64,000 nucleotides of DNA from assembly GCF_000746025.2 (NCBI RefSeq), contig NZ_CP045798.1:1598501-1662500 (forward strand), read 5' to 3'. The notes under the pieces were generated by a model. That model saw only the letters and a program-made list of their open reading frames with translations, was not told the origin of the DNA and did no database searches. This DNA is from Thermanaerosceptrum fracticalcis. GTDB lineage: Bacteria > Bacillota > Peptococcia > DRI-13. How positions within the stretch are numbered: position 1 is the stretch's first letter; each line of letters begins with the position of its first letter. The position numbers and the translations under genes were made by a program. Of the stretch, positions 1 to 64,000 are shown piece after piece.

Positions 1-537
1 AAATCCCAGATTATAGTAGGCCAGGCCATAATTAGGGTCCAGTTCCAGGGTATTTTTTAAATATTGGCCGGCACTTTTTAAGCATTCGTCACCTTCTGTC
101 ATTTTCCCCTGCTTACGCAGCTTCAAACCCAGTTCATAAAAAGCCAGCCCCAGGTTATAATGGGCCGACGCTTCTTCGGGCTGGAGCAGGACTGCTGCCT
201 GTAAAAGCCAGATGGCATTCTCCAATTCACCCTTAGAAGCCTGGCCGGCTCCGTCGTAATTCAACTCCTTGGCTAAGGACGGATTATATGAATTCAGCCA
301 ATGGACATACATAGAAACCTGAGGATGTCCCGGCTCGTGCCCTATCACATAAACCATGGCTCCCGCTGCTGCCTGCCAAAACATTTCCCCTTTAACTCCC
401 TGGGCGATGGCTCCCAAAAACATGGGGCAGGAGAAATCGGAGGGCATCTCTACAGGAGCCTCAACCTGATAAGGTATGGTGATATAAACAATCTGCTGGC
501 GCCAAGTATCATCCCAAGGCTGATAACTTCCCATCAT
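1..537 (-). CDS. TPR-repeat protein, 3' part cut by window edge
   Basis: An open frame of 179 codons runs off the left edge of the window. It starts ATG-ATG behind an AGAGGGGAG ribosome binding site. The last ~75 visible residues have tetratricopeptide spacing: a helix with AHYNLGLAFYELG, then a second with LELDPNYGLAYYNLG, about 45 residues apart because of an insertion. The first ~100 residues (W-rich start, then a VYVIGHEPGHPQ stretch) match no family I recognise. TPR arrays normally mediate protein-protein contacts. No signal peptide is visible, so a cytosolic location is inferred. The next gene on this strand lies upstream (650-1624) with a 112-nt gap, so co-transcription is possible but unproven. 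Confidence 0.75.
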   Translation of the reverse strand, partial: MMGSYQPWDDTWRQQIVYITIPYQVEAPVEMPSDFSCPMFLGAIAQGVKGEMFWQAAAGAMVYVIGHEPGHPQVSMYVHWLNSYNPSLAKELNYDGAGQASKGELENAIWLLQAAVLLQPEEASAHYNLGLAFYELGLKLRKQGKMTEGDECLKSAGQYLKNTLELDPNYGLAYYNLGF

Positions 538-649
538 AAACTCCCCTCTCTCCCGAAGCTTATTTCTTATTACAAACAGGAAACTATATTCCTCCTTAAT
601 ATATCAGTTTCCGTCGTTTAATGTATATGATAAATTCGCCGGTTTTTTG

Positions 650-1624
650 TTATATCCTCTTTGCCAAAACTGTATTTCTTAAGGCACTGCCGTTTAAATA
701 ATTAAATTTTTTTCCCTGAAAGGAACCCATCTCCCGCATCTCCTCTTCAATCAAGGCTTTAATTTTCCACCAGCTGGTGTCCCAGTTGCAGAAGTACATA
801 TTACCCTGGGGCCCTTTGCCCACCAGCCTTTGGATAACAATTTCGGGAGAAAGATATTCCAAAAATAGAATAACCCTTTCTACATATTCCTCCAGGCTGA
901 TGATTGTAAACTCCCCTTGCGCATACATGCGGCCCAGGACCGTATCCTTGACAATATAAAGAGAATGCAGCTTGACATACTCAATTTCTAAAGCTGAAAG
1001 CAGCTTGGCATTTTCAATGACATCAAACTCATCATCCCATGGGAGGTTAAGGATTAAGTGTACACAGATAGGGAAACCATACTTTTTGATTCTTAAGACG
1101 GCGTCAACAAATTCGGCCAGGGTATGGCCCCGGTTTATCTTTTTCAGGGTACGATAATTGACTGTCTGCAGTCCCAGTTCGATATTGATATCAAGGGGCC
1201 TTTCTTTCTGAAGATCACTGAGAACAGCCAAATAGTCCTCGTTAATGCAATCGGGGCGCGTCGAGATAGAAATACCCACCAGGTCCTCTTCCTGGGAGGC
1301 GGTCAGCATATTGGCTTTAAAATCCTCCAATCCCAGATAGGTATTAGTAAAAGCCTGAAAATAAGCGATGAACTTTTTGGCATTAAAACGTTTCTTGAAA
1401 AACTCTTTATTTTGTGCAATCTGCCTGGAAATAGAAAGAGTATTAGGCAGGCATTCAAAGCCTGCGCCTGCTTCGTCGCAGAAAATACACCCTCCGTATC
1501 CTACGGTACCATCACGGTTGGGACAGGTACCGGGAAGATTCACAGGCAGTTTATAGATTTTCTCTCCATATTTCTCCTGCAAGTGTTCTGCATAACTCCT
1601 GTATAAATTTCGGGACTCAGCCAT
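650..1624 (-). CDS. TIGR01212-family radical SAM protein (YhcC-like)
   Basis: A 324-residue protein of the TIGR01212/YhcC radical SAM family. Near the N-terminus it carries the cysteines of that family (C34, C46, C49 in the chosen numbering, CPNRDGTVGYGGCIFC), expected to bind a [4Fe-4S] cluster that cleaves S-adenosylmethionine. The family is related to the Elp3/MiaB-like radical SAM enzymes; its exact substrate is unsettled in my knowledge, with RNA modification usually suspected. I chose the ATG at 1624 because GGAG lies 8 nt upstream; a TTG two codons earlier sits too close to it. The length is normal for the family and no defects are visible. Confidence 0.88.
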   Translation of the reverse strand: MAESRNLYRSYAEHLQEKYGEKIYKLPVNLPGTCPNRDGTVGYGGCIFCDEAGAGFECLPNTLSISRQIAQNKEFFKKRFNAKKFIAYFQAFTNTYLGLEDFKANMLTASQEEDLVGISISTRPDCINEDYLAVLSDLQKERPLDINIELGLQTVNYRTLKKINRGHTLAEFVDAVLRIKKYGFPICVHLILNLPWDDEFDVIENAKLLSALEIEYVKLHSLYIVKDTVLGRMYAQGEFTIISLEEYVERVILFLEYLSPEIVIQRLVGKGPQGNMYFCNWDTSWWKIKALIEEEMREMGSFQGKKFNYLNGSALRNTVLAKRI

Positions 1625-1851
1625 TTTCAAAGCTCCGTTCCTAATGTATTAATGTTATACTCTATTCTTATTTTACATTATCCAGTGTTACTTGACAAAA
1701 TCTCTCCCTCATAGCACACTAAATGACAATTCTTTATTTTTATTTTACGGAAATAACCAGCGGGAAAGGGATTTGCCAAAGTTCTGGCGTACTATCATAT
1801 ATGGTAAAAGGGAATGCCGCACAATAGGCACCCCCTTTTTGACACTCTTAT

Positions 1852-3225
1852 TTAGGAAATATTCGCGCCCTTTAAGAGACCCAACTGGCCTTCCAAGAAA
1901 TCCACAAACTGTTTAGCCGTGCGCGGTGAGCGGCCGTTGCCGTTAATCTCCCACTGCAGGGCCCGGCGTTCCAGTTCCTGCACGCTGATTTCCAGTTTTC
2001 TTTCTTTGACCATGTGCTCTACAATCTTGAGATACCGTTTCTGGTCAGGGCTGATAAAGGTTAAGGTTATACCGAAACGATCAGCCAGGGACAGCTTTTC
2101 CTGAATAGTATCCATGCGCCTGACTTCATCCCCGTCATAGCCGGTAATCTCCTTGTCGCTAAACCTTTCTTTAACCAGATGGCGGCGGTTGGAAGTGGCA
2201 TAAATCACCACATTTTGCGGCTTAGCCTCCACACCGCCTTCCAGCAGGGCTTTTAGTTCACGGTATTCATTCTCATTGTCCTCAAAGGAAAGGTCATCAA
2301 TAAAGATGATAAAGTGCTGGGGTTTTTTCCGTAAAATTTTCAAGACCTCGGGAAAGTATTTCATATCCTGTTTTTGCAGTTCTACCAGGCGTAAACCTCT
2401 CACACCATACTTGTTAATTAATGCTTTTACGGTTGAGGACTTACCGGTCCCCCGGTCGCCGTATAGAAGCACATTGTTGGCGGGAAAACCGGCCAGGAAA
2501 TACTCAGTGTTTTGTATCACCTTTTCCTGTTCCTTTCTGTATTCATATAGCTGCTCCAGGCGAATTTTATCGGGTTCTTCCACACCTTCCAGGCGGCCCG
2601 TCCCATTATTCACAACCCAGCGGAAGAAATGATATTTGGCAAACTGGCCCACGCCATGGTTGTAATAAAACTCAGCCAGGGTGGGAGCCAGCATACCCCA
2701 GTCTGCACTTGCCTGAAAGGCCTCCAATAAAGAGGTTATGGGAGTGGGAGCAGCATTACTTTTCTCCCCATACTTTATACCTTCCCAGGAAAGTATCTCT
2801 CTAGCAACATTACCTAACTTCTCTCCAACAAGTTCCCGCAATTCCCTGCCGCCGAGGCATGCCAGTTGCTGTAAACTGCGCAGGTCATGCTGCACCAATT
2901 GGTGAAAAACCGGTGCCATCTGCTGATAGGATTCAGCTCCTGCCTTCTCAGTAAAAGCATTTTCACTGTAGAGAATAAGGTTGACTACGTAATCCCGCCA
3001 CAAATCATGACCGGTAGTAACTATCTTCCCGCCCTTGTCCAGAAGGGCTGAAAGTAATTCGTAATATTTATTCTGCAACTCCTCTTTTTTAAGATCAGTT
3101 AATTCTTTTTCCAGGAGTAAAGAAACAATATCCAGATACAAAACAAGCAAGCGATCTTGTAGAATATTGCGATAATAAACTAATGAAAAAGCTGACTGGC
3201 GTACATCTTTGAGATAATTATTCAT
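1852..3225 (-). CDS. DUF815-family AAA ATPase
   Basis: A 457-residue protein whose C-terminal half is a P-loop ATPase. The Walker A is GDRGTGKSS (about residue 253) and the Walker B is FIIFIDDLSFE. A C-terminal lid segment ends in NGRSPRTAKQFVDFL. The N-terminal half is helical and charged. The layout matches the DUF815 family of AAA-like ATPases found across Firmicutes, whose cellular role is not established. The start ATG at 3225 follows GTAGGGGGATATC, a strong ribosome binding site. It appears monocistronic: the TRAP permease upstream ends at 3464 and the radical SAM gene begins over 200 nt downstream. Confidence 0.85.
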   Translation of the reverse strand: MNNYLKDVRQSAFSLVYYRNILQDRLLVLYLDIVSLLLEKELTDLKKEELQNKYYELLSALLDKGGKIVTTGHDLWRDYVVNLILYSENAFTEKAGAESYQQMAPVFHQLVQHDLRSLQQLACLGGRELRELVGEKLGNVAREILSWEGIKYGEKSNAAPTPITSLLEAFQASADWGMLAPTLAEFYYNHGVGQFAKYHFFRWVVNNGTGRLEGVEEPDKIRLEQLYEYRKEQEKVIQNTEYFLAGFPANNVLLYGDRGTGKSSTVKALINKYGVRGLRLVELQKQDMKYFPEVLKILRKKPQHFIIFIDDLSFEDNENEYRELKALLEGGVEAKPQNVVIYATSNRRHLVKERFSDKEITGYDGDEVRRMDTIQEKLSLADRFGITLTFISPDQKRYLKIVEHMVKERKLEISVQELERRALQWEINGNGRSPRTAKQFVDFLEGQLGLLKGANIS

Positions 3226-3310
3226 GATATCCCCCTACTATTAAGCAAAATCTATTGCAAACAGTTTTTGTGGATTTGATTTGTATTATAACACAACTCT
3301 TACCCTTTTT

Positions 3311-3436
3311 CTATAACCCAACTACACCCTGCACGATAGCAATACCCACCTCAGGGTCTACAAGCCAAACCGTATGCATAGTTTTCCATAACAGTACAGG
3401 AGCCAATGCTATCAATCCACCAAGCATGGAACTCAT
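3311..3436 (-). CDS. possible 41-residue hydrophobic small protein after dctM
   Basis: A short frame of 41 codons begins with an ATG 28 nt after the stop of the TRAP permease gene, in the same reading frame as that gene. It encodes a hydrophobic peptide (MSSMLGGLIALAPVLLWKT...) with one plausible membrane segment. The only ribosome-binding-like sequence is AAGAGG about 18 nt before the ATG, which is too far to be convincing. It could be a small membrane protein of the transporter operon, or a read-through tail or remnant of a longer permease. I do not recognise it, and support is limited to composition and context. Confidence 0.3.
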   Translation of the reverse strand: MSSMLGGLIALAPVLLWKTMHTVWLVDPEVGIAIVQGVVGL

Positions 3437-3463
3437 AAAAAGAGTTTTAGTAATCAGCCTCTT

Positions 3464-4738
3464 TTAGTACACAAGTTTTGGCAGGAATAAAGAGATGCCC
3501 GGTATATAGGTTATGATGAGAAGAGCAATAATACTTACAATTATAAAAGCCATAACCCCTGGAATCAGTTTCGTCATGGGGAGACCAGTAACCCCCGTAG
3601 CTACAAAGAGGTTCAGACCAAAGGGAGGTGTGAATTGACCAATACAAAGGTTGGTAACAATCACGATCCCCAGGTGAACAGGGTCAATGCCCATCTGGAC
3701 AGCAACGGGATAAATTAGTGGTGTCAGAATAATAATTGAAGCTATTCCCTCCACAAACATACCTGCAATCAGCAAAACGATGTTAATAATCATCAGCAAA
3801 ATAATGGGGGAAGAGGCATAAGTAATTAACTTAGTCATGATCATTTGAGGAACCTGGGCAATGGTTAAAAACCAGCCGAAGGCCTGAGCAGCAGCCACCA
3901 GCACCAGAACCTGGGCACTTGTGGTAGCAGATTTTATACACACTTTAAAAAACCCTTGTAAGTCAAGCTCCCTGTAAACAAAGATACTGACAAAAATGGC
4001 ATAGATAGCAGAAAAACCGGCCGCTTCCGTGGGTGTAAAAATTCCGCCGTAAATACCACCCATAATAATCACCGGTACCATAAGAGCCCAGCTTGCCTCC
4101 TTACTGGCCGCCCAAATTTCACCAAACCCGGCCCATTGGTCCCGGGGCAGCTGGTGCCTGCGGGCATAGAAATAAATGTAGGCCATACTCATTAGCCCGT
4201 AGACTATTCCGGCTCCAATTCCGGCAATAAAAAGAGAACCCACCGAAACTCCTGTAACTGTGGCATAAATAATCATGGTAATACTGGGAGGTATAAGTAA
4301 GGCTACTGAACCGGAAGAGGTGATAAGACCGGCTGCAAAGCCTTGCGGGTATTTTTGTTTAATCATTTCGGGATACATCAGTTTACCTACGGCAATAACG
4401 GTGGCGGGACTGGACCCGGAAAGGGCGCCAAAGAACATACAGGCCAGTTCAGTGGCCATTCCTAAGCCTCCAGTTACACTGCCTATGATGGCCCTGGCCC
4501 AGCGCAAAATCCGCTTGGAAAGCCCCCCCACATCCATGACATCGGCGGCCAGGATAAAAAAAGGCATAGACATCAGGGCAAATTTGTCAATTCCACCAAA
4601 GAGACGCTGTACCATCATCAGGGGAGGAATATTGGTGTAGAACATCATAACCAAAAGCGTAGAAAAGGTTAAGGCCACAAAAATTGGGACACTCGTAACC
4701 AAAAAGATTAACAGGAGTATGATTAACGCAATTGTCAA
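3464..4738 (-). CDS. dctM: TRAP transporter large permease subunit (DctM)
   Basis: A 424-residue, very hydrophobic protein with about 12 predicted membrane segments, of the TRAP large-permease (DctM) family. DctM subunits form the Na+-driven translocation channel in the cytoplasmic membrane. Family features include the GALSGSSPATVIAVG block near residue 115, GGIYGGIFTPTEAAGFSA in the middle and the TPPFGLNLFVATG block near the C-terminus. The start is TTG at 4738 with AAGGGATTAG upstream. It is the third gene of a complete dctP-dctQ-dctM set transcribed leftward. The substrate cannot be read from the sequence; carboxylates are usual for TRAP systems. Confidence 0.93.
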   Translation of the reverse strand: MTIALIILLLIFLVTSVPIFVALTFSTLLVMMFYTNIPPLMMVQRLFGGIDKFALMSMPFFILAADVMDVGGLSKRILRWARAIIGSVTGGLGMATELACMFFGALSGSSPATVIAVGKLMYPEMIKQKYPQGFAAGLITSSGSVALLIPPSITMIIYATVTGVSVGSLFIAGIGAGIVYGLMSMAYIYFYARRHQLPRDQWAGFGEIWAASKEASWALMVPVIIMGGIYGGIFTPTEAAGFSAIYAIFVSIFVYRELDLQGFFKVCIKSATTSAQVLVLVAAAQAFGWFLTIAQVPQMIMTKLITYASSPIILLMIINIVLLIAGMFVEGIASIIILTPLIYPVAVQMGIDPVHLGIVIVTNLCIGQFTPPFGLNLFVATGVTGLPMTKLIPGVMAFIIVSIIALLIITYIPGISLFLPKLVY

Positions 4739-4774
4739 ACTAATCCCTTCTTTCCCGGTTCAAATGGAAGTACA

Positions 4775-5245
4775 TTAAGACCTTACTTGTTTATAAATGT
4801 TTTGCCCAAACCTGATGGTCATGAGGATAAAACCAAGAGGCAGAGCCAGGTAAGGTAAATACATGGGGATACCCAAAGCCGGTGCAACCTGGTTTTTGCT
4901 CATGGTAAAGGATACCAGTTGCCAGCCGAGTCTCACCATCATGGCAGAAAAGACGAAACAAACCAGATTAACGAGTATAGCCATTATCCTTTTTCCTTTC
5001 GGACCTATAAAATAAAGAAAGAAGTCGATGGCTACATGCAAATTTTTACGTACACAGATGCTGCCTCCGATAAAGGCAATCCAAACCATGATGTAACGGA
5101 TTAGCTCTTCGGCCCAGGTAGTACTGGAGCGAAAAACATAACGCAGCACCACATTAATAAAAAGAATAATTGTGGTGGAGAATAAGGCTAAACCACAGAA
5201 CCATTCTTCCAACTGGTCAAAATAGCTAAAATTCCGTTTCTCCAT
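4775..5245 (-). CDS. dctQ: TRAP transporter small permease subunit (DctQ)
   Basis: A 156-residue membrane protein with four predicted membrane segments, matching the DctQ small-permease family in length and topology. The typical WAEELIRYIMVWIAFIGG stretch follows the first membrane helix. DctQ pairs with DctM in the membrane complex that receives substrate from the extracytoplasmic binding protein. The gene starts at ATG 5245 behind GGAATGACC and lies 36 nt upstream of dctM. It is separated from the binding-protein gene by a 105-nt gap holding an 11-bp inverted repeat. Confidence 0.92.
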   Translation of the reverse strand: MEKRNFSYFDQLEEWFCGLALFSTTIILFINVVLRYVFRSSTTWAEELIRYIMVWIAFIGGSICVRKNLHVAIDFFLYFIGPKGKRIMAILVNLVCFVFSAMMVRLGWQLVSFTMSKNQVAPALGIPMYLPYLALPLGFILMTIRFGQNIYKQVRS

Positions 5246-5296
5246 ACGGTCATTCCTTTCCTAACCTTACAAGTTTTACAGCAGTTATGAAAATTA

Positions 5297-5339
5297 TGCA
5301 TAGCTTAATTAAAGACAGTTATCCTAACTAAGCTATGCA
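5297..5339 (-). repeat. 11-bp perfect inverted repeat between dctP and dctQ
   Basis: TGCATAGCTTA at 5297-5307 is repeated as its exact reverse complement at 5329-5339, with a 21-nt spacer. It lies between the binding-protein gene and the permease genes. The stem is AT-rich with no clear T-run, so it is more likely an mRNA processing or stabilising hairpin, or a weak attenuator, than a strong terminator. Such a position could help keep DctP in excess over the membrane subunits; that role is inferred. Confidence 0.5.
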
Positions 5340-5350
5340 CAGGTAATTAA

Positions 5351-6400
5351 TTATTTAGAATACTTTTCCACCTTTTCATAAATTTCTTTCAAGAGAGCTT
5401 TCTCCAGCTCAGTTTTGGTAAATTTCTCGTGAACTGGCTGGCTTGCCTTAGCAAAAAGCTTTTTCTCTTCGGGTTTTAATTCATAGATCTTGATTCCAGA
5501 TTTTTTAATATCTTCCAAGTATTTTGCTTCACTGTCAGCAACCAGTTTACGTCCTTCTTTACTTGCTTCTGCATTGACTTTAATGATTAACTGCTGTAAA
5601 TCGGCAGGCAATTTTTCAAACCAGGCCTTATTGGCTACAAGTATGTAGGTCATGTACCCATGACCGCTTAAAATCATGGTATTTTGTACTTCATAAAATT
5701 TATTCAAAGCAATGGTTTGTACAGGATTTTCCTGGCCATCAACAACCCCTTGCTGTAAAGCATTATAAAGTTCGGCATACTCTATAGGAATGGGGCTTGC
5801 TCCCCAGGCTTCATATTGTGCAATTAACAACGGCGAAGGCATAACCCGCATTTTTACACCTTTAAAATCTTCAGGCTTGTGAATCTCTTTATTCTTCGTA
5901 GTAAAGTGTTTAGCACCGCCGTTCCAGAACCCCAGACCGACCAAGCCCTTTTCTTTCATGGTATCAAGTATTTTGCTGCCAACCCCGTCTTCCATCACTT
6001 TAAAAAAAACGTCCACACTGGGAAAGAGACAAGGTAAGTCCACTATTTGCACAGTGGGGGTAAAGGGTGTCATTACTGAAACTGGCTGTAAGGTCATTTC
6101 ATTAGAGCCGATTTGTACGGCTTCAGCCTGTTCTCTCATGGAACCGAGCTGCATAGAGGGAAATAACTGGACCTGAAGCCTGCCCCCTGATTCCTGCTCC
6201 AACTTTTGTTTAAAGATTTCCAGTCCTTTGTACTCCGGGCTGCTGGTAGGCTGGTTGAGCCCCAACCGTATAATGTACTTTTCGGCAGGTTTCTGGTCAG
6301 CAGGTTTGGTTCCGCTGTCTTTCGCCCCGCCACATCCGGTCAAAACTAAACTCATGCTCAATAACATAATCCCTAAAAAAATTAAAAAACGTTTTTTCAT
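5351..6400 (-). CDS. dctP: TRAP transporter substrate-binding protein (DctP)
   Basis: A 349-residue extracytoplasmic binding protein. It opens with a lipoprotein signal peptide ending in LVLTGC, so it should be anchored to the outer face of the membrane through Cys22 or nearby. The mature part has DctP-family features: LRVQLFPSMQLGSM, then MRVMPSPLLIAQYEAWGASPIPI, then ELYNALQQGVVDGQENP, the usual ligand-site region around the conserved arginine. The start ATG follows AGGAGAAATAAG. It is the first gene of the dctP-dctQ-dctM set. The ligand is unknown; the paralogue at 30206-31231 is a separate system. Confidence 0.94.
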   Translation of the reverse strand: MKKRFLIFLGIMLLSMSLVLTGCGGAKDSGTKPADQKPAEKYIIRLGLNQPTSSPEYKGLEIFKQKLEQESGGRLQVQLFPSMQLGSMREQAEAVQIGSNEMTLQPVSVMTPFTPTVQIVDLPCLFPSVDVFFKVMEDGVGSKILDTMKEKGLVGLGFWNGGAKHFTTKNKEIHKPEDFKGVKMRVMPSPLLIAQYEAWGASPIPIEYAELYNALQQGVVDGQENPVQTIALNKFYEVQNTMILSGHGYMTYILVANKAWFEKLPADLQQLIIKVNAEASKEGRKLVADSEAKYLEDIKKSGIKIYELKPEEKKLFAKASQPVHEKFTKTELEKALLKEIYEKVEKYSK

Positions 6401-6530
6401 CTTATTTCTCCTCCCTTTTCTCTTTTAATGAGACTCTGATTTTCCATCATTTTTCCCGCAAAAGTTTCTCACCCCTTTACCCATATTTCTAACCTCTTCG
6501 TTAAAAGGCCCCATCGCCTGAAAAGTATGC

Positions 6531-7445
6531 TTAACAAATTTTCACTGCTCCTATCAATTCCCGAATGTCTGCAATCTTCTCCTGCTCTAACCATGCTTTG
6601 ATACCCTCAATCACCTTCAGAGGAGCCAGGGGATCATAAAAATTTCCTGCACCAACGGCAACGGCACTGGCCCCCGCCAGGAGGAATTCGATAGCGTCCT
6701 CGGCGCTTACAATTCCTCCCATGCCGATGATGGGAATTTTTACAGCTCTGGCTACCTGCCACACCATTCTAACGGCAACGGGCTTTACGGCCGGCCCGGA
6801 AAGGCCACCGACAATATTAGACAAAACCGGTCTTCTTGTCTTAATGTCAATAGCCATACCTAAGAGCGTATTAATAAGTGAGATTGCATCTGCACCGGCA
6901 GCTTCAACAGCTTTGGCGATTTCTGTAATATCAGTTACATTTGGCGAAAGTTTGGCAATAATGGGAAGCTTGCTTTTATCCTTGACTGTTCTGATGACAT
7001 CTGCCGCCATTTGGGGTTCAGTACCGAAGGCCAGACCACCATGTTTAACGTTGGGACAAGAAATATTAATTTCCAGTCCTGCCACTCCAGCAACCCCATC
7101 GAGCCTTAGGGCTATTTCTCCATATTCCTCCAAAGAATGTCCGGAAATGTTAACAATAATGGGAACATCATACTGGGAGAGCCAGGGGATTTCTTCTTTA
7201 ATCACAGCATCGACTCCGGGATTTTGTAAACCAATACAGTTCAACAAGCCGGCAGGGGTCTCCGCAAGACGGGGAGGTGGATTCCCCAGCCTCGGTTCCA
7301 GCGTTGTGCCTTTAACCATAATCGCCCCCAAAAGGCTCAGGTTATAAAATTTGCTGTACTCCCGGCCAAAGCCAAAGGTTCCCGAAGCCGTCATCACCGG
7401 ATTCTTAACTTTAATGCCAGCAACTTCCACTGCTAGATTAATCAT
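6531..7445 (-). CDS. pyrD: dihydroorotate dehydrogenase, catalytic subunit (class 1B)
   Basis: A 304-residue FMN enzyme that oxidises dihydroorotate to orotate, the fourth step of UMP synthesis, in the cytosol. It has the family's TASGTFGFG start, the [11 protein letters not shown] loop carrying the catalytic cysteine of class 1 enzymes, and the C-terminal [19 protein letters not shown] phosphate-binding region. The class 1B assignment rests on pyrK directly upstream; the two reading frames overlap by 8 nt. I chose ATG 7445 (MINLAVEV) with GAGGTG upstream. It is the last gene of the pyrC2-pyrK-pyrD unit. Confidence 0.95.
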
Positions 7446-8232
7446 CAAAAATCACCTCACTGCTGGTAAATACCGGACCATCGTGGCAGACCTTTTTGTA
7501 TGTAAGGGAACCCTCTTCACTTCTCACTTTACAAACGCAGCCCAGACAGGCCCCGACACCACAGCCCATTCGCTCCTCCAAAGAAACCTGACAAGGGACC
7601 AGCGCTTCCTTGGTCAGCTTTACTACAGCTTTTGTCATGGGTAAGGGCCCACAGCAATAGACCTGATCCAATCTGGTAGTATTGATTACTTCTTCTAAAA
7701 GCTGGGTAACAAAGCCTTTACGCCCAAAGGATCCATCATCAGTAGCAATCATGACTTTGGCACCCAATTCAATAAAATACTTATCACTTAGTAATTTATC
7801 TCTGCTCTGAGCTCCTAGAAGGGCATAAACTTCCTTCCCTGCTTTAAGCAACTCCTCAGTTAAGGCAACCAGAGGAGCTATACCGCAGCCGCCTCCTACA
7901 ATAGCCACCACTTTATCCTTCACCGACCAGGTAAACCCCTTGCCCAAAGGACCTACCACTTCGATTTCGCTGCCGGGAGTCATTACGGTCATAAGCTTAG
8001 TGCCACTGCCCACCACCTGATAGACCAGAGTAATAGTTCCTTCCTCAGCATTGATCCTGCTTAAACTGATGGGCCTCCGTAAAAAGGGGACCAAGGTTGG
8101 TGACGTTTTTACCATAAGAAACTGTCCGGGGACAGCCTCCGCTGCGATAGCGGGAGCAGAGAGGACCATCTCATAAAAATCCGGCAAAATTTTTTTATTT
8201 TCTAAAATACGTGTTTTAAGCGAATAAACCAT
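7438..8232 (-). CDS. pyrK: dihydroorotate dehydrogenase, electron-transfer subunit
   Basis: A 264-residue flavin and [2Fe-2S] protein that passes electrons from the PyrD flavin to NAD+. The N-terminal half is a ferredoxin-reductase-like FAD domain ([10 protein letters not shown]), followed by an NAD-binding domain ([15 protein letters not shown]). The C-terminal cysteine cluster [13 protein letters not shown] plus a later Cys ligates the [2Fe-2S] centre. I chose ATG 8232, whose A is shared with the stop of the upstream dihydroorotase gene (TGATG). GGAGGG lies 8 nt before it. The overlaps on both sides indicate translational coupling with pyrC2 and pyrD. Confidence 0.95.
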
Positions 8233-9530
8233 CAACAAATCCCTCCCTCTTCTGACCATACTATTTTTCCACCCACCATGGTCAGTACAGGCTTACCTGT
8301 CAGCTCCCAACCGTTAAAGGGGGTATTTTTCCCTTTGGAGTAGAACTCATCCACATCTACTTTCCATTTTTTATGCAGATCAATAATGGTAATGTCCGCA
8401 TCATACCCGGCATTTATACGTCCTTTCCCATAAAGGTTAAAAATTTGTGCTGGTTTATAGGTCCAGGCGGCGATAGCATCTGCTAATTTTAAAAGCCCGG
8501 GATGTACCAAAAACGTTAAAATTAACCCCACTGCCGTCTCCAAACCCACAATCCCATTGGCAGCATAAGTAATGTCAATTTCTTTTTCTGACAAAGCATG
8601 GGGTGCATGGTCCGAAGCTATGACATCAATCGTACCATCAGCCAGCGCTCTTCTTAATTCCTCCACATCCTCCCTTTTTCTGAGGGGAGGCCTCATTTTG
8701 CCATTAACCCCTATCTTTAGGACATCTTCCTCCGTTAAAAGCAGGTGGTGGGGCGTTACTTCCGCGGTTACACGAATGCCCATAGCTTTGGCCTGCCGTA
8801 CCATGGCCACAGCCCTGGCTGTACTGATATGCCCGATGTGAACATGCCCTTCTGTACAAGCTGCCAATTCAATATCGCGTCCTACAATTAGACCTTCCGA
8901 GATGGCTGGGTCACCCTTCACGCCTAACTTTGCTGAGACTGTCCCTTCATTGACGACAGTGTTGGCGGAAAGATAGCTGTCCTCTGCATGTTGACTTATG
9001 GGTAATCCCAGATCTTTCCCTTTTAAAAGGGCGCGATACATCAGCTCCGAATTCTGTATAACTTTTCCGTCATCGGAAAGAGCAACCGCCCCAGCATCTC
9101 TTAAGGCCTGAAAATCAGTAAGAATTCTGCCTTCGGAGCCCTGGGTAACAGCCGCCACTGGAAAGACGTTCACTAAGGCCTCCTGACGGGCCCTTTTCAC
9201 CAGATTCCTAACCTGTTCGGAAGTATCCAAGACCGGAATGGTATTGGGCATACAGGCAATGCTTGTAAATCCCCCATGGGCTGCAGCCCTAGTGCCTGAT
9301 ATTAAGTCCTCTTTGTAGGTCAAGCCGGGATCACGCAGGTGAACATGAATGTCGATCAAACCGGGTACAACTATTTTCCCCCTGGCGTCAACAACTATTT
9401 CTCCTTCCGGTAAATTATTGCCCACAGCCACAACAGTTTTTCCCATCACTAAAACATCGGTAATCCTATCAAAACCACTGGCCGGATCCAGAACACGACC
9501 ACCCTTAATCAATGTCTTCGTAGTTATCAT
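8232..9530 (-). CDS. pyrC: dihydroorotase, second paralogue (PyrC2)
   Basis: A 432-residue amidohydrolase of the type I dihydroorotase family, which closes carbamoyl-aspartate to dihydroorotate. The metal-binding HVHLRDPG motif lies near residue 62, GHISTARAV carries a further metal histidine, and SDHAPH with the following NGIVGLETA block forms the active-site floor. The family residues I can recognise are present, so it looks active. A second dihydroorotase gene lies at 17053-18348 in the same locus. This copy is the first gene after a terminator (9643-9669) and is coupled to pyrK and pyrD, so it may be transcribed separately from the upstream pyr genes. Confidence 0.9.
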   Translation of the reverse strand: MITTKTLIKGGRVLDPASGFDRITDVLVMGKTVVAVGNNLPEGEIVVDARGKIVVPGLIDIHVHLRDPGLTYKEDLISGTRAAAHGGFTSIACMPNTIPVLDTSEQVRNLVKRARQEALVNVFPVAAVTQGSEGRILTDFQALRDAGAVALSDDGKVIQNSELMYRALLKGKDLGLPISQHAEDSYLSANTVVNEGTVSAKLGVKGDPAISEGLIVGRDIELAACTEGHVHIGHISTARAVAMVRQAKAMGIRVTAEVTPHHLLLTEEDVLKIGVNGKMRPPLRKREDVEELRRALADGTIDVIASDHAPHALSEKEIDITYAANGIVGLETAVGLILTFLVHPGLLKLADAIAAWTYKPAQIFNLYGKGRINAGYDADITIIDLHKKWKVDVDEFYSKGKNTPFNGWELTGKPVLTMVGGKIVWSEEGGIC

Positions 9531-9642
9531 CCCCCATGCCGTACAATATCAATCTACAGCTCATTTCGCCGGTAAAGGTTAAAAGCCCTTTGCAAATTTT
9601 GAGGAAAATTAAAGTCTCTATTTATCCCAAAGTGCTAAATAA

Positions 9643-9669
9643 AAAAAGGAAGCAATCAACAGCTTCCCT
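9643..9669 (-). terminator. intrinsic terminator after the pucR-like gene
   Basis: Read on the minus strand, GGAAGC and its complement GCTTCC enclose an 8-nt loop and are followed at once by a run of seven T. The stem overlaps the last codons of the PucR-like regulator gene. It should separate the pyrB...pucR transcript from the pyrC2-pyrK-pyrD transcript, at least partly. Confidence 0.75.
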
Positions 9670-11254
9670 GTTTAGCTAAAAGATCCAGTATTTTTAATCC
9701 TAAATGCAGATCAAGCCTGCGTTCTCCTGCCTCCAAATCAGTACAGGCAATTTCACTGATTCTCTCCAAACGATACTGCAATGTCTTATAGTGGATAAAA
9801 AGCTCAGAAGCCGTCTTTTTGGCATTCCCTCCGTTTCGCAAGTAACATTCCAGGGTTTTTACCAAATCCGTTTTATGTGCTCTATCGTAATCCACTAAAT
9901 CATTAAGACCCCTGGGGATGAATTTTTTTAATTCCTCATGAGAAGGAAAGGAACAAAGGAGACGATAGACACCTATCTCTGAGAATAACGTGCAAGAACC
10001 CTCTCCCCAGACTTTTCGTCCAAACTCCAGGGCTTCAGAAGCTTCCAAAAAACTCTTACGGGCATCGGTAAGCGCATGGAAGACATCTCCCACACCCAGT
10101 GACAACGGGCAGGAGGATTTAACCTTGAGCTCCTGATGAAACTTAGGCAGGAGATTAAACACATTTTGGCTTTCTGTCTGAGGTAGATTAAGCAGTACCA
10201 CAAGGTTTCTACTGTCTGTCATGGCTACTACGGAATAACCTAGCGGCTTCAAATTCAGTTGCAACTCTTCATAATACCGGTAACGAAAATTTTCTGCCTG
10301 GTTTGGCTCAATTTTAGGAGAACAGTGCAAAACAAGAATCAAAAAACTTCCTTTCTCCGGTAAACCCAAAAAATGGGCACGTCGTTGGGCAACACTTTCT
10401 GTTTTGATATGCCCTAACAACAAATCTTCAATAAAATCATTACGAAAGCTTTTCTCTACCTGGTCAACGGCTTTACGCCGGAGTAAATCAACAGCTAAAA
10501 GGGGAAGAGAACTTTCTACAGAAAGCAAAGCATTACGTTCTATAGGATTGTTTTCCTGCCCCACAATAAGGTATCCTTCTACCACACCTTCGAGAATAAG
10601 GGGAAAAACATAATAGGGTAAAGCCTCTCGAGGAATTACTATTTCTAAAGGATTTGTCGTTTTCTGAATAATGTCCCTGAGCAGCGCCGAATTCAACCAA
10701 TTTTCAGGACTCTCCCCAAGTACTTTTAACTTCCTGTCCACAACAGCTACAGGATTATTAAACACTCCTGCCAGGACATATAATGATTCATACAGGCCGC
10801 CGCCGGAAAATATTACTTCTGAAAGTTTACGGTGAATCATTTCAAACTGTAAAAGCCGGGCAGTCTCCCTGTTGATAATTTCGGTCATAATGGGGTTAAT
10901 AACTTCAAGATAGGGAATCTGTTGTTCCATCTCAATGATGGGTAAAGCATATTCATTGGCCGTTTCCAACATCTCCGGGGGGATAGTATCGAGAAAACGC
11001 TTTGCTTTGACCACCAGGCCGGCAATGCCTTTTTTGGCTAGATCTTGAATTAGCCGGATGCGATCTTCTTCATTTTTGGAAACGGCAAAACCACTGGTAA
11101 GGATTAATTCATTCCCCTTGAGCCATTGGACAATATCAGGTACTTCCATAACTGTCACAGATTTAATTTCCCTGTCTATACCCCCATGGCCTGCCAAAAC
11201 TTTGGCCGTGCGCAAGCCGCCAATTTTCAGCGCCTCCTTTACAGTTATCCCCAT
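9656..11254 (-). CDS. PucR-family transcriptional regulator
   Basis: A 532-residue regulator. The N-terminal ~130 residues match the PucR-type sensory domain (VMEVPDIVQWLKGNELILTSGF). A middle GAF-like region follows, and the C-terminal ~80 residues hold the PucR helix-turn-helix (GGNAKKTASELFIHYKTLQYRLERI). Members of this family typically control purine or other nitrogen-compound catabolism. Here the gene sits inside the pyrimidine biosynthesis locus, between pyrE and pyrC2, in the same orientation. It may sense a nucleobase-related ligand, but that is inferred from position only. The start ATG 11254 follows GGAAGGGGGGAGAGC. Confidence 0.88.
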   Translation of the reverse strand: MGITVKEALKIGGLRTAKVLAGHGGIDREIKSVTVMEVPDIVQWLKGNELILTSGFAVSKNEEDRIRLIQDLAKKGIAGLVVKAKRFLDTIPPEMLETANEYALPIIEMEQQIPYLEVINPIMTEIINRETARLLQFEMIHRKLSEVIFSGGGLYESLYVLAGVFNNPVAVVDRKLKVLGESPENWLNSALLRDIIQKTTNPLEIVIPREALPYYVFPLILEGVVEGYLIVGQENNPIERNALLSVESSLPLLAVDLLRRKAVDQVEKSFRNDFIEDLLLGHIKTESVAQRRAHFLGLPEKGSFLILVLHCSPKIEPNQAENFRYRYYEELQLNLKPLGYSVVAMTDSRNLVVLLNLPQTESQNVFNLLPKFHQELKVKSSCPLSLGVGDVFHALTDARKSFLEASEALEFGRKVWGEGSCTLFSEIGVYRLLCSFPSHEELKKFIPRGLNDLVDYDRAHKTDLVKTLECYLRNGGNAKKTASELFIHYKTLQYRLERISEIACTDLEAGERRLDLHLGLKILDLLAKQGSC

Positions 11255-11356
11255 GCTCTCCCCCCTTCCTCTGTTGTCATTATTTTAACATACTGCGTGA
11301 CATTAAATAATCCATCGTGTTTTACTTCGGCCTTTTACTCTATAAAAAAACCGCAC

Positions 11357-11929
11357 TTATTTCCTGCTTCCCGGTTTATATAAAGGTAAGCCTTTTTTGC
11401 ACAAAGGGCATTCCTCAGGATCATAGTTATTCATTTTTATTTCCAAAAGGGAATAGTAGGGAACTGAAATTTTAGCCAAACCATTACTCCGGTCCACAAT
11501 GGATCCCACACCTATGACATGGGCGCCAAATCCTTCTACCAGGTCAATAACTTCCTGGGAAGATTTTCCTGTCGTGATAACATCCTCAACAACTAAAACT
11601 CTTTGCCCAGGTTCTATAGTAAACATTCTCCTTAAGGTCGTTACACCGTTCTCCCTTTCGGTAAAAATGCCGGGAACTCCCAGATGTCTGGCAACCTCAT
11701 AGGCAACAATGACCCCTCCCAAAGCAGGGCCGATAACTATATCAGGTTTATCTTTGCGAAAATGTTCGGCGATAACTCTGCATACTTTTTCCGATAAATC
11801 TGGTTCTTTAAGTAAAAGAGCGCACTGAACATAAGTATCACCATGGAGACCGGAGCTAAACTTAAAATGTCCTTCTTTAAAAGCACCAACACTTTTGAGC
11901 ATCTCTAATACCTGGGTGGAATCTAACAT
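11357..11929 (-). CDS. pyrE: orotate phosphoribosyltransferase
   Basis: A 190-residue enzyme that joins orotate to PRPP to give orotidine 5'-phosphate. The PRPP-binding motif VLVVEDVITTGKSS is intact near residue 110 and the GALGG-type loop (GPALGGVIVAYEVA) precedes it. The length is typical of the short bacterial form. The C-terminus has an unusual Cys pair (ECPLCKKG), seen in some Firmicutes relatives, which could bind metal. The gene starts at ATG 11929 and follows pyrF by 24 nt. Confidence 0.95.
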   Translation of the reverse strand: MLDSTQVLEMLKSVGAFKEGHFKFSSGLHGDTYVQCALLLKEPDLSEKVCRVIAEHFRKDKPDIVIGPALGGVIVAYEVARHLGVPGIFTERENGVTTLRRMFTIEPGQRVLVVEDVITTGKSSQEVIDLVEGFGAHVIGVGSIVDRSNGLAKISVPYYSLLEIKMNNYDPEECPLCKKGLPLYKPGSRK

Positions 11930-11953
11930 AACCTATCATCCTTTCTATATGGT

Positions 11954-12670
11954 TTAGGAAACAGTGCTTAGTTCCTCAATGATTCTAAGGGCTGCCAACC
12001 GTGGATCCTGGGCCTGGGTAATGGGCCTCCCCACTACAATATAATCAGCACCTAATTCAATGGCCTTACGAGGGGTAAGAATACGCTTCTGATCCCCTGC
12101 CTCGGCCCAGGAAGGCCGCACACCTGGACAAAGAATTTTAAAATCAGGGCCACAGGTTTCCCGGATGAGACTAATCTCCTGGGGAGACGCTACTACCCCG
12201 TCCAGACCTGATTCCTGGGCTAATTTGGCCCAAGCCCTTACAGTCCGGCGTAAATCCGGCAAACCAATATCCTTCAGATCTTCCTCATCCATGCTTGTCA
12301 AAACTGTAATAGCCAGGAGCAGGGGTTTCCTTACCTGAAGAAATTCTGCCTGCTCCTGTACGGCCTGAGCGGCTTTACTCAGCATTTCCCGACCGCCCGC
12401 CGCATGCACATCGAATATAGTCGCTCCCTGAGCCACTGCCTGGCGAGAAGCCTGGGCAACAGTATTGGGTATATCATGAAATTTTAAATCTAAAAAAACT
12501 TCTTTTCCCATCTCCCGCAGCTTAACAACAGCCTCACCGCGGCTGGCCAAATATAGTTCCAGGCCAACCTTATAAAACATAACTTCCGGTACCTGATTTA
12601 CCAGTTTTTCCGCTTCCCCCCATGTGGGAAAATCCAGAGCCACAATAAGCCTTTTATCAGTATTCTTCAT
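11954..12670 (-). CDS. pyrF: orotidine-5'-phosphate decarboxylase
   Basis: A 238-residue TIM-barrel enzyme that decarboxylates OMP to UMP, the last step of the pathway. The catalytic Asp-x-Lys-x-x-Asp signature is present as DLKFHDIPNT near residue 60, and the phosphate-gripping IVVGRPIT block lies near the C-terminus. The start ATG 12670 follows AAAGGAGGAAAAC. It lies between carB and pyrE in the minus-strand operon, with an 88-nt gap after carB. Confidence 0.95.
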   Translation of the reverse strand: MKNTDKRLIVALDFPTWGEAEKLVNQVPEVMFYKVGLELYLASRGEAVVKLREMGKEVFLDLKFHDIPNTVAQASRQAVAQGATIFDVHAAGGREMLSKAAQAVQEQAEFLQVRKPLLLAITVLTSMDEEDLKDIGLPDLRRTVRAWAKLAQESGLDGVVASPQEISLIRETCGPDFKILCPGVRPSWAEAGDQKRILTPRKAIELGADYIVVGRPITQAQDPRLAALRIIEELSTVS

Positions 12671-12758
12671 GTTTTCCTCCTTTCAGGCTATCCCTATGAA
12701 ACCTGTAATTATTGCTGTTGACTAACACTTCATTCTGAAAACTGTTGCGGGAAGCCGT

Positions 12759-15700
12759 CTATACATACTCCTGCAGGGCTTTAACCCCTAATCCCCGTCC
12801 CTTTCTTTCCTTAATTACTTTAAGAAGTCCCGTACAAGTGTCCAGGGAAGTAAGGCAGGGAATGTTAAACTCCACGGCTGCCCGGCGAATCTGGAAACCG
12901 TCACGCTGGGGTTCTTTTCCTTTGGTTAAAGTGTTAATCACAAAGCCCAGCTTACCTCCCCGGATTAAGTCCACTACATCCGGTTTGCCCTGGTTAATCT
13001 TGGCCACCTCACGGACCGGGATGTTATGCTCTCTTAATAATTTGGCCGTACCTGCGGTAGCCCAGATAGTAAAGCCTAATTCGCTGAACTCCCGTAAGAC
13101 AGGCAAGGCTTCCCTCTTATCCTTATCAGCTACAGTAGCCAGTATGTCCCCTTCCTCAGGAATCTGATAGCCTGCCCCCAGGAAGGCCTTGGTGAGGGCT
13201 AAAGTGAATTCGTCGGCCAGTCCCATAACTTCACCGGTAGATTTCATTTCCGGTCCCAGGGATGTTTCCACACCGGAAAGCTTGTTAAAGGAGAAAACGG
13301 GCATTTTAATAGCTACCAGTTCAGGCGCGGGCCATAATCCCCCACCATAACCCATGATCTCCAGGGTCTCGCCCAGCATAATCCTGGTAGCCAGCTTCAC
13401 CATGGGAATCCCTGTGACTTTACTCAAGAAAGGCACTGTCCGGCTGGCCCGGGGATTCACTTCCAGAACATAAATCTCATCTCCCTGAATGACAAACTGG
13501 ATGTTGACCAGGCCTTTTATCCTAAGTCCTAATGCTAACTTTTCCGTATATTGGACCAGTCTTTGTCTTAAATCCTCATTTAAAGTTTGAGGTGGGTAAA
13601 TGGCAATACTGTCTCCTGAATGGACCCCGGCTCTTTCCAAATGCTCCATGATACCGGGTATGAGCACCCTCTCCCCGTCGCAGATAGCGTCGACTTCCAC
13701 TTCTTTTCCCACCAGATAACGGTCTACCAGGACAGGATGTTCCGGGGAGATGCGCACGGCCTCGGCCAGGTAATTAGTGAGGTCTTCTTCGGTATGGACT
13801 ATCTCCATAGCCCTTCCTCCCAGTACATAAGAGGGGCGAACCAGAACCGGGAAACCCAGCTTAGCGGCAATGGCCCTGGCTTCATGCTGGCTGTGGGCCA
13901 TGCTGCCCTGAGGCCGGGGGATGCCTAGCTCCTCCAGGAGGGCATCAAATTTCTCCCTGTCCTCGGCACGGTCAATGTCCTCCACACTGGTGCCCAGGAT
14001 GGTGATTCCGGCCTGAGCCAGGGGTTTGGCCAGGTTGATGGCTGTCTGCCCGCCGAACTGGACGATGACACCGGCTGGTTCTTCCGCCTCGATGACGTTC
14101 AAAACGTTTTCCAGGGTCAGGGGTTCGAAGAAGAGACGGTCGGAAGTATCGGGGTCGGTACTGACCGTTTCCGGATTGTTATTAATCACAATGGCTTCAA
14201 TGTCCCTTTCTTTTAAGGCCCAGGAGGAATGGACCGAACAATAATCAAACTCGATGCCCTGTCCGATACGGATAGGTCCTGAACCTAAGACCACCACTTT
14301 CTTTTTTTCAGAGGGTTCCAGTTCATTTTCCTCGCCATAGCTGGAGTAATAATAAGGTGTGGTGGCAGCAAATTCACCGGCACAGGTATCCACCATGCGA
14401 AAACCCGCTTTCACGCCCAGGGCCAGCCTCTCCCGGCGAATTTCCTTTTCCCTTTTACCCAGGAGATAGGCCAACTGGTAGTCGCTAAAACCGTATTTTT
14501 TGGCAGTAAGCCAGTCCTCGCGGCTCCACTCTTTCTTCTGGGTCAGGGTCATTTCAATCTCCACGATATGGGCCAGGTTTTCCAGGAAGAATAAATCTAT
14601 CCCCGTGAGATGGTGAAGTTGTTCCACGGAGACGCCGCGCCGTAAACTCTCCGCCACTACAAAAAGCCGTTCATCATCGGCCTGTTGCATTTTTTCCTGG
14701 AGCTCTCTCCAGGTAAACTTCTGAAATTGGGGTACCAGGAGGCCTACAAAGTTCATCTCCAGGGAACGGATGGCCTTTAAGAGGGCCGAAGCAAAATTCC
14801 TGCCCAGAGCCATGACCTCACCCGTGGCTTTCATCTGGGAGCCCAGGGTTCTCCTGGCTGTAGTAAACTTATCAAAGGGCCAGCGGGGTATTTTTACGAC
14901 TACATAATCCAGAGCCGGTTCGAAACAGGCTGAAGTATTACCTGTAACACTGTTGGCGATTTCATCCAGGGTATAGCCCAGAGCAATCTTGGCCGCCACT
15001 TTGGCGATGGGGTATCCCGTAGCTTTGGAAGCCAAAGCACTGGAACGGCTGACCCGGGGATTGACTTCAATCACGTAATATTTACTGCTGTGGGGGTCCA
15101 GGGCGTACTGGATATTGCAGCCGCCCTCTATCCCCAGGGCTCTGATGATCTTTAAGGCTGCACTCCTCAGCATCTGGTAATCCCGGTCAGAAAGGGTCTG
15201 GGTAGGTGCTACCACAATACTGTCTCCTGTATGAATACCCACAGGGTCAACGTTTTCCATGGAACATATGGTAATACAGTTATCATGAGAATCCCGCATG
15301 ACTTCAAACTCAATTTCCTTCCAGCCCGCCACACTCCGTTCAATTAACAACTGGCGGTTCAGACTGTATTTTAAGCCCTTCATGGCGATGTCCGTAAGCT
15401 GTTCCTCATTTTCCGCCACACCGCCCCCGGTGCCGCCCAGGGTATATCCGGGCCGCACGATGACAGGATAGCCGATTTGCCCGGCGAAGATCACGGCTTC
15501 TTCCACACTGCCCACAATGGCGCTCTCAGGAACAGGTTCATGGATTTCACCCATGGTGGCTTTGAACATTTCCCGGTCTTCCGCCTTTTCAATGGCACTT
15601 AAGGGTGTACCCAGGAGCCTGACGCCTTCCCTTTCCAGAACCCCTTTCTTGGCAAGCTTTAAGGCCATGTTTAACCCCACCTGCCCCCCCAGGGTAGCCA

Positions 15701-15959
15701 GGAGACCCTGGGGTTTTTCTTTTTTAATAATCTCTTCCAGGACATCTTCCGTCAGGGGTTCAAGGTAGACCCGGGAAGCCATATGGGCATCGGTCATGAT
15801 GGTGGCCGGGTTGGAATTGACCAGAACCACCTCGATACCTTCTTCTTTTAAGGCCCGGCAGGCCTGGGTACCGGCATAGTCAAATTCTGCCGCCTGCCCG
15901 ATGACAATGGGACCGGAACCAATGACCAGGACTTTTTGCAATCCTGCTGCCTTAGGCAT
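12759..15959 (-). CDS. carB: carbamoyl-phosphate synthase large subunit
   Basis: A 1066-residue enzyme of normal full length. It makes carbamoyl phosphate from bicarbonate, ammonia (from CarA) and two ATP. Two homologous ATP-grasp halves are visible, each opening with a similar block ([21 protein letters not shown] and [20 protein letters not shown]). A C-terminal MGS-like allosteric domain ends the protein. I chose ATG 15959 (MPKAAGLQ) because GGAG lies 8 nt upstream. It overlaps the end of carA by 8 nt, so the two subunits are translationally coupled. The allosteric domain normally responds to UMP and ornithine. Confidence 0.96.
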
Positions 15960-17052
15960 GACTAACACTCCTTTCCCGCCCGTATTCCTTCACCATTTCC
16001 AGAAAACGGCCAAAGAGTTCTGCTGTATCCTGGGGACCAGGACATGCCTCGGGGTGAAACTGTACGGAGAAGGCCGGTTTCGTTTTATGTCTTAAACCCT
16101 CCACCGTCTGGTCATGGAGATTGATATGGGTTATTTCTATTTCTTTACCGTCCAGGCTTTCCTTAGCCAGGGCATACCCGTGATTCTGAGAAGTAATGTG
16201 GACCCGGTTGGTGATCAGGTCTTTGACCGGGTGGTTGCCGCCCCGGTGGCCGAATTTTAATTTATATGTGGTGCCGCCCAGGGCCAGGCCCAGGAGCTGG
16301 TGGCCCAGACAGATACCCATAACCGGTATTCCGGCATCCAGGACTCCTCTGATCATGGGCAGGGTATAATCTACATCCTGGGGATCACCGGGCCCGTTAG
16401 ACAAAACCACACCCCAGGGTTTCCTGGCCAGGATTTCCTCTGCCGTAACCGTGGCAGGTACTACCGTGACCTGGCAGTTCAAATGCTGTAAAGCTTTTAT
16501 AATATTGCCCTTAGCACCGTAGTCCACCACAACCACTGGGTACTCTCCCCCAGGCAGGGTATAACTCTCTTTAGTCGTAACACCCTTTACCAGATGAGGC
16601 CCTGTGACAGGTTCCAGCCTCCTGGCCTTCTCCACCAGTTCTTCGGGTGTTGACTCGGTGCTGATAATGCCCAGCATGGTTCCAGCCTGTCTCAGGTGTT
16701 TGGTCAGGGCCCTTGTGTCCACATCTTTGATTCCCACAATATTTTGGGAGACCAGGTAGCGGTGGAGATTCTGTTCGGAACGAAAGTTACTGGGCTGGTT
16801 GCATAATTCCTTGATCACCAAACCCCTGGCCTGGGACCTGGGGGATTCTTCATCCTCCCGGTTTACCCCGTAGTTGCCGATAAGGGGGTAGGTTAAAACA
16901 ATAATCTGCCCTGCATAAGAAGGGTCCGTTAAGATTTCCTGGTAACCTGTCATGCTGGTATTGAAAACCACTTCACCTGCAGTTTCTCCTACCAGGCCAA
17001 TGGACTTGCCTTCAAAGATTCTCCCGTCTGCCAAACATAGATAAGCTTTCAA
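15952..17052 (-). CDS. carA: carbamoyl-phosphate synthase small (glutaminase) subunit
   Basis: A 366-residue glutaminase subunit that releases ammonia from glutamine and channels it to CarB. The N-terminal CPSase small domain ([21 protein letters not shown]) is followed by a class I GATase domain with the catalytic Cys in [12 protein letters not shown] and the His/Glu in FHPEACPG. The start is a TTG directly after the stop of the upstream pyrC, with GGAGGG 7 nt before it. The gene sits between pyrC and carB in one transcript. Confidence 0.96.
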
Positions 17053-18348
17053 TTATCTGCCCTCCTTTACTTTACCGTCCTCCATCACAATCTTCCCATC
17101 CACGATGGTCATTACAGGCCAGCCCTGGTAAGTTTTCCCGTCTACCGGGCTGTTCTTGCCCTTGGAGTAAAAATCTTTAGCCACAACTTTTTTCTTTAAG
17201 TCGGGGTCAATTACCGTAATATCTGCCACAGCACCGGGTGCCAGATACCCCCTGTCTAATTTCAGGATTTTTGCCGGCCCCGTGGTAAACCTGGCTATTA
17301 ATTCCCGGGGTTTCATCAAACCTGACACCACCAGGGCATCCCAGCACATGGGCACTGCTGTTTCTAATCCCGAGATACCGTTAGGTGCCTTGGCAAATTC
17401 CTGTTCCTTATCTTCACTGGCCCAGGGCGCGTGGTCCGTGGCCACACATTCAATAACCCCCTCCTTAAGGGCCTGGCGCACAGCAGTTAAGTGCTCGGGA
17501 CTGCGCAGGGGCGGGCTTACTTTAGTACTGGTGTTGTAGGTCTTCACCTCTTCATCGGTTAAGCAGAGATGGTGAGGAGTTACCTCTGCCGTAACCTTGA
17601 TTCCTCGCTCTTTGGCAAACCTGAGGAGTTCCACGCTGCCCGCCGTGCTGAGATGGGCCAGGTGGAGCCGGCCACCGGTGAGCTCGGCCAGGAGAATATC
17701 CCGGGCCACCATGATTTCTTCGGCTTGAGGGGGAATTCCCTTGAGTCCAAGCACCGTGGACCAGTAACCTTCATGCATTAAACCCTCGGCTGTAAGGTAA
17801 TGGTCTTCGCTGTGGGAAATAACGGGTATGTCAAAGAGTTTGCAGTATTCCAAGGCCCGGCGCATCACCTCACTGTTGGTCACAGGCTCGCCGTCGTCGG
17901 AAATACCCACGGCTCCGGCCCGGTATAAGCTGCCGATTTCCGCAATTTCCTGGCCCTGCTGCCCTTTGCTCACCGTACCCAGGGGCAGCACTCTAGAGAG
18001 GCCTGCCTTTTCCGCCCTGGCTTTAATTAGTTCAACCACACCCTCATTATCGGCACAGGGTTTGGTGTTGGGCATGGCGGTGATGGTGGTAAAACCACCG
18101 GCCACAGCGGCCTGGCAGCCGGTCAATATGGTTTCATGGGCTTCCCCGCCGGGTTCCCGCAGGTGTACATGAAGGTCAATAAAGCCGGGAGCCACGATTT
18201 TTCCCGTTACATCTATGGTTTCCACATTTTTCTCCTGCAACTCAGAAGACATTTCAACTATCCTGCCGTTCTCTATCAAAAGATCCAGGATTTTTTCCAG
18301 ACCGGACCTGGGATCTATGACCAGTCCGCCTTTCAAGATGTATTTCAT
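17053..18348 (-). CDS. pyrC: dihydroorotase, first paralogue (PyrC1)
   Basis: A 431-residue type I dihydroorotase, third step of UMP synthesis. It has HVHLREPGGEAHETI, AHLSTAG, TDHAPW and the NGISGLETA block. The family segment usually read as EYKETI is EAHETI here, while the metal histidines are kept. It is about the same length as the paralogue at 8232-9530 and clearly homologous to it. It lies directly between pyrB (1-nt gap) and carA (no gap), the canonical position, so it is the more likely main housekeeping copy. Confidence 0.93.
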   Translation of the reverse strand: MKYILKGGLVIDPRSGLEKILDLLIENGRIVEMSSELQEKNVETIDVTGKIVAPGFIDLHVHLREPGGEAHETILTGCQAAVAGGFTTITAMPNTKPCADNEGVVELIKARAEKAGLSRVLPLGTVSKGQQGQEIAEIGSLYRAGAVGISDDGEPVTNSEVMRRALEYCKLFDIPVISHSEDHYLTAEGLMHEGYWSTVLGLKGIPPQAEEIMVARDILLAELTGGRLHLAHLSTAGSVELLRFAKERGIKVTAEVTPHHLCLTDEEVKTYNTSTKVSPPLRSPEHLTAVRQALKEGVIECVATDHAPWASEDKEQEFAKAPNGISGLETAVPMCWDALVVSGLMKPRELIARFTTGPAKILKLDRGYLAPGAVADITVIDPDLKKKVVAKDFYSKGKNSPVDGKTYQGWPVMTIVDGKIVMEDGKVKEGR

Positions 18349-18349
18349 C

Positions 18350-19279
18350 TTACCACTCCTCCTTCTGTCCCAACATCAGGTATAAGAGGGCCATCCGCAC
18401 AGCCACCCCGTGGGTAACCTGTTCATTGATTACCGAGTGGAGACCGTCTGCCACCTCACCGGAAATTTCAATGCCCCGGTTCATGGGTCCCGGGTGCAGG
18501 ACCAGGCAATCTTTAGCGGCCAGCTGCAGGCGCTCCCGGTTTAAACCAAAGAGCTGGCTGTATTCCCGTAAAGTGGGAAAAAGCCCGGCCTTCTGCCTTT
18601 CCAGCTGGATTCTAAGCATCATGACCACCTGGGCATCCTGTAAGGCCTCGTTGATGTCATAAGTAACCTTTACCCCCAGCTTCTCTAATCCGTGAGGAAT
18701 CAGGGTAGGCGGGCCGCATAACCAGACCTGGGCCCCCATTTTGGTGAGCCCATGGATATTGGACCGGGCTACCCGGCTGTGCAGGATATCGCCGATGATG
18801 GCTACTTTTAAACCTTTTAATTCGCCCAGATGTTCTTTCATGGTCATCATGTCAAGAAGGGCCTGGGTGGGATGTTCATGGAACCCGTCCCCGGCATTGA
18901 TTACTCGAGCCCTCAGATACTGGCCAAGCATCTGGGGGGCACCGGACATACTGTGCCGGATGACCACAATGTCAGCCCCCATCATCTCCAGGGTTAACCC
19001 GGTGTCCTTCAGGCTCTCACCCTTGACCACACTGCTGGTCGAGGTACTAATGTTAATGACATCTGCACTCATGTACTTGCCGGCCAGCTCAAAAGAGGTC
19101 CGGGTCCGGGTACTGGCTTCGTAAAAAAGATTGATGATCGCCTTCCCCCTGAGTGTGGGTATTTTTTTAATGTCACGTTTGAGGACGTTTTTCATCTCCC
19201 TGGCTGTCTGGAGAATGTTTTCGATCTCTTCCACACTTAATTGTTCCATAGTGATAAGATCCTTCGCTTTAATTCCCAT
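18350..19279 (-). CDS. pyrB: aspartate carbamoyltransferase catalytic subunit
   Basis: A 309-residue enzyme that makes carbamoyl-aspartate from carbamoyl phosphate and aspartate. The carbamoyl-phosphate-binding STRTRTSFE motif lies near residue 56, HPTQALLDM near residue 137 and HPGPMNRG near the C-terminal third. No pyrI regulatory subunit gene is seen, which fits the unregulated Firmicutes type. It is the first gene of the pyr transcript, starting at ATG 19279 behind GGAGGGAG, about 36 nt after the last attenuator stem. Confidence 0.96.
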
Positions 19280-19314
19280 TTACACTCCCTCCGTTCAAAG
19301 ATAGTTTGTGAAAT

Positions 19315-19345
19315 TAAGAAACCTCCTAGCCATCAGGCTAGGAGG
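19315..19345 (-). terminator. attenuator terminator 2 of the pyr leader
   Basis: On the minus strand a perfect 10-bp stem (CCTCCTAGCC / GGCTAGGAGG, 4-nt loop) is followed by TTTCTT, just before pyrB. Its 5' arm can alternatively pair with the segment after the second PyrR loop: AGGCTAG and GGTGTA there are complementary to CTAGCCT and TACACC. That makes a mutually exclusive antiterminator, the standard pyr attenuation design. Confidence 0.85.
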
Positions 19346-19384
19346 TGTAGATACGTACACAAATCTCTCTCGTACACCCTTACT

Positions 19385-19398
19385 AGCCTCTCTGGACT
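19385..19398 (-). promoter_or_regulatory. PyrR-binding loop 2 (anti-antiterminator)
   Basis: Minus-strand AGTCCAGAGAGGCT matches the PyrR RNA-binding consensus (ARUCCNGNGAGGYU, with the UCCNGNGAG core). In Bacillus-type systems UMP-bound PyrR stabilises this hairpin and so allows the downstream terminator to form. The element belongs with the terminator at 19315-19345. Confidence 0.88.
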
Positions 19399-19431
19399 AA
19401 TTTCAAGGGAATCCCTCATAAATTTGTAATC

Positions 19432-19469
19432 AAAAAGGCCTACTTACTAAGGCAGCTTAGTAAGTAGGC
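19432..19469 (-). terminator. attenuator terminator 1 of the pyr leader
   Basis: A perfect 13-bp inverted repeat (GCCTACTTACTAA at 19438-19450 and its complement at 19457-19469, 6-nt loop), read on the minus strand and followed by CTTTTTG. The segment just upstream (GGCAG...TAGGCT) can pair with AGCCTA...CTGCC of the stem's 5' side to form an antiterminator. Confidence 0.82.
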
Positions 19470-19507
19470 TAGATAGCGAAGATATTATAGAATAAAAGCC
19501 TAATCCC

Positions 19508-19537
19508 AACTGCCTTGCCGGTCTCACAGGACCAGTT
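19508..19537 (-). promoter_or_regulatory. PyrR-binding loop 1 (anti-antiterminator)
   Basis: Minus-strand GTCCTGTGAGAC sits inside a hairpin closed by AACTG/CAGTT. It contains the UCCNGNGAG core of PyrR-binding loops and lies about 30 nt after the predicted transcription start. With terminator 1 it makes a first complete attenuator ahead of the second one. Confidence 0.78.
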
Positions 19538-19571
19538 TAAAGGCTCGGTTTTATATACCATTATTGGACTA

Positions 19572-19600
19572 AGTATAATATTTATTGCGGAGCATGTCAA
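19572..19600 (-). promoter_or_regulatory. sigma-A promoter of the pyr operon
   Basis: On the minus strand TTGACA (19595-19600) and TATACT (19572-19577) are separated by exactly 17 nt. This is a near-perfect vegetative promoter directed at the pyrB leader. Transcription should start near 19565. Confidence 0.88.
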
Positions 19601-19724
19601 CTTCCGTCATCGGTTTTGATGGATGTATTTTAAAGCTAAATGACTATAACTCCGCTAAACAAAAGAATTCACTTGTTAAAAGTAAAATTTTTCGATAAAC
19701 TGTAAAAAGCGGATAATAAGGTTA

Positions 19725-19778
19725 GGGGACACACCTGCTAAAGTTTGGGTTTGCTTTCTTGAGACAGGAATGTCCCCA
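19725..19778. repeat. GGGGACA...TGTCCCC interspersed repeat, copy A
   Basis: A 54-bp unit with GGGGACACACCTGC at one end and GACAGGAATGTCCCC at the other. The ends are partly complementary (GGGGACA/TGTCCCC and CCTG/CAGG), so the unit could fold into a hairpin. A degenerate copy follows directly and a longer copy lies at 53999-54119. It resembles REP or MITE-type intergenic repeats. Confidence 0.65.
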
Positions 19779-19786
19779 TCGGCATT

Positions 19787-19836
19787 GGACACGTCTGCTG
19801 AAGTCTAGGTAGTTCTTAAAGACAGGAATATCCCCA
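19787..19836. repeat. GGGGACA...TGTCCCC interspersed repeat, degenerate copy B
   Basis: A second, decayed unit in tandem with copy A: GGACACGTCTGCTGAAGT at the left and GACAGGAATATCCCC at the right. The spacing between ends is close to that of copy A. It lies just upstream of degV, with nothing else recognisable nearby. Confidence 0.55.
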
Positions 19837-19877
19837 ATAAGTGTTATGAGCTAAGTGAAAGAAAGGTTGTGGAGTCT

Positions 19878-20723
19878 TTGGCAAGTAAAATTAAAATAGT
19901 GACTGACAGTACCTCCGACCTGCCTGAGGAACTGGTAAGGATGCATGATATTCATGTGGTACCTCTCTATGTCAACTTTAGCGAGGCTACCTATAAGGAT
20001 GGCGTAGATCTGGCCGCCAAGGATTTCTACCCTATGCTGGAAAAGGCCAAAGACAGCTTACCCAAGACTTCCATGCCTTCGGTTGGTGATTTTGTTAAAG
20101 TTTACGAATCCCTCTTACAGCAGGGTTATGAAATACTCTCCATACATATCTCTTCCGGTTTAAGCGGTACTGCCTCCGTGGCGGAAACGGCAGCGGGCAT
20201 GCTTAAGGGAAGAATCTCTGTTTTTGACTCCAAATCCATCAGTGCCGGCATCGGCCTCCAGGTCCTGGAAGCCGTAGAAATGGTGAAACAGAACCTTTCT
20301 CTGGACCACATACTGAGTCGTTTGGAAGAAGTACGCCAGCGAACGGAAGTTTTCTTCTCCCTGGATACCCTTGAATACCTGGAGAAAGGCGGTCGTATCG
20401 GACGGGTCTCTGCCCTCCTGGGTTCTCTTTTAAAAATCAAGCCGGTAGTGCGGGTGGAAAATGGCATCTACGTACCCCTGGACCGGGTGAGAAACCAGAA
20501 ACAAGCTATTCAGAAAATGGTGGAACACATGGTCAAAACTCTGGCCGGCCATAAGCCCAAAGGTGTAGCCGTAGTCCACGGTGCCGCTGAAGAGCTTGCT
20601 AAGGAGTTAAAGAAACTGGTGGAAGAAACCGTGGGCATCAAGATATCCCTCTTCAAAGAAACAGGCCCCGTTATCGGTGTCCATACCGGACCGGGTACGC
20701 TGGGAGTAGGGTTTACTTACTAA
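19878..20723 (+). CDS. DegV family fatty-acid-binding protein
   Basis: A 281-residue DegV-family protein. These proteins bind a fatty acid in a cleft and present it to fatty acid kinase (FakA/FakB system) in the cytosol. Family features are KIVTDSTSDLP at the start, PLYVNF, KTSMPSVGDF, SGLSGTASVAE and the C-terminal HTGPGTLGVGF. I chose TTG 19878; a GTG at 19869 is also open but its ribosome binding site would be only 2 nt away. It is single on the plus strand, followed by a terminator. Its fakA partner is not in this window. Confidence 0.9.
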   Translation: MASKIKIVTDSTSDLPEELVRMHDIHVVPLYVNFSEATYKDGVDLAAKDFYPMLEKAKDSLPKTSMPSVGDFVKVYESLLQQGYEILSIHISSGLSGTASVAETAAGMLKGRISVFDSKSISAGIGLQVLEAVEMVKQNLSLDHILSRLEEVRQRTEVFFSLDTLEYLEKGGRIGRVSALLGSLLKIKPVVRVENGIYVPLDRVRNQKQAIQKMVEHMVKTLAGHKPKGVAVVHGAAEELAKELKKLVEETVGIKISLFKETGPVIGVHTGPGTLGVGFTY

Positions 20724-20773
20724 CGATATCCGATAGCCGCTTTCCTATATCCGAAAATGCTATAAAAATGGGT

Positions 20774-20797
20774 AAAGAGCCTTTGGCTCTTTTTTTA
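20774..20797 (+). terminator. intrinsic terminator after degV
   Basis: AAAGAGCC and GGCTCTTT form an 8-bp stem with a TTT loop and run into a tract of T, about 50 nt after the degV stop. Confidence 0.85.
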
Positions 20798-20951
20798 TGT
20801 GTCACTCTTATTTAGGTACGTTCACTTTTTGTAGATACTAACCATTATCTCAGGATCGAATATTTCAATGGTAGTATTAGGCAAATCCTTTCCGCGTATT
20901 GTATAAAGTTATGAAAGACTGGCCGTTTTTATATAACGACCAGTCCCCCTA

Positions 20952-21140
20952 CTATTTTATCTCAGTATACAACCTGCCACCCTTACCAATTTCTTCTTTT
21001 TCAAATTCGTTGATAAATATAGTAACTTTCTCTGGTTCAACATTGATAGCCTTTACCACAGCTTCCGTTATAGATTCCACCATAATTTTTTTTTGCTCTG
21101 TGGTTTTTCCTTTAAGCATATTAACATGGATTACAGGCAC
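20952..21140 (-). CDS. 4-oxalocrotonate tautomerase family protein
   Basis: A 62-residue protein of the 4-oxalocrotonate tautomerase family, which forms small oligomers and uses the amino-terminal proline as general base. Pro follows directly after the start codon (GTG at 21140, giving MPVIHVNML), so the catalytic residue is present. The family's KVTIFINEF and C-terminal glycine-rich turn are visible. It is the last gene of the long minus-strand catabolic cluster, 39 nt after the preceding gene. It could isomerise an unsaturated keto or enol intermediate; the substrate is not predictable. Confidence 0.85.
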   Translation of the reverse strand: MPVIHVNMLKGKTTEQKKIMVESITEAVVKAINVEPEKVTIFINEFEKEEIGKGGRLYTEIK

Positions 21141-21179
21141 CTATTCCTGCCTCCTTAATTCTATTTTTGTCTGACTGAC

Positions 21180-21821
21180 TTAAGCACTATGATCTTCCGC
21201 ACGTACATATTTCTTTAATAACTCTTCAGCTCGTTCAGTATTAAAAATCCCACATACACAAGGTTGAGCCATTAATATAGCTGCCTCTTTTATACTCTTT
21301 TTCCCACGCCGCACATCTTCAATCAGTTTAACAACCAAGTGCTGTGATATCATTCCATGACCACACATTGTAACAAACTCAAGTACTTCCTCTGCCGGTA
21401 ACAAATCTGTTCTCCCAAAAATGCCAAGGGAGTAGTTAATTGAGTGAGGTTTAATTCCTAACTGTTTTGCAATATCCAATACTTCTTCATTTAAACCACT
21501 TACTGTTACAGAAAGGCCAAAGTCCTCTTCTTTAATACGTCTGACAACTTCTAATATCTTCTCTTTACTTGAAAAAGCACAACGTACCCTTGGTGTTTCC
21601 GGCATACTGGCTTTTATTTCTTCTACCGTTACTCCTGTATAAATGGTTCCAGTTTCATAAGAACCGAGATTGATGGGACCTACTTCTGTGATAATGTCTA
21701 AAATTCTGCGCAGTTTAGGACCAGCATCCTGGTGATTAATTCCCACTGCAGGTGTCACTAATATTACGAAATCATTTTTTAAGGATTCCACACAGCCACG
21801 CCGGTGAAGAGAATGAGTCAT
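21180..21821 (-). CDS. unknown protein of the AOR/glycyl-radical cluster
   Basis: A 213-residue protein I do not recognise. It has no signal peptide or membrane segment. The first ~100 residues look like an alpha/beta fold. The C-terminal ~70 residues hold TMCGHGMISQHLV and a PCVCGIFN motif, giving three cysteines and two histidines that could bind a metal or cluster. The gene starts at ATG 21821 behind AAAGGAGGAATAG and lies 3 nt after the Fe-S protein gene upstream, so the two are probably co-translated. Its position suggests a dedicated role in the cluster's pathway. Confidence 0.75.
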   Translation of the reverse strand: MTHSLHRRGCVESLKNDFVILVTPAVGINHQDAGPKLRRILDIITEVGPINLGSYETGTIYTGVTVEEIKASMPETPRVRCAFSSKEKILEVVRRIKEEDFGLSVTVSGLNEEVLDIAKQLGIKPHSINYSLGIFGRTDLLPAEEVLEFVTMCGHGMISQHLVVKLIEDVRRGKKSIKEAAILMAQPCVCGIFNTERAEELLKKYVRAEDHSA

Positions 21822-21824
21822 CTT

Positions 21825-22553
21825 CTATTCCTCCTTTAAAGGTCGTCCTAAGCCTAAATTGATTTTATTATTTGGCCTTGGCTGAATACCCAAGCGCTCT
21901 AACTGCGGGAAGGTAGGTAGACTACCGTCTTCGGGGAAGCGCGCAATTAAGTCTAAGGAAAAAACGGTATCAATTTTTTTAGCAACATCCATGAGGGTAA
22001 CCAAAATTTCTTCTAACTGGCTCTCGGGAACAACAAACTCAATGATAGCTGAAACCACTCGAGCTTGTTTTGCTTCTTCCGTAAAGGTTCCCTTAGATAC
22101 ATCCTCCATAAGGTGTGTAAGGGGATTAAGTTCTTCGTAGCTTATCTGATGTTTGGCAAGGGCCATAGTGATTTTTTCAACATCACGATAGCTGGCACCA
22201 ACACTTGGCCGACCCACCTCAATAGCAATTCCTACTTGGCCCCTCTTTACTCGACCGGTTACATCATTGGACTTTACTTCCTCTGTACCCCGTCCTGGTA
22301 CCTTTGTCTCCACGTGGGTGGCCATAGGATCGCTAAAATACTTCCTAATTGATCTGGGGCGTTTGAAAACATCTGGACTTTCATAAAGAGCCTGGCGTGG
22401 ACACTTAACAATACGTTGGCGTCCACAGGTACCGCATTCAAGACAGACTTCCTGGTCTATATAGGCTTTACGATCGCGTATGCTAATGGCCTGTACGGGA
22501 CAATACGGCACACATATGCCACATCCTGAGCATTTTTCATGATCAACTAGCAT
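21825..22553 (-). CDS. 4Fe-4S dicluster protein with a novel C-terminal domain
   Basis: A 242-residue protein. The N-terminal ~55 residues carry two ferredoxin-like cysteine sets (CSGCGICVPYC, then CLECGTCGRQRIVKC), so it should hold two iron-sulfur clusters. The remaining ~185 residues have a central stretch (GQVGIAIEVGRPSVGASYRDV) and a region resembling small-molecule-binding folds, but match no family I can name. It starts at ATG 22553 behind GGAGGATG. It probably passes electrons to or from the AORs or the adjoining unknown protein; that is inference from context. Confidence 0.8.
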   Translation of the reverse strand: MLVDHEKCSGCGICVPYCPVQAISIRDRKAYIDQEVCLECGTCGRQRIVKCPRQALYESPDVFKRPRSIRKYFSDPMATHVETKVPGRGTEEVKSNDVTGRVKRGQVGIAIEVGRPSVGASYRDVEKITMALAKHQISYEELNPLTHLMEDVSKGTFTEEAKQARVVSAIIEFVVPESQLEEILVTLMDVAKKIDTVFSLDLIARFPEDGSLPTFPQLERLGIQPRPNNKINLGLGRPLKEE

Positions 22554-22638
22554 GTTTCATCCTCCTTGTCTACTGTCTCTTACTTTTGAAGTATATCTAA
22601 TTTTCTTAATGTTTCGGCCAGGGGGGAAACCTCTCAGG

Positions 22639-22932
22639 TTAACCCCCGACGCCGATATACATCAGAAGTACTTCATCGCCCTGCTGCAATGGAATGTCTT
22701 CGCGGGTCACAACGCCATTCACCACAATCATCAGATCCGGAGCTAATTCCCCTTGATTCTTTAGTCGGGAACGAAGCAGTGGATAATCCTCAATCAGAGT
22801 GTCCAGTAGATGATAGGTCGTAAGTGGTTCCTTGATGGTAACGGTGATGGAATGGTCTTTGATTGGTAACCCATCTTCCAACCCACCGAGAAAGCGTACC
22901 TTTACATCGACATTCTTATTTTTTTCTTGCAA
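22639..22932 (-). CDS. MoaD/ThiS-like ubiquitin-fold protein (copy 1)
   Basis: A 97-residue beta-grasp protein ending in Gly-Gly (VLLMYIGVGG), the hallmark of MoaD-type sulfur carriers whose C-terminus is thiocarboxylated for molybdopterin synthesis. The ILMYxGxGG-like tail and the EDIPLQQGDEV segment match the family. It follows the AOR gene at 22948-24807 by 15 nt, and a paralogue at 28124-28402 accompanies the second AOR. It may be dedicated to making tungstopterin for the AOR. The start is a TTG at 22932 with AGGGAG upstream. Confidence 0.85.
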   Translation of the reverse strand: MQEKNKNVDVKVRFLGGLEDGLPIKDHSITVTIKEPLTTYHLLDTLIEDYPLLRSRLKNQGELAPDLMIVVNGVVTREDIPLQQGDEVLLMYIGVGG

Positions 22933-22947
22933 GCAGCTCCCTACTTC

Positions 22948-24807
22948 CTATTTGAGGTTTTGTACAATCTCGTCAAGACCCAGGGCTTGCACGGTTTCTT
23001 TCTTGGGAATACCGTTTTGGTCCCAGCCTACCAGTGCGTAGTACTTATCCAGCATCCCGTCCAGCTCTTCCCTGGGAGTATACATACCTTGGGAAGGTCC
23101 TTCGGGAATGGGCTCGGTCATAAAACGCTCGGGCAGTACGTCGTCTTTACGGCTTAAGCCTTCTCTTACGTTGAAGCATCTTTCCAGGTTCCAGATCCGA
23201 TCAGCTACCTCTTGCAGTTCTGCCAGGTCAAAACCAAAGCCGCAGACGGCGTTGATGATGTTTAGGTGCTTTTCGGTGAGGCCTACCCGACCGATACTTC
23301 CTTCGAGCATGGCACAGTAGGTGAAGGTATCCCGGATTACGGTGGTGGCAGTGACGTCTTTGACCAGCTTCTCTTTGTCCTCGACGGTTTTGCGGTCAAA
23401 GGCTCCGCCTCTTTCAGGAAGGTGTCTCATGTCTTGGTGACTGCCACCCCGGGGGCTGACGGAGTAGCCGAGGGACATCCCTTTGTAGCCTCTCGCGCTG
23501 TGGCCGGCTAATTCCAGGCCTTTGATGTTGATGGCAAAGGCGTTGGAACCCCGCCCGATCTTTTGGCTCATTTTGCGAGTACCCTGGCTGATAAAGTCAC
23601 CGATGCCTTCTCGGACAGCGGTCTTTTCTAAGAGGGTGATCATGGCTTCGGCATTGCCAAATTCGGCTTTGATGCCATCGAGTTCCTCTTGGCTTATCAG
23701 CCCTTTTTCATAGCATTCCATGATGAAGGCGATAGATACGCCGGCTGATATGGTATCCATCCCGTATTCGTTACAGATATGGTTTGCTTTGGCTACTACG
23801 CCGAGATCTCCGATCCCACAGAGCGAGCCGAAGCTGTAGACAGTTTCGTATTGGGGTTTGACGGTTTTGAGTCCGTCGTATTGGCCGCCTTTGACTTCGC
23901 AGTAGTGGGCGCAACGCAGCGGACAGTTGAAGCAACTAAAGTTCTTTTTGAACAACTTTTCGGCCATCTGTAAGTGGGATATGGAGTCGGCTTCTTCAAA
24001 GGTCTCTTTCTGCCAGTTCCTGGTGCCCAGGATACCGGTGGCATTGTTGGTCTGGGTGGCCGGGGTTGTGCCATATTTGGAGAGGGTTTCACCCAAGGCT
24101 TTGTCGGTTCTGATTTGCTGATAGATATCTTCAACGAGGGCACGGGTCTTTTCCTGGTCAGCTACATCTATACAGGCAGCTGTACCCTTGACGGCTACGG
24201 CTTTAAGGTTTTTGGCGCCCATGACGGCACCGAGTCCGCCCCGGCCGGCGGCATGTGTTCCGTCGACCATGATGCAGGCGTAGTTGACTTTCTTTTCGCC
24301 GCTGGGTCCAATGACGGCGATGCGTACGAGTTCGTCACCGATCTCTTTTTTGATGGCTTCCCGGGTGTCGGTGGTGGTTCTGCCCCAGTGTTGCGCGGCA
24401 TCCCGCAGTTCGGCTTTGCCGTTATCGATCCAGAGATAGACGGGTTTGGAGGAGCTGCCTTCTATGATAAGTCCGTCATAACCGGCAAATTTTAGTTCTG
24501 CCCCAAAGTGGCCGCCGGCATAACTGTCCATGAAGGCACCGGTTAGGGGTGATTTGCCGAAGATACCTATTTTCGGGGCGCAGGGGAAGATGGTTCCGGT
24601 CAAAGGACCGGTGAAGAAGACGAGCTTGCTTTTTTCACCGAGCGGGTCATAGCCCTGTTCTGTCTCTTTGTAAAGGTAATAGGCTCCCAGCCCGTTACAG
24701 CCTACGTATTTTCTCAGGACTTCATCGCTAAGCTTCTCTTCTGTGATCGCCCCAGTGGTAAGATTCACTCTGAGGATTTTACCGCAATACGCGCTATACT
24801 TGCTCAT
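22948..24807 (-). CDS. aldehyde:ferredoxin oxidoreductase, tungsten-dependent (AOR 1)
   Basis: A 619-residue enzyme of the AOR family, which oxidises aldehydes to carboxylic acids (or the reverse) with ferredoxin, using a tungsten bis-pterin and one [4Fe-4S] cluster. The cluster cysteines CxxCxxxC lie near residue 295 (CFNCPLRC). N-terminal GPLTG, KSPLTGAFMDSYAGG and the ARGYKGMSLGYSVSPRGG pterin-binding block are all present, as is the C-terminal R-x-D-D-x-LP-x-R motif. I chose ATG 24807 with GAGAGG 9 nt upstream. It follows a ferredoxin gene by 18 nt. Confidence 0.93.
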   Translation of the reverse strand: MSKYSAYCGKILRVNLTTGAITEEKLSDEVLRKYVGCNGLGAYYLYKETEQGYDPLGEKSKLVFFTGPLTGTIFPCAPKIGIFGKSPLTGAFMDSYAGGHFGAELKFAGYDGLIIEGSSSKPVYLWIDNGKAELRDAAQHWGRTTTDTREAIKKEIGDELVRIAVIGPSGEKKVNYACIMVDGTHAAGRGGLGAVMGAKNLKAVAVKGTAACIDVADQEKTRALVEDIYQQIRTDKALGETLSKYGTTPATQTNNATGILGTRNWQKETFEEADSISHLQMAEKLFKKNFSCFNCPLRCAHYCEVKGGQYDGLKTVKPQYETVYSFGSLCGIGDLGVVAKANHICNEYGMDTISAGVSIAFIMECYEKGLISQEELDGIKAEFGNAEAMITLLEKTAVREGIGDFISQGTRKMSQKIGRGSNAFAINIKGLELAGHSARGYKGMSLGYSVSPRGGSHQDMRHLPERGGAFDRKTVEDKEKLVKDVTATTVIRDTFTYCAMLEGSIGRVGLTEKHLNIINAVCGFGFDLAELQEVADRIWNLERCFNVREGLSRKDDVLPERFMTEPIPEGPSQGMYTPREELDGMLDKYYALVGWDQNGIPKKETVQALGLDEIVQNLK

Positions 24808-24825
24808 ATGTCTCAACCTCTCAAT

Positions 24826-25278
24826 TTATTTCTGTAAAAAACGTTTTTTCTTGATGAGGACTTCGTCCGGTATTTCTTCATAGGTCAGTGCTTTGGCTGT
24901 GCAGTGTTTGACACAGGTAGGGTCTCCACCGCAGAGGTTGCATTTGATGGGCATGCCTGTCTCTGGATGCAGGGTGATGGCTCCGTAGGAGCAGGCATCG
25001 GCACAGTTGCCGCAGGCCACGCAATTCTCTTTGATGAATACTACCATCTGTGCTTCGGGGTCATACTTTAAGGCGTCAGCAGGACATGCTGCTCCACAGG
25101 CCGGTTCCTGACACTGCCGACATACTACGGGTATGGGTTTTTCCTCCAGGGTCCCCGGGTTGATGATGGTGATTCTTGATAACCCCGGATTCACCACATT
25201 TTCATGGGAATCGGAGCAAAAGACTTCACATGCCCGGCAACCTGCACATTTGGTTGCGTCTACAATTATTCTCTTCAT
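24826..25278 (-). CDS. 4Fe-4S ferredoxin-type electron carrier for AOR
   Basis: A 150-residue iron-sulfur protein with four cysteine groups of the DMSO-reductase beta-subunit type (CAGCRACEVFC, CRQCQEPACGAAC, CVACGNCADAC, CNLCGGDPTCVKHC), enough for up to four [4Fe-4S] clusters. Such proteins commonly sit beside AOR genes and carry their electrons. It starts at ATG 25278 directly after the dehydrogenase gene (28-nt gap) and is followed by AOR 1. Cytosolic location is inferred from the absence of a signal peptide. Confidence 0.9.
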   Translation of the reverse strand: MKRIIVDATKCAGCRACEVFCSDSHENVVNPGLSRITIINPGTLEEKPIPVVCRQCQEPACGAACPADALKYDPEAQMVVFIKENCVACGNCADACSYGAITLHPETGMPIKCNLCGGDPTCVKHCTAKALTYEEIPDEVLIKKKRFLQK

Positions 25279-25306
25279 CTCATAACCCCCTGTTTTATTG
25301 CCGTTC

Positions 25307-26209
25307 TTATTTCTTGTCTTCTGTTGCCCGCACTTCTACGCCGGCTAATTTTTCCTGGAGGGTGATTATGCCGGAAATATCCATTCCTCCACACCCAAGA
25401 AGCTGAGCCGTCCGATAAGCCTGCTCGGCCAAACCTCCTAAGGGTAAAACCATTTGGTTTTCTTTGGCCATATTGATAACTAATCCCAAGTCTTTAGCAA
25501 TTAAGTCTATAGCAAAACCTGGTTTGAAGTTACCTTTTGCTATGAAATTGGGATAACGGGTTTGCAAGGCATAGCTATTGCCTGCACTTTCACTCAATAT
25601 TTCGAACATAGTATCAGGATTAATCCCTGCCTTAGTTCCCAGTACCAGGGCTTCACCTACCGCAGCCACATTAATGCCAAATAATAATTGATTAATTAAT
25701 TTTACTGCTTGACCAGCACCCACTTTACCTACGTGGTAAATTTTCTTACCTAACGCTTGCAAAATAGGTAAGCACTTTTCAAACACTTCCCTTTCTCCGC
25801 CGACAATTATGGTTAAGGTGGCTGCCTTAGCGCCTGCCTCTCCGCCGCTCACAGGTGCATCCAACACCTGCACACCTTGCGTTTCAGCGGCCTTAGCCAG
25901 TTTTCGACTGGTCTCTGGCGTAACAGTACTCATTTCCACAAGCACTGTACCTGCTTTTGCTCCTGCCAGAACACCTTCTGGGCCTAGTACTACTTGCTCC
26001 ACGATTTGTGGGGTTGGTAAAGATGTTAGAATTATCTCAGAGTCTTGTGCAACTTCCATTGGACTGACTGCACTTTTAGCTCCTAAGGCCTGTAATTCAG
26101 CTACTGCTTTAGAGTTAACATCATAAACTATAAGCTGATAGCCGGCCTTAATTAAATTTGTAGCCATTGGCTTACCCATTGTACCAATGCCAATAAAGCC
26201 AATCTTCAC
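25307..26209 (-). CDS. 3-hydroxyisobutyrate dehydrogenase-family oxidoreductase
   Basis: A 300-residue beta-hydroxyacid dehydrogenase, of the family that includes 3-hydroxyisobutyrate dehydrogenase and tartronate semialdehyde reductase (GarR/GlxR). It has the N-terminal dinucleotide-binding GFIGIGTMGKPMA motif, the substrate-site DAPVSGGEAGA and the catalytic-lysine segment GAGQAVKLINQLL. The length is exactly typical. Which hydroxyacid it uses cannot be read from these motifs. It lies between the two AOR genes, so it probably interconverts a semialdehyde and a hydroxyacid in the cluster's pathway. Confidence 0.88.
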   Translation of the reverse strand: MKIGFIGIGTMGKPMATNLIKAGYQLIVYDVNSKAVAELQALGAKSAVSPMEVAQDSEIILTSLPTPQIVEQVVLGPEGVLAGAKAGTVLVEMSTVTPETSRKLAKAAETQGVQVLDAPVSGGEAGAKAATLTIIVGGEREVFEKCLPILQALGKKIYHVGKVGAGQAVKLINQLLFGINVAAVGEALVLGTKAGINPDTMFEILSESAGNSYALQTRYPNFIAKGNFKPGFAIDLIAKDLGLVINMAKENQMVLPLGGLAEQAYRTAQLLGCGGMDISGIITLQEKLAGVEVRATEDKK

Positions 26210-26257
26210 GATTTCACTCTCCTCAAAAGATATCGTTTGAATCCTAATTTATTGCAA

Positions 26258-28102
26258 TTAAATATTGACTAGATCTAATTCTTCCAATTTAGATTGTGTA
26301 GGCCTACCCAACTCATCCCACCCGCGATAGAGATAATATTCAGACAACATCTCTCCCAAAGGAGGTAAATTATCAGCCGCTCCCCCTGAACCTCTCTTCA
26401 AAGATAAGAGGCGAGGTGGAAGCGTATCATCTTTTCTGGTAATGCCACATCTAACGTTATACAATCTTTTTAAGTTAAACAGCCTTTCTCCAGTTAATAG
26501 AAAATCTGCTACAGTCATTTCCCACCCGGTAATAAGGTTAAGCCACTCTACCATATGGGTCAAAGTAACACCACCAACAACAGCAAATTTACATATTTTT
26601 AGTGAATCACACATTGACATAATGTTCTGCAAGTTAGCAGTAAGTTCTCCTTTTCCTCTTACAGCAAAGCGGTCGAAAGGTTTGCAATAATTTAATTCAG
26701 GAATAGTCGCTGCAATCTCGTAGGGATGGGTAAAACCCTGTAAATGACAGGCTCCGCGATTAGATGTAGCATAGGCTACTGCTAAGCTGTTAAACGCACG
26801 AGGGTCATGGGCAGGAGGTTCTAAACCTTTCACATGTAAAGCAAATTCCTCGGCAACTCCTCCTATTTGGGCGGCAGCCCTTTTAACTCCTTCCGCCAGG
26901 ATTTTACCAAGTTTCTTCCTCTGCCCGATTTGGTGAATCATATCGATTACTGCTCCTGCATCACCCCATTGAAGACTAACCCCACCAGTATCTTCTTCTG
27001 TAATGAGACCATGTTCAAAGCATTCCATAGCAAAAGCAATAACTCCGCCTGTAGAAATAGTATCCATACCATATCTGTTACATAATTCGTTAGCCATAGC
27101 AACAGCTTCTAAGTCATCTACTAAGCATAAAGCACCTAGCAAAGCAAGTGTTTCATATTCCGGACCCGCACCATCAACATTTCCATAGGCACTATTTTTA
27201 ATTTCCACCTTCCTGCCGCAACCAATCATGCAGGATGAACAATAAAAACGTCCCGTCAGAATAGTTTCAGCCATGCGCTGTCCGGAAATCCTTTCCGACC
27301 CTTCTACCCAAGACCCTTCACGCCAATTTTTAATGGGTAAATCACCGAGCTTCTCAGAGCTAATTAATGCACCGGAAGTTCCGAATTCCTTTCGAGTTTT
27401 CGTATTTGCCACCAATGTGGGCAGAAACTTTGTAATTGATTTTTTTAGTTCTTCCGGTCGGGCTACTGAAGTATTTTGGCTACCACATACGGCAATCGCC
27501 TTTAGTTTCTTAGCCCCCATTACTGCACCTACACCGCTCCTGCCGGCAGCCCTTCCGTCCTTACCGTCACTCATAATAGAAGCGAACTTAACCAAGTTTT
27601 CACCAGCAGGACCTATAGATGTAATTGCTGCCTTGTGATTCGTTTCACTTCTTATAATGTCTTCAATTTCATAAGTATCCTTACCCCAAATATGCTCTGC
27701 ATTTCTAAACTCCACTGTACTATCTGTAATCCATAGATATACTGGATTATTTGAGGCTCCCACAATAACCAGACCATCTATTCCTGCTTTTTTTAAAGCG
27801 GTCCCCCAGGTACCACCAATATCTGATTCAGCCCAAATACCGGTGAGAGGAGATTTGGTAACGACCGCATGTCTTCCTGCGGTTGGCACTCTTGTTCCGG
27901 TAAAAGGTCCCGTCATAAAAATAAGGGTATTCTCAGGCCCCAATGGGTCCGTTTCCGCCCCAGTTGTACTAAACAATATTTTTGCCCCAAGTCCGCTGCC
28001 TCCAATGTATTTATAAGCATCGTCGGCGGATAAATCCACTTTGTTAACAGTCTTCTCTGATAAGTCAATCCAAAGTATTTTTCCCTGATACCCGTAAAGC
28101 AT
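26258..28102 (-). CDS. aldehyde:ferredoxin oxidoreductase, tungsten-dependent (AOR 2)
   Basis: A 614-residue AOR-family enzyme, a paralogue of AOR 1 and clearly divergent from it. The cluster cysteines are C288, C291 and C295 (CSSCMIGC). GPFTG, KSPLTGIWAESDIGG and the C-terminal R-K-D-D-T-LPPR motif are intact. The pterin block reads DPRAFNSLAVAYATSNRGA. The start is ATG 28102. It directly follows the second MoaD-like gene (21 nt). Two AORs in one cluster suggest two aldehyde substrates, or one physiological and one scavenging enzyme. Confidence 0.92.
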   Translation of the reverse strand: MLYGYQGKILWIDLSEKTVNKVDLSADDAYKYIGGSGLGAKILFSTTGAETDPLGPENTLIFMTGPFTGTRVPTAGRHAVVTKSPLTGIWAESDIGGTWGTALKKAGIDGLVIVGASNNPVYLWITDSTVEFRNAEHIWGKDTYEIEDIIRSETNHKAAITSIGPAGENLVKFASIMSDGKDGRAAGRSGVGAVMGAKKLKAIAVCGSQNTSVARPEELKKSITKFLPTLVANTKTRKEFGTSGALISSEKLGDLPIKNWREGSWVEGSERISGQRMAETILTGRFYCSSCMIGCGRKVEIKNSAYGNVDGAGPEYETLALLGALCLVDDLEAVAMANELCNRYGMDTISTGGVIAFAMECFEHGLITEEDTGGVSLQWGDAGAVIDMIHQIGQRKKLGKILAEGVKRAAAQIGGVAEEFALHVKGLEPPAHDPRAFNSLAVAYATSNRGACHLQGFTHPYEIAATIPELNYCKPFDRFAVRGKGELTANLQNIMSMCDSLKICKFAVVGGVTLTHMVEWLNLITGWEMTVADFLLTGERLFNLKRLYNVRCGITRKDDTLPPRLLSLKRGSGGAADNLPPLGEMLSEYYLYRGWDELGRPTQSKLEELDLVNI

Positions 28103-28123
28103 TACTTCACCTCCTCTTTTAGA

Positions 28124-28402
28124 TTAGCCACCGATTAGAGGAGGGAGAAAAAACAGATGATCTTTATCTTTAATTATTTCTCCCTCTTTCACTGGACTAT
28201 TATTCTTGATTATTAATATTTGCTGCTGCCATGGATACTGTAGCAGTATGTGCTTATGTAGACTTTGTACATCAGTCAATAATACTTGAAGTAAATCCTC
28301 GATCGTTGTTGCATTACCATCTATCATTACTCTTTTCACATTAAGCCCAGAGCTTTCACGGTAAGGCGGAAAAAACTCAATTAAAACTTCGACCTCCCTC
28401 AC
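28124..28402 (-). CDS. MoaD/ThiS-like ubiquitin-fold protein (copy 2)
   Basis: A 92-residue beta-grasp protein ending in Gly-Gly (FFLPPLIGG), as required for thiocarboxylate formation in MoaD-type carriers. It shares family spacing but little close sequence with copy 1. It starts at GTG 28402, whose nearest ribosome binding sequence (GGGGAG) is immediately adjacent, so the exact start is uncertain. It is coupled to AOR 2 downstream. Upstream of it the cluster is interrupted by the IS4-family element. Confidence 0.82.
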   Translation of the reverse strand: MREVEVLIEFFPPYRESSGLNVKRVMIDGNATTIEDLLQVLLTDVQSLHKHILLQYPWQQQILIIKNNSPVKEGEIIKDKDHLFFLPPLIGG

Positions 28403-28494
28403 CTCCCCTATCCGGCATTATTTTAATCTATACTATAATTTGTTTAAGTATTACTAAATTAATTCTATTTAAAATTATAATTTCCTTCTACCTT

Positions 28495-28501
28495 TTGTAA
28501 A
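28495..28501. repeat. left 7-bp target duplication of the IS element
   Basis: TTGTAAA, repeated exactly at 30131-30137 on the other side of the element. Confidence 0.65.
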
Positions 28502-30130
28502 CAGTAGTTATGCAGTTTCAGGATAATTTTTCCAATTCCATAACCTAAGTTCCAAAGAATGTGGCCAGAATTTATCAATAAGCCTTGAAAAACGCTGGGT
28601 TGCCGTGTCAAAATAGACTTGGATCAACTGCTCGCAACAGCGGATCCGACAACCGGCGTTGAAGAAGTACCTTATCACTTCGCAGAGGGAGGGGGCTTGT
28701 TCGGCGCCTTCTTTATTGCACTCCCAAGAGGCATAACAAAGAAGGGTCTTCGCTGTAAACAAGAGCTCCACATGTGCGAAATGAGCTGTTTCAGACTGAG
28801 CATAGCAAGATGTTAAACCAAGATTCTGTTTAGCGGTGCGGTAAAAAACTTCTATTCTCCATCGTTTAGCATAGGCAGTTGCAGCTTCTTCCGGCGTATC
28901 TACGCGATTGCTTATCAGGAGATACGCATCCTTGAAGGTTGCCGGGCATTCTTCCTCCGGAAGAACTATGCTGCCCTCGACAGCCTGCTTCTCATAAGTG
29001 GCTGCAATGGCAGCTATGGGTAAAAAACGTTGTCTAGTAATGGGTTTTCCCTTGCGTGTTAAGGTCTCATAGGGCATTTTGATGTAAATGTCCGGAATAC
29101 TGAGAACCGATTCTTTGCCAAGGACCCGAAGCTGGGAATAAACTTCTCGCAGCAGTTGCTTCGGATTAAGTTTAATGTAGCGTTCCTTTCCTAGTACCGG
29201 GTCGTAGATTTTCCTGAATAGCGCCGTGTTACGTTTGGCTTTGGTAACCCAGTCAAAATTTTGACCCATCAGCCAGTTCAGGAACTTTTTACACAAAAAC
29301 CAGCGATCCATGGCTACCCAGAGTCTGGCCTTGTTCAACTGACGCACCTCTGCGAGCATCTGTTTAGCAAGATCAAGCTTGGTTTGTTTTTCATTCTCCT
29401 GGCCATTTTTAACCCAGAAGCGCCACAGCATAGGATATTCGAGCCCATTCTTTAAGACAGCCAGGGTCGACACAAGATTAATGCACCATACATGGCACTT
29501 ATCCGAACTGTCAAAGAGCCAACAGAGAAAGGGGATTTTTTTACCGTGAGGATGCTCAATTTTAGTATCGTCTAAGGCAATGATATCGCCGTCGGTCAGC
29601 CTGCTATCCGTGTTTTCTTGTAACCTGGCAAATCTGCCCAAAGAGAACCGGAGCCACTGAAAGGGCTTGGAGAGAAACCGGCTGAAGGCACTTTGAGAGA
29701 TGATTTGCCCGGAAAGCAGTTGTTGTAAAAATGGAGCTTCCGTTGAAAACTTAGCATTTTGATTTGCAGAACTTGAATGATTAGCAAGGCCGCAGATGTA
29801 GGCAAAAGCCAGGAGCCACGCTGGAATTCCGGAGTGTTTGCGTATTCCGGACTGGGAAAACAGCAGAGACAGGTCAAACAAATCCCAAATTGTCTTGAGT
29901 ACCGGGATTCCGGCACCTTGACCGTGATCCTTTTTTTCGAAAGTTGGTTTACACAGTTTCTTCATCAACATCACCCATATCGCTAGAGTGATGGTAAAAA
30001 ATACCATCCAAAGCGATTATGGGGGCTTTTCGAAAAAGTCAAGACCTTTTTTGTCGAAAATTAGGATCTTTTTTAAAATATTTTTTGAGTTATTATTTTC
30101 TATTTATTTCCACCAACTGCATAACTCCTG
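28502..30130 (-). mobile_element. IS4-family insertion sequence (about 1.63 kb)
   Basis: An intact-looking insertion sequence. Its ends are near-perfect inverted repeats: CAGTAGTTATGCAGTT on the left, and the reverse complement of the right end gives CAGGAGTTATGCAGTT, one mismatch in 16. The 7-bp sequence TTGTAAA flanks both sides, the expected target duplication. A single transposase fills the interior. It splits the catabolic cluster between the DctP gene and the MoaD-like gene, so genes downstream may depend on a new promoter or on read-through. Confidence 0.85.
28508..30007 (-). CDS. IS4-family DDE transposase
   Basis: A transposase of up to 499 residues. The acidic triad is visible: GDIIALDDTKIEHP for the first Asp, WVAMDRWFLCKKF for the second, and the family signature Y-(2)-R-(3)-E-(6)-K as YAKRWRIEVFYRTAK for the Glu. 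The frame is unbroken, so the element may be active. An internal ATG (MKKLCKPTFEKK) about 15 codons in is an alternative start. The stop codon lies inside the left terminal inverted repeat. Confidence 0.92.
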   Translation of the reverse strand: MVFFTITLAIWVMLMKKLCKPTFEKKDHGQGAGIPVLKTIWDLFDLSLLFSQSGIRKHSGIPAWLLAFAYICGLANHSSSANQNAKFSTEAPFLQQLLSGQIISQSAFSRFLSKPFQWLRFSLGRFARLQENTDSRLTDGDIIALDDTKIEHPHGKKIPFLCWLFDSSDKCHVWCINLVSTLAVLKNGLEYPMLWRFWVKNGQENEKQTKLDLAKQMLAEVRQLNKARLWVAMDRWFLCKKFLNWLMGQNFDWVTKAKRNTALFRKIYDPVLGKERYIKLNPKQLLREVYSQLRVLGKESVLSIPDIYIKMPYETLTRKGKPITRQRFLPIAAIAATYEKQAVEGSIVLPEEECPATFKDAYLLISNRVDTPEEAATAYAKRWRIEVFYRTAKQNLGLTSCYAQSETAHFAHVELLFTAKTLLCYASWECNKEGAEQAPSLCEVIRYFFNAGCRIRCCEQLIQVYFDTATQRFSRLIDKFWPHSLELRLWNWKNYPETA

Positions 30131-30137
30131 TTGTAAA
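30131..30137. repeat. right 7-bp target duplication of the IS element
   Basis: TTGTAAA, identical to 28495-28501. Confidence 0.65.
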
Positions 30138-30205
30138 AAATACTTAAAAATTTTACAAAGATGGCTTCACATAGGAAAAACCTATGTGAAGCCAATAATA
30201 GGCGA

Positions 30206-31231
30206 TTATTTAGTATCAAGAATCCTTTGAATCAAATCTGTAACTTTAAGCTTTTCCCCATACTCCTTGTATACGGGCTGTACAGCGGCCTTAAATGCTT
30301 CCTTGTCCGGATTCATTTCTACTTGCATTCCTAATCCAGGTAGTTCCTTTATAGCCTTATCTTCCAATTCTTTGATATAATTCCTTTCATAGGTGGCAGT
30401 TTCGCGTGCTGCTTCTACTACAATTTTCTGTAGATCTGCAGGGAGTTTATCATAAGTTTTCTTACTCATCATAATTACTGCCGGTGCATAAACATGCCCT
30501 GTCATAGAGATATATTTCTGAACCTCATATATTTTTTGGGTATAAATAGTCTGCACTGGATTCTCCTGTCCATCAACAGTTCCCTGTTGAAGGGCCGTAT
30601 ACACCTCAGTCCAAGCCATGGGAGTCGGGTCCGCACCTAACTGTTTCCAGAAGGATACGTGCAGAGGAATTTCCTGTACACGAATTTTCATACCCTTAAC
30701 ATCTTCGGGTTTCTTAATTATTTTCTTCGAGTTAGTTACATGTCTAAATCCATTCTCCCAGAAGGCTAATCCAACAATGCCTTTTGCTTCAAAATCTTTC
30801 AATACCTCACTACCAATAGGCCCATCTAAAACTTTATAAGCATGCTCTGCATCCCTAAATATAAAAGGCAGGTCAAACACTTGAAGCCTGGGTACAAACC
30901 CAGTAACCGTAGCTGTTCCGCTAACAGACATGTCTACAGTACCTAATTGTAACCCCTCAGCTAATGTTCTATCGTTACCCAATTGTGCACTAGGATATAC
31001 TTCAATTTTTAGCTTTCCGTTACTCTTTGTCTCAACCTTTTTAGCAAACTCTACAGCCCCCTTATGGAAAGGACTGCTTTCATTTAAAACGTGGCCTAGT
31101 TTTAAAACTATTGGACCTTGTTGATTGTTCTTTGGTGCTTCTGCCGGCTTATTACCGCCACAACCAACAATTAAAAGAGAAATGCTTAGTAGTAAGATCA
31201 TCATCCATGTTAACCCTTTTTTTCCCTTCAT
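30206..31231 (-). CDS. dctP: TRAP transporter substrate-binding protein (DctP, second system)
   Basis: A 341-residue lipoprotein of the DctP family. The signal peptide ends in SLLIVGC, so the mature protein should be tethered outside the membrane. LKLGHVLNESSPFHKGA, KIEVYPSAQLGNDRTL and YTALQQGTVDGQENP match the family. I chose ATG 31231 because GGGAGG lies 8-9 nt upstream. A longer frame starting at GTG 31300 also has a G-rich sequence before it but would put 23 residues ahead of the signal peptide. It is separated from its DctQ and DctM partners by three enzyme genes, and belongs to the glycyl-radical cluster. Confidence 0.93.
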   Translation of the reverse strand: MKGKKGLTWMMILLLSISLLIVGCGGNKPAEAPKNNQQGPIVLKLGHVLNESSPFHKGAVEFAKKVETKSNGKLKIEVYPSAQLGNDRTLAEGLQLGTVDMSVSGTATVTGFVPRLQVFDLPFIFRDAEHAYKVLDGPIGSEVLKDFEAKGIVGLAFWENGFRHVTNSKKIIKKPEDVKGMKIRVQEIPLHVSFWKQLGADPTPMAWTEVYTALQQGTVDGQENPVQTIYTQKIYEVQKYISMTGHVYAPAVIMMSKKTYDKLPADLQKIVVEAARETATYERNYIKELEDKAIKELPGLGMQVEMNPDKEAFKAAVQPVYKEYGEKLKVTDLIQRILDTK

Positions 31232-31338
31232 TACCATTGCCTCCCATTGAATAATTTTTATTAACGTTGGCGATTCCTTATTTTTTAGAAGCATTTTCAC
31301 CCCCCTATACTTTGTAATTATTTAAGCAAAATAATTGT

Positions 31339-32298
31339 TTAGGGTTTTATTATAATCTTAATAATTTCATCGTTATTAACAGCTTCTTCAAAAGCTTCCG
31401 TTATATCAGACAATTTAAATTCAGCACTGATTAAAGGTTCCACATCAATAAGTCCTTGCTGGAACGGACGCATAGCCTTTTCGGTCCAGACCATTCGTTC
31501 GTACTTGGTATGATGAACCAAAGTAGTAGTAATCACTTTAAAACTATTTTGGTGCCAGCGATGCAAATTCAAGGTTACAGGTTGTGTAATCCAACTGTAG
31601 AGAACTAAATGACCGTTATGCTTAAGAATCGTACTGCAAGCGTTGAGGGATTCCTGGGTACCAGCTGCCTCAAAGACTACATCAACACCTTTTCCATCGG
31701 TTAATCCCATAATAGCCTGGTACAAATCTTCTTTTGAAGGATTAATGGTAACATCTGCCCCCATTTTTTCGGCAAGTTTTAACTTACCATCCAAAATGTC
31801 GATAGCAATTACTTTAGTAGCTCCCTTCCTCCGTGCACCTTGTAACATGATCTGCCCGGCAAAACCCATTCCCATAACAGCTACCGTATCTCCTATTTGC
31901 ACCCCAGATTCCAAAACAGAATGCATAGCACAGGCCAGGGGTTCTCCCAGCGAAGCGATTCTCATATCCAACCCTTCAGGCACCGGCTGGAGATTAATGG
32001 GTTTGGTTTTGAAATAATCTGCAAAGGTGCATGAACGGCTAAAAGACATCACCAGATCCCCAACCTGGTATTCATGTACTTTAGATCCTACTGCTTCGAC
32101 TACCCCTCCCCCTTCATGACCAATAAATAAGGGATATTTTTCATTTGGCGGCATTTCGCCACGATAATACATTTTATCTGTACCACAGATTGAGGACTGG
32201 AATGTACGAACAAGAACCTCGTCATCCTCTAAAATTAAATCTTTCTCGACTAAAGCAAGTTTACCAGGTCCTTCGATTTTTAACATTCTGGTTTTCAT
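31339..32298 (-). CDS. zinc-dependent alcohol dehydrogenase (MDR family)
   Basis: A 319-residue medium-chain dehydrogenase similar to threonine/sorbitol dehydrogenases. The catalytic zinc site is CGTD...GHEGGG, and the NAD(P) site is VAVMGMGFAGQIMLQGA. The structural-zinc cysteine loop seen in many relatives is reduced here (FSRSCTFADYF has one Cys), so it may lack that second zinc. I chose ATG 32298 with GGAGG 8 nt upstream. It lies between the activase and DctP, so it probably oxidises an alcohol made or used in the pathway. Confidence 0.88.
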   Translation of the reverse strand: MKTRMLKIEGPGKLALVEKDLILEDDEVLVRTFQSSICGTDKMYYRGEMPPNEKYPLFIGHEGGGVVEAVGSKVHEYQVGDLVMSFSRSCTFADYFKTKPINLQPVPEGLDMRIASLGEPLACAMHSVLESGVQIGDTVAVMGMGFAGQIMLQGARRKGATKVIAIDILDGKLKLAEKMGADVTINPSKEDLYQAIMGLTDGKGVDVVFEAAGTQESLNACSTILKHNGHLVLYSWITQPVTLNLHRWHQNSFKVITTTLVHHTKYERMVWTEKAMRPFQQGLIDVEPLISAEFKLSDITEAFEEAVNNDEIIKIIIKP

Positions 32299-32331
32299 AA
32301 CACTGTCCTCCCTCAAATATCGTTCTTGTTA

Positions 32332-33246
32332 CTAGTTACCACCTACCTTTACGTTAACACCCCTTTTCTCCAACATTTTCAGTATGCTCTCCATCCTCTC
32401 TTGTTCCGGCGGCATTACTGTGAGTTTATATTCCCTTCCTAGTTGCCGGTACTTTTGCTCACCAAATCTATGGTAGGGAAGCAAGTGCATTTCAGTGACA
32501 CCTATCTCTTTTACAAATTCCACAGTGTTTACTAAGTTTTCTTCACTGTCATTAAAACCAGGGATAACCGGGAGCCTCACTGTTAAATTAGCCCCTTTGG
32601 CAGCTAAACGACGGGCATTGTCAAGTATAAGTGAATTTTCTACTCCTGTATGCTGTTTATGAATATCACAATCAAGATGCTTTATATCGTATAAAAACAA
32701 ATCCGTATAAGGTAAACAAGCCTCTATTATCTCATAAGAAGTAAACCCAGATGTTTCTACTGCTGTATTTAACCCCCTCTCCTTACAAAGTTTCAATAAA
32801 GAAAAGGTAAATTTCGCTTGTGTAAAGGGTTCTCCTCCGGAAAGTGTTACACCACCGCCTGAATGCTGATAAAAAATGTCATCTCCTTCAATATCTTGAA
32901 GCACGTCGTATGCAGTCTTTGTTGTCCCCATTATCTGCAGAGCTTCGGCAAAGCAATGTTCCACACAAATACCGCATACTGTACATCTGCTACGGTTAAT
33001 AACATTACCGATCGGCGTACTCGTAATGGCTTTTTCCGGGCAAATAGCTATACATTTGCCACATCCGATACATCTATTTGGGACTACTATAATTTCGGGG
33101 TGACCCAGCTGGGACTCGGGGTTCGCACACCATTCACACCTAAGAGGGCATCCTTTTAAAAAGACTAATGTACGGATTCCTGGACCATCATGGATAGAGT
33201 ACCTTTGGATATTAAAAATGAGACCGGTTGTTCTCTCTATATCCAT
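32332..33246 (-). CDS. glycyl-radical enzyme activating enzyme (radical SAM)
   Basis: A 304-residue radical SAM activase. The SAM cluster motif is C33-x3-C37-x2-C40 (GCPLRCEWC). Between it and the barrel it carries an inserted ferredoxin domain with two cysteine sets (CIGCGKCIAICPEKA and CTVCGICVEHCFAEA), typical of activases for glycerol-dehydratase-like and sulfonate-lyase-like enzymes and absent from the short pyruvate formate-lyase activases. It installs the glycyl radical on the enzyme encoded directly upstream (20-nt gap), acting anaerobically in the cytosol. Confidence 0.94.
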   Translation of the reverse strand: MDIERTTGLIFNIQRYSIHDGPGIRTLVFLKGCPLRCEWCANPESQLGHPEIIVVPNRCIGCGKCIAICPEKAITSTPIGNVINRSRCTVCGICVEHCFAEALQIMGTTKTAYDVLQDIEGDDIFYQHSGGGVTLSGGEPFTQAKFTFSLLKLCKERGLNTAVETSGFTSYEIIEACLPYTDLFLYDIKHLDCDIHKQHTGVENSLILDNARRLAAKGANLTVRLPVIPGFNDSEENLVNTVEFVKEIGVTEMHLLPYHRFGEQKYRQLGREYKLTVMPPEQERMESILKMLEKRGVNVKVGGN

Positions 33247-33266
33247 TAGTTATAAATCTCCCCTCG

Positions 33267-35639
33267 TTAAAGCATGTGCTCAGTCCTTTCGATAATGTCA
33301 TCTTGCAGCTTCTTATCCAAATCTACAAACATAGCACTATAGCCAGCCACCCTCACCATCAAATCGCGGTTATTTTCAGGATCTAATTGCGCCATCCTGA
33401 GAGTATCTGCCGACACAACATTAAACTGGATATGCATTAATTTTAAAGAACAAAAACTACGCAATAGAGAAATTAGTTTTTTCATGTCGTTTTCACTCTT
33501 GAGAGCAGAAGGATGAAATTTTATGTTTAATAATGTTCCATTTGTTGCGGCAGCATGTTCCACTCGACTTACAGAACGTAAAACAGCAGTTGGTCCTTTA
33601 ACATCACAACCGTGTACCGGTGAAATCCCGTCAGCTAAGGGAATACCCTTCTTCCTGCCATTGGGAAGGGCCCCCACAACGCCACCTAATGGCACATTTG
33701 ATGCTACTGGATAAAGGCCGGGGCGATATTTACCACCGCGCGGATTATTATACTGGGCTACTTCCCGACAATAAAAGAGTCCTACCTCCCGAGCCAGCAG
33801 GTCTGGTGTAGTTTCCGCATTACCATATTTAGGTGCTTTATTACGCAATAATAAACGCACATCCTCCTGACCCTCGAAATCATTACTAAGGGCATCAATT
33901 AGTTGATCCATTGATAACAGTTTCTTTTCAAACACGAGTGTTTTAATTGCAGTCAGTGAATCAGCCACATCTGCCAGCCCAATACCCTGAGGTCCGGTAA
34001 AATTAAACCTGGCTCCACCTTCGGCTAAATCCTGACCTTTAGCAATACAATCATCCATAAATGATGAAACGAAGGGAGTGGGTATCAATTCCGCATGCAC
34101 TTTGTCCCATGTATTAAGCATCGTAACCATGTGTTTAATAAAATAAGAAACCTGCTTTTTAAACGCCGACATCACCTGATCAAAACTTGTAAAGGTTTTT
34201 GCATCACCTGTTTCTAACCCAATGCGCTTTCCACTAAGCTGGCAAACTCCATTATGTAGAGCTAATTCGAGACATTTACCTAAATTAAACATCGCAGCAT
34301 TTGTCCAACCATTTGTGTTATCGGACGGAGTAGGTTCCACGCAACCAACAATCGCATAGTTTCTAGCATCCTTTAAAGGTATACCATCACTCATTAAAGA
34401 GGGAATAATTATTTCATCGTTAAAAATAGCTGGTTTACCGCCACCCGTTTTAATCAATTCAACTACTTTTAGAAGAAAACGTTCAGGTGTTCCACTGTGG
34501 AGTCTAATGGAGAGGGCAGGTTGAGGCAACATGATATGACGGTCTGCTTCAAGACACAGGTAGGAAAGTTCATTAGTAACATCTTCCCCATCTTCATTTA
34601 TCCCACCCAAAATGAGATTTTCGGACATGGTTACTCCGCCAAAATATTTAGCGGCAGGCGGAATATCACTGAGTTTAATAACCTCATTCATCTTGATCCA
34701 TACACAGTCTAGTAACTCTTGAGCTTCTTCTAGCGTTAACTTTCCTTCCGCTAAGTCTTTTGAAAAATAGGGATAGAGATACTGATCAAAGCGACCTGGA
34801 GATTCGGCCAATCCGTCTGTCTCAATATGAATTATCAGTTGTAGGAACCAAAAGGCCTGTAAAGCCTCACGGAAGGTACGGGCCGGGTTTTCCGGCACCC
34901 ATCTGCATATTTCGGCAATATCCTTTAGCTCCTTCTTTCTGCTTTCATCATCCTCCGTAGACGCCAACTGTTCTGCTAAATCTGCATAACGTTGGGCAAA
35001 ATGTGATACAGCATCACATATAATCAGAACTGCTCGATAAAACTGCAATTTACTGATATTTTCAGGCATCGAAGGATCTAATGACTCCATCTTTTCTTGA
35101 ACCTCAGTTCGAATACCCCCAAAGCCTCTTTTCAAAATAGCTGCATAATTAGGAACCAAATGACCGACACAATTGCGTAAAAACAACGTAGGAGAAATAA
35201 CCGGATATGTTAGTTCGAAAATCTCCCTTGTTTCAGCAGGAAGAAGCTTCGGTGCAACTTCCAAAACAGTTTTTTCTTTCCAATAAGTTAATATATCTCG
35301 TAGAACCTTTTTTTCTTCCTCTGTTACTAAAAACCTGTTTACTGTTCTTGTAGCAAAACTGTCCAATTGCTCCGCTACCCAACGTGCACCGGTCTCAGGA
35401 AAAACCGGGGCCTTATTAGGTGCACTTGCTTGATTGCCTACGATTAGTTCTCCGTCCCCGATATAGATAGACATTTTTTCCAGAATTCGACTAAGGGCCT
35501 TGGCCCGGCGTATTACCATAGGCTCTCCCTCAGTCTCGCGATAACTTTCAGTAATAAGTACAGCCCGTTCTACACAAATAGCTTGAGGAAAGGAACGCAA
35601 CCTTTTTCGCAAACTTTTTACTCTTAAGGTAGGTTCCAT
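33267..35639 (-). CDS. glycyl radical enzyme, pyruvate formate-lyase family, substrate unknown
   Basis: A 790-residue enzyme. The catalytic thiyl Cys433 and Glu435 lie in VGCVEP, and the radical Gly766 in RVAGYSAMFVD near the C-terminus. His160 in VGHLVPNY matches a conserved active-site His. Compared with my memory of glycerol dehydratase (His281, Ser282, His446, Asp447), this enzyme has Leu277, Ala278, Thr446 and Asn447, so the diol-binding set is lost. A glycerol or propanediol dehydratase call is therefore unlikely. TRAP genes on both sides suggest that an acid or sulfonate is the imported substrate. The exact reaction (dehydration, C-N, C-S or C-C cleavage) cannot be decided. Confidence 0.9.
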   Translation of the reverse strand: MEPTLRVKSLRKRLRSFPQAICVERAVLITESYRETEGEPMVIRRAKALSRILEKMSIYIGDGELIVGNQASAPNKAPVFPETGARWVAEQLDSFATRTVNRFLVTEEEKKVLRDILTYWKEKTVLEVAPKLLPAETREIFELTYPVISPTLFLRNCVGHLVPNYAAILKRGFGGIRTEVQEKMESLDPSMPENISKLQFYRAVLIICDAVSHFAQRYADLAEQLASTEDDESRKKELKDIAEICRWVPENPARTFREALQAFWFLQLIIHIETDGLAESPGRFDQYLYPYFSKDLAEGKLTLEEAQELLDCVWIKMNEVIKLSDIPPAAKYFGGVTMSENLILGGINEDGEDVTNELSYLCLEADRHIMLPQPALSIRLHSGTPERFLLKVVELIKTGGGKPAIFNDEIIIPSLMSDGIPLKDARNYAIVGCVEPTPSDNTNGWTNAAMFNLGKCLELALHNGVCQLSGKRIGLETGDAKTFTSFDQVMSAFKKQVSYFIKHMVTMLNTWDKVHAELIPTPFVSSFMDDCIAKGQDLAEGGARFNFTGPQGIGLADVADSLTAIKTLVFEKKLLSMDQLIDALSNDFEGQEDVRLLLRNKAPKYGNAETTPDLLAREVGLFYCREVAQYNNPRGGKYRPGLYPVASNVPLGGVVGALPNGRKKGIPLADGISPVHGCDVKGPTAVLRSVSRVEHAAATNGTLLNIKFHPSALKSENDMKKLISLLRSFCSLKLMHIQFNVVSADTLRMAQLDPENNRDLMVRVAGYSAMFVDLDKKLQDDIIERTEHML

Positions 35640-35684
35640 ATAATATCATCCTCCTTACATTAAAATCACATTTTTTACCTTTGA

Positions 35685-36965
35685 TTATTTCCCCATAACC
35701 TTCGGTAAATAAAGAGAAATTTCCGGAATATAGGTAATAAGCATTAAAGCAACAATCGCAGCAGCTAAAAACGGAATTAAGGATTTGGCAACTTCCTCAA
35801 TTCGTAACTTTGAAATGCCAGAAGCAACATATAAATTGACTCCTAGCGGCGGAGTTACAAGGCCTAGACAAAGATTAGTTACCATAATAGCACCAAAATG
35901 AATGGGATCTACCCCCATCTTTACCATTATGGGCATCATAAGGGGAGCAAGGATGACTATAGCAGCGTTTAATTCTATAAAACAACCGGTAATTAGCAAC
36001 AAAATATTCAAAAATAATAGTAATATATACTTATTTGGTGCCAGCTGAATTATAAAGTTGGCTATTTGTGTTGGAATTTGAGCATTAGACATAATCCAGC
36101 TAAAAGCTGATGCCGTAGCTATTACATACATTACCATGGCCGATGTCACCGCAGATTGTACAAAAATTTTAGGTAAGTCAGACAATTTTAATTCGCGATA
36201 AACAAAGAAACCGACAATTAGTCCATAAATTGCTGATACTACCGCAGCTTCAGTCGGTGTAAATACTCCACCGTAGATCCCGCCCAGTATAATAACAGGC
36301 ATCATTAGAGCCCATGAGGCTTGTTTTGCATTGTTTAATACATCTTTTATACTTGCTTTATTCCCAGTCCCAACATATCCGTTTTTCTTGGAAATAAAAT
36401 ATACCATTATCATTAAAGATAAACCCACTAAGACACCAGGTAAGGCCCCTGACAAAAATAGGTCACCAATTGATTCACCTGTAGCCACACCAAAAGTGAT
36501 AAATAAAATACTAGGAGGAATAAGTGGTCCTAATGCTCCTGCCGTCGCTTGCAGAGCAGTTGCAAAACTACGGTTGTAATTGCTCCTCTCCATAGCAGGA
36601 ATCATAATACCTCCTATAGCTGCGGTAGTAGCAGGACCTGAGCCTGATATCGCGGCGAAAAACATACTTGTTAATACTGTGACTTGTCCTAAACCGCCAG
36701 GCAGCGAACCAACCAATGAACTTGCTAAGTTTATTAACCGACGGGAAATCCCACCACGCTCCATCAATGCTCCTGCCACAATGAAGTATGGAATAGCCAT
36801 CATCGGGAAAGAGTCAACAGCGGCATACATTCTCTGAGCAACGACGGCCAACGGGACGTTAGTTGCAATAGCTAGTGCTAAAAGCGATGACAGGCCAATA
36901 CTGATGGCAATCGGGATATCTGCAATTAAAAAAAGCGCAAATAGAGAAAATAGAAGAATCCCCAT
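35685..36965 (-). CDS. dctM: TRAP transporter large permease subunit (DctM, second system)
   Basis: A 426-residue DctM-family permease with about 12 membrane segments. The FFAAISGSGPATTAAIGGIM block, GGIYGGVFTPTEAAVVSA and the C-terminal VTPPLGVNLYVASG are present. It is similar in layout to the permease at 3464-4738 but clearly distinct in sequence. It starts at ATG 36965 behind AGGAGGTTC and lies 12 nt after its DctQ partner. It is followed by the glycyl radical enzyme gene. Confidence 0.93.
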   Translation of the reverse strand: MGILLFSLFALFLIADIPIAISIGLSSLLALAIATNVPLAVVAQRMYAAVDSFPMMAIPYFIVAGALMERGGISRRLINLASSLVGSLPGGLGQVTVLTSMFFAAISGSGPATTAAIGGIMIPAMERSNYNRSFATALQATAGALGPLIPPSILFITFGVATGESIGDLFLSGALPGVLVGLSLMIMVYFISKKNGYVGTGNKASIKDVLNNAKQASWALMMPVIILGGIYGGVFTPTEAAVVSAIYGLIVGFFVYRELKLSDLPKIFVQSAVTSAMVMYVIATASAFSWIMSNAQIPTQIANFIIQLAPNKYILLLFLNILLLITGCFIELNAAIVILAPLMMPIMVKMGVDPIHFGAIMVTNLCLGLVTPPLGVNLYVASGISKLRIEEVAKSLIPFLAAAIVALMLITYIPEISLYLPKVMGK

Positions 36966-36977
36966 GAATTGAACCTC

Positions 36978-37481
36978 CTAACAATTTTTTATCTCCATTG
37001 CGGAATTTTGTCTATTTCGAATAATAACACTAAAAAGATTTTGTATGAAACGAATTGCCATCATTAAACTTCCCACCACCAATCCTAGGTAAGGAATCCA
37101 CATAGGTAATTCCATGGCAGTCGAAATCTGATTGGTTTCAAATTGGACTTTAACCAGTTGTAATCCATAATATGTTATGGCTAGACAGAACCCTATACTT
37201 AATAAAATACCCATAACACCAACTCCACGGCGAATAGGCTTTGGTAACTTTTCTACTACTACCGAAACGCTTACATGAGCTTTTTCCCTTACTGCTATAC
37301 TTGCGGCAAGAAATGTAACCCACTCAAACACAAAACGAAGTAGTTCTTCCGACCAGGGTAACGATGACTTAAAAACGAACCTAGCAGCGACTTGCATAAA
37401 TCCTACAACTAGTGCTATCGCCATAAGTATACCTATTATTTTCTCTTCTAATTTGGCGACTAAACCTTTTCGTAAGTCCAT
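36978..37481 (-). CDS. dctQ: TRAP transporter small permease subunit (DctQ, second system)
   Basis: A 167-residue four-helix membrane protein with the DctQ stretch PWSEELLRFVFEWVTFLAASIAVREKAHV. I chose ATG 37481, which has GGGGGAGG 5 nt upstream; the longer frame from 37499 runs across that ribosome binding site and is unlikely. It lies between the regulator and DctM, at the head of the transport and enzyme genes. Confidence 0.9.
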   Translation of the reverse strand: MDLRKGLVAKLEEKIIGILMAIALVVGFMQVAARFVFKSSLPWSEELLRFVFEWVTFLAASIAVREKAHVSVSVVVEKLPKPIRRGVGVMGILLSIGFCLAITYYGLQLVKVQFETNQISTAMELPMWIPYLGLVVGSLMMAIRFIQNLFSVIIRNRQNSAMEIKNC

Positions 37482-37555
37482 TTTTCCTCCCCCTAACAAT
37501 ATTCTTATTTAGCGAAATTAAGTAAATATCACCTCCTGATATTAATCTTTTTTCT

Positions 37556-38098
37556 TTAACTAAAGGTTGGTGGAGTAACTACCCATATACAGATACACTT
37601 TTCGGTACCGGGGTTTCTATACAAATGTGGTTGGTTAGCATCAAAGTAAATACTGTCCCCTTCTTGTAACACATAAACCTCATTACCAATGCAAACTTCT
37701 AGAACTCCTTGCAGAATAATTGCGAACTCTTCTCCTTCATGACCATCTACTTCTCCGGATGAAGCATTAGGTTCAACCATCTTTAAGATAGGTTCCATCT
37801 TCCGATTCATGGCGGGTGCCAAAAGTTCGTAAACAATTTTTGAACTACCGATAAGGAGTTTATTTCTTTCGTCTTTTCTTACAACAACTTTTTTCTCGGG
37901 AACTTTTTCAAAAAACTCTTTCAGTTTAATTCCTAATACCTCAGCAATCTTTTTTAATGAAGCTATTGAAGGATCGGTAATATTTCTTTCTACCTGACTT
38001 AAAAAACCTACTGATAGACCAGTATTATCTGCAATGTTTTTTAATGTTAGACCTCGTTCCTCTCGTAATTGCTTGATTCTCTTCCCAATATCTACCAT
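37556..38098 (-). CDS. XRE-cupin transcriptional regulator
   Basis: A 180-residue regulator. The N-terminal ~65 residues are a Cro/C1-type helix-turn-helix (RIKQLREERGLTLKNIADNTGLSVGFLSQVER). The C-terminal ~70 residues are a cupin barrel (EGDSIYFDANQPHLYRNP) that normally binds a small effector. Such proteins usually control catabolic clusters. I chose ATG 38098 with GGAGGAG upstream. It is the first gene of the minus-strand cluster, 75 nt before dctQ, and is likely its local regulator. Confidence 0.9.
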   Translation of the reverse strand: MVDIGKRIKQLREERGLTLKNIADNTGLSVGFLSQVERNITDPSIASLKKIAEVLGIKLKEFFEKVPEKKVVVRKDERNKLLIGSSKIVYELLAPAMNRKMEPILKMVEPNASSGEVDGHEGEEFAIILQGVLEVCIGNEVYVLQEGDSIYFDANQPHLYRNPGTEKCICIWVVTPPTFS

Positions 38099-38110
38099 GA
38101 TCTCCTCCAA

Positions 38111-38522
38111 ATGTTAAAGTAAGACTAATAATGATATCTTTAAATTTTAGCACAAGTAAAATATAATGCATGACTAATAATATTTTAGTATACCTAAATA
38201 CAATATATTATTTCGATCTTAATGTCGAAATTCCTCCTAATGTTTAGATATTTTTTTAAAATAAATTTTTGTTTTGCTGATCTTTATTATTAAGTCTTCT
38301 TATACTTTTCTTTGATCATGTCTCTATTTCGTTTAGCCACTTACTTCTCCCCGTTAAAAAACAAGCATAACCTTGCCACTACGCAAGGTTATGCTTATAA
38401 TATCACCGGTTCTTATTTTTCCAAATTCATTACTACCAACTAATAGCAACTGCCTACTGTCTAGCTTTTCATTTATACAAAATAATGATAATATTGAAAA
38501 AAAGGTTTATGGTGGTGTAAGC
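38111..38522. other. intergenic region with divergent genes
   Basis: A 412-nt AT-rich gap between the XRE-cupin gene (leftward) and the LytS-like gene (rightward). It should hold both promoters, but I cannot assign convincing -35/-10 pairs. One strong structure is present, the hairpin at 38356-38396 listed separately. No further coding frame is supported. Confidence 0.6.
38356..38396 (-). terminator. strong minus-strand terminator-like hairpin with no obvious gene
   Basis: A perfect 14-bp stem (38363-38376 with 38383-38396, loop of 6) that on the minus strand is followed by GTTTTTT. On the plus strand it is followed by ATAATATC, so the orientation is clear. No minus-strand gene ends here. 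Confidence 0.65.
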
Positions 38523-40229
38523 ATGGAGAATACCTTATTCTTTCAAATGGCGGAAAGAATGGCCTTGATCATTACCATCGCTTTTCTTCTCACCCGTTTT
38601 AAACCCTTAAGAAGGCTCCTGCACCACAACATCGCATTAAAAGAACGTTTACTTTTAACCATAATCTTTGGTGCCATCGCTATTTTTGGCACCTATTCGG
38701 CCATTGAAATCCAGGGAGCCCTGGCAAATTCCCGGGTCATCGGAGCCGTAGTCGCAGGACTTCTGGGTGGTCCCGCCATGGGTGCGGGAGCCGGTCTTAT
38801 CAGCGGACTACACCGCTGGTCCTTAGGCGGGTTTACGGCCTTTGCCTGTGCTCTTTCCACTTTTACAGAAGGCTTAATCGCCGGTCTAATCAGGAACCGG
38901 CTTAATGATAGACGCGCCCGGTGGGAGATAGGCCTTTTTACCGGCGTTGTTGCAGAAAGTCTGCAAATGATCATTATCCTTCTAGTGGCGAAACCCTTTA
39001 CCGCAGCCTGGGAACTGGTTCAGGTTATTGGTATGCCCATGATCATCTGGAACTCCATCGGTATCGCTCTTTTTATGATGATTATTAGAAATGCTCAGGA
39101 AGAAGAGGAACGTATCGGTGCCACCCAGGCCCAAAAGGCTTTGGCCATCGCCGATAATACCCTAAAATACCTGCGCAACGGTTTGAACCTGGAAACTGCC
39201 CGTATCGTAGCCAAAGTGATAAAGCAGCACACCTCGGTGGCCGCCGTGGCCCTTACGGATACCAAAACAATTCTGGCTCATGAAGGCGATGGTACTGACC
39301 ACCATTTACCCGGTCAACCTATCATGACTGAGGCTACCCGCTGGGTTCTGGCCAATGGCGCCAGCAAAATTGCCGAAAGCAGGGAAGAAATCGGCTGCCC
39401 TTATCCCACCTGCCCTCTAAATTCGGCAGTCATTGTCCCCCTCTTTTCCCGCGACCAGATAACCGGTACACTCAAGCTTTATCATAATAAAGAAAAAGCC
39501 ATTTCCCCCCTGGACCTGGAGTTTGCAAAAGGTTTAGCCCACCTTTTCTCTACTCAATTGGAAATTGCCGCCCTGGAGAATCAGAGTAAGCTATTAAAAG
39601 AAGCAGAACTCCAGGCTTTACAGGCCCAAATTAATCCTCATTTTCTTTTTAATGCCTTAAACACTATTATCTCCTTTTCCCGCTCCGACCCGGAAATGTC
39701 CCGTAACCTTTTGCGCCATCTGGGAGATTTTTTCCGTAAATCATTACTGAAGGATAAAAAGGTCATTACCCTGGCGGAAGAACTTGAAAGAATCGATGCC
39801 TACTTAAGCATTGAACAGGCCCGTTTCGGGCCACGCCTCCAGGTTTTTAAGGATATTGATGCCTCTACCCTCAACTACCCGCTACCCCCCTTAATCCTCC
39901 AGCCCCTGGTAGAAAATTGCGTAAAGCACGGTATTCTACCCAAGCCCGAAGGTGGGGCTGTCTACATTAAAGCCCGCAGCGACGGCAATGATGTCTATGT
40001 CACCATTGAAGATAATGGGATTGGGATGCCTGTGGAATTGCTGGCCACCTGCTTAAAAGGGTGTAATAAAAAAGAAGGCGGCATCGGCCTCCTTAATGTG
40101 AATGAACGTTTGAAAAACATGTATGGACCGGAAACTACCCTTTCTGTAAAAAGCACCCCCGGTAAAGGCACAGTTTTCCATATGAAACTTCCCCTAAAAT
40201 GGAAGGAAGGAGGGCAAATGGTCAGTTGA
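38523..40229 (+). CDS. LytS-type sensor histidine kinase
   Basis: A 568-residue kinase of the LytS family. The N-terminal ~190 residues hold about six membrane segments of the 5TM-LYT sensor type. A GAF-like domain follows (about residues 230-360). The phosphoacceptor region reads QAQINPHFLFNALNTI, and an ATPase domain ends the protein (VENCVKHGILPK, EDNGIGMP). I chose ATG 38523; a longer frame from 38373 would cross the GGTGGTG ribosome binding site. The gene overlaps the LytTR regulator gene by 4 nt. In related BtsS/YpdA/LytS systems the signal is extracellular pyruvate or a similar metabolite. Confidence 0.92.
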   Translation: MENTLFFQMAERMALIITIAFLLTRFKPLRRLLHHNIALKERLLLTIIFGAIAIFGTYSAIEIQGALANSRVIGAVVAGLLGGPAMGAGAGLISGLHRWSLGGFTAFACALSTFTEGLIAGLIRNRLNDRRARWEIGLFTGVVAESLQMIIILLVAKPFTAAWELVQVIGMPMIIWNSIGIALFMMIIRNAQEEEERIGATQAQKALAIADNTLKYLRNGLNLETARIVAKVIKQHTSVAAVALTDTKTILAHEGDGTDHHLPGQPIMTEATRWVLANGASKIAESREEIGCPYPTCPLNSAVIVPLFSRDQITGTLKLYHNKEKAISPLDLEFAKGLAHLFSTQLEIAALENQSKLLKEAELQALQAQINPHFLFNALNTIISFSRSDPEMSRNLLRHLGDFFRKSLLKDKKVITLAEELERIDAYLSIEQARFGPRLQVFKDIDASTLNYPLPPLILQPLVENCVKHGILPKPEGGAVYIKARSDGNDVYVTIEDNGIGMPVELLATCLKGCNKKEGGIGLLNVNERLKNMYGPETTLSVKSTPGKGTVFHMKLPLKWKEGGQMVS

Positions 40230-40975
40230 TTAAGGTATTAGTTGTGGATGATGAGATTCCCTCCCAAAAAGAACTTGCCTATATCATAAATCAGCACCCG
40301 GACTTTGAAGTGGCCGGAACAGCCGGCTCAGGCAGGGAAGCCCTGGAACTCCTGAGCCGCTTAAAACCCCAGGTGGCATTTCTCGATATCCAGCTTTATG
40401 ACATCAATGGCATGGACCTGGCAGAAAAAATTACTCATATTGACAAGAATATACTCATTATCTTTGCCACAGCCCATGACGACTTTGCCGTCAAGGCCTA
40501 TGAATTAAATGCCCTGGATTACGTAGTAAAACCTTTTGACGAAATACGTATCTTTAAAACCCTGGACCGCATTCGCAGTAACCTGACCGTGCAAGGAACA
40601 CCTGCTCCCCTTGAAGAAACCTCGTGTCCTTTAGAGTCTCCCCTGGAAAGAATCTGTGCTGTCGGTAACGGCAGGTATATGGTAATCAACTGTAAAGACA
40701 TCGTTTATGTCATGGCAGAGGAAAGGAAAACCCTGCTTAAACTAAAGGATGATTATCTTCCCAGTTCCTTTACTTTACAGGAGCTTAGTGAAAAACTGGA
40801 CCAAAAAGATTTTTTACGGGTCCACCGTGCCTATATCGTCAATCTTCGTCATATTAAGGAGGTAATTCCCTGGTTTAACGGGAGCTTCAAACTAATCATG
40901 GAGGACCGCCAAACCTCTGAAATTCCAGTAAGCCGCCACTATGCCAGGGATTTGAAACAAAGGTTAGGCCTATAA
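40226..40975 (+). CDS. LytTR-family response regulator
   Basis: A 249-residue regulator with an N-terminal receiver domain (phosphoacceptor Asp in VAFLDIQLYD, near residue 55) and a C-terminal LytTR DNA-binding domain (LRVHRAYIVNLRHIKEVIPWFNGS). I chose the TTG at 40226, which overlaps the kinase stop as TTGA and has AGGAGG 12 nt upstream. The partner kinase is directly upstream. The direct-repeat site at 41013-41042 is its likely operator, placing the gene at 41112 and the CstA-type transporter in its regulon. Confidence 0.92.
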   Translation: MIKVLVVDDEIPSQKELAYIINQHPDFEVAGTAGSGREALELLSRLKPQVAFLDIQLYDINGMDLAEKITHIDKNILIIFATAHDDFAVKAYELNALDYVVKPFDEIRIFKTLDRIRSNLTVQGTPAPLEETSCPLESPLERICAVGNGRYMVINCKDIVYVMAEERKTLLKLKDDYLPSSFTLQELSEKLDQKDFLRVHRAYIVNLRHIKEVIPWFNGSFKLIMEDRQTSEIPVSRHYARDLKQRLGL

Positions 40976-41001
40976 CCTGTCTGATGACAGGTTATTTTTT
41001 A
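40973..41001 (+). terminator. intrinsic terminator after the LytTR regulator gene
   Basis: TAACCTGTC and GACAGGTTA form a 9-bp stem with a TGAT loop, followed by TTTTTTAT. It overlaps the regulator stop codon and isolates the two-component genes from the transporter operon. Confidence 0.85.
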
Positions 41002-41012
41002 TACCGCAACAA

Positions 41013-41042
41013 TACCTCTCAGTAGCCGTTTTCTACCTCTCA
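41013..41042 (+). promoter_or_regulatory. candidate LytTR operator (direct repeat, 21-bp period)
   Basis: TACCTCTCA occurs twice, at 41013-41021 and 41034-41042, exactly 21 bp apart. This is two turns of the helix, the arrangement bound by LytTR-domain dimers. It lies about 70 nt before the start of the gene at 41112 and directly upstream of a TATAAA-type -10 (about 41062). Confidence 0.72.
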
Positions 41043-41111
41043 TGCAAAAACCGTGTATCCAGTATAAATTTCATAATATTATAAAAGTAGTAAAAGAAAG
41101 GGTGGGTAAGA

Positions 41112-41633
41112 ATGCCGAATACATTGAGACAAGACCTGGAAAAGAAATACTCTCGTTTCTATGATATTAAGGAAAAACCCTCCTTTGTCCCCTTTCCCGT
41201 GGAGCTTTATGCCCATTTTTACCAGCGTAATGAAAAATATTTTGCCAGCAAGAAGATTAACCTCTGGTCTTTGGACCACGAGGAACACTGCCTGGTTAAA
41301 TATTATGACTCCCTGACTAAAACCGACCTAGAGAAAATGATTAACACTTTAAAAGAGGGGATAGGACACCTGGTTAACCCTCATCCCAACCATATGAAGA
41401 CTTTTCTCACAGGGGTTTTTATTACCCGGGAAAAAGTCTCACCTGAAATGAGCAGTTTGGTGGAGAAATTTGCATACAGCAAAGTCTTCAAATTTTATCT
41501 CTACGGCTGGTGTGACCTGAGGTTGATTGTTCTGGATTTATCTTCCCGGCAGGTAATCTGTAACAGAGCAGGACGGGAGGTGAGGAAATTCTACGAAAGC
41601 CTGTTGGGGGATATGGATAAAAAACTGAACTAA
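41112..41633 (+). CDS. unknown protein upstream of the CstA-type transporter
   Basis: A 173-residue protein I do not recognise. It has no signal peptide or membrane segment and is rich in Lys, Tyr and Phe. Recognisable features are PVELYAHFYQRNEKYF in the first third, a HPNHMKTFLTGVFIT stretch in the middle and KFYLYGWCDLRLIVLDL near the end. It starts at ATG 41112 behind AAAGAAAGGGTGGG. It lies directly behind the LytTR site and 20 nt before cstA, so it is probably co-transcribed with the transporter and may modulate it; that is inference. Confidence 0.75.
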   Translation: MPNTLRQDLEKKYSRFYDIKEKPSFVPFPVELYAHFYQRNEKYFASKKINLWSLDHEEHCLVKYYDSLTKTDLEKMINTLKEGIGHLVNPHPNHMKTFLTGVFITREKVSPEMSSLVEKFAYSKVFKFYLYGWCDLRLIVLDLSSRQVICNRAGREVRKFYESLLGDMDKKLN

Positions 41634-41653
41634 ATTAAAGGAGGAAACTCATC

Positions 41654-43270
41654 ATGAGTGCTATCTGGTTAATCCTCGGCGGCATTGTTATTTTTCTTAT
41701 TGCCTATACCATGTATGGTGCCTGGCTGGCCAAACAATGGGGAATTGACCCCAATCGGAAGACCCCTGCCCATACCCGGCGGGATGATATCGACTACTGC
41801 CCGGCCAAAGCTCCGGTACTTTTAGGCCACCACTTTGCTTCTATCGCCGGAGCCGGCCCCATTACCGGTCCTATTCTGGCCAGTGTTTTCGGCTGGATCC
41901 CTGTAGCCCTCTGGATAATTGTTGGTAGTATTTTCGTAGGCGGTGTTCATGATTTTGGTGCTCTTTTTGCCTCCATTCGCCACGATGGTAAATCCATTGG
42001 AGAAATCATCGAAGCAAATATTGGTAAGTCCGGCAAGAAACTCTTTGCTGTTTTCGCCTGGTTAACCCTTGTTCTGGTAGTAGCAGCCTTCCTGAGTATC
42101 ACTGCCAGCACCTTCGTCAGCGTACCTGCAGCAGGTACTTCTTCCTTACTGTTTATCGTCCTGGCTGTTATTTTCGGTTTCGTTGTGTATAGAAAAAATG
42201 CTCCCCTTTCTGTTTCTACTGTAGCAGGGGTTGCTCTCCTTTTAATCTGTGTCTGGCTGGGGCAAGTATTCCCCTTAAAGATGTCTTTAGCTGCCTGGAT
42301 TTATCTGTTAATTGTCTACATCTTTGCTGCTTCCGTTCTGCCCGTGTGGATGCTGCTCCAGCCCCGTGACTACCTGAACTCCTACCTGCTTTACGCCATG
42401 ATTGCCGGCGCTGTTATCGGTATCTTCGCCATGAACCCCACCATCCAGTTAGCCCCCTTCACCGGTTTCTATGTCAGTAAGCAGTATCTCTTCCCCATGC
42501 TTTTCGTAACTGTAGCCTGCGGTGCTATCTCCGGTTTCCACTCCCTCGTTGGTTCCGGTACAACCTCTAAGCAGTTGGATAACGAGAAAGACGCGAAGAT
42601 TGTTGGTTACGGTTCCATGCTCATTGAGGGTGTTCTGGCCTTAATCGCCCTCACTACTGCAGCTTATGTAGCCGGTCCCAAACTGGCTGAACTTCTAAAA
42701 GCCGGGGGTCCCATCAACGTTTTCTCCGACGGGGTTGGTACCTTCCTGACAGTAATCGGTATGGATTTTGCAGTGGGCAAACAATTTGCTGCCCTGGCCC
42801 TTTCCGCCTTTGCTTTAACCAGCCTGGATACCGCTACCCGTCTGGGCCGCTTTATCTTCCAGGAATTCTTCTCTGAAGCCGGTCAACAAGACTCCATCCT
42901 GACCAACCGCTTTGTTTCTACCACTATCACAGTAGCAGCCGGTGGTTTCCTGGCCTTCAATGGTTATGCGAAAGTATGGCCTCTCTTCGGCTCCGCCAAC
43001 CAGCTCTTAGCTGCTCTGGCTCTTATCGCCGTAGCTGTTTACCTGAAAAAAATTGGCAAGAACAACAAGATGTTTACTATTCCCACAGCCTTCATGTTTG
43101 CCGTCACACTAACAGCCCTGTATTTCCTGGTTAAAGCCAATATGGCAGCCAGCAATTTTATCCTGGTTGGTTTCGGTATTGCCCTCTTTATCCTGGCCGT
43201 AATCCTCCTCATTCAGGCCTGGAAGGTCCTGGCAGACAAAAACACCGGCGATCCCAACCTCAAAGCATAA
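41654..43270 (+). CDS. cstA: CstA-family transporter (pyruvate or peptide symporter)
   Basis: A 538-residue membrane protein with about 16 predicted helices, of the CstA family. The short form here matches the family's Gram-positive members. GHHFASIAGAGPITGPI near residue 55, HDFGALFASIRHDGKSIGE and GFHSLVGSGTTSKQL are family blocks. E. coli members (BtsT, CstA) import pyruvate with protons or take up peptides and pyruvate in starvation. It starts at ATG 41654 with AAAGGAGGAAAC upstream. The adjoining LytS/LytTR pair favours a pyruvate-type substrate. Confidence 0.93.
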   Translation: MSAIWLILGGIVIFLIAYTMYGAWLAKQWGIDPNRKTPAHTRRDDIDYCPAKAPVLLGHHFASIAGAGPITGPILASVFGWIPVALWIIVGSIFVGGVHDFGALFASIRHDGKSIGEIIEANIGKSGKKLFAVFAWLTLVLVVAAFLSITASTFVSVPAAGTSSLLFIVLAVIFGFVVYRKNAPLSVSTVAGVALLLICVWLGQVFPLKMSLAAWIYLLIVYIFAASVLPVWMLLQPRDYLNSYLLYAMIAGAVIGIFAMNPTIQLAPFTGFYVSKQYLFPMLFVTVACGAISGFHSLVGSGTTSKQLDNEKDAKIVGYGSMLIEGVLALIALTTAAYVAGPKLAELLKAGGPINVFSDGVGTFLTVIGMDFAVGKQFAALALSAFALTSLDTATRLGRFIFQEFFSEAGQQDSILTNRFVSTTITVAAGGFLAFNGYAKVWPLFGSANQLLAALALIAVAVYLKKIGKNNKMFTIPTAFMFAVTLTALYFLVKANMAASNFILVGFGIALFILAVILLIQAWKVLADKNTGDPNLKA

Positions 43271-43280
43271 AAATTAATTT

Positions 43281-43305
43281 AAGGGCCCCTATTGGGGCCT
43301 TTAAT
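43281..43305 (+). terminator. intrinsic terminator after cstA
   Basis: GGCCCC and GGGGCC form a stem with a TATT loop, followed by TTTAATTATT, 10-35 nt after the cstA stop. Confidence 0.75.
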
Positions 43306-43441
43306 TATTGTCCACTTTACATTTTCTGTATTATAAAAATAATTTTGTGCAATTCCCTTGTAAAATAATATAAATTATAAATATAATGGTAATTAGATGC
43401 AAATTTAACAGTCTCGTACAGCATAATATGGAGGTATGCAG

Positions 43442-44623
43442 ATGAACCAACCACCAGACATGACTAAGAAACAAAAGCTATGGACCAGGGACTTTATCCT
43501 GATCTGTGCGGCGACTTTTCTTATCTTTTGCGGTTTTCAGATTTTGATGCCCACGCTACCCAAATATGCTGCCACCCTGGGTGCAGATAAAAAAATGATT
43601 GGTCTTATTAATGGTATTTTTACTATTGCTGCCGTATCTTTCCGTCCTTTCATCGGTCGGGAACTGGATCTCAGGGGACGCAAGGGCATTTATCTGGGGG
43701 GGTTGGCCCTTTTCTTCCTGGCCGTATTAGGATATATCTGGGTACCCACACTCTTCTTACTTCTTGCCTTACGTTTAGTTCATGGTCTAGGCTGGGCAAC
43801 CTCCTCTACAGCGGCGGGCACCATCGTGGCCGATATTATTCCCCCCTCCCGCCGGGGTGAAGGAATGGGCTATTACGGCCTCTTTTCTACCTTAGCCATG
43901 GCCATTGCCCCAGCCCTGGGTTTGACGCTCATCCCTAATTATGGTTTCTCTTTTATCGCAACACTTTCTCTCATACTGACAGCCGGAGCCTTTCTGGCTG
44001 GTTATGCTATCCAGCTGGAAACCAGAAAAAATCAAGGACTGGACAGTCGTCCACCGGGCGGCAAGCCGTCCGTCTTTGATAAACGGGCTCTCAAAGTATC
44101 CCTTGTGATGCTTTTTATGACCCTTAGCTACGGCGGCGTGGTTACTTTTTTGCCCCTTTATGCGGAAGAACGGGGCATTGCCAATATCGGTCCCTTCTTT
44201 ACTATTTATGCTCTATCTCTTATGGTTACCCGTCCTGTAGCCGGTAAGTATTACGACCGTAAAGGTCCTAACCACGTTATTCTTTTTGGTCTTCTATCCA
44301 TCTTCTTTTCCACTGTCCTTTTGTCCCAAGCCTCGGCCCTACCTCTTTTCTTGATAAGCGGCATTCTTTACGGCCTGGGCTTCGGTTCCATCCAGCCTAC
44401 CCTCCTGGCCCTGGCCATCCAGGGAATTGAACCCCAGCGCCGGGGTGCGGTCAATGGCACAGTGATGTCCGCCTTTGACCTGGGTATAGGTGTAGGCTCC
44501 CTTTCCCTGGGTCTGATTGCTAACGCTCTGGGATACTCTTATATGTATCTGATTTCGTCTGTGACAGCGCTCATCGGTTTGGCCATCTTCTTTTTCTGGC
44601 CTAAACCCGCAGCAACAGGCTGA
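43442..44623 (+). CDS. major facilitator superfamily transporter
   Basis: A 393-residue protein with 12 predicted membrane helices. The loop 2-3 signature is GRELDLRGRKGIYLGG, a variant of the MFS GxxxDRxGRR motif. A second copy, GKYYDRKGPNHVI, follows helix 8. A proline/glycine-rich helix 5 (GYYGLFSTLAMAIAPALG) resembles drug:H+ antiporters of the DHA type. The substrate is unknown. I chose ATG 43442 with GGAGGT 6 nt upstream rather than the ATG directly adjoining that site. It stands alone between two terminators. Confidence 0.9.
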   Translation: MNQPPDMTKKQKLWTRDFILICAATFLIFCGFQILMPTLPKYAATLGADKKMIGLINGIFTIAAVSFRPFIGRELDLRGRKGIYLGGLALFFLAVLGYIWVPTLFLLLALRLVHGLGWATSSTAAGTIVADIIPPSRRGEGMGYYGLFSTLAMAIAPALGLTLIPNYGFSFIATLSLILTAGAFLAGYAIQLETRKNQGLDSRPPGGKPSVFDKRALKVSLVMLFMTLSYGGVVTFLPLYAEERGIANIGPFFTIYALSLMVTRPVAGKYYDRKGPNHVILFGLLSIFFSTVLLSQASALPLFLISGILYGLGFGSIQPTLLALAIQGIEPQRRGAVNGTVMSAFDLGIGVGSLSLGLIANALGYSYMYLISSVTALIGLAIFFFWPKPAATG

Positions 44624-44645
44624 TTAGAAAACATTAAACATATAC

Positions 44646-44675
44646 GAAAGGAGGCAGAATCAACTGCCTCCTTTC
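44646..44675. terminator. bidirectional terminator between convergent genes
   Basis: A 12-bp perfect stem (GAAAGGAGGCAG / CTGCCTCCTTTC, 6-nt loop) lies between the MFS gene and the nucleoside kinase gene, which converge on it. The stem ends at the stop codon of the kinase gene. Confidence 0.8.
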
Positions 44676-46357
44676 TATTCATGGAAAGAACTTCCCCCAA
44701 TAAACTCCCGTAAGATAGAGTTCAGGGGAACATGCTGATCTGGTATTTCCGGGAAGTGTTTTAACAAGGTGAGAAGGCGCTGGGCATCGGCATATTCCTT
44801 CTCCTCGCGGGTAACTTTAGCCAAAAGGGGATAGGCATATTTCTTAAAGACACCCAGTTCGTAAATCAAAGCGGAATTAAACATCATGTCAGCTTCCTCC
44901 TGATAAGGAAAGATGTTTTTTTCTTCACCGCGGCGCACTGAAGGCCAGCGTTTCAAGGTGGCCAGGGCATCGTGGGAACGGAACTGGTTATCCCGCACAA
45001 TCCGGCGAATGAGCCTGGTATCCGTGGTAGGTATCCTGTTGTGGTTGTCAATACTGATCTGGGTAAGGGCACTGATGTAAATTTTGTATTTATTCTCCCG
45101 CTTAATGGAGGCCGTTAATTTCTCATTGAGGCCGTGAATACCTTCAATGATAAGGGGATGATCCGGTTTAACCTGCAGTTTCTTACCGCGCCATTCCCGT
45201 TTGCCCAAAAGGAAGTTGAAAGTGGGTATCTCCACTTCCTGTCCGGCGATGAGCTGCTGCAACTGCTGGTTAAAAAGCTCCAGATCCAAGGCTTCCAGGG
45301 CTTCGAAATCGTATTCACCGTTTTCGTCACGGGGTGTATGCTCACGATCCACAAAATAGTCATCCAGGGATAAGGAAACCGGTTGAAGACCATGGACCCG
45401 GAGTTGAATTAATAAGCGCTGAGCAAAAGTGGTCTTGCCGGAAGAGGACGGGCCGGCAATGAGTACGACCCGGAGTTTATCCCGGTTGGCATAAATCTCA
45501 TCAGCGATTCTTGCAATCTTTTTTTCATGGAGGGCCTCGGCAATATGAATTAAGCAATTCCCTTCATTGGGATTCTGAGCCAAAAGACGGTTAAGCCCGG
45601 CTAAATTATTAATTCCCAGGATACCTGCCCATTCTTCTGACTCCCGGAACACCTGAGCCAGTTTGGGTAGATCCGTTATCGGGGCAACTTCACGGGGATT
45701 ATGGGGGGCTGGAAACCTTAAAAGAAAACCTTGGGCATAAGGCTGAAGCTGGAAAACATTTAAGCCTCCCGTCCTAGGCGCCAGTACGCTGTGAGAATAA
45801 CTGGCATAATTACCGCAAGTAAGAATTCTTACTTGTTTCCAGTCCATATTCTCCACAATGGCGCTCTTTTCTTCATGGCCCTTTGCGCAGAGAATTTGTA
45901 TAGCCTTTTCTTTCGGCATCATCTCAGGTATAACCGGCAGGTCTTGAGCTACAATTTCTCGCATTCTCGCCTCCAGGGCAATTATGTCTAAGGGTGATAT
46001 GGTTTTATAACCTTTGAATTCACAGTAATAGCTCTTACCCAGGGAATGCTCTACTAATATGGTTCTATTGGGAAATAGCTCCCAGGCAGCTTTTACCAAA
46101 AGGAACACCAGGCTCTGCCTGTAGATCCGTATGCCATCCTCGGAGGTAAGATCAAGATACTCTATGGTGCCCGGCTCTTTAATTTCCGTGTACAAATCCA
46201 CAACTTCGTTATTATACTTGGCGCCTACAATGGGAGAGGCAAATCCACAGCCATACTGCGGGGCAAGGTCCAGTAACACGGTACCGGGAGCAACATGAAG
46301 AGAGTGACTGCCTATTTGAATGGGAATCTCCTGACTTTGTTGCAGCTCTTTGAACAA
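44675..46357 (-). CDS. TGS-domain nucleoside (uridine) kinase
   Basis: A 560-residue fusion protein. The N-terminal ~230 residues resemble the TGS plus second-additional domains of threonyl-tRNA synthetase (SHSLHVAPGTVLLDL). The C-terminal ~220 residues are a P-loop uridine-kinase domain with Walker A GPSSSGKTTFAQRL, a LDDYFVDREHTPRDENGEYDFE block and a lid arginine stretch (RLIRRIVRDNQFR). This architecture is known for nucleoside kinases in Clostridia and Thermotoga. It would phosphorylate uridine or cytidine in salvage. The start is a TTG at 46357 with GGGGAG 7 nt upstream. Confidence 0.9.
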   Translation of the reverse strand: MFKELQQSQEIPIQIGSHSLHVAPGTVLLDLAPQYGCGFASPIVGAKYNNEVVDLYTEIKEPGTIEYLDLTSEDGIRIYRQSLVFLLVKAAWELFPNRTILVEHSLGKSYYCEFKGYKTISPLDIIALEARMREIVAQDLPVIPEMMPKEKAIQILCAKGHEEKSAIVENMDWKQVRILTCGNYASYSHSVLAPRTGGLNVFQLQPYAQGFLLRFPAPHNPREVAPITDLPKLAQVFRESEEWAGILGINNLAGLNRLLAQNPNEGNCLIHIAEALHEKKIARIADEIYANRDKLRVVLIAGPSSSGKTTFAQRLLIQLRVHGLQPVSLSLDDYFVDREHTPRDENGEYDFEALEALDLELFNQQLQQLIAGQEVEIPTFNFLLGKREWRGKKLQVKPDHPLIIEGIHGLNEKLTASIKRENKYKIYISALTQISIDNHNRIPTTDTRLIRRIVRDNQFRSHDALATLKRWPSVRRGEEKNIFPYQEEADMMFNSALIYELGVFKKYAYPLLAKVTREEKEYADAQRLLTLLKHFPEIPDQHVPLNSILREFIGGSSFHE

Positions 46358-46440
46358 CGTTTATCTCCCCTTTCTGCCTTCATTATATTCTATCTTTATA
46401 TCTTTTACCTCCTGTAAATTACTGTCAATTTGCCACAAAA

Positions 46441-46761
46441 CTAATCTACAGAAAGATGATACTCGCCCTCGGCGATTTTGCTGATCGTAAGAATTGCTTT
46501 ACTGTCCACGGGAAGCAATTCCCTGATCTGAGCAATATCTAAAAAGTAGTGGTAATGGGGCTTATGGGGCCCTCGACACGTACAATCCTGGGAATAGATA
46601 CTTGTCTCCACTTTCTTCTCACCCACTTCCAGGCTAAACGTTGTCCCGACAGGTGGGAAAAAAGATAAAGCCTGTTTGGTAACTATAAAAATCCCTTCCT
46701 TAATCTCCTGAGGAGATCTGGTCTTTTCGTATATTTTCTCCGTTACCCTGAGCTGTGCCAT
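46441..46761 (-). CDS. small hypothetical protein
   Basis: A 106-residue protein I do not recognise. It has no membrane segment. A CTCRGPHKPHYHYFLDIAQIRELLPV stretch in the middle gives a Cys-x-Cys and several histidines, which could bind metal. A C-terminal beta-strand-like tail (EGEYHLSVD) follows. I chose ATG 46761 with GGAG 8 nt upstream. It lies upstream of the nucleoside kinase gene, in the same orientation with an 83-nt gap, so the two may share a transcript. Confidence 0.7.
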   Translation of the reverse strand: MAQLRVTEKIYEKTRSPQEIKEGIFIVTKQALSFFPPVGTTFSLEVGEKKVETSIYSQDCTCRGPHKPHYHYFLDIAQIRELLPVDSKAILTISKIAEGEYHLSVD

Positions 46762-46835
46762 AAACAATTCTCCTTTCCTACCCCATGCACCGTAAGGGAC
46801 TACCTCTCATATACTATGATGAGGTGTATAGTAAT

Positions 46836-47204
46836 ATGAACAAAACACTTAGGCAAGGGGTAAAAAACAAACTCAAAAGAATATTCCCGCGTATCCGCAG
46901 GTTCTTTCCTTTTAAAAATTTTACCCGGGACCAAGTGGACCTGGATTTATGGGGCCTCCATTTATGTGTAAGCCGGGAGACGAGCCTGGACGTCCCTACT
47001 GAGCTGACCGTTGTGATCCCCCGTACGGAGCTGCGTCACGACTGTACTGAGGGAACACCGCCAGTGTGTGATACGGAGATTATTTTAAACAGCATTACTG
47101 TCGTCCTGGCTCCCCGTCATCCCCTGGCCGGCCCACCAGCAACCTTGCCTTCCCCCATGGAACCGGAAAAAGAAAAACCCCTATCGCCTAACCGCAGGTT
47201 ATAG
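46836..47204 (+). CDS. small hypothetical basic protein
   Basis: A 122-residue frame starting MNKTLRQGVKNKLKRIFPRIRRFF, strongly basic at the N-terminus and proline-rich at the C-terminus. A middle stretch (VDLDLWGLHLCVSRETSLDVPTELTVVIP) looks like ordinary beta structure. I chose ATG 46836 with GAGGTG 9 nt upstream. I do not recognise a family. The gene is divergent from the small gene at 46441-46761, and its end overlaps a histidine-kinase remnant on the other strand. Coding status is moderate. Confidence 0.5.
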   Translation: MNKTLRQGVKNKLKRIFPRIRRFFPFKNFTRDQVDLDLWGLHLCVSRETSLDVPTELTVVIPRTELRHDCTEGTPPVCDTEIILNSITVVLAPRHPLAGPPATLPSPMEPEKEKPLSPNRRL

Positions 47205-47296
47205 CGGCAGTCTTACGGTGAACCGGGCGCCTCCCAAAGCTCCCTTGGTTACCCAAATATCTCCCTGATGACCGGTAACAATGATAAAACATCCAT
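47199..47296 (-). pseudogene. C-terminal remnant of a sensor histidine kinase
   Basis: On the minus strand, about 28-32 codons ending in a TAA at 47199 encode VTGHQGDIWVTKGALGGARF followed by TVRLPL. This is the classical end of a histidine-kinase ATPase domain (the G2-box region and LPL tail). The frame degrades upstream into an A/T-rich run with no start, and no kinase body is present. It is the relic of a deleted gene. Confidence 0.65.
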
Positions 47297-47361
47297 GGTC
47301 TTTTTTTTTATTTTATCCTTATTACGGCTTACTGGGAAGATTTTTCTTATTCCATTTCACC

Positions 47362-47390
47362 TTGACTATCTAATATAACTCGGCTACACT
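47362..47390 (+). promoter_or_regulatory. promoter of sdpR-sdpI with ATCTAA repeats
   Basis: TTGACT (47362-47367) and TACACT (47385-47390) are 17 nt apart. ATCTAA occurs in the spacer (about 47368) and twice more just downstream (ATCTAAATATCTAAAA, about 47410-47425). These could be autoregulatory SdpR sites. Confidence 0.65.
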
Positions 47391-47449
47391 AAAGGTAGTT
47401 AGACTGTTATCTAAATATCTAAAATAAGGCTAGTGAGGTGATGGTATGT

Positions 47450-47734
47450 ATGTCCCCTCTAAACGATAGTTTCAAAGCCCTTTCCGATCCAACCCGGCGA
47501 AAAATCCTGCAGATGCTGAGAGAAAAAGATATGACCGCCGGTGAGATCGCAGAGCAGTTTAATATCTCTAAGCCCAGCATTAGCCACCATCTCAGTATAC
47601 TGAAACAGGCTGACCTGGTGTTAGATACACGCCAGGGGCAAAATATTATTTATTCCTTAAATACCAGTGTTTTTGACGAGCTAATTGGCTGGTTTCTCAA
47701 TTTAACTGACCGCTCGAAGGAGGAACGAATATGA
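47450..47734 (+). CDS. sdpR: ArsR-family autorepressor (SdpR-like)
   Basis: A 94-residue winged-helix protein of the ArsR type, with LSDPTRRKILQMLREKDMTAGEIAEQFNISKPSISHHLSIL as its DNA-binding part. There is no metal-binding ELCVCDL-type motif. Its overlap (ATGA) with an SdpI-family gene marks it as SdpR-like: in Bacillus subtilis SdpR represses sdpRI until SdpI sequesters it at the membrane on meeting the SDP toxin. I chose ATG 47450 with GAGGTG 9 nt upstream. Confidence 0.88.
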   Translation: MSPLNDSFKALSDPTRRKILQMLREKDMTAGEIAEQFNISKPSISHHLSILKQADLVLDTRQGQNIIYSLNTSVFDELIGWFLNLTDRSKEERI

Positions 47735-48411
47735 ATAATTTTAATGAAAGAAACAGCAGCATTTCCTTTACTGCTATCTTAAAAAATGAATGGTATATAC
47801 CGGCCCTAATCCTATTTTCTCTGGCTTTTGGTCTTTACATGTATCCTGAATTACCGGATAAAGTACCCACTCACTGGAATATCCGGGGAGAAATTGACGG
47901 CTGGACGGTGAAATCCCTCTGGGTATGGATATTTCCCCTTTTTAACCTGGGTATTTATGCCTTACTACTCCTTCTTCCCAGTATCGACCCCCGTAAACAG
48001 AACTATGCCAAGTTTTCCGGCACCTACAGGATTATCCGCCTGGTCCTGGTCCTCTTTATAACCCTTTTATATCTGGTAACCATAGCCGTAGCTTTAGGTA
48101 TTCCCCTAAAAGTAGACCTGCTGGTTAAAGTTTCAGTATCTCTCCTCTTTGTTATCCTGGGTAACTACATGGGTAAGGTCCGGCAAAACTACTTTGTCGG
48201 TTTTAAAACACCCTGGACTCTAGCCAACGAAGAAGTCTGGCGTAAAACCCACCGTTTCGCTGGTCCTCTTTGGGTGGTCATAGGCAGTATCGATGTCGTC
48301 CTCAGTTTCATCTCCGCTGCCTGGGCCAGTATCACCCTTTTTGCTTCCTTTATTTTAATGGCATTGATCCCTCTGGTATACTCCTACCTGGAATACCGTA
48401 AGATTCAATGA
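47731..48411 (+). CDS. sdpI: SdpI-family immunity/signalling membrane protein
   Basis: A 226-residue membrane protein with six predicted helices. The N-terminal half is a DUF1648 domain (LPDKVPTHWNIRGEIDGW) and the C-terminal half an SdpI domain (GNYMGKVRQNYFVGFKTPWTLANEEVWRKTH). SdpI confers immunity to the SDP toxin in Bacillus and traps SdpR. No toxin genes (sdpABC) lie nearby, so here it may give immunity to foreign toxins or act as an envelope-stress sensor. It overlaps sdpR by 4 nt. Confidence 0.9.
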   Translation: MNNFNERNSSISFTAILKNEWYIPALILFSLAFGLYMYPELPDKVPTHWNIRGEIDGWTVKSLWVWIFPLFNLGIYALLLLLPSIDPRKQNYAKFSGTYRIIRLVLVLFITLLYLVTIAVALGIPLKVDLLVKVSVSLLFVILGNYMGKVRQNYFVGFKTPWTLANEEVWRKTHRFAGPLWVVIGSIDVVLSFISAAWASITLFASFILMALIPLVYSYLEYRKIQ

Positions 48412-48548
48412 AAGATGTGGCTGCGCCGTTTCGATTTCCGACATAGCGAGACTAGGAGCGTTAGCGACGTAGCGAGACTTGTGCCTGTGGTGTGTCCGCT
48501 TTCCGACTGCCGAATTACCGAATAATTGAGTGATACTTTACAGAATTA

Positions 48549-48573
48549 AAAGCCCTGCCTCGGCAGGGCTTTA
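48549..48573. terminator. terminator between sdpI and the DUF2229-family gene
   Basis: AAAGCCCTGCC and GGCAGGGCTTT form an 11-bp stem with a very short loop. It lies between convergent genes and can serve both. Confidence 0.75.
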
Positions 48574-48625
48574 TGTACTATTGATACTACGTGTTTTTTT
48601 CAGGAAAATCTAGCTTCACGTGTGT

Positions 48626-49753
48626 CTACTGAAAAAATATCTTCATAATCGGAAGTCGGATATCGAGAGTCTGGCCGCCTAGCGGCCTTTCTTTTTTCTG
48701 TGCTTGCAGAACCTCCAAAAAAGCTTCCACTCTTGTGATAAAACCGGTGGTACTGTCATGCTGGTCCATGGTAATGCTTAAGACAGGGATATTTTCCCAC
48801 AGGCAAATCTTATTTAAGGCACTCTTAGCCACAATCTCCGGCATACAGCCCAGGGGAAATAACTGAATGATCCCATCTACAGCCTCTAACCCTAACTTCC
48901 TGGTATTAGCTACCGACTCCAGGCCAAAACCCCCTACGGAATCCGCCAAATAAGGTGCTGCATATTCCAGTAATCGCTTTTTATAAGGACCCTTTCGCCA
49001 GGGTAAAAGGGCATTAGGTATCCAGTTGGAGAGGGACATTTCTTTAGCAATGCTAACCCCTCTTGCCAGGATCAGTTCCTCAACGGAATGGTTGGCATAA
49101 GGCTCCAGCAAGGTATAAATGTCTCCCACCAAACCCACCCGTAAAATCTCTTCCGGAGGATGAAAATCCGCATCCCCTATATAATTAAGGGCTTTATCTT
49201 TTATTTGTTTAAGATCCTCAAGGGTTTCCGCCCTATCCAGCTCTTGCCTGCAGCTGGACAAAAAAACCTGAAAGTTTTGTGTCTTCTTAACCCGTGATAG
49301 GTATTCCCGTTCCAGGCGAGCCAGGCTTTCTTCACAGACCACCGCCTCCCAGCCAAAATAAATAGTTCTAAGGAATTCCGGCCAGGTAACTCCTGCCTCT
49401 TTTCTTAAGATAGAAAAACTTCGCCAGGTTTTTCCCTTATCAATAAGCAAGAGCTGAAATTCATAACCTTCGTTCTTCAGAATCTTTTCCGCCAGGTAGA
49501 TAAAATAACCAAAGCGGCAGGGCCCTGAACCTCCCAGCATAATGAGGGTATCCGCCCCCATTTCCAGGGCTTCCCGCATATTACCCAGGACCAGGGAGAA
49601 GGGCAGGCAGGAGGCTTCAGGGGCTAAGGCCTGTCCTAGCTCCAGCGCTTTGGGCCCCGGTGGAGAAGGAATGAGATAAGGGATATGGAGCTTTTGGCAA
49701 ATTTTGGCAATACCTTTTGCTAAATTTCCCATGTGTGGAAAAGAAAGCAGCAT
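48626..49753 (-). CDS. DUF2229/HgdB-like protein, first paralogue
   Basis: A 375-residue protein related to 2-hydroxyacyl-CoA dehydratase/benzoyl-CoA-reductase-type subunits of the CoA-activase-associated group. Key blocks are SCLPFSLVLGNMREALEMGADTLIMLGGSGPCRFGY, IQLFPLGCMPEIVAKSALN and the C-terminal LSITMDQHDSTTGFITRVEAFLEVL. Conserved cysteines in each block probably bind a [4Fe-4S] cluster. It starts at ATG 49753 behind AAAGGAG. It is separated by 220 nt of repeats from the activase gene of the same group. Confidence 0.82.
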   Translation of the reverse strand: MLLSFPHMGNLAKGIAKICQKLHIPYLIPSPPGPKALELGQALAPEASCLPFSLVLGNMREALEMGADTLIMLGGSGPCRFGYFIYLAEKILKNEGYEFQLLLIDKGKTWRSFSILRKEAGVTWPEFLRTIYFGWEAVVCEESLARLEREYLSRVKKTQNFQVFLSSCRQELDRAETLEDLKQIKDKALNYIGDADFHPPEEILRVGLVGDIYTLLEPYANHSVEELILARGVSIAKEMSLSNWIPNALLPWRKGPYKKRLLEYAAPYLADSVGGFGLESVANTRKLGLEAVDGIIQLFPLGCMPEIVAKSALNKICLWENIPVLSITMDQHDSTTGFITRVEAFLEVLQAQKKERPLGGQTLDIRLPIMKIFFQ

Positions 49754-49972
49754 AAAAAACTCCTTTCAGCTTACTCTTTAGAGTTTTGCCAAAAGGAGCA
49801 TTTTTTTATTCCACGATTTCCGTATTCCGACTTCCGATATCCGATAAAATATAATCGCTTCCCGCCACCCGCTGTCCGCTACCCAAAGATATACTGCTAA
49901 TTCGGGTATCGGGAAACGGGGAGCGTCAGTCACTAACAACTACCAACTATCAACTAACAACTAACAACTAAC
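49754..49972. repeat. degenerate TTCCGA and AACTAAC repeat stretch
   Basis: The gap between the DUF2229-like gene and the activase gene is filled by short degenerate units: TTCCG/TCCGA elements (about 49815-49920), then a near-tandem AACTAAC run (about 49930-49975). No gene is present. Related units occur near 48435, 54020-54100 and 59380. Confidence 0.6.
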
Positions 49973-50938
49973 TCAGCTTACTTTCACATTCACATTGGAC
50001 CACTTACCGCAGCGATCACCCCAGCGGGCCACCAGCTTTTCATTCTCAAAGATCTGGATAACCTCGCAGTTGTTGGGACAGGCTTTGCACTCAAAGCTGG
50101 TGGGACGAAAAGCGTAGTCAGCCGCCTCCCAGCCCTTAAAATTGGTGGGTTTATTACGGGTGGCTTCTTTGGCCAAATAGGCACAACCTACAGCGCCCAT
50201 AACATTAAAGTACTTGGGAATGATCAGTTCCTGTTTCAGGTGTTTTTCAAAAGCAGCTTTAATACCGACGTTGGCGGCTACACCGCCCTGGAAAACGATA
50301 GGTGCCAGTATCTCTTTTCCTTTCCCCACATTGTTCAAGTAGTTTCTTACCAGGGCTTCACACAAACCGGCAATAATATCCTCCAGGGAGTGACCTAACT
50401 GCTGCTTGTGGATCATATCAGACTCGGCAAAGACAGCACACCGCCCGGCAATCCTTACCGGTGTTTTGGCCTGTAAAGCCATTTCCCCAAATTTCTCAAT
50501 GGGTATGTTCAGGCGTGAAGCCTGCTGGTCCAGGAAAGAACCTGTCCCGGCGGCACAAACGGTATTCATGGCAAAATCAGTGACTACACCGTCACGCATG
50601 ATGATAATCTTAGAATCCTGACCCCCGATCTCAATAATGGTCTGAGCACCGGGAACCATTTTGGAAACTGCCACGGCATGGGCAGTGATCTCATTTTTTA
50701 CAGCATCGGCACCTACCAGGACAGCTGTCAGATTCCTGGCACTACCCGTAGCACCCGCCCCCATAATGGTAACATCCTTGCCCAGTTTTTCTCCCAGCAT
50801 TCTAAGCCCGTTCTGCACAGCTTTCACCGGCTGTCCATTGGTACGTATATATAAACTTTCAATAACCTCCCCGCTCTCCGCCATCACTACCAGGTTGGTA
50901 CTAACAGATCCTACATCCACACCAAGATATGCTTTCAC
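49973..50938 (-). CDS. BadF/HgdC-type acyl-CoA dehydratase activase ATPase
   Basis: A 321-residue ASKHA-fold ATPase. The nucleotide-binding start is LGVDVGSVSTNLVVM; GGQDSKIIIMRDGVV and AAGTGSFLDQQ follow. In archetypes the cysteines between the two halves hold a [4Fe-4S] cluster at a dimer interface. The protein ends with an extra cysteine-rich tail (CKACPNNCEVIQIF, CGKWS) found in the larger CoA-activase group. It hydrolyses ATP to push low-potential electrons onto its partner. The start is GTG 50938, overlapping the upstream gene by 4 nt. Confidence 0.9.
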   Translation of the reverse strand: MKAYLGVDVGSVSTNLVVMAESGEVIESLYIRTNGQPVKAVQNGLRMLGEKLGKDVTIMGAGATGSARNLTAVLVGADAVKNEITAHAVAVSKMVPGAQTIIEIGGQDSKIIIMRDGVVTDFAMNTVCAAGTGSFLDQQASRLNIPIEKFGEMALQAKTPVRIAGRCAVFAESDMIHKQQLGHSLEDIIAGLCEALVRNYLNNVGKGKEILAPIVFQGGVAANVGIKAAFEKHLKQELIIPKYFNVMGAVGCAYLAKEATRNKPTNFKGWEAADYAFRPTSFECKACPNNCEVIQIFENEKLVARWGDRCGKWSNVNVKVS

Positions 50939-52029
50939 GATACGGCTCCTCCCAATCTTTTTTCTTGACGCTGCTTAAGCAGGTCCACAAAAGCCTCTAA
51001 CCTTGTCTGCAAACCAGCCTTGCCTGTTTGTTCATCCAGGAAAACGGTGAGTACGGGGATACCTGTATCACGGCTTACCTGAGGCAGAATACCTTTGGCC
51101 ACAATTTCCGGGATACAGGAGAAGGGAGCAAGCTGAATAACACCATCAAAACCGCGGCGGGAAAAAAGCACAGTTTCACCTACGGAATTAATACCGTGGC
51201 CGCCAATCATCTGCCTGAGATATGGACGGGCAGCTTTAATTACTTCCTCTTCGTGGTGAGTCATTTTGGTATTTTCTTTGGTCCAGTTGCTGAGATGTGT
51301 TCCCCGTTCCGTAAAGACGCCCATCTCACCCAGGGTCGCCTGGATGTCCAAATTAGCAAAAGGCTCTATTAATACATATATTTCCCCAACTATGCCTATT
51401 TTTAACGGTCTTCTGCTCTTATCCTGAGGAATATTATTTAAAAGTTGAAAACAAGCTTCCTTCGCCTCCCGTATTCTCTCCCTGGTACGGGCCTGGTCCA
51501 TAATTTCCAGACATTGATGGTAAACCTTCGTTGTCTCACCTTTATTGATTTCCAAAGGGCGCACATGATGAGATAGAATCTCTATCTCATCAAGGGCAAC
51601 TAGTTTCTCCCAGCCCAGTTTAAAGGCCTTATAAAACTGCCACCAGGATGTTTTACCTTTTGTCAGTAACCAGTGAATTTTACTGATAAAGTCACCCATG
51701 GTCCGGGTAAAGGAGTCAAAAACCATAATTTTGGTAGAATAGCCCAGGTCACGGATTATTTTTTGGTGGAGTATACCGTAATAGCCTGCCCGGCAGGGTC
51801 CGTGACCACCCGAAGTAATAATTAATTCAGCTCCTTTTTCAATAGCCTCCAGATATGTACCCATGAGAATTTTAAAAGGAATGCAGGCAAACTCGGGAGA
51901 ATACATAGTCCCTAAAGTCATGGTACGAGAACTGGGCATGGGAGCCAGCACCGGCTCATGACCAATATCCTCGATTAATTGTTTAAAAGCTACATAAGAA
52001 TTACCCATGATGGGAAATGATATCTTCAT
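50935..52029 (-). CDS. DUF2229/HgdB-like protein, second paralogue
   Basis: A 364-residue paralogue of the protein at 48626-49753, with matching blocks: FACIPFKILMGTYLEAIEKGAELIITSGGHGPCRAGYY, IQLAPFSCIPEIVAKGIL and the C-terminal LTVFLDEQTGKAGLQTRLEAFVDLL. I chose ATG 52029 with GGAGGGG upstream. Its start overlaps the end of the third paralogue by 29 nt, and its end overlaps the activase gene by 4 nt, so the three genes are coupled. It is likely the electron acceptor of the activase. Confidence 0.85.
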   Translation of the reverse strand: MKISFPIMGNSYVAFKQLIEDIGHEPVLAPMPSSRTMTLGTMYSPEFACIPFKILMGTYLEAIEKGAELIITSGGHGPCRAGYYGILHQKIIRDLGYSTKIMVFDSFTRTMGDFISKIHWLLTKGKTSWWQFYKAFKLGWEKLVALDEIEILSHHVRPLEINKGETTKVYHQCLEIMDQARTRERIREAKEACFQLLNNIPQDKSRRPLKIGIVGEIYVLIEPFANLDIQATLGEMGVFTERGTHLSNWTKENTKMTHHEEEVIKAARPYLRQMIGGHGINSVGETVLFSRRGFDGVIQLAPFSCIPEIVAKGILPQVSRDTGIPVLTVFLDEQTGKAGLQTRLEAFVDLLKQRQEKRLGGAVS

Positions 52030-53014
52030 GCTGACCCCTCCGTAATCTGAGCATATCAACAAAAGCTTCGATGCGCGTTAAAACTCCTGCCTCACCGGTA
52101 TGTTCATCCAGGGATAATGTAAGGAAAGGAACACGCCCGTGATTTTTGGCTTCTAACTCCATCAACTTGTCAACCATGGCATCGGGGCCACAGCCAAAGG
52201 CCGTAACATGAATGATGCCATCGACCTTTTTTTCTTTCAGATAGTAGTAAGTGGCCCGGACAGCCCTGTTACTGAAATTCCAGAAAAGATTTTTGGGGAG
52301 ATTTTTACCCTGTTCTTCCAGACGGTCAGGGGGCACCATTTCCACGGTCCAGGCTTTGATCCCCATCTCTCCCAGTTTTTCAAAAAGTCCCACGTTTACA
52401 AAAGAGTCATAAATAAGATAAGGGTACCCGAGTATGGCCAGGTTAACATCAGGTTCTGGAACAGGTGGGGCTTCATAGGTACTGCCCCTAATGGCTGCTT
52501 CCACGGCATGATGAGCGGGAACCCCCTGGTATAAAAGTTCCCCGAAACATTTTTGCACTTTATTGGCATTTTGGAATGCCTGCCAGACACGCCAGCCGTG
52601 GACCCCCAGCTCTGCCGCAATCTTACGACACAGCTGCCAAAGGGGAAACCAGCCTTTGGCTAAATCTACTTTTTCATCAATGATACGGGGCAAACCATCT
52701 ATAGAATTCCTGATCATATCAGGTAAACCTAAAAATTTAGGGCAGAAAGTCTCACTATCCAGTTTGCGTACACTAACCATGCGGGGTAAAAAAAGGATAT
52801 CTACTTTATCTTTCAATTCAGCTACATGACCATGGTAAAGTTTGATAGGGAGACAGGCATCATTTACTGCTTCCTGTACACCCAGATCCAGGCTTAATTT
52901 GCTGGTGGGAAGGGAAGTAACCATTTCATAACCTAGTTCAGTAAAGAAAGTATGCCAAAAAGGATAGTATAAATAATAAAACAGTGTTCTTGGAAAGCCG
53001 ATTTTTTTACCCAT
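52001..53014 (-). CDS. DUF2229/HgdB-like protein, third paralogue
   Basis: A 337-residue paralogue opening with KIGFPRTLFYYLYYPFW, the start typical of the DUF2229 segment of large CoA-activase proteins. It has a NDACLPIKLYHGHVAEL block, an IIHVTAFGCGPDAMVDKLM cysteine block and the C-terminal LTLSLDEHTGEAGVLTRIEAF. I chose ATG 53014 with GGGGG 6 nt upstream. It is the first gene of the set behind the TetR gene. Together the three paralogues and the activase look like the domains of one large protein carried on separate genes. Confidence 0.85.
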   Translation of the reverse strand: MGKKIGFPRTLFYYLYYPFWHTFFTELGYEMVTSLPTSKLSLDLGVQEAVNDACLPIKLYHGHVAELKDKVDILFLPRMVSVRKLDSETFCPKFLGLPDMIRNSIDGLPRIIDEKVDLAKGWFPLWQLCRKIAAELGVHGWRVWQAFQNANKVQKCFGELLYQGVPAHHAVEAAIRGSTYEAPPVPEPDVNLAILGYPYLIYDSFVNVGLFEKLGEMGIKAWTVEMVPPDRLEEQGKNLPKNLFWNFSNRAVRATYYYLKEKKVDGIIHVTAFGCGPDAMVDKLMELEAKNHGRVPFLTLSLDEHTGEAGVLTRIEAFVDMLRLRRGQHEDIISHHG

Positions 53015-53087
53015 CTGCATCCCCCTTGTGATGCCGCTTTTTCTAAAAGCCTAGTGATAAATAGCAAAGTATCCTACTACATCTTTG

Positions 53088-53693
53088 TTAACCCCCGGAT
53101 TCCCCCTTTAACAAACCATGCAGATAGATATCGAGCATTTGTGTTACTAGATCGTTTGTGGGAAAATCATAAAAAGATTGGTCCTTTTCAAAACCTTTGG
53201 CCAGGGAAACCTGGACAAATATCCCCGCCAGGGCCAGAGCAATCACGGAAGAGGGTACGTCCTTTTTGATAACCCCTTGTTCCTTCAACTGATCCAGATA
53301 GCCAATGACGGGATAGGCTAATTTGGGGATGAATTTGGTAAAATAATATTGCCGGAATTCGTCATCCCGTAGGACCACTATTAACAATTTTTTAAACAAA
53401 GGAAAATTGTCTTCCAGGATTTTAACCCGGTTCATGACAAAAGAGATTAAGATCTGTTCCGTATCCTCAGCAGGATTAAAATTTACCTCTTCCAAAGTAG
53501 CGCCGGCTATTCGCTCTAGAACCTGATAAAAGAGGTCATCTTTGCCCGTAAAATGTTTATAAATCACCGGTTCCGTAACACCACAGGCTTGAGCGATATC
53601 CTTGGTTTTTGTATCATAATACCCTTTTTCCACAAAAATGCGGGTAGCCACATCAAGAATCTGAGCCTTCCGCTGTTCTTTTGATAAACGCAT
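53088..53693 (-). CDS. TetR-family transcriptional regulator
   Basis: A 201-residue regulator. The N-terminal ~50 residues carry the TetR helix-turn-helix (ILDVATRIFVEKGYYDTKTKDIAQACGVTEPVIYKHF). The C-terminal ~150 residues are the variable ligand domain. It starts at ATG 53693 and lies 73 nt upstream of the DUF2229/activase genes on the same strand, so it probably controls them and itself. A 12-bp perfect palindrome overlaps its own promoter. The ligand is unknown. Confidence 0.9.
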   Translation of the reverse strand: MRLSKEQRKAQILDVATRIFVEKGYYDTKTKDIAQACGVTEPVIYKHFTGKDDLFYQVLERIAGATLEEVNFNPAEDTEQILISFVMNRVKILEDNFPLFKKLLIVVLRDDEFRQYYFTKFIPKLAYPVIGYLDQLKEQGVIKKDVPSSVIALALAGIFVQVSLAKGFEKDQSFYDFPTNDLVTQMLDIYLHGLLKGESGG

Positions 53694-53713
53694 GAAACTA
53701 CCCCCATTGTATT

Positions 53714-53755
53714 ATTAGGTTAGTGGACACTAACCTAATTCCGCAAAGTTGTCAA
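53714..53755 (-). promoter_or_regulatory. promoter and palindromic operator of the tetR gene
   Basis: ATTAGGTTAGTG (53714-53725) and its perfect reverse complement (53728-53739), with a 2-nt spacer, match a TetR-type operator. On the minus strand TTGACA (53750-53755) lies 17 nt before TAGTGT (53727-53732), so the palindrome covers the -10. Autorepression is the natural reading. Confidence 0.75.
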
Positions 53756-53774
53756 TACAACAACAAATAAGAAC

Positions 53775-53794
53775 CCTCCTCGCAAGAGAGGAGG
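53775..53794. repeat. 7-bp hairpin CCTCCTC...GAGGAGG
   Basis: CCTCCTC and GAGGAGG enclose a 6-nt loop upstream of the tetR promoter. There is no clear T-run, and its role is unclear. Confidence 0.45.
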
Positions 53795-53998
53795 ATGTTG
53801 TAAATATTTTCAAATACATTCTATAATACTATTCCATATTCTTCAATATGAATGACAACAAGACCAAAAATTTAATATTGCATCCTAACTTTTTTAACCT
53901 TGATTATTTATTCGATGATATTCGACGGCTTTGCAAAACTTCCTGCAGACAACCAGCCCGCAAAAAAATTTTTTGTTTATTTGCTAGTATAAATGTCA

Positions 53999-54119
53999 GG
54001 GGACACACCTGCTTATCCGAAAAGTTACTAGTTATTAGTTACCAGTTACTAGTGATTTTTGTCGAACTTCGGAAGTCGGAAAACGGAAATCGGAAAAAGG
54101 GACAGGAATGTCCCCAATT
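53999..54119. repeat. GGGGACA...TGTCCCC interspersed repeat, long copy C
   Basis: The outer ends repeat those of copy A exactly (GGGGACACACCTGC and GACAGGAATGTCCCC), but the interior is about 95 nt. It is filled with short direct repeats (TTACTAGTTATTAGTTACCAG, then TTCGGAAGTCGGAAAACGG). The 53756-54157 gap holds no credible gene. Confidence 0.6.
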
Positions 54120-54122
54120 AAA

Positions 54123-54147
54123 GAGACGCCCCCTAGGGACGTCTTTT
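54123..54147. terminator. terminator after the class I aminotransferase gene
   Basis: GACGTCCC and GGGGCGTC form a stem that on the minus strand ends in CTCTTTAATT and on the plus strand in TTTTTT. It lies directly after the stop of the aminotransferase gene at 54158 and may work in both directions. Confidence 0.65.
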
Positions 54148-54157
54148 TTCCTTAGTA

Positions 54158-55399
54158 TTATTCCATAGCCTGCTTGGTTTTTGCAGCCAGCCCCGACATC
54201 TTGTGGGTGGGAACGGAGCAGATGGCAAAACGTACTCCCTTCTTCAAAGGAACCACAAAGATGTTATCCTGGGCTAATTTTTCGGCTACTTTTTTGGGGT
54301 CACTGGCTGGTACAGTAATAAAGAAACCTGCACGGAAAGGAAGAGTCTTTAAGCCTACTTCCTTGGCTTCTTTCATGAAGATAGCGGCCCTATCCTTGAT
54401 GAGCTTGGTGTATTGCTCCCTCTCCGCATCTATTTTGGCCTGGAGTTCAGGGTTTTTCGCCACATCAGCCAATAACTTTTGTGCCCCTCTGGTACCGTTG
54501 GACCAGACACCCCGGTTAGAGTAAGCATTAATATCAAAGAATTCCTGGGCCACATCCTGGGAGGTGCTCACACCGATTAAGGCTCCGGAACGCATACCGT
54601 ACATCAGGAAGGATTTAGACATACTAAAGGCAATCGTTACTAAAATATTCTCCGGCAAGGTACTAAATAACTTCATGAACCCCCTGGTTTCTTCAACCGT
54701 ACCCGCATAGTCAATGTAAGCAATATCTAAAAGCAGGACAATCTTCTTGCTCTTGTCCTCCGCACACTTCTTGAGGAAAGAAAAAGTCTCTTGCCAATCT
54801 CCCATACTCATGGTATAGCCTGTGGGGTTATGGGCTGGAGTATTAAAAACGATCACCAGGTTGTCCTGAACCTTAAGAAGCTCCTGGGTCTTTTCCTTCA
54901 GGGAATTAAGCGTAAATTCGTAGTTTTCATCAAACATGGCGTAGGTATCTACACCGCGCAGGTGCTCGTCAGCAATGGTACGGTAAGGACCCCAGAACCA
55001 GTCAGGAATTAAAGCCTTCTGCCCTTCCTCCACGTAGTTGTAGAAAACATGACGTACCGCACCGGTACCGCCAGGAGTAGCCACTGCTTTAATATATGTA
55101 TTTTCCGGCTTATAGCCACGGAAGGTGAAATCAACAGCGGCCTCTAGAAAATCTGGCAGCCCGGCAATGGCTGCATAGTTCATTAACTCTTCCGCCGGCA
55201 TTTCGCGGTAATACTCATTCACTGCCGAAAGACTGACAAATTTTTCCTCGTCATCAAAAATAGCCCCGATTGATGCATTGACCACCTTATCTTTTCCTAA
55301 ACGAGCAACAGCATCATTAGCCTTCTTCAGTACACTAAAAACGGCATCTACTTCTCCCTTGCCCCGGGCGTGAGAAGCCGCCATGGAAAATGCACACAT
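54158..55399 (-). CDS. class I/II PLP-dependent aminotransferase
   Basis: A 413-residue PLP enzyme of the aspartate/aromatic aminotransferase fold. The substrate-site block is FNTPAHNPTGYTMS, and the PLP-binding lysine lies in FSMSKSFLMYGMRSG. The C-terminal arginine region reads GVRFAICSVPTHKM. I chose ATG 55399 with GGAGG 9 nt upstream; the longer frame from 55435 crosses that site. Its amino acid specificity cannot be fixed from sequence alone, aspartate or aromatic acids being likeliest. Confidence 0.87.
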   Translation of the reverse strand: MCAFSMAASHARGKGEVDAVFSVLKKANDAVARLGKDKVVNASIGAIFDDEEKFVSLSAVNEYYREMPAEELMNYAAIAGLPDFLEAAVDFTFRGYKPENTYIKAVATPGGTGAVRHVFYNYVEEGQKALIPDWFWGPYRTIADEHLRGVDTYAMFDENYEFTLNSLKEKTQELLKVQDNLVIVFNTPAHNPTGYTMSMGDWQETFSFLKKCAEDKSKKIVLLLDIAYIDYAGTVEETRGFMKLFSTLPENILVTIAFSMSKSFLMYGMRSGALIGVSTSQDVAQEFFDINAYSNRGVWSNGTRGAQKLLADVAKNPELQAKIDAEREQYTKLIKDRAAIFMKEAKEVGLKTLPFRAGFFITVPASDPKKVAEKLAQDNIFVVPLKKGVRFAICSVPTHKMSGLAAKTKQAME

Positions 55400-55465
55400 C
55401 CAAACCTGCCTCCTTATAATTCTAATATTTAACATTTTAACACAAAGACTTTTTTCCTTCCAGCA

Positions 55466-55960
55466 CTAAAAATACCGGTAAAGCCAAAAACCCATTAAAA
55501 TGCCTAAGACTGCTCCCCCCAGCACTTCCGTGGGCTCATGCCCCAACATCTCTTTTAACTTTTCCTTCTTTCCCGCAGACCCTGGGAGAAGTCCCGCCAA
55601 ACCACGCATTAAAATACCCATTTCCTGAACAATAATATTCAAAAGCATGGCGTGCTTACCAGCCTGGCGCCGGATCCCAGCCGCATCATACATGGTAATG
55701 AGGCTAAAGACCAGGCTCAAGGCAAAAATGGGATGCCCTAAGCCGTAAGTAAGGGCCAAAGCTGTAGTCAGGGCAGAAACGAAGGCGGAGTGACTGCTGG
55801 GCATGCCTCCCGTGGAAAATATCCGGTTAATCTCCATTTTGCCATCGGTAATCAACTGGACCGGGAGTTTCAGGACCTGGGCAATGATTACCGCTGAAAT
55901 TGCTGCCATGAGGGGATAATTTGTTACAATTTCCATATAGTAATAGTTTAACACTGGCAT
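55466..55960 (-). CDS. divergent PAP2-family membrane protein
   Basis: A 164-residue protein with four to five membrane segments, of the divergent PAP2 family (DUF212). The GGMPSSHSAFVSAL motif near residue 53 corresponds to the PAP2 SxxxxHS phosphatase signature, and GHEPTEVLGGAVLG near the C-terminus resembles the C-terminal family block. The family may be a phosphatidic acid or related lipid phosphatase. I chose ATG 55960, where GGAG is 4 nt upstream; a GTG one codon earlier is also possible. Confidence 0.87.
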   Translation of the reverse strand: MPVLNYYYMEIVTNYPLMAAISAVIIAQVLKLPVQLITDGKMEINRIFSTGGMPSSHSAFVSALTTALALTYGLGHPIFALSLVFSLITMYDAAGIRRQAGKHAMLLNIIVQEMGILMRGLAGLLPGSAGKKEKLKEMLGHEPTEVLGGAVLGILMGFWLYRYF

Positions 55961-55997
55961 CACGCTCCATGATGCAAAACGCTACAAAATTTATAAT

Positions 55998-56498
55998 TTA
56001 AAAGGTACGGTAGTTGGTAAACTGCAGTTCAATACCAAAATCCTGCTGTTTTAAGTGTTGGATCACTTTTTGCAGGTCATCCCGCTCTTTACCGGAGACC
56101 CGAACCTGGTCTTCCTGGATTTGGGCCTGCACCTTCAGCTTCATGTTTTTAATAACATTGACAATCTCTTTGCCCTTCTCTTTGGATATCCCTTTCTTAA
56201 TGGTAATAATTTGCCGAACTGTCCCTCCGGCGGCCGGCTCTATCTTGCCGTATTCCAGGAATTTCAGGGATACCCCCCGCCTTACCATTTTACTTTGCAG
56301 GATGTCGATGACACTTTTCAATTTGTATTCATCATCGGCGACGACCTTGATTTCATCTTCCTTACTTAACTCTACGTCTGCCTTGCTCCCTTTGAAATCA
56401 AAGCGCTGGCTGATTTCCTTTATGGTCTGATTCACCGCATTGTCCACTTCCTGCAAATCCACTTCAGAGACGATATCAAAACTGTTTTCTTTGGCCAT
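55998..56498 (-). CDS. yajQ: YajQ-family nucleotide-binding protein
   Basis: A 166-residue protein of the YajQ family, with the start [19 protein letters not shown] and the end [17 protein letters not shown]. In several bacteria YajQ-like proteins bind cyclic di-GMP and act with a transcription factor; binding to nucleic acid or nucleotides is the general property. I chose ATG 56498, which has GGAGG 7 nt upstream; the longer frame begins before that site. It lies close behind the DNA glycosylase gene. Confidence 0.92.
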
Positions 56499-56514
56499 TG
56501 ATAAACCTCCTAAA

Positions 56515-56943
56515 TTAAATCTTTTCCCAGGTTTCTTTTCCACCGGGGACTATATAGAACAGAGGATGGGGCACTATCTCCGAAACATTGACCAATTGGT
56601 GATATTTTTCAAGGTCTCTCATCATTAATTTTTCCCGGAGATGGGCGATTTCAAATTCCAGCTGTCCCTGTTTCAGCGGAATTAAGGTTTTTTTTCCGGA
56701 TTTCAGTATCTTATCCCGGTTAAAATGATAACCCCGTGCCTCTCCTTCTTCCCAGACATGAAATAAATACCACCCGATGGCTGCCAGCATGTCCTCCTGC
56801 TCCTTAAATCTTACCAGTTGGGGGTGATGCTTATAACCCCTGGTTTCCCCCGCCAGCACTTTTTGAACCAGCAATGCCTCCCGCCAGAGGGCCACAAGCC
56901 CTTTGCAGTCCAAGTAGCGGGGATGAAGGGACCATAAACGCAT
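56515..56943 (-). CDS. pyrimidine-dimer DNA glycosylase family protein
   Basis: A 142-residue protein with the start [22 protein letters not shown] and the [16 protein letters not shown] block of the Pyr_excise (endonuclease V, pyrimidine dimer) family. A conserved [10 protein letters not shown] segment follows. Relatives act on UV photoproducts, but many short bacterial members are uncharacterised. It starts at ATG 56943, with the ribosome binding site (GGGGAG) inside the preceding GATase gene, 2 nt from its stop, so the two are translationally coupled. Confidence 0.8.
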
Positions 56944-56945
56944 GG

Positions 56946-57659
56946 TTATCTCCCCTGTTTCTCTTGGTAAGATTCATTGATATTATCCAGTAACCTGTAT
57001 AGGATGGTTTCCATTTCGTCCAGGTAATGGACTTGAGATAGTATCTCCCCTGCTTGTTGGATGAACCTTCCCTCTACTAGTTCCTCACCGCAGTTAGCAA
57101 TCAAATCTTGTATTCCCTGGAGAGTAGATTCCAGGTGAAACTGGAGCCCTATCACCCTGTCCTTATAGATAAAACCCTGGTTTTTACACCCGGCACTCTC
57201 TGCTATATTTGTACAGCCTTCCGGCAGGGAAAAGGTATCCCCGTGCCAGTGGAAAGCCTTAAAAACCGGGGGCAACCCCTTTAAGAGAGGGATTGAACCT
57301 GCTTTCTCCGTGAGCTGAATAGGAAACCAGCCAATTTCCTTGAACTCATTTTTATAAACCCCGCTCCCCAGTACATCGGCAATAAGCTGGGCCCCCAGGC
57401 AAATTCCCAAGACGACTTTCCCTTCAGCTATGGCCTCAGCAATAAACTTTTTTTCCCGCGCCAGCCAGGGATATTTCCCTTCCTCATAAATATTCATAGG
57501 TCCTCCCATGACGATTAGCCAATCAAAGGCCTCCACAGGAGGGAGTCCATCGTCAAGATACAAAGCAGTTTTCGTAACGGAATATTTTTTTTGGCCCGCC
57601 CACTTCTCTATGTTCCCCAGTTTCTCAAAAGGAACATGCTCTAAATAATGAATTCTCAC
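56946..57659 (-). CDS. class I glutamine amidotransferase-like protein
   Basis: A 237-residue GATase1-fold protein. The nucleophile Cys lies in GICLGAQLIADVLG and the catalytic His in GLQFHLEST, so the triad looks complete. An MGGPMNIYEEGKYPW stretch resembles GMP-synthase-like amidotransferases of the YfeJ type, which lack a partner synthetase domain. The product is unknown. The start is ATG 57659 with AAGGTG upstream. Confidence 0.88.
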   Translation of the reverse strand: MRIHYLEHVPFEKLGNIEKWAGQKKYSVTKTALYLDDGLPPVEAFDWLIVMGGPMNIYEEGKYPWLAREKKFIAEAIAEGKVVLGICLGAQLIADVLGSGVYKNEFKEIGWFPIQLTEKAGSIPLLKGLPPVFKAFHWHGDTFSLPEGCTNIAESAGCKNQGFIYKDRVIGLQFHLESTLQGIQDLIANCGEELVEGRFIQQAGEILSQVHYLDEMETILYRLLDNINESYQEKQGR

Positions 57660-57662
57660 CTT

Positions 57663-57860
57663 TTATCCTCCTAACTCGGTTTTCTCTTTCCGCAGCGTAA
57701 TCAGTACCACTTCGGGCCGGTTAAAAAGACGCTGGGTAATAATACTGTTACCCAGGCCCCGGTTAACGACCAAAACAGGGGAAAAATCACGATAGATTCC
57801 ACCCCCATACCTGGGGAAGATACCCTGTTCCGGGGACACCAGTCCCCCGACAAATGGTAT
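57663..57860 (-). pseudogene. C-terminal remnant of a YkuE-like metallophosphoesterase
   Basis: On the minus strand, about 65 codons ending in TAA at 57663 encode IPFVGGLVSPEQGIFPRYGG, then VVNRGLGNSIITQRLFNRPEVVLITL. This is the C-terminal portion of cell-wall-associated metallophosphoesterases (the GGL...P.YG block and the NRPEVVLI tail). A stop codon lies just upstream and the catalytic N-terminal domain is absent, so it is a truncated relic. No other gene is seen in the rest of the 57861-58179 gap. Confidence 0.72.
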
Positions 57861-58179
57861 ATTTTATGAATTCATGGGGTTTATCCTTTTCTGTCTTGAT
57901 TATATCCTAAATCTATGCAGGGAATATTCAAAAACTTCTTTTCTTAGAATTTACTTCGTTAATAATATACCCAGAAAAGAATTTCCTCAGGTCTGGTAAA
58001 ACACTTTCCCTTATAAGGCTATTCTCGTTAAATCATCTTTAATCCTGCAGGTTATTTTTCAGGATATGTGGTTTAATCCGACCATTTCGTCTATACTATT
58101 TTATGATAGTACTAAAGAATAAGGAATCCCGGTCAGAGAAAGGTTATTTCCGGGACTAGACATAAAGGAGATGGAAGCT

Positions 58180-59358
58180 TTGGCTGTAGTACATGTAATA
58201 GAAGGTCGTCAAAAACGCATTGAAATGGGACATCCCTGGGTCTATAAGACGGAGATAGCGAAAATTGAAGGGGAAGTAACCGGGGGTGAAATCGTTGATG
58301 TCCTTGATTTCCGCCAGCGTTTTCTGGGCCGTGGCTTTATCAATCCCCGTTCCATGCTGACAGTACGCATCTTAACTCAGGATAGAGAAGAGGCTATTAC
58401 GGAAAAAACCATCAGGGAACGAATCAGAAAAGCCTGGTTTTTCCGCCAACGAGTTTTTCAAGCACCTGAACCTAACGCCTGCCGGGTTATTTTCGGTGAG
58501 GCAGACTTTCTGCCCGGCTTAATCGTGGACAAGTTCGGCGACCATTTAGTACTCCAAACCCTGGCCTTAGGAATAGCCCAGTGGCAGGATGTTATTGTGG
58601 ATGAACTGGCTTCCCTCATTAAACCAGTAGGAATTTACGCCCGTAACGACCAGCAGGTACGGAGCATTGAGGGGCTGGAAGAATACAAAGGCTGCCTCTT
58701 TGGCCGGTGTCAACCCCTGGTTACCATTGAGGAAAACGGGCTCAAGGTTTATGTGGACATTGAAAATGGACAAAAAACCGGATACTTCCTGGACCAGAAG
58801 GAAAACCGCCGGGCTATCAAGCCCTACGTACAAAATGCCCGGGTGCTTGATTGTTTCTGCCATACCGGCTCCTTCGCCCTGCATGCCGCTTACTACGGGG
58901 CCCGTGAGGTCCAGGGTCTTGATATTTCCCCGGAAGCCATTGCCATGGCCCAAAAGAATGCCGCTCTTAACAATTTTACCAACATCACCTTTAAGGAAGC
59001 CAATGTCTTTGACGAACTGCGTACACTGACCGAGGCTAAAGAGAAATATGATGTGGTCATCCTGGACCCTCCTGCCTTTACGAAAAGTAAAGCCGCCGTT
59101 AAGGGCGCTATTCGCGGCTACAAAGAGATAAACTTACGGGCCATGAAACTCCTCCCCCCTGGCGGCATCCTCATCACTAATTCCTGTTCCTATTACATGT
59201 CAGAGGACTTATATCTGGAAACCATCGCTGACGCCGCCCGTGACGCCAAACGAAGGGTAAGGATTATCGAACTGCGCAGGCAGGCCAAAGACCACCCCAT
59301 GCTCATGGGTTATCCGGAGTCCTACTATTTGAAGTGTTTCATCCTGGAAGTAGTATAA
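58180..59358 (+). CDS. class I rRNA methyltransferase (RlmI-like)
   Basis: A 392-residue protein with a PUA-like RNA-binding domain at the N-terminus (KRIEMGHPWVYKTEI) and a Rossmann methyltransferase domain. The SAM-binding block is VLDCFCHTGSFALHAA and the catalytic/base-flipping motif is ILDPPAFTKSK. RlmI-type enzymes methylate a cytosine of 23S rRNA at C5; this member may do the same. I chose TTG 58180 with AAGGAG 9 nt upstream, because the ATG at 58171 abuts that site. The gene stands alone. Confidence 0.9.
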   Translation: MAVVHVIEGRQKRIEMGHPWVYKTEIAKIEGEVTGGEIVDVLDFRQRFLGRGFINPRSMLTVRILTQDREEAITEKTIRERIRKAWFFRQRVFQAPEPNACRVIFGEADFLPGLIVDKFGDHLVLQTLALGIAQWQDVIVDELASLIKPVGIYARNDQQVRSIEGLEEYKGCLFGRCQPLVTIEENGLKVYVDIENGQKTGYFLDQKENRRAIKPYVQNARVLDCFCHTGSFALHAAYYGAREVQGLDISPEAIAMAQKNAALNNFTNITFKEANVFDELRTLTEAKEKYDVVILDPPAFTKSKAAVKGAIRGYKEINLRAMKLLPPGGILITNSCSYYMSEDLYLETIADAARDAKRRVRIIELRRQAKDHPMLMGYPESYYLKCFILEVV

Positions 59359-59463
59359 TAGCCGCTGCGGGCCTCGACTCCCGTTTTCCGAATTCCGACT
59401 TCCGACTATTTTTTAATACCTTATTGGGTTTATGTATATAAGATTATACTATCTTAAGCATAC

Positions 59464-59497
59464 AAAAAACGCCCTTCCCATCCAGGGAGGGGCGTCG
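59464..59497 (-). terminator. intrinsic terminator downstream of gerW
   Basis: On the minus strand a 10-bp stem (CGCCCCTCCC with GGGAAGGGCG, one G-U pair) is followed by TTTTTTG. It lies about 100 nt after the gerW stop. Confidence 0.75.
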
Positions 59498-59599
59498 CTT
59501 ATTACGAACAGAAAAGCATATTACTCCTTAATGTGTTACTTTCCGTCGATGAGTATCAAAACATCTTCCTTAGTTAAGCATTGTTAAATGCTTTTTCTC

Positions 59600-59959
59600 T
59601 CACTCGCAGCAGGAGTTTTTCTCTTCTTTTTCACCCTTTACTTTACTGACGATGTCGGGAATCATCTCCATGATCTTTTCCAGGGAACTTTTGTTTTTCA
59701 AGGGAAGCAAGGAAACTTCCTCGCCTTTGATAATAAGGATGCTGTTGGGCGTAATTTCGGCCCCTACACCGGCTCCCATCCCTTGACCATCACTACTTTT
59801 TTCATCCTTGCCGTAACCACCGCCTGTACCCAAACCAAAACCAATATCGATGATAGGTACTAAGGTAACCTCGCCGATCTTCATAGGATTACCTACTACT
59901 GTTTCTGTGCGGAAAAACTTTTCCAGGCGTTCAAAAAGGGTGTTCAGGTTTTCGTTCAT
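59600..59959 (-). CDS. gerW: GerW/YtfJ family sporulation protein
   Basis: A 119-residue protein of the GerW (YtfJ) family. It shows the family's Gly-rich core (GFGLGTGGGYGKDEKSSDGQGMGAGVGAEITPNSILII) and a charged C-terminus ending in two cysteines. In Bacillus the protein is needed for normal germination of spores, which supports a spore-forming host. I chose ATG 59959 with GGAGG 7 nt upstream. A 6-bp inverted repeat CCACAG/CTGTGG (59996-60012) lies just upstream and could be part of its promoter region. Confidence 0.88.
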   Translation of the reverse strand: MNENLNTLFERLEKFFRTETVVGNPMKIGEVTLVPIIDIGFGLGTGGGYGKDEKSSDGQGMGAGVGAEITPNSILIIKGEEVSLLPLKNKSSLEKIMEMIPDIVSKVKGEKEEKNSCCE

Positions 59960-60382
59960 GTTCATTCCTCCTCTTTTTGTTCACTATACTATACACCACA
60001 GATCGGCTGTGGGTTGCATTTTTTTGACTTTTTCTTGACTTCCTCTTTTCCCACAGATATTTCCGTACAGGAGCCTTCTCCGGAGAAAAGAAAAACTTTA
60101 CTGTATACCAGATAGGACAAGGGGGGACAATTCTACCTATCATTTTAACAGTAAGATTTGTTTAAAGAAGACTATTCACCTGTTTAAAAGCTCCCAGTCC
60201 AGCCAGGAAAGGCTGCTGCCGGTACCGGTATTCTTTTTTTTTTAGATTTCGCGTCTTTCTTAGTTTATCTTTTCACTATACCAACATTATCTATTATACC
60301 TTCTCCTTTTTTCTGCATAGGCAGGTGCGGATTTGGTGCAAGCTATAAAAAAACAATTCATAAATTGATTACTGGAGGCCCT
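59960..60382. other. intergenic region between gerW and the DUF421 gene
   Basis: A 423-nt gap between divergent genes. It should hold both promoters. I see AT-rich stretches and the CCACAG/CTGTGG inverted repeat but no credible gene, RNA or terminator. Confidence 0.5.
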
Positions 60383-61060
60383 ATGTTAATCACCTTTTTT
60401 CGCACACTTATTCTTTATTTCATGGTAGTTATTATCATGCGTATTATGGGTAAGCACCAGATAGGCGAATTGCAACCTTATGAACTGGTAGTAGCTCTGA
60501 TGATCTCGGAAATGGCAGCTATTCCTATCACTGATACAGAAATACCACTTATCAACGGGATTATTCCCATCCTTACCCTGCTCTTAGCCCAGGTTACTGT
60601 ATCCTACTGGACATTAAAGAGCGAAAAAGCCAGAGCCATTGTGTGCGGAAGACCCAGTATCCTCATTGAGAAGGGTAGAATCGTAGAGGATGAATTAAGG
60701 CGTTTACGTATGAATATAAATGACCTTTTAGAGGAACTCCGGGTTAAGAATTTCCCCAACATTTCTGAAGTGGACTACGCCATTTTAGAAACCAATGGTA
60801 AAATGAGCGTTATTCCCAAGGGTAAACACCGTCCTGTGCTTACCAGCGACCTGGGCATCAATGCCCCGGATCCCGGTCTGCCTGTCTCCCTGATTATTGA
60901 TGGAGACATTATTCATCATAACTTAAGAACTGCGGGATTCACCGAAGATAAACTGAGGCAGTACTTTAAGGATGAGGGAGTTGAAAACGTTAAACATATT
61001 CTCTATGCCAGCATTGATAACACACAAAAAATTTTTTGGCAGAAGAAAGAAGGGTTGTAA
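60383..61060 (+). CDS. DUF421 (YetF-like) membrane protein
   Basis: A 225-residue protein with three N-terminal membrane segments, then two small beta-rich YetF-type domains that face the cytosol. MRIMGKHQIGELQPYELVVALMISEMAAIPITD at the start is characteristic of the family. In sporeformers YetF-like proteins are tied to spore or stress functions, such as SpoVA-associated channels. I chose ATG 60383 with GGAGG 5-6 nt upstream. It is directly followed by the DUF4363 gene with no gap, so the two form an operon. Confidence 0.88.
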   Translation: MLITFFRTLILYFMVVIIMRIMGKHQIGELQPYELVVALMISEMAAIPITDTEIPLINGIIPILTLLLAQVTVSYWTLKSEKARAIVCGRPSILIEKGRIVEDELRRLRMNINDLLEELRVKNFPNISEVDYAILETNGKMSVIPKGKHRPVLTSDLGINAPDPGLPVSLIIDGDIIHHNLRTAGFTEDKLRQYFKDEGVENVKHILYASIDNTQKIFWQKKEGL

Positions 61061-61450
61061 ATGAAAAAATACGCCGTACCCATTGCCCTCTTTAGCCTGC
61101 TCGTCTTCCTTTTAGCCTTCGGCTGGGGTGTCTATCTCTTTTTGGAAGAAAGCGCCAACAGTTTTCTTAATCTAGCTCAGGATATCATAAACCCCGTAAA
61201 ACAGGAACAATGGGAAAAAGCTAAAGACTCATTTGCACAAAGCGAAAAAAACTGGCATAAAATCAACAAATACTGGCCTATGATCATCCATCACCAGGAG
61301 ATGGACCGGATTGAGGAAAGCATGTCCAAGCTTAAGGGCTATTTAGAAAACGAAGATAAAACGGAAGCCCTGGCTGAACTTAACGTTCTCATTCGCTACA
61401 TCAGACATATCCCTAGTAAAGAAGCAGTTAACCTGCAAAACATTTTCTAA
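61061..61450 (+). CDS. DUF4363-family protein
   Basis: A 129-residue protein with one N-terminal membrane segment or uncleaved signal (ALFSLLVFLLAFGWGVYLF) and a helical C-terminal region rich in Glu, Lys and Trp. It matches the family often encoded immediately after DUF421 genes in Firmicutes. It should be anchored in the membrane with its helical part outside. No catalytic residues are evident. Confidence 0.82.
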   Translation: MKKYAVPIALFSLLVFLLAFGWGVYLFLEESANSFLNLAQDIINPVKQEQWEKAKDSFAQSEKNWHKINKYWPMIIHHQEMDRIEESMSKLKGYLENEDKTEALAELNVLIRYIRHIPSKEAVNLQNIF

Positions 61451-61455
61451 CAGCA

Positions 61456-61489
61456 ACCCCTCACCAAATAAAGGTGAGGGGTTTATATT
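61456..61489. terminator. terminator between convergent genes
   Basis: CCCCTCACC and GGTGAGGGG form a 9-bp stem with an AAATAAA loop, followed by TTTATATTA. It lies between the DUF4363 gene and the T-box-controlled aminotransferase gene. Confidence 0.82.
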
Positions 61490-61490
61490 A

Positions 61491-62723
61491 CTAGGCACAA
61501 AAGGATTCTTTTTGCAATCCTTTCATTTCTTCGCTGATAACCCTGGCCAAGCGTTGTATTCCCTCTTCGATTTTCTCCAGCTCTACCTGGCTGTAAGCCA
61601 GGCGCAAAGTATTGTGCCCTTGGCCGTTAACAAAGAAGCAATTCCCCGGCACATAGGCCACATCAAATTGGATGGCCTTAGTCAGCATGGTTTTGGCGTT
61701 TATACCTGCCGGTAAAGTGACAAAGGTGAAGAAACCACCCCGAGGCTCTGTCCAAGAAACCTCTGCCGGGAAATACCTGTGCATGGCTTGAAGCATTGTA
61801 TCACGCTTTTTCCGGTAGATGTCAGTCAGACAACCGATATGTTCCTGTAAATAGCCTTCTTTCATAAAATACAGGGCCAAATACTGTCCGAGGGAATTTG
61901 TACACAAATCTGTACCCTGTTTCACCATGGTTAATTTATCGATGATGGCACTATGGGCACATAACCAGCCAATTTTAATTCCCGGCATAAAAGATTTGGA
62001 AAAGGAGCCCAAATAGATAACCCGACCTTCCTGGTCCAGAGTTTTAATATGAGGCGGGATTTTTTCCAAAAAGTTAATAGCCCCGTAGGGATTATCCTCC
62101 AGGATTAAAAAATCATATTTTTGGGCCAGCTCTATGACTTTCTTCCTTCTCTCCCAGGAGAGGGTCACTCCCGCCGGATTAGAAAAATTAGTAACAAGAT
62201 AAAGGAGTTTGGGTTTTCGTCCTTCCCGCTGGAGTCTTTGCAGCGTTGTTTCCAGCAGGTCAACACAGATGCCTTCCCCGTCTAAAGGTATACCGACTTT
62301 ATCCGCCTCATAATTATCCATAGCTCCCAGAGCGCCCATGTAGCTGGGTATCTCTACGAGCACTACGTCCCCAGGATCAATAAAGGCTTTACATAACAAA
62401 TCCAACCCTTGCTGGGAACCACTGGTAATCAGGATATCAGAAGCATCTGCAGCCACTCCTTCCCGCGTCATTTCCCGGGCAAGGAGTTTTCTCAACTCGC
62501 TTACTCCCTCCGTAGGAGCATATTGTAAAGAACTTTCCCCTCTTTCGCTAACTACTTTTTCTAAAAGCTTCTTTACTATTTCCCGGGGAAAAGTATGGGG
62601 ACCGGGGAACCCCCCGGCAAAAGAAATCACACTGGGCTTTTCCGCCAGGTGGAAGGCTTCCTTGATATCAGAGGCGTTGTGATGTTTGGCTCGCTCCGCG
62701 AAAAATCCCTGAATTTTAAACAT
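61491..62723 (-). CDS. PLP-dependent aminotransferase (2-aminoadipate/MocR-like fold)
   Basis: A 410-residue aminotransferase of the LysN/MocR-like group without a helix-turn-helix extension. The substrate block is NFSNPAGVTLS, the PLP Lys is in LGSFSKSFMPGIKIGW, and LQYAPTEGVSELRKLL opens the fold. Relatives accept 2-aminoadipate, aromatic or branched-chain acids. The gene lies behind two T-box leaders, so its expression should follow the charging of a tRNA. That suits a biosynthetic aminotransferase; the specific amino acid is not certain. Confidence 0.9.
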   Translation of the reverse strand: MFKIQGFFAERAKHHNASDIKEAFHLAEKPSVISFAGGFPGPHTFPREIVKKLLEKVVSERGESSLQYAPTEGVSELRKLLAREMTREGVAADASDILITSGSQQGLDLLCKAFIDPGDVVLVEIPSYMGALGAMDNYEADKVGIPLDGEGICVDLLETTLQRLQREGRKPKLLYLVTNFSNPAGVTLSWERRKKVIELAQKYDFLILEDNPYGAINFLEKIPPHIKTLDQEGRVIYLGSFSKSFMPGIKIGWLCAHSAIIDKLTMVKQGTDLCTNSLGQYLALYFMKEGYLQEHIGCLTDIYRKKRDTMLQAMHRYFPAEVSWTEPRGGFFTFVTLPAGINAKTMLTKAIQFDVAYVPGNCFFVNGQGHNTLRLAYSQVELEKIEEGIQRLARVISEEMKGLQKESFCA

Positions 62724-62765
62724 AATTAACCACTCCTTTTATTAATCTAATCAGCTTTGTTCTAA

Positions 62766-63012
62766 AAAATAAAACCCGCCTCTTTGCTCAGAGGCGAGTT
62801 TTCCCGCGGTACCACTCTGCTTACTGCTTCGCACTAAGGTAAAGCAATATCTCAGGTCTACATTGTAGACTCCTGGTATAACGGCCAGAACCGGCAGGGT
62901 ATAATGACTTCCACCCTGCAGCTCCCAGGCGGCCCCCGCTTTCAAATAAGGAATGTCACACCAAAATCATTCCCTCTCTGCTATTCTCCAGCCAGTTCTT
63001 CCTGTTCTTCGA
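62766..63012 (-). promoter_or_regulatory. T-box leader 2 (proximal)
   Basis: Read on the minus strand, AGAGAGGGAATG opens Stem I and GGAGCTGC marks its 3' side. TGGTACCGCG (62805-62814) is the T-box bulge that pairs with the uncharged tRNA end. It is followed by a terminator stem with AAACTCGCCTCT against AGAGGCGGGTTT and a T-run. The specifier is not certain; GAAAGC before the GGAGC block allows AGC (Ser) or a GCN (Ala) reading. Confidence 0.85.
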
Positions 63013-63044
63013 CTTTAGAAATGTGTAATTGTAATGTTTTGATA

Positions 63045-63280
63045 AACAAAAAACTCCCGCCCCTATCAGGGGCGAGAGCAACTCGCGTTACCACCCAGTT
63101 TCGTTTTAACCTCACGGTTAAGACCTCAGTAAGTGTCGACTGACACTTTCTTTGTTAACGGAGAAGCCTCCGGCAGTCCTTTCGGCTGCAGCTCCGGGAT
63201 GGCTTTCACCATGGAGGCTAACTGCCTTGCACCAACCGGCAGCTCTCTTCTAGACCTGCATGATTACTCTTCCCATCTTC
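63045..63280 (-). promoter_or_regulatory. T-box leader 1 (distal)
   Basis: A second, complete T-box. AGAGAGCTGCC opens Stem I, GGTTGGTGCAA is the apical loop, and GGAGCTGC follows the specifier region. TGGTAACGCG (63084-63093) is the T-box bulge, and the terminator stem CTCTCGCCCC/GGGGCGGGAG is followed by TTTTTTG. The specifier region reads GAAAGCC, again allowing AGC (Ser) or GCC (Ala). Confidence 0.85.
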
Positions 63281-63311
63281 GCTTCTGTTATATAGATGTA
63301 TGGTTATTAAT

Positions 63312-63340
63312 AATTTATGCTACAAAAGGATTTTTGTCAA
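63312..63340 (-). promoter_or_regulatory. promoter of the tandem T-box leader
   Basis: On the minus strand TTGACA (63335-63340) and TAAATT (63312-63317) are 17 nt apart, about 35 nt upstream of the distal T-box. Confidence 0.75.
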
Positions 63341-63400
63341 TACTTTACGGGAATTTCTTTATGGGAATTTCTTTTGGGAAATTTGAAGTTTTTATCAAGT

Positions 63401-63612
63401 TTATATGGCAATGCGCCAAGCATAATTTATTTTACGGACCCGGTCAGGAGTATAATACTCCTGGCCTTTTTCTTTACTGGTCTGCACTTTCCGTTTCTGT
63501 GCCTTATCAGCCTTTGTTTTCCACCGTTCAATGTATTGCTCGATGGTATATCCAAACTGTTTGCTGTAATAAAACCACCACGCTGAATTAGACCTATCTT
63601 TGCGAAAAACTC
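63401..63612 (-). pseudogene. possible degraded reading frame
   Basis: About 68 codons on the minus strand read without a stop down to a TAA at 63401. They encode SAWWFYYSKQFGYTIEQYIE, then KRKVQTSKEKGQEYY. No acceptable start codon is present and a stop lies just upstream (about 63613). The next stretch upstream (63593-63720) is open in another frame, so a frameshifted relic is possible. I do not recognise the sequence. Confidence 0.3.
63441..63471 (+). terminator. terminator-like hairpin without an assigned gene
   Basis: GGTCAGGAGTA and TACTCCTGGCC form an 11-bp stem (one G-U) with a short TAA loop, followed by TTTTTC on the plus strand. No plus-strand gene ends here. Confidence 0.5.
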
Positions 63613-63725
63613 ATTATTCCATTTAGTCTTTCTCGGCTCATTTCTACCACGGTAACGTATCCGCCATCCTTAATACACTGATTGCCCGAGTTCTTCAGGC
63701 CGATGCAACTGCCTGTCGCACACAA

Positions 63726-63757
63726 TTAAGCCCTTGGCTCAGAGGCCAAAGGCTTAA
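63726..63757 (-). terminator. hairpin downstream of the right-edge gene
   Basis: TTAAGCC...GGCTTAA arms with an inner TTGG/CCAA pairing lie about 20 nt after the stop at 63779. The T-tract is weak. It probably ends the truncated gene's transcript. Confidence 0.5.
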
Positions 63758-63778
63758 TTGGTGATGTTTTGCTAAACT

Positions 63779-64000
63779 TTACTGGTTATATCCACGGGCG
63801 GTACCGCTGATTCCCGCTTGTTGCCCGATGCTTCTTAAATCCGGGGCTGAGCCGCCTAGCCGTTGTGCAGAAGCCTGATAAGTATCGGGACCCATTGTAG
63901 CAACACTGGCAAAGGTTTCATTGGTAGGAAGACTGGGAGTGCTCATGCTAATTCCACCGGTAGTAGTTCCACCCATGGTGCCGCCCATTGTAGCACCCAT
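63779..64000 (-). CDS. Gly/Thr-rich protein, 5' part cut by window edge
   Basis: The last ~73 codons of a minus-strand gene run to the window edge, so the ATG at 64000 need not be the real start. The visible part opens with a repeated MGGT-type stretch (MGATMGGTMGGTTTGG) and ends RSIGQQAGISGTARGYNQ. Such low-complexity Gly/Thr/Ser proteins occur among spore-coat and surface proteins of sporeformers, but I do not recognise a family. Its stop codon is TAA. Confidence 0.6.
   Translation of the reverse strand: MGATMGGTMGGTTTGGISMSTPSLPTNETFASVATMGPDTYQASAQRLGGSAPDLRSIGQQAGISGTARGYNQ

Follow-up and report, generated by a model that had tools for sequence, protein, structure and literature searches.

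Among described systems, the B12-independent glycerol and 1,2-propanediol dehydratases (1r8w, 5i2a, 9rco) share with the glycyl radical enzyme (GRE) reported here the fold family, the catalytic Cys/Glu/His/Gly and an activase. Our GRE is 47-51% identical to glycerol dehydratase (GD)-type GREs of the phylum, but differs from these dehydratases in its contact residues, its clade and its TRAP transporter, which stands in place of a facilitator or microcompartment. Isethionate sulfo-lyase (IseG/IslA) clusters also combine a GRE, an activase and a TRAP transporter for a small anion, and yield an aldehyde (PMC6453916); in contrast to them, our locus lacks the sulfonate-binding Arg/Gln/Arg and a link to sulfite reductase, and aldehyde:ferredoxin oxidoreductases (AORs) replace acetaldehyde dehydrogenase. 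The trans-4-hydroxyproline dehydratase HypD (PMC7077986) is likewise a GRE dehydratase with a carboxylate-bearing substrate and equivalents of His160 and Glu436, whereas our GRE has Ala for Asp278 and the cluster has no P5C reductase. Tungsten AORs with a small Fe-S subunit (1aor; 8c0z, Aromatoleum; 9mqx) share with the locus the AFOR domains, the [4Fe-4S] Cys motif and MoaD-like or Fe-S partners, but here there is no FAD/NADH subunit and two divergent AORs occur in one cluster. Finally, the 3-hydroxyacid dehydrogenase (HIBDH) belongs to the same beta-hydroxyacid dehydrogenase family as 3cky and 1vpd (tartronate semialdehyde reductase), but the cluster contains no nicotinate or glucarate pathway genes, and HIBDH falls below the curated NCBIfam equivalog cut-offs (TIGR01692, 276.9 against 291.6; TIGR01505, 297.9 against 340.75).

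The locus occupies positions 20952-38098 of the window, that is, of the whole 64,000-nucleotide stretch of DNA analysed. The earlier note had described a set of genes on one strand, and this was borne out: all are open frames on the minus strand where it had placed them, and each belongs to a family scoring above its Pfam cut-off, with the sole exception of a 213-aa protein (unk213) that matched no Pfam or NCBIfam family. The regulator start chosen there, the ATG at 38098, is also the better one. While all listed genes are real, the list missed an IS701/IS4-like element between dctP and moaD1. In the direction of transcription, the features are:

37556..38098, minus strand: XRE helix-turn-helix plus cupin regulator, PuuR-like architecture (HTH_3 and Cupin_2 above cut-off)
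36978..37499, minus strand: DctQ, TRAP small permease (PF04290)
35685..36965, minus strand: DctM, TRAP large permease (PF06808)
33267..35639, minus strand: GRE, assigned to a new subfamily (PFL-like and Gly_radical domains; own clade, 100/100)
32332..33246, minus strand: radical-SAM GRE activase with ferredoxin-like insert (TIGR02494, 375 bits, cut-off 174)
31339..32316, minus strand: MDR (medium-chain) alcohol dehydrogenase, 325 aa (ADH_N, ADH_zinc_N)
30206..31300, minus strand: DctP, TRAP solute-binding protein (PF03480, TIGR00787)
30162..30194, minus strand: terminator-like hairpin 3' of dctP (14-pair stem, short T-rich tail)
28502..30130, minus strand: IS701/IS4-like element (DDE_Tnp_1; terminal repeats; target duplication)
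28474..28501, minus strand: promoter-like site 5' of moaD1 (TTTACA-16-TATAAT, 11/12 matches)
28124..28402, minus strand: MoaD/ThiS-like protein 1 (PF02597; C-terminal GG)
26258..28102, minus strand: AOR1, AOR family (AFOR_N, AFOR_C)
25307..26209, minus strand: HIBDH, HIBADH/tartronate-semialdehyde reductase family (nearest structure 3cky)
24826..25278, minus strand: FesB, multi-[4Fe-4S] electron-transfer subunit (Fer4 dicluster domains)
22948..24816, minus strand: AOR2, AOR family (AFOR_N, AFOR_C)
22639..22932, minus strand: MoaD/ThiS-like protein 2 (PF02597; C-terminal GG)
21825..22553, minus strand: fdx242, 2[4Fe-4S] ferredoxin domain (Fer4) plus uncharacterised ~180-aa domain
21180..21821, minus strand: unk213, uncharacterised (invariant MCGH and CxC motifs)
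20952..21140, minus strand: 4-oxalocrotonate-tautomerase (4-OT)-like protein (PF01361, TIGR00013)

By inspection, the radical and metal motifs are intact (GRE, Cys433 and VRVAGYSAMF; activase, CPLRCEWC; AOR1, CSSCMIGC; AOR2, CFNCPLRC). The inserted element carries a DDE transposase (28508-30007), near-perfect terminal repeats (CAGGAGTTATGCAGTT and CAGTAGTTATGCAGTT) and, as target duplication, the 7-bp sequence TTTACAA. The same site is empty in a MAG (L003) that is 99.2% identical over 15.5 kb and was the only match in a scan of contigs. Because the element is absent from this relative, the cluster was contiguous until recently; the element is a recent arrival outside the pathway.

Both domains, the thiyl Cys, the radical Gly and a cognate radical-SAM activase place the central enzyme among the GREs. 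It does not cluster tightly with any characterised enzyme, an outcome on which the reading in the earlier note depended: with none of the specific NCBIfam GRE models does its score reach the cut-off, and it belongs to a small clade of five lineages (support 100/100; other members 54-74% identical to it), while the glycerol and propanediol dehydratase structures fall in a separate 100/100 clade. Judged by its sequence, the GRE belongs to a previously undescribed subgroup. The GD catalytic residues are kept (Cys433, Glu435, His164, which is His160 here, and Gly763), and so is GD Tyr640 throughout the clade, apart from Phe in one member. A His at the His160 position is common to the C-O-cleaving GD, propanediol dehydratase and HypD types; in IseG the residue is Gln191. 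Of the two options in the suggestion that the acid is "split or dehydrated", the conserved His and Glu make dehydration the probable one. Five substrate-binding residues were checked, N156, H281, S282, Y339 and D447, which we take to be the substrate contacts of 1r9d; all are replaced in all five lineages (L152, L277, A278, S/T339 and N447, respectively). As carboxylate binders, R155 and R639 are no more than candidates, and neither aligns with IseG Arg187 or Arg676: R155 is one residue off Arg187, and R639 was rejected as the Arg676 counterpart since the alignment sets Arg676 at G641. An AlphaFold model of the GRE computed without an alignment was not usable (pLDDT 36).

The locus as a whole is best explained as serving anaerobic catabolism of a small hydroxy-carboxylate via TRAP, GRE and AOR, a reading that we give a probability of about 0.5. 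The sequence itself shows which genes are present, a GRE clade of its own, catalytic residues that are retained and binding residues that are replaced, a TRAP transporter conserved together with the GRE, and AOR or Fe-S neighbours that recur; the step order, dehydration, the substrate class and ferredoxin as acceptor are inferred. DctPQM would import the hydroxy-carboxylate, and the XRE-cupin protein would act as sensor of the acid. The GRE, switched on by the activase, would take H from the carbinol carbon and expel water from the neighbouring carbon to give a semialdehyde (oxo-acid). AOR1, AOR2 or both, with FesB as wire, would then oxidise this aldehyde, forming a dicarboxylate or some other acid, with ferredoxin taking up the electrons. 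HIBDH and the MDR dehydrogenase would interconvert oxo-acid and hydroxy-acid with NAD(P) for redox balance, and fdx242-unk213 may serve as an accessory Fe-S module, dealing with the acid or else with the electrons. In the case of glycerate, malonate semialdehyde and then malonate would be formed. Such a pathway appears undescribed: in agreement with the earlier note, no description of the full set was found in the literature searched, and literature queries that paired GRE with AOR or tungsten with TRAP, or were directed at malonate semialdehyde, returned nothing on such a system.

The transporter provides clues to the substrate. All three TRAP families are present and Arg/Arg/Asn is conserved. 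Next to the GRE in three other genomes (G102, G065 and G209), DctQ is 58-68% and DctM 68-82% identical, and DctP occurs together with the GRE in G065 and G102 (72-77%). DctP keeps the carboxylate/hydroxyl residues (two Arg, an Asn and an acidic residue), plus an E...H pair. Its four nearest structures (4nq8, 4p9k/4pak, 4pdd and 4pdh) belong to a solute-binding protein group reported with bound pantoate or erythronate, ligands that in these structures were mostly co-purified (PMC11668362). These relatives point to a dihydroxy-acid class, and our best guess is a 2,3-dihydroxy acid of the glycerate, 2-methylglycerate or erythronate/threonate class. The Leu and Ala that replace polar GD residues would fit an apolar part of the substrate, and not obviously glycerate. 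Pantoate was rejected as GRE substrate on chemical grounds, since it has no vicinal diol.

Both AORs have AFOR_N and AFOR_C domains with the CxxCxxxC cluster motif, are 38% identical to each other, and may be classed as tungsten-type by homology only. The nearest structures are 9mqx, 9g7j and 1aor for AOR1 and 1aor for AOR2. HIBDH is nearest to 2-hydroxymethylglutarate dehydrogenase (3cky) and tartronate semialdehyde reductase, both of which act on HOCH2-CHR-COO(-). No specific NCBIfam model reached its cut-off with the MDR alcohol dehydrogenase; similar enzymes are found near the fdx242-unk213 pair at two other loci (L082 and L087). The tautomerase belongs to its family (TIGR00013, 57.9 bits against a cut-off of 56.9; Pro1 kept) and has Thr and Ile in place of Arg39 and Phe50 of 4-OT. 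The ~180-aa domain of fdx242 carries a GRGTEEVKTNDVTGR-type motif; the alignment of 34 members has 25 invariant columns, and single genomes hold about ten copies. Its partner unk213 occurs in 26 of 399 phylum genomes, usually beside fdx242, and the module recurs next to TRAP, TTT and TAXI acid importers. An AlphaFold model of unk213 computed without an alignment (pLDDT 64) had no PDB match under E 0.001. Likeness to an McrD-like fold (E 0.04), DUF2099 (0.02) and LysW-aminoadipate kinase (1e-4, the best of 34 members) was rejected as near chance.

AORs or the Fe-S module adjoin the GRE in three of the four other clade lineages. In G209 (L125) the activase has an AOR1-clade gene directly beside it. 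In G065 (L089+L073) the GRE-TRAP unit is followed by the HIBDH-fdx-unk-FesB-AOR2 set, and in G038 (L024) fdx-unk-TRAP-HIBDH-FesB follow a GRE adjoined by a regulator 60% identical to the XRE-cupin protein. The AOR2 clade is found solely at loci with the fdx242-unk213 pair, and FesB is 42-61% identical next to AOR2 in G065, G038 and G031. The chance of such nearness is about 0.08, 0.05, 0.01 and 0.01 in the four lineages; because AOR matches number 12 in the source genome, it is not very unlikely that one of them should lie close to a GRE. G102 has the GRE, activase and TRAP genes, the fdx242-unk213 pair was not found there, and both AORs of this genome are located on a different contig, together with a different TRAP. 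There are also AOR modules that include HIBDH and TRAP but no GRE, and the AOR2-Fe-S-unknown module recurs in G031 and G038 without one nearby. We therefore regard the full set as a partnership of two modules and not as a fixed operon. Thus the co-conservation expected in the earlier note holds for TRAP with GRE, for AORs or the Fe-S module as recurrent neighbours and for unk213 with fdx242, but a single fixed pathway of all the genes is not supported.

The same data bear on a rather doubtful alternative, two independent side-by-side operons: a GRE-TRAP operon whose products are handled elsewhere, and an AOR2-HIBDH-fdx-unk operon degrading a different acid. The hairpin, also present in the near-identical MAG, and the promoter-like site, identical in letters at its empty site, suggest two transcription units, although such sites are no commoner here than in shuffles: one would run from the regulator through TRAP, GRE and activase to the alcohol dehydrogenase, the other would hold the MoaD, AOR, 3-hydroxyacid dehydrogenase, Fe-S, unknown and tautomerase genes. 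G+C also differs (0.37-0.42 in the GRE/TRAP unit, 0.50-0.53 in AOR2/FesB), and each unit occurs without the other, as in G031, G038 and G102. However, both kinds adjoin again in G065 and, altered, in G038, and the AOR1-clade gene in G209 and a sister GRE adjoining two AORs in G154 (L129) also speak against independence.

It is unlikely that the GRE instead cleaves a C-S, C-N or ether bond or acts as a decarboxylase, releasing the aldehyde for AOR from a sulfonate, a quaternary amine or an aryl ether acid taken up by the cell. TRAP systems do carry sulfonates too (PMC6453916), one mechanism is common to GRE eliminases, and the binding pocket is changed throughout. Nevertheless, N156, H160 and G641 occupy the places of IseG Arg187, Gln191 and Arg676, and sulfite-handling genes were not found in the cluster. 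Scores fall far short for HpsG (720 bits) and HpfG (699 bits; NCBIfam cut-off 1000), CutC (TIGR04394, 602 against 1050) and the indoleacetate/hydroxyphenylacetate decarboxylase models; HypD, a dehydratase, also stays below (NF043068, 683 against 1100; Ala278 for Asp278). Of the imported acids considered earlier, a hydroxy-carboxylate is favoured and a sulfonate disfavoured. A sulfoglycolysis-like reading of HIBDH and the transketolase halves in G065 and G209 was dropped, since sulfonate signatures are lacking.

Continued membership of the GRE among the glycerol or propanediol dehydratases, with merely an unusual pocket and with its aldehyde being oxidised by AOR, is very improbable: 1r8w is its best structure match and GD-type GRE-AOR pairs are present in the phylum, but the five replaced contacts, the separate clades and a TRAP importer in place of a glycerol facilitator speak against it. 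At one such pair (L026), a GD-type GRE adjoins an aquaporin and an AOR of another clade, and aldehyde oxidation by AOR seems likely there.

Returning to hydroxy-carboxylate catabolism, we tentatively propose that the locus joins a GRE dehydratase for plain hydroxy-carboxylates, tungsten AORs that would bank part of the redox energy as low-potential ferredoxin, and, in fdx242-unk213, an undescribed enzyme; to our knowledge, plain hydroxy-carboxylates have not been a substrate class of the glycyl radical superfamily. The GRE subfamily is specific and testable, with a clean residue signature (DGLA[EI]SPGR and CVEP-x8-WTNAAM), and its co-conserved binding protein DctP offers a handle for finding the substrate. 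The analysis also brings out a widespread uncharacterised protein pair, fdx242-unk213, tied to carboxylate import and to Fe-S or AOR enzymes. Together, these components would give anaerobes a plausible way to gain reduced ferredoxin from small hydroxy-acids.

Every gene listed in the earlier note was confirmed on the minus strand, in a genome of 3.8 Mb on one contig. The cluster (20952-38098) can be divided into two units:

Unit A (minus strand): regulator, dctQ, dctM (small and large TRAP permeases), glycyl radical enzyme (GRE), activase, alcohol dehydrogenase (ADH), dctP (solute-binding protein)
Unit B (minus strand): moaD1, AOR1 (aldehyde:ferredoxin oxidoreductase family), 3-hydroxyacid dehydrogenase (HIBDH), FesB (multi-[4Fe-4S] subunit), AOR2, moaD2, fdx242 (ferredoxin-domain protein), unk213, tautomerase

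A strong hairpin 3' of dctP and a promoter-like site 5' of moaD1 point to two transcription units, a reading that is only suggestive because such sites were no more numerous across the region than in shuffled sequences. The units are unlike in G+C content, which also varies inside unit B. An IS701/IS4-like element of 1.6 kb, with inverted repeats at its ends and a 7-bp duplication, separates dctP from moaD1; its insertion site is empty in L003, a 99.2% identical locus in a metagenome-assembled genome of the same genus (G001, Peptococcaceae bacterium). Elsewhere in the window are a LytS/LytT-type two-component system followed by a CstA-family transporter (38373-43270, plus strand, divergent from the GRE cluster) and a 2-hydroxyacyl-CoA-dehydratase-like set with a BadF/BcrAD ATPase and DUF2229/HGD-D proteins (48626-53020, minus strand).

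The solved structure nearest to the window GRE is B12-independent glycerol dehydratase (GD); the sequence passes the general subfamily model TIGR01774 only, falling below the cut-off of every specific GRE model. Close kin were few across 60 relatives, 399 phylum genomes, 46 class genomes and the family of G065: a near-identical enzyme in G001 and others in G102 (74%), G065 (62%), G209 (61%) and G038 (54%). In a tree of 58 GREs plus 1r8w, 5i2a and 9rco, this set and the glycerol/propanediol set formed separate clades (100/100 each). GREs of all five lineages have DGLA[EI]SPGR and CVEP-x8-WTNAAM in common; GD-type GREs have GHSISP and CVEPQ...GWHD. Cys433, Glu435, His164 and Gly763 (GD numbering) are kept, with Tyr or Phe at position 640. 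Compared with GD, whose residues were verified in 1r8w, the clade shows Asn156 to Leu, His281 to Leu, Ser282 to Ala, Tyr339 to Ser/Thr and Asp447 to Asn, all positions that contact glycerol in GD. The sulfonate ligands of isethionate sulfo-lyase IseG (Arg187, Gln191, Arg676; PMC6453916) are absent from the aligned positions, and the catalytic Asp278 of trans-4-hydroxyproline dehydratase, HypD (PMC7077986), is Ala. Since His160 is shared with the C-O-cleaving GREs (GD, propanediol dehydratase and HypD), we infer that the window enzyme would expel water. The same genome encodes a 904-aa arylacetate-decarboxylase-like GRE, accompanied by a small protein of 88 aa and an activase (G000:C1:1432708-1435305; L038 8696-11410), possibly a p-cresol-, toluene- or skatole-forming system.

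The structures nearest to the window DctP are 4nq8, 4p9k/4pak, 4pdd and 4pdh; it shares an E...H pair with these proteins but not with 4p47. Crystals of solute-binding proteins from this group are reported to contain pantoate or erythronate, in most cases a ligand that had co-purified, with two Arg, an Asn and an acidic residue as its contacts (PMC11668362); the window DctP has all four residues. HIBDH is closest to 2-hydroxymethylglutarate dehydrogenase and tartronate semialdehyde reductase, which act on HOCH2-CHR-COO(-). In the scheme we propose, at a probability of about one half, the GRE would dehydrate HOCH2-C(OH)R-COO(-) to OHC-CHR-COO(-), a product that would suit both HIBDH and AOR. 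The simplest case would be glycerate to malonate semialdehyde, although glycerate itself is an improbable substrate; a branched or longer acid is equally likely, because the Leu/Ala replacements indicate an apolar face.

In all five lineages an activase and a TRAP transporter adjoin the GRE. All three TRAP parts in G102 and G065 are close to those of the window (DctP 77 and 72%, DctM 82 and 68%), as are DctQ (60%) and DctM (70%) in G209; G038 has a different TRAP there, yet its XRE-cupin regulator is 60% identical. The order in G065 (L089, L073), namely GRE, activase, DctQ, DctM, DctP, EamA, GntR, HIBDH, fdx242, unk213, FesB, AOR2 and MoaD-like, reproduces most of the window cluster. In G038 (L024) an Fe-S aldo/keto reductase comes after the GRE unit, then GntR, fdx242, unk213, a second TRAP, HIBDH and FesB, where the contig ends. 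An AOR1-clade gene directly adjoins the activase in G209 (L125), and a sister GRE lies near two AORs in G154 (L129). By rough estimate, genes would lie this close by chance with a probability of ~0.01 to 0.08 in each lineage. G102 is the exception: its genome lacks fdx242, and two AORs lie on a separate contig beside a TRAP of their own (L153). The genes that precede the GRE in G065 (L089 4101-8499) and G209 (L125 6586-10984) encode transketolase halves, a PCC-domain protein and two MDR dehydrogenases, none of which the window has there.

The AOR2 clade (seven rows, support 100/99) consists solely of loci carrying the fdx242-unk213 pair. HIBDH and/or AOR recur with this pair in G031 (L069), G038 (L154, L155, L156) and G065 (L071, L158), several times with TRAP, TTT or TAXI importers and in no case with a GRE alongside. 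The pair also accompanies prismane/CODH-like proteins (422-521 aa), a CooF-like protein and an FAD/NAD oxidoreductase (L080, L081, L082, L087), in several cases near a TctABC-type importer. Family-model and structure searches found no family and no solved relative for unk213; in its alignment 17 residues never vary, MCGH and CxC among them, and in that of fdx242 eight cysteines and the pattern GRG..E.K.N..T are invariant. The recurrence of the pair near importers of acids and Fe-S oxidoreductases suggests that it acts in redox chemistry or in substrate activation. AOR matches are very many per genome (29 in G038, 15 in G001, 12 in G000); one own-genome gene (G000:C1:364588-366417) has one in-frame TAG and is a pseudogene or a sequencing error. 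GD-type GREs adjoin another AOR clade in L026 (5567-11935, also with an aquaporin/glycerol facilitator and a tautomerase), L128 and L130, which suggests glycerol conversion via 3-hydroxypropionaldehyde to 3-hydroxypropionate, the last step by AOR.

The earlier proposal of one pathway from the full gene set finds partial support: AOR/Fe-S modules recur with a GRE-TRAP core, but the full set is not fixed, as G102 and the GRE-free unit-B sets show. The window GRE represents a new subfamily with clear limits, and its importer is conserved along with it; the cluster looks like a core that repeatedly teams with such modules.

Follow-up and report, generated by a model that had tools for sequence, protein, structure and literature searches.

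Introduction

Tandem T-boxes are listed for the trp, leu/ilv, thr/hom and met genes and for thrS (PMC12452182), and their modes of action have been described as unknown (PMC7583486). The initial annotation of the locus studied here had regarded them as mostly described for aromatic amino acid genes, which is too narrow in view of this list. The locus lies in a 64,000-nucleotide stretch of Thermanaerosceptrum fracticalcis DNA (contig NZ_CP045798.1; hereafter, the window), where two T-box units in a row precede a single aminotransferase gene. A second full tandem is present in the same genome (G000), where two Ser T-boxes, both with UCC and UGGC, stand before serC-serA-serS (G000:C1:2682080-2682704). 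In addition, the leader of a DAHP-synthase (aroF-type) gene (L016/L019, G000:C1:3670234-3670696) comprises one complete T-box, whose specifier appears to be UUC (Phe), and behind it another antiterminator/terminator that lacks a full Stem I of its own, so that this T-box is partly doubled.

Results

Two T-Box Units in One Leader

A covariance-model fit, which the initial annotation had proposed as a check, bore out its view of two complete leaders; each has its own terminator. When compared with the T-box model of Rfam (RF00230) by Infernal, unit 1 aligned over 63288-63065 (99.1 bits, E 1.6e-22) and unit 2 over 63018-62787 (90.7 bits, E 2.3e-20), both of them along model positions 1-219 of 219. 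With the gathering score of RF00230 being 93, unit 2 falls 2.3 bits short of it, while its orthologue in the related genome G001 exceeds it at 95.3 bits. The AGAGAG apical motif, the GGAGCTGC segment and the F-box CCGTTA are found in each unit. Both terminators are strong: the folding energy is -22.5 kcal/mol for terminator 1 (z = -5.8) and -18.1 kcal/mol for terminator 2 (z = -5.2), and in neither case does any shuffled sequence equal it. The antiterminator strands of both units are aligned by the RF00230 model, thus providing each unit with competing terminator and antiterminator structures; folded in isolation, the antiterminators are weak, which is to be expected when no tRNA is present.

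Table 1. Coordinates of the tandem T-box leader, its gene and related loci.
Feature	Position	Strand	Basis or remark
Promoter TTGACA-N17-TAAATT	63340-63312	minus	position and conservation
T-box unit 1, Stem I to terminator tail	63288-63041	minus	RF00230
Specifier GCC (Ala) of unit 1, next base A	63203-63201	minus	calibrated register
T-box bulge of unit 1, TGGTAACGCG	63093-63084	minus	
Terminator 1, 12 pairs, then TTTTTG	63079-63053	minus	GC-rich hairpin and T tail
T-box unit 2, Stem I to terminator tail	63018-62762	minus	RF00230
Specifier GCC (Ala) of unit 2, next base G	62933-62931	minus	calibrated register; unchanged in G001
T-box bulge of unit 2, TGGTACCGCG	62814-62805	minus	
Terminator 2, 13 pairs, then ATTTTTT	62802-62771	minus	GC-rich hairpin and T tail
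Ribosome site AGGAG of the aminotransferase gene	62737-62733	minus	
Class I (fold type I) aminotransferase gene, 410 aa	62723-61491	minus	family and fold matches
serC-serA-serS tandem locus (L001/L003/L087)	G000:C1:2682080-2687000		
Single GCC T-box, Lrp/AsnC-type gene and PRK07682-like aminotransferase	L078, L080, L089, L091, L093, L094, L096-L098, L100		

The promoter is located as had been claimed. Since the promoter scan would turn up some 1.3 sites of this kind by chance alone over a region of this size, its assignment rests on its position and conservation. It is the single promoter-like site upstream of both units, and none lies between them. The tail of terminator 1 is separated from the start of unit 2 by about 22 nt, and no minus-strand open reading frame of at least 80 aa was found between the units, so that two complete units form one leader with one promoter and no intervening gene, that is, a tandem T-box. 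Elsewhere in the window, a PyrR binding site is found on the minus strand at 19313-19412 (RF00515, 59.5 bits).

Conservation of the Tandem

Besides the genome studied here, our sample contains a single one of the same genus, G001, to which a Peptococcaceae MAG corresponds in GTDB. It carries the same tandem before an aminotransferase orthologue of 91-92% protein identity. Between the two genomes, identity amounts to 97.6% for unit 1 and 96.0% for unit 2, as against 90.8% over the first 483 coding bases, where 31 of the 46 differences fall at third positions. The specifiers, F-boxes and T-box bulges are unchanged in G001, and the promoter hexamers are kept bar one base (TAAATT to TAAAGT). The full-length model matches, together with this conservation, rule out a chance resemblance of the leaders to T-boxes. 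Units 1 and 2 are well diverged from each other, and the tandem is therefore not a recent duplication.

Outside the genus, no T-boxes were found in the retrieved flanks of distant homologues of the aminotransferase (37-47% identical); judged from these flanks, the tandem looks genus-specific in this sample. A contig search matched only a MAG of the same genus (Peptococcaceae bacterium M1_7_4_bin.22) and distant homologues.

The Specifier Codons

As a ruler for the codon register, we used other T-boxes of the same genome, in which 19 T-box matches were found. Fourteen leaders served for calibration, with the amino acid taken from the downstream gene or operon: serC-serA-serS (two units, both Ser), ileS (Ile), trpE (Trp), thrS (Thr), the ilvD leader (Leu), pheST (Phe), alaS (Ala), valS (Val), cysE-cysS (Cys), tyrS (Tyr), an ilvA-like gene (Ile), metS (Met) and glyQS (Gly). 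The genes were named by reading their translated products; NCBIfam confirmed SerS. The name serC was given because the gene stands ahead of serA and serS; the family models that fit it best are those of related class V aminotransferases. We chose the codon windows in the leaders by hand and then measured the distances with a script. In all 14 leaders, the end of the correct codon lies exactly 9 nt ahead of the end of the GGAG motif or its equivalent. This register corresponds to the "+0" frame, which is the one preferred by TBDB (PMC7778990).

Two further observations were made on the T-boxes of this genome. The hisS-aspS leader (L004/L088, G000:C1:511518-514600) shows AAC (Asn) in the calibrated register rather than a codon for His or Asp. 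Such a codon would be in keeping with an AspRS that charges tRNA-Asn as well; by its score, however, the AspRS is of the standard bacterial type, and a G-U wobble would be required at the T-box base. Near the thrS leader, a weak match to a group II intron domain was found (L006 598-681; RF00029, 40.4 bits).

In the calibrated register, the specifier position holds GCC in both units. The claim that both specifier regions read GAAAGC is thus wrong for unit 2, where GAAAGC (62943-62938) is located upstream of the specifier and most probably belongs to the 3′ strand of the helix above its loop. Furthermore, unit 1 and the leader of alaS have a 16-nt stretch, GAAAGCCATCCCGGAG, in common, and the tRNA that would match the specifier, tRNA-Ala(GGC) with A73, was found in the host by ARAGORN.

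The discriminator base points the same way. According to ARAGORN run on the tRNA loci, tRNA-Ala(GGC) has A73, the three tRNA-Ser have G73, and the Thr, Cys and Gly tRNAs have U73, and the fourth T-box base tracks them: the Ser leaders have UGGC, the Thr, Cys and Gly leaders UGGA, and the Ala leader UGGU. The T-box bulges of units 1 and 2 carry UGGU, which is complementary to the ACCA end of tRNA-Ala. The rule is not strict, as UGGU is also found in the trpE leader, in spite of the G73 of tRNA-Trp; since wobble is tolerated in this genome, the discriminator by itself does not exclude Ser.

The initial annotation had left a choice between Ser (AGC) and Ala (GCN), of which the Ala part stood and the Ser part did not. 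It is very improbable that both units read AGC, sense tRNA-Ser and link the aminotransferase to serine supply. In unit 1, AGC does sit one base upstream of GCC, and the genome has a tRNA-Ser(GCU), but this AGC falls outside the register common to all 14 leaders, while AGC of unit 2 (62940-62938) lies upstream of the specifier position. The known Ser leaders of the genome use UCC with UGGC, and, as each of the three tRNA-Ser genes found has G73, the pairing with UGGU would include a G-U wobble. Thus, instead of a Ser codon at the specifier and UGGC for G73, both units present GCC and UGGU. Given the register (14 of 14), the 16-nt match to the alaS leader and the discriminator base, we conclude that the specifier, as read from the sequence, is Ala (GCC) in both units, not Ser.

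The Second Unit

The specifier loop of unit 2 lacks the usual AGUA/GAA loop-E letters. Given this atypical loop and the score below gathering, its tRNA binding could be weaker. The same two features would also fit unit 1 being the sole working sensor and unit 2 a decaying or relaxed copy acting mainly as a constitutive terminator, but this is unlikely: the 96% identity of unit 2 in G001 is above that of the coding start, its specifier, F-box and T-box bulge are unchanged there, AGUA is also lost in the thrS, pheS, ilvD and ilvA-like leaders of this genome, and a terminator deprived of its sensor would shut the gene off. In GAAAGCGG, unit 2 also contains GCG, which might serve as a second Ala codon. 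On account of this codon and the atypical loop, one might suppose that the units are non-redundant, with unit 2 differing in affinity for tRNA-Ala or in isoacceptor preference, and that alanine is sensed by the pair at two thresholds; we consider this a slim prospect.

The Aminotransferase and Ala T-Boxes Elsewhere

The aminotransferase of the window is close to the archaeal multiple-substrate and kynurenine aminotransferases and to Thermus LysN. Its nearest solved relatives (PDB) are multiple-substrate, kynurenine/2-aminoadipate and alanine-glyoxylate aminotransferases, which accept several substrates, and the family models define fold and family only, naming no substrate.

An exact pattern spanning the Ala specifier, when searched for in 399 genomes of the phylum, matched only in this genome (alaS and the locus studied here) and in two others, in both of which a T-box precedes an Lrp/AsnC-like gene with a class I aminotransferase gene behind it. 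After a scan with one mismatch, confined to the class of one of these two genomes, such loci were known from ten genomes, nine in the scanned class and one represented by L080 (Table 1). The ten belong to at least four genera, and each has one T-box by Infernal (77-132 bits). The remaining one-mismatch matches had no T-box bulge nearby and were taken as chance. The Lrp/AsnC name comes from reading the sequence, as NCBIfam at 1e-30 gave no match. The aminotransferase of these loci is PRK07682-like and belongs to a subfamily other than that of the window enzyme; an orthologue of it in the genome studied here was ruled out, the best identity being only 33%.

Alanine and serine are both made by transamination. 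An aminotransferase under a Ser or Ala T-box had been called unexpected, a judgement at odds with the serC-serA-serS tandem in the same genome and with the ten other genomes that have an Ala T-box at such a gene; as alanine forms by transamination, this wiring is not odd. Moreover, the same Ala wiring on two aminotransferase subfamilies supports each of them supplying alanine. The window enzyme is fairly likely to be alanine-forming. The nature of its nearest solved relatives would also suit an enzyme that spends alanine as the amino donor for another product, e.g., 2-aminoadipate or aromatic amino acids, with the T-boxes sensing alanine and feedback acting on the donor rather than the product. 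We regard this as unlikely: T-boxes normally raise the synthesis, uptake or charging of the sensed amino acid, inducing an alanine consumer during alanine shortage would be counterproductive, and other genera use the same Ala wiring on a different subfamily. For an alanine-forming enzyme, it should be added that an alanine dehydrogenase is also encoded in the genome, so that a two-route alanine supply is possible and the aminotransferase need not be the sole source.

Discussion

Very probably, two attenuating T-boxes specific for tRNA-Ala(GGC) control in series an aminotransferase gene, the product of which most likely converts pyruvate to alanine with the help of an amino donor. The anatomy, terminators, specifier register, discriminator match and conservation are observed; tRNA binding, an AND-like behaviour of the units in series and the substrate of the enzyme are inferred. 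When tRNA-Ala is charged, polymerase would halt at terminator 1 or, having slipped past it, at terminator 2. Under alanine shortage, uncharged tRNA-Ala would pair in each unit by its anticodon with GCC and by its ACCA end with UGGU, thereby stabilising the antiterminator and letting polymerase through. Because polymerase must pass both units, the serial terminators would multiply the basal readthrough down, and the response to uncharged tRNA would be steeper. The aminotransferase is then probably made only when alanine runs short.

The leader thus offers a clean test case for tandem T-boxes, with equal specificity, two separate terminators and one downstream gene. At the same time, a probable role in alanine synthesis is assigned to a promiscuous-looking aminotransferase through wiring that other genera use on another subfamily. 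No report of an Ala T-box on an aminotransferase gene was found in the literature searched, which did not cover the main older comparative surveys, and we do not claim to be the first to report this link.

Each unit shares with the transcriptional, long Stem I type described by RF00230 the AGAGAG Stem I, the specifier loop, Stem II, the IIA/B F-box and Stem III, as well as the antiterminator with the UGGN bulge and the terminator with a T tail; the differences are the short Stem II of unit 1 and the atypical specifier loop of unit 2. Like the single Ala T-box loci of other genera, the locus has an Ala T-box wired to an aminotransferase, whereas those loci have one unit, an operon with a regulator and another aminotransferase subfamily. 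The serC-serA-serS tandem likewise places two T-boxes of the same specificity before an aminotransferase gene, but it is Ser-specific (UCC, UGGC) and leads a three-gene operon. As in the listed tandem T-boxes (PMC12452182), two complete units with their own terminators precede one transcription unit, while the enriched targets in Table 2 of that work include neither Ala specificity nor a class I aminotransferase such as this one. The Ala tandem is a further case of the documented tandem T-boxes, assembled from parts that are ordinary for such bacteria.
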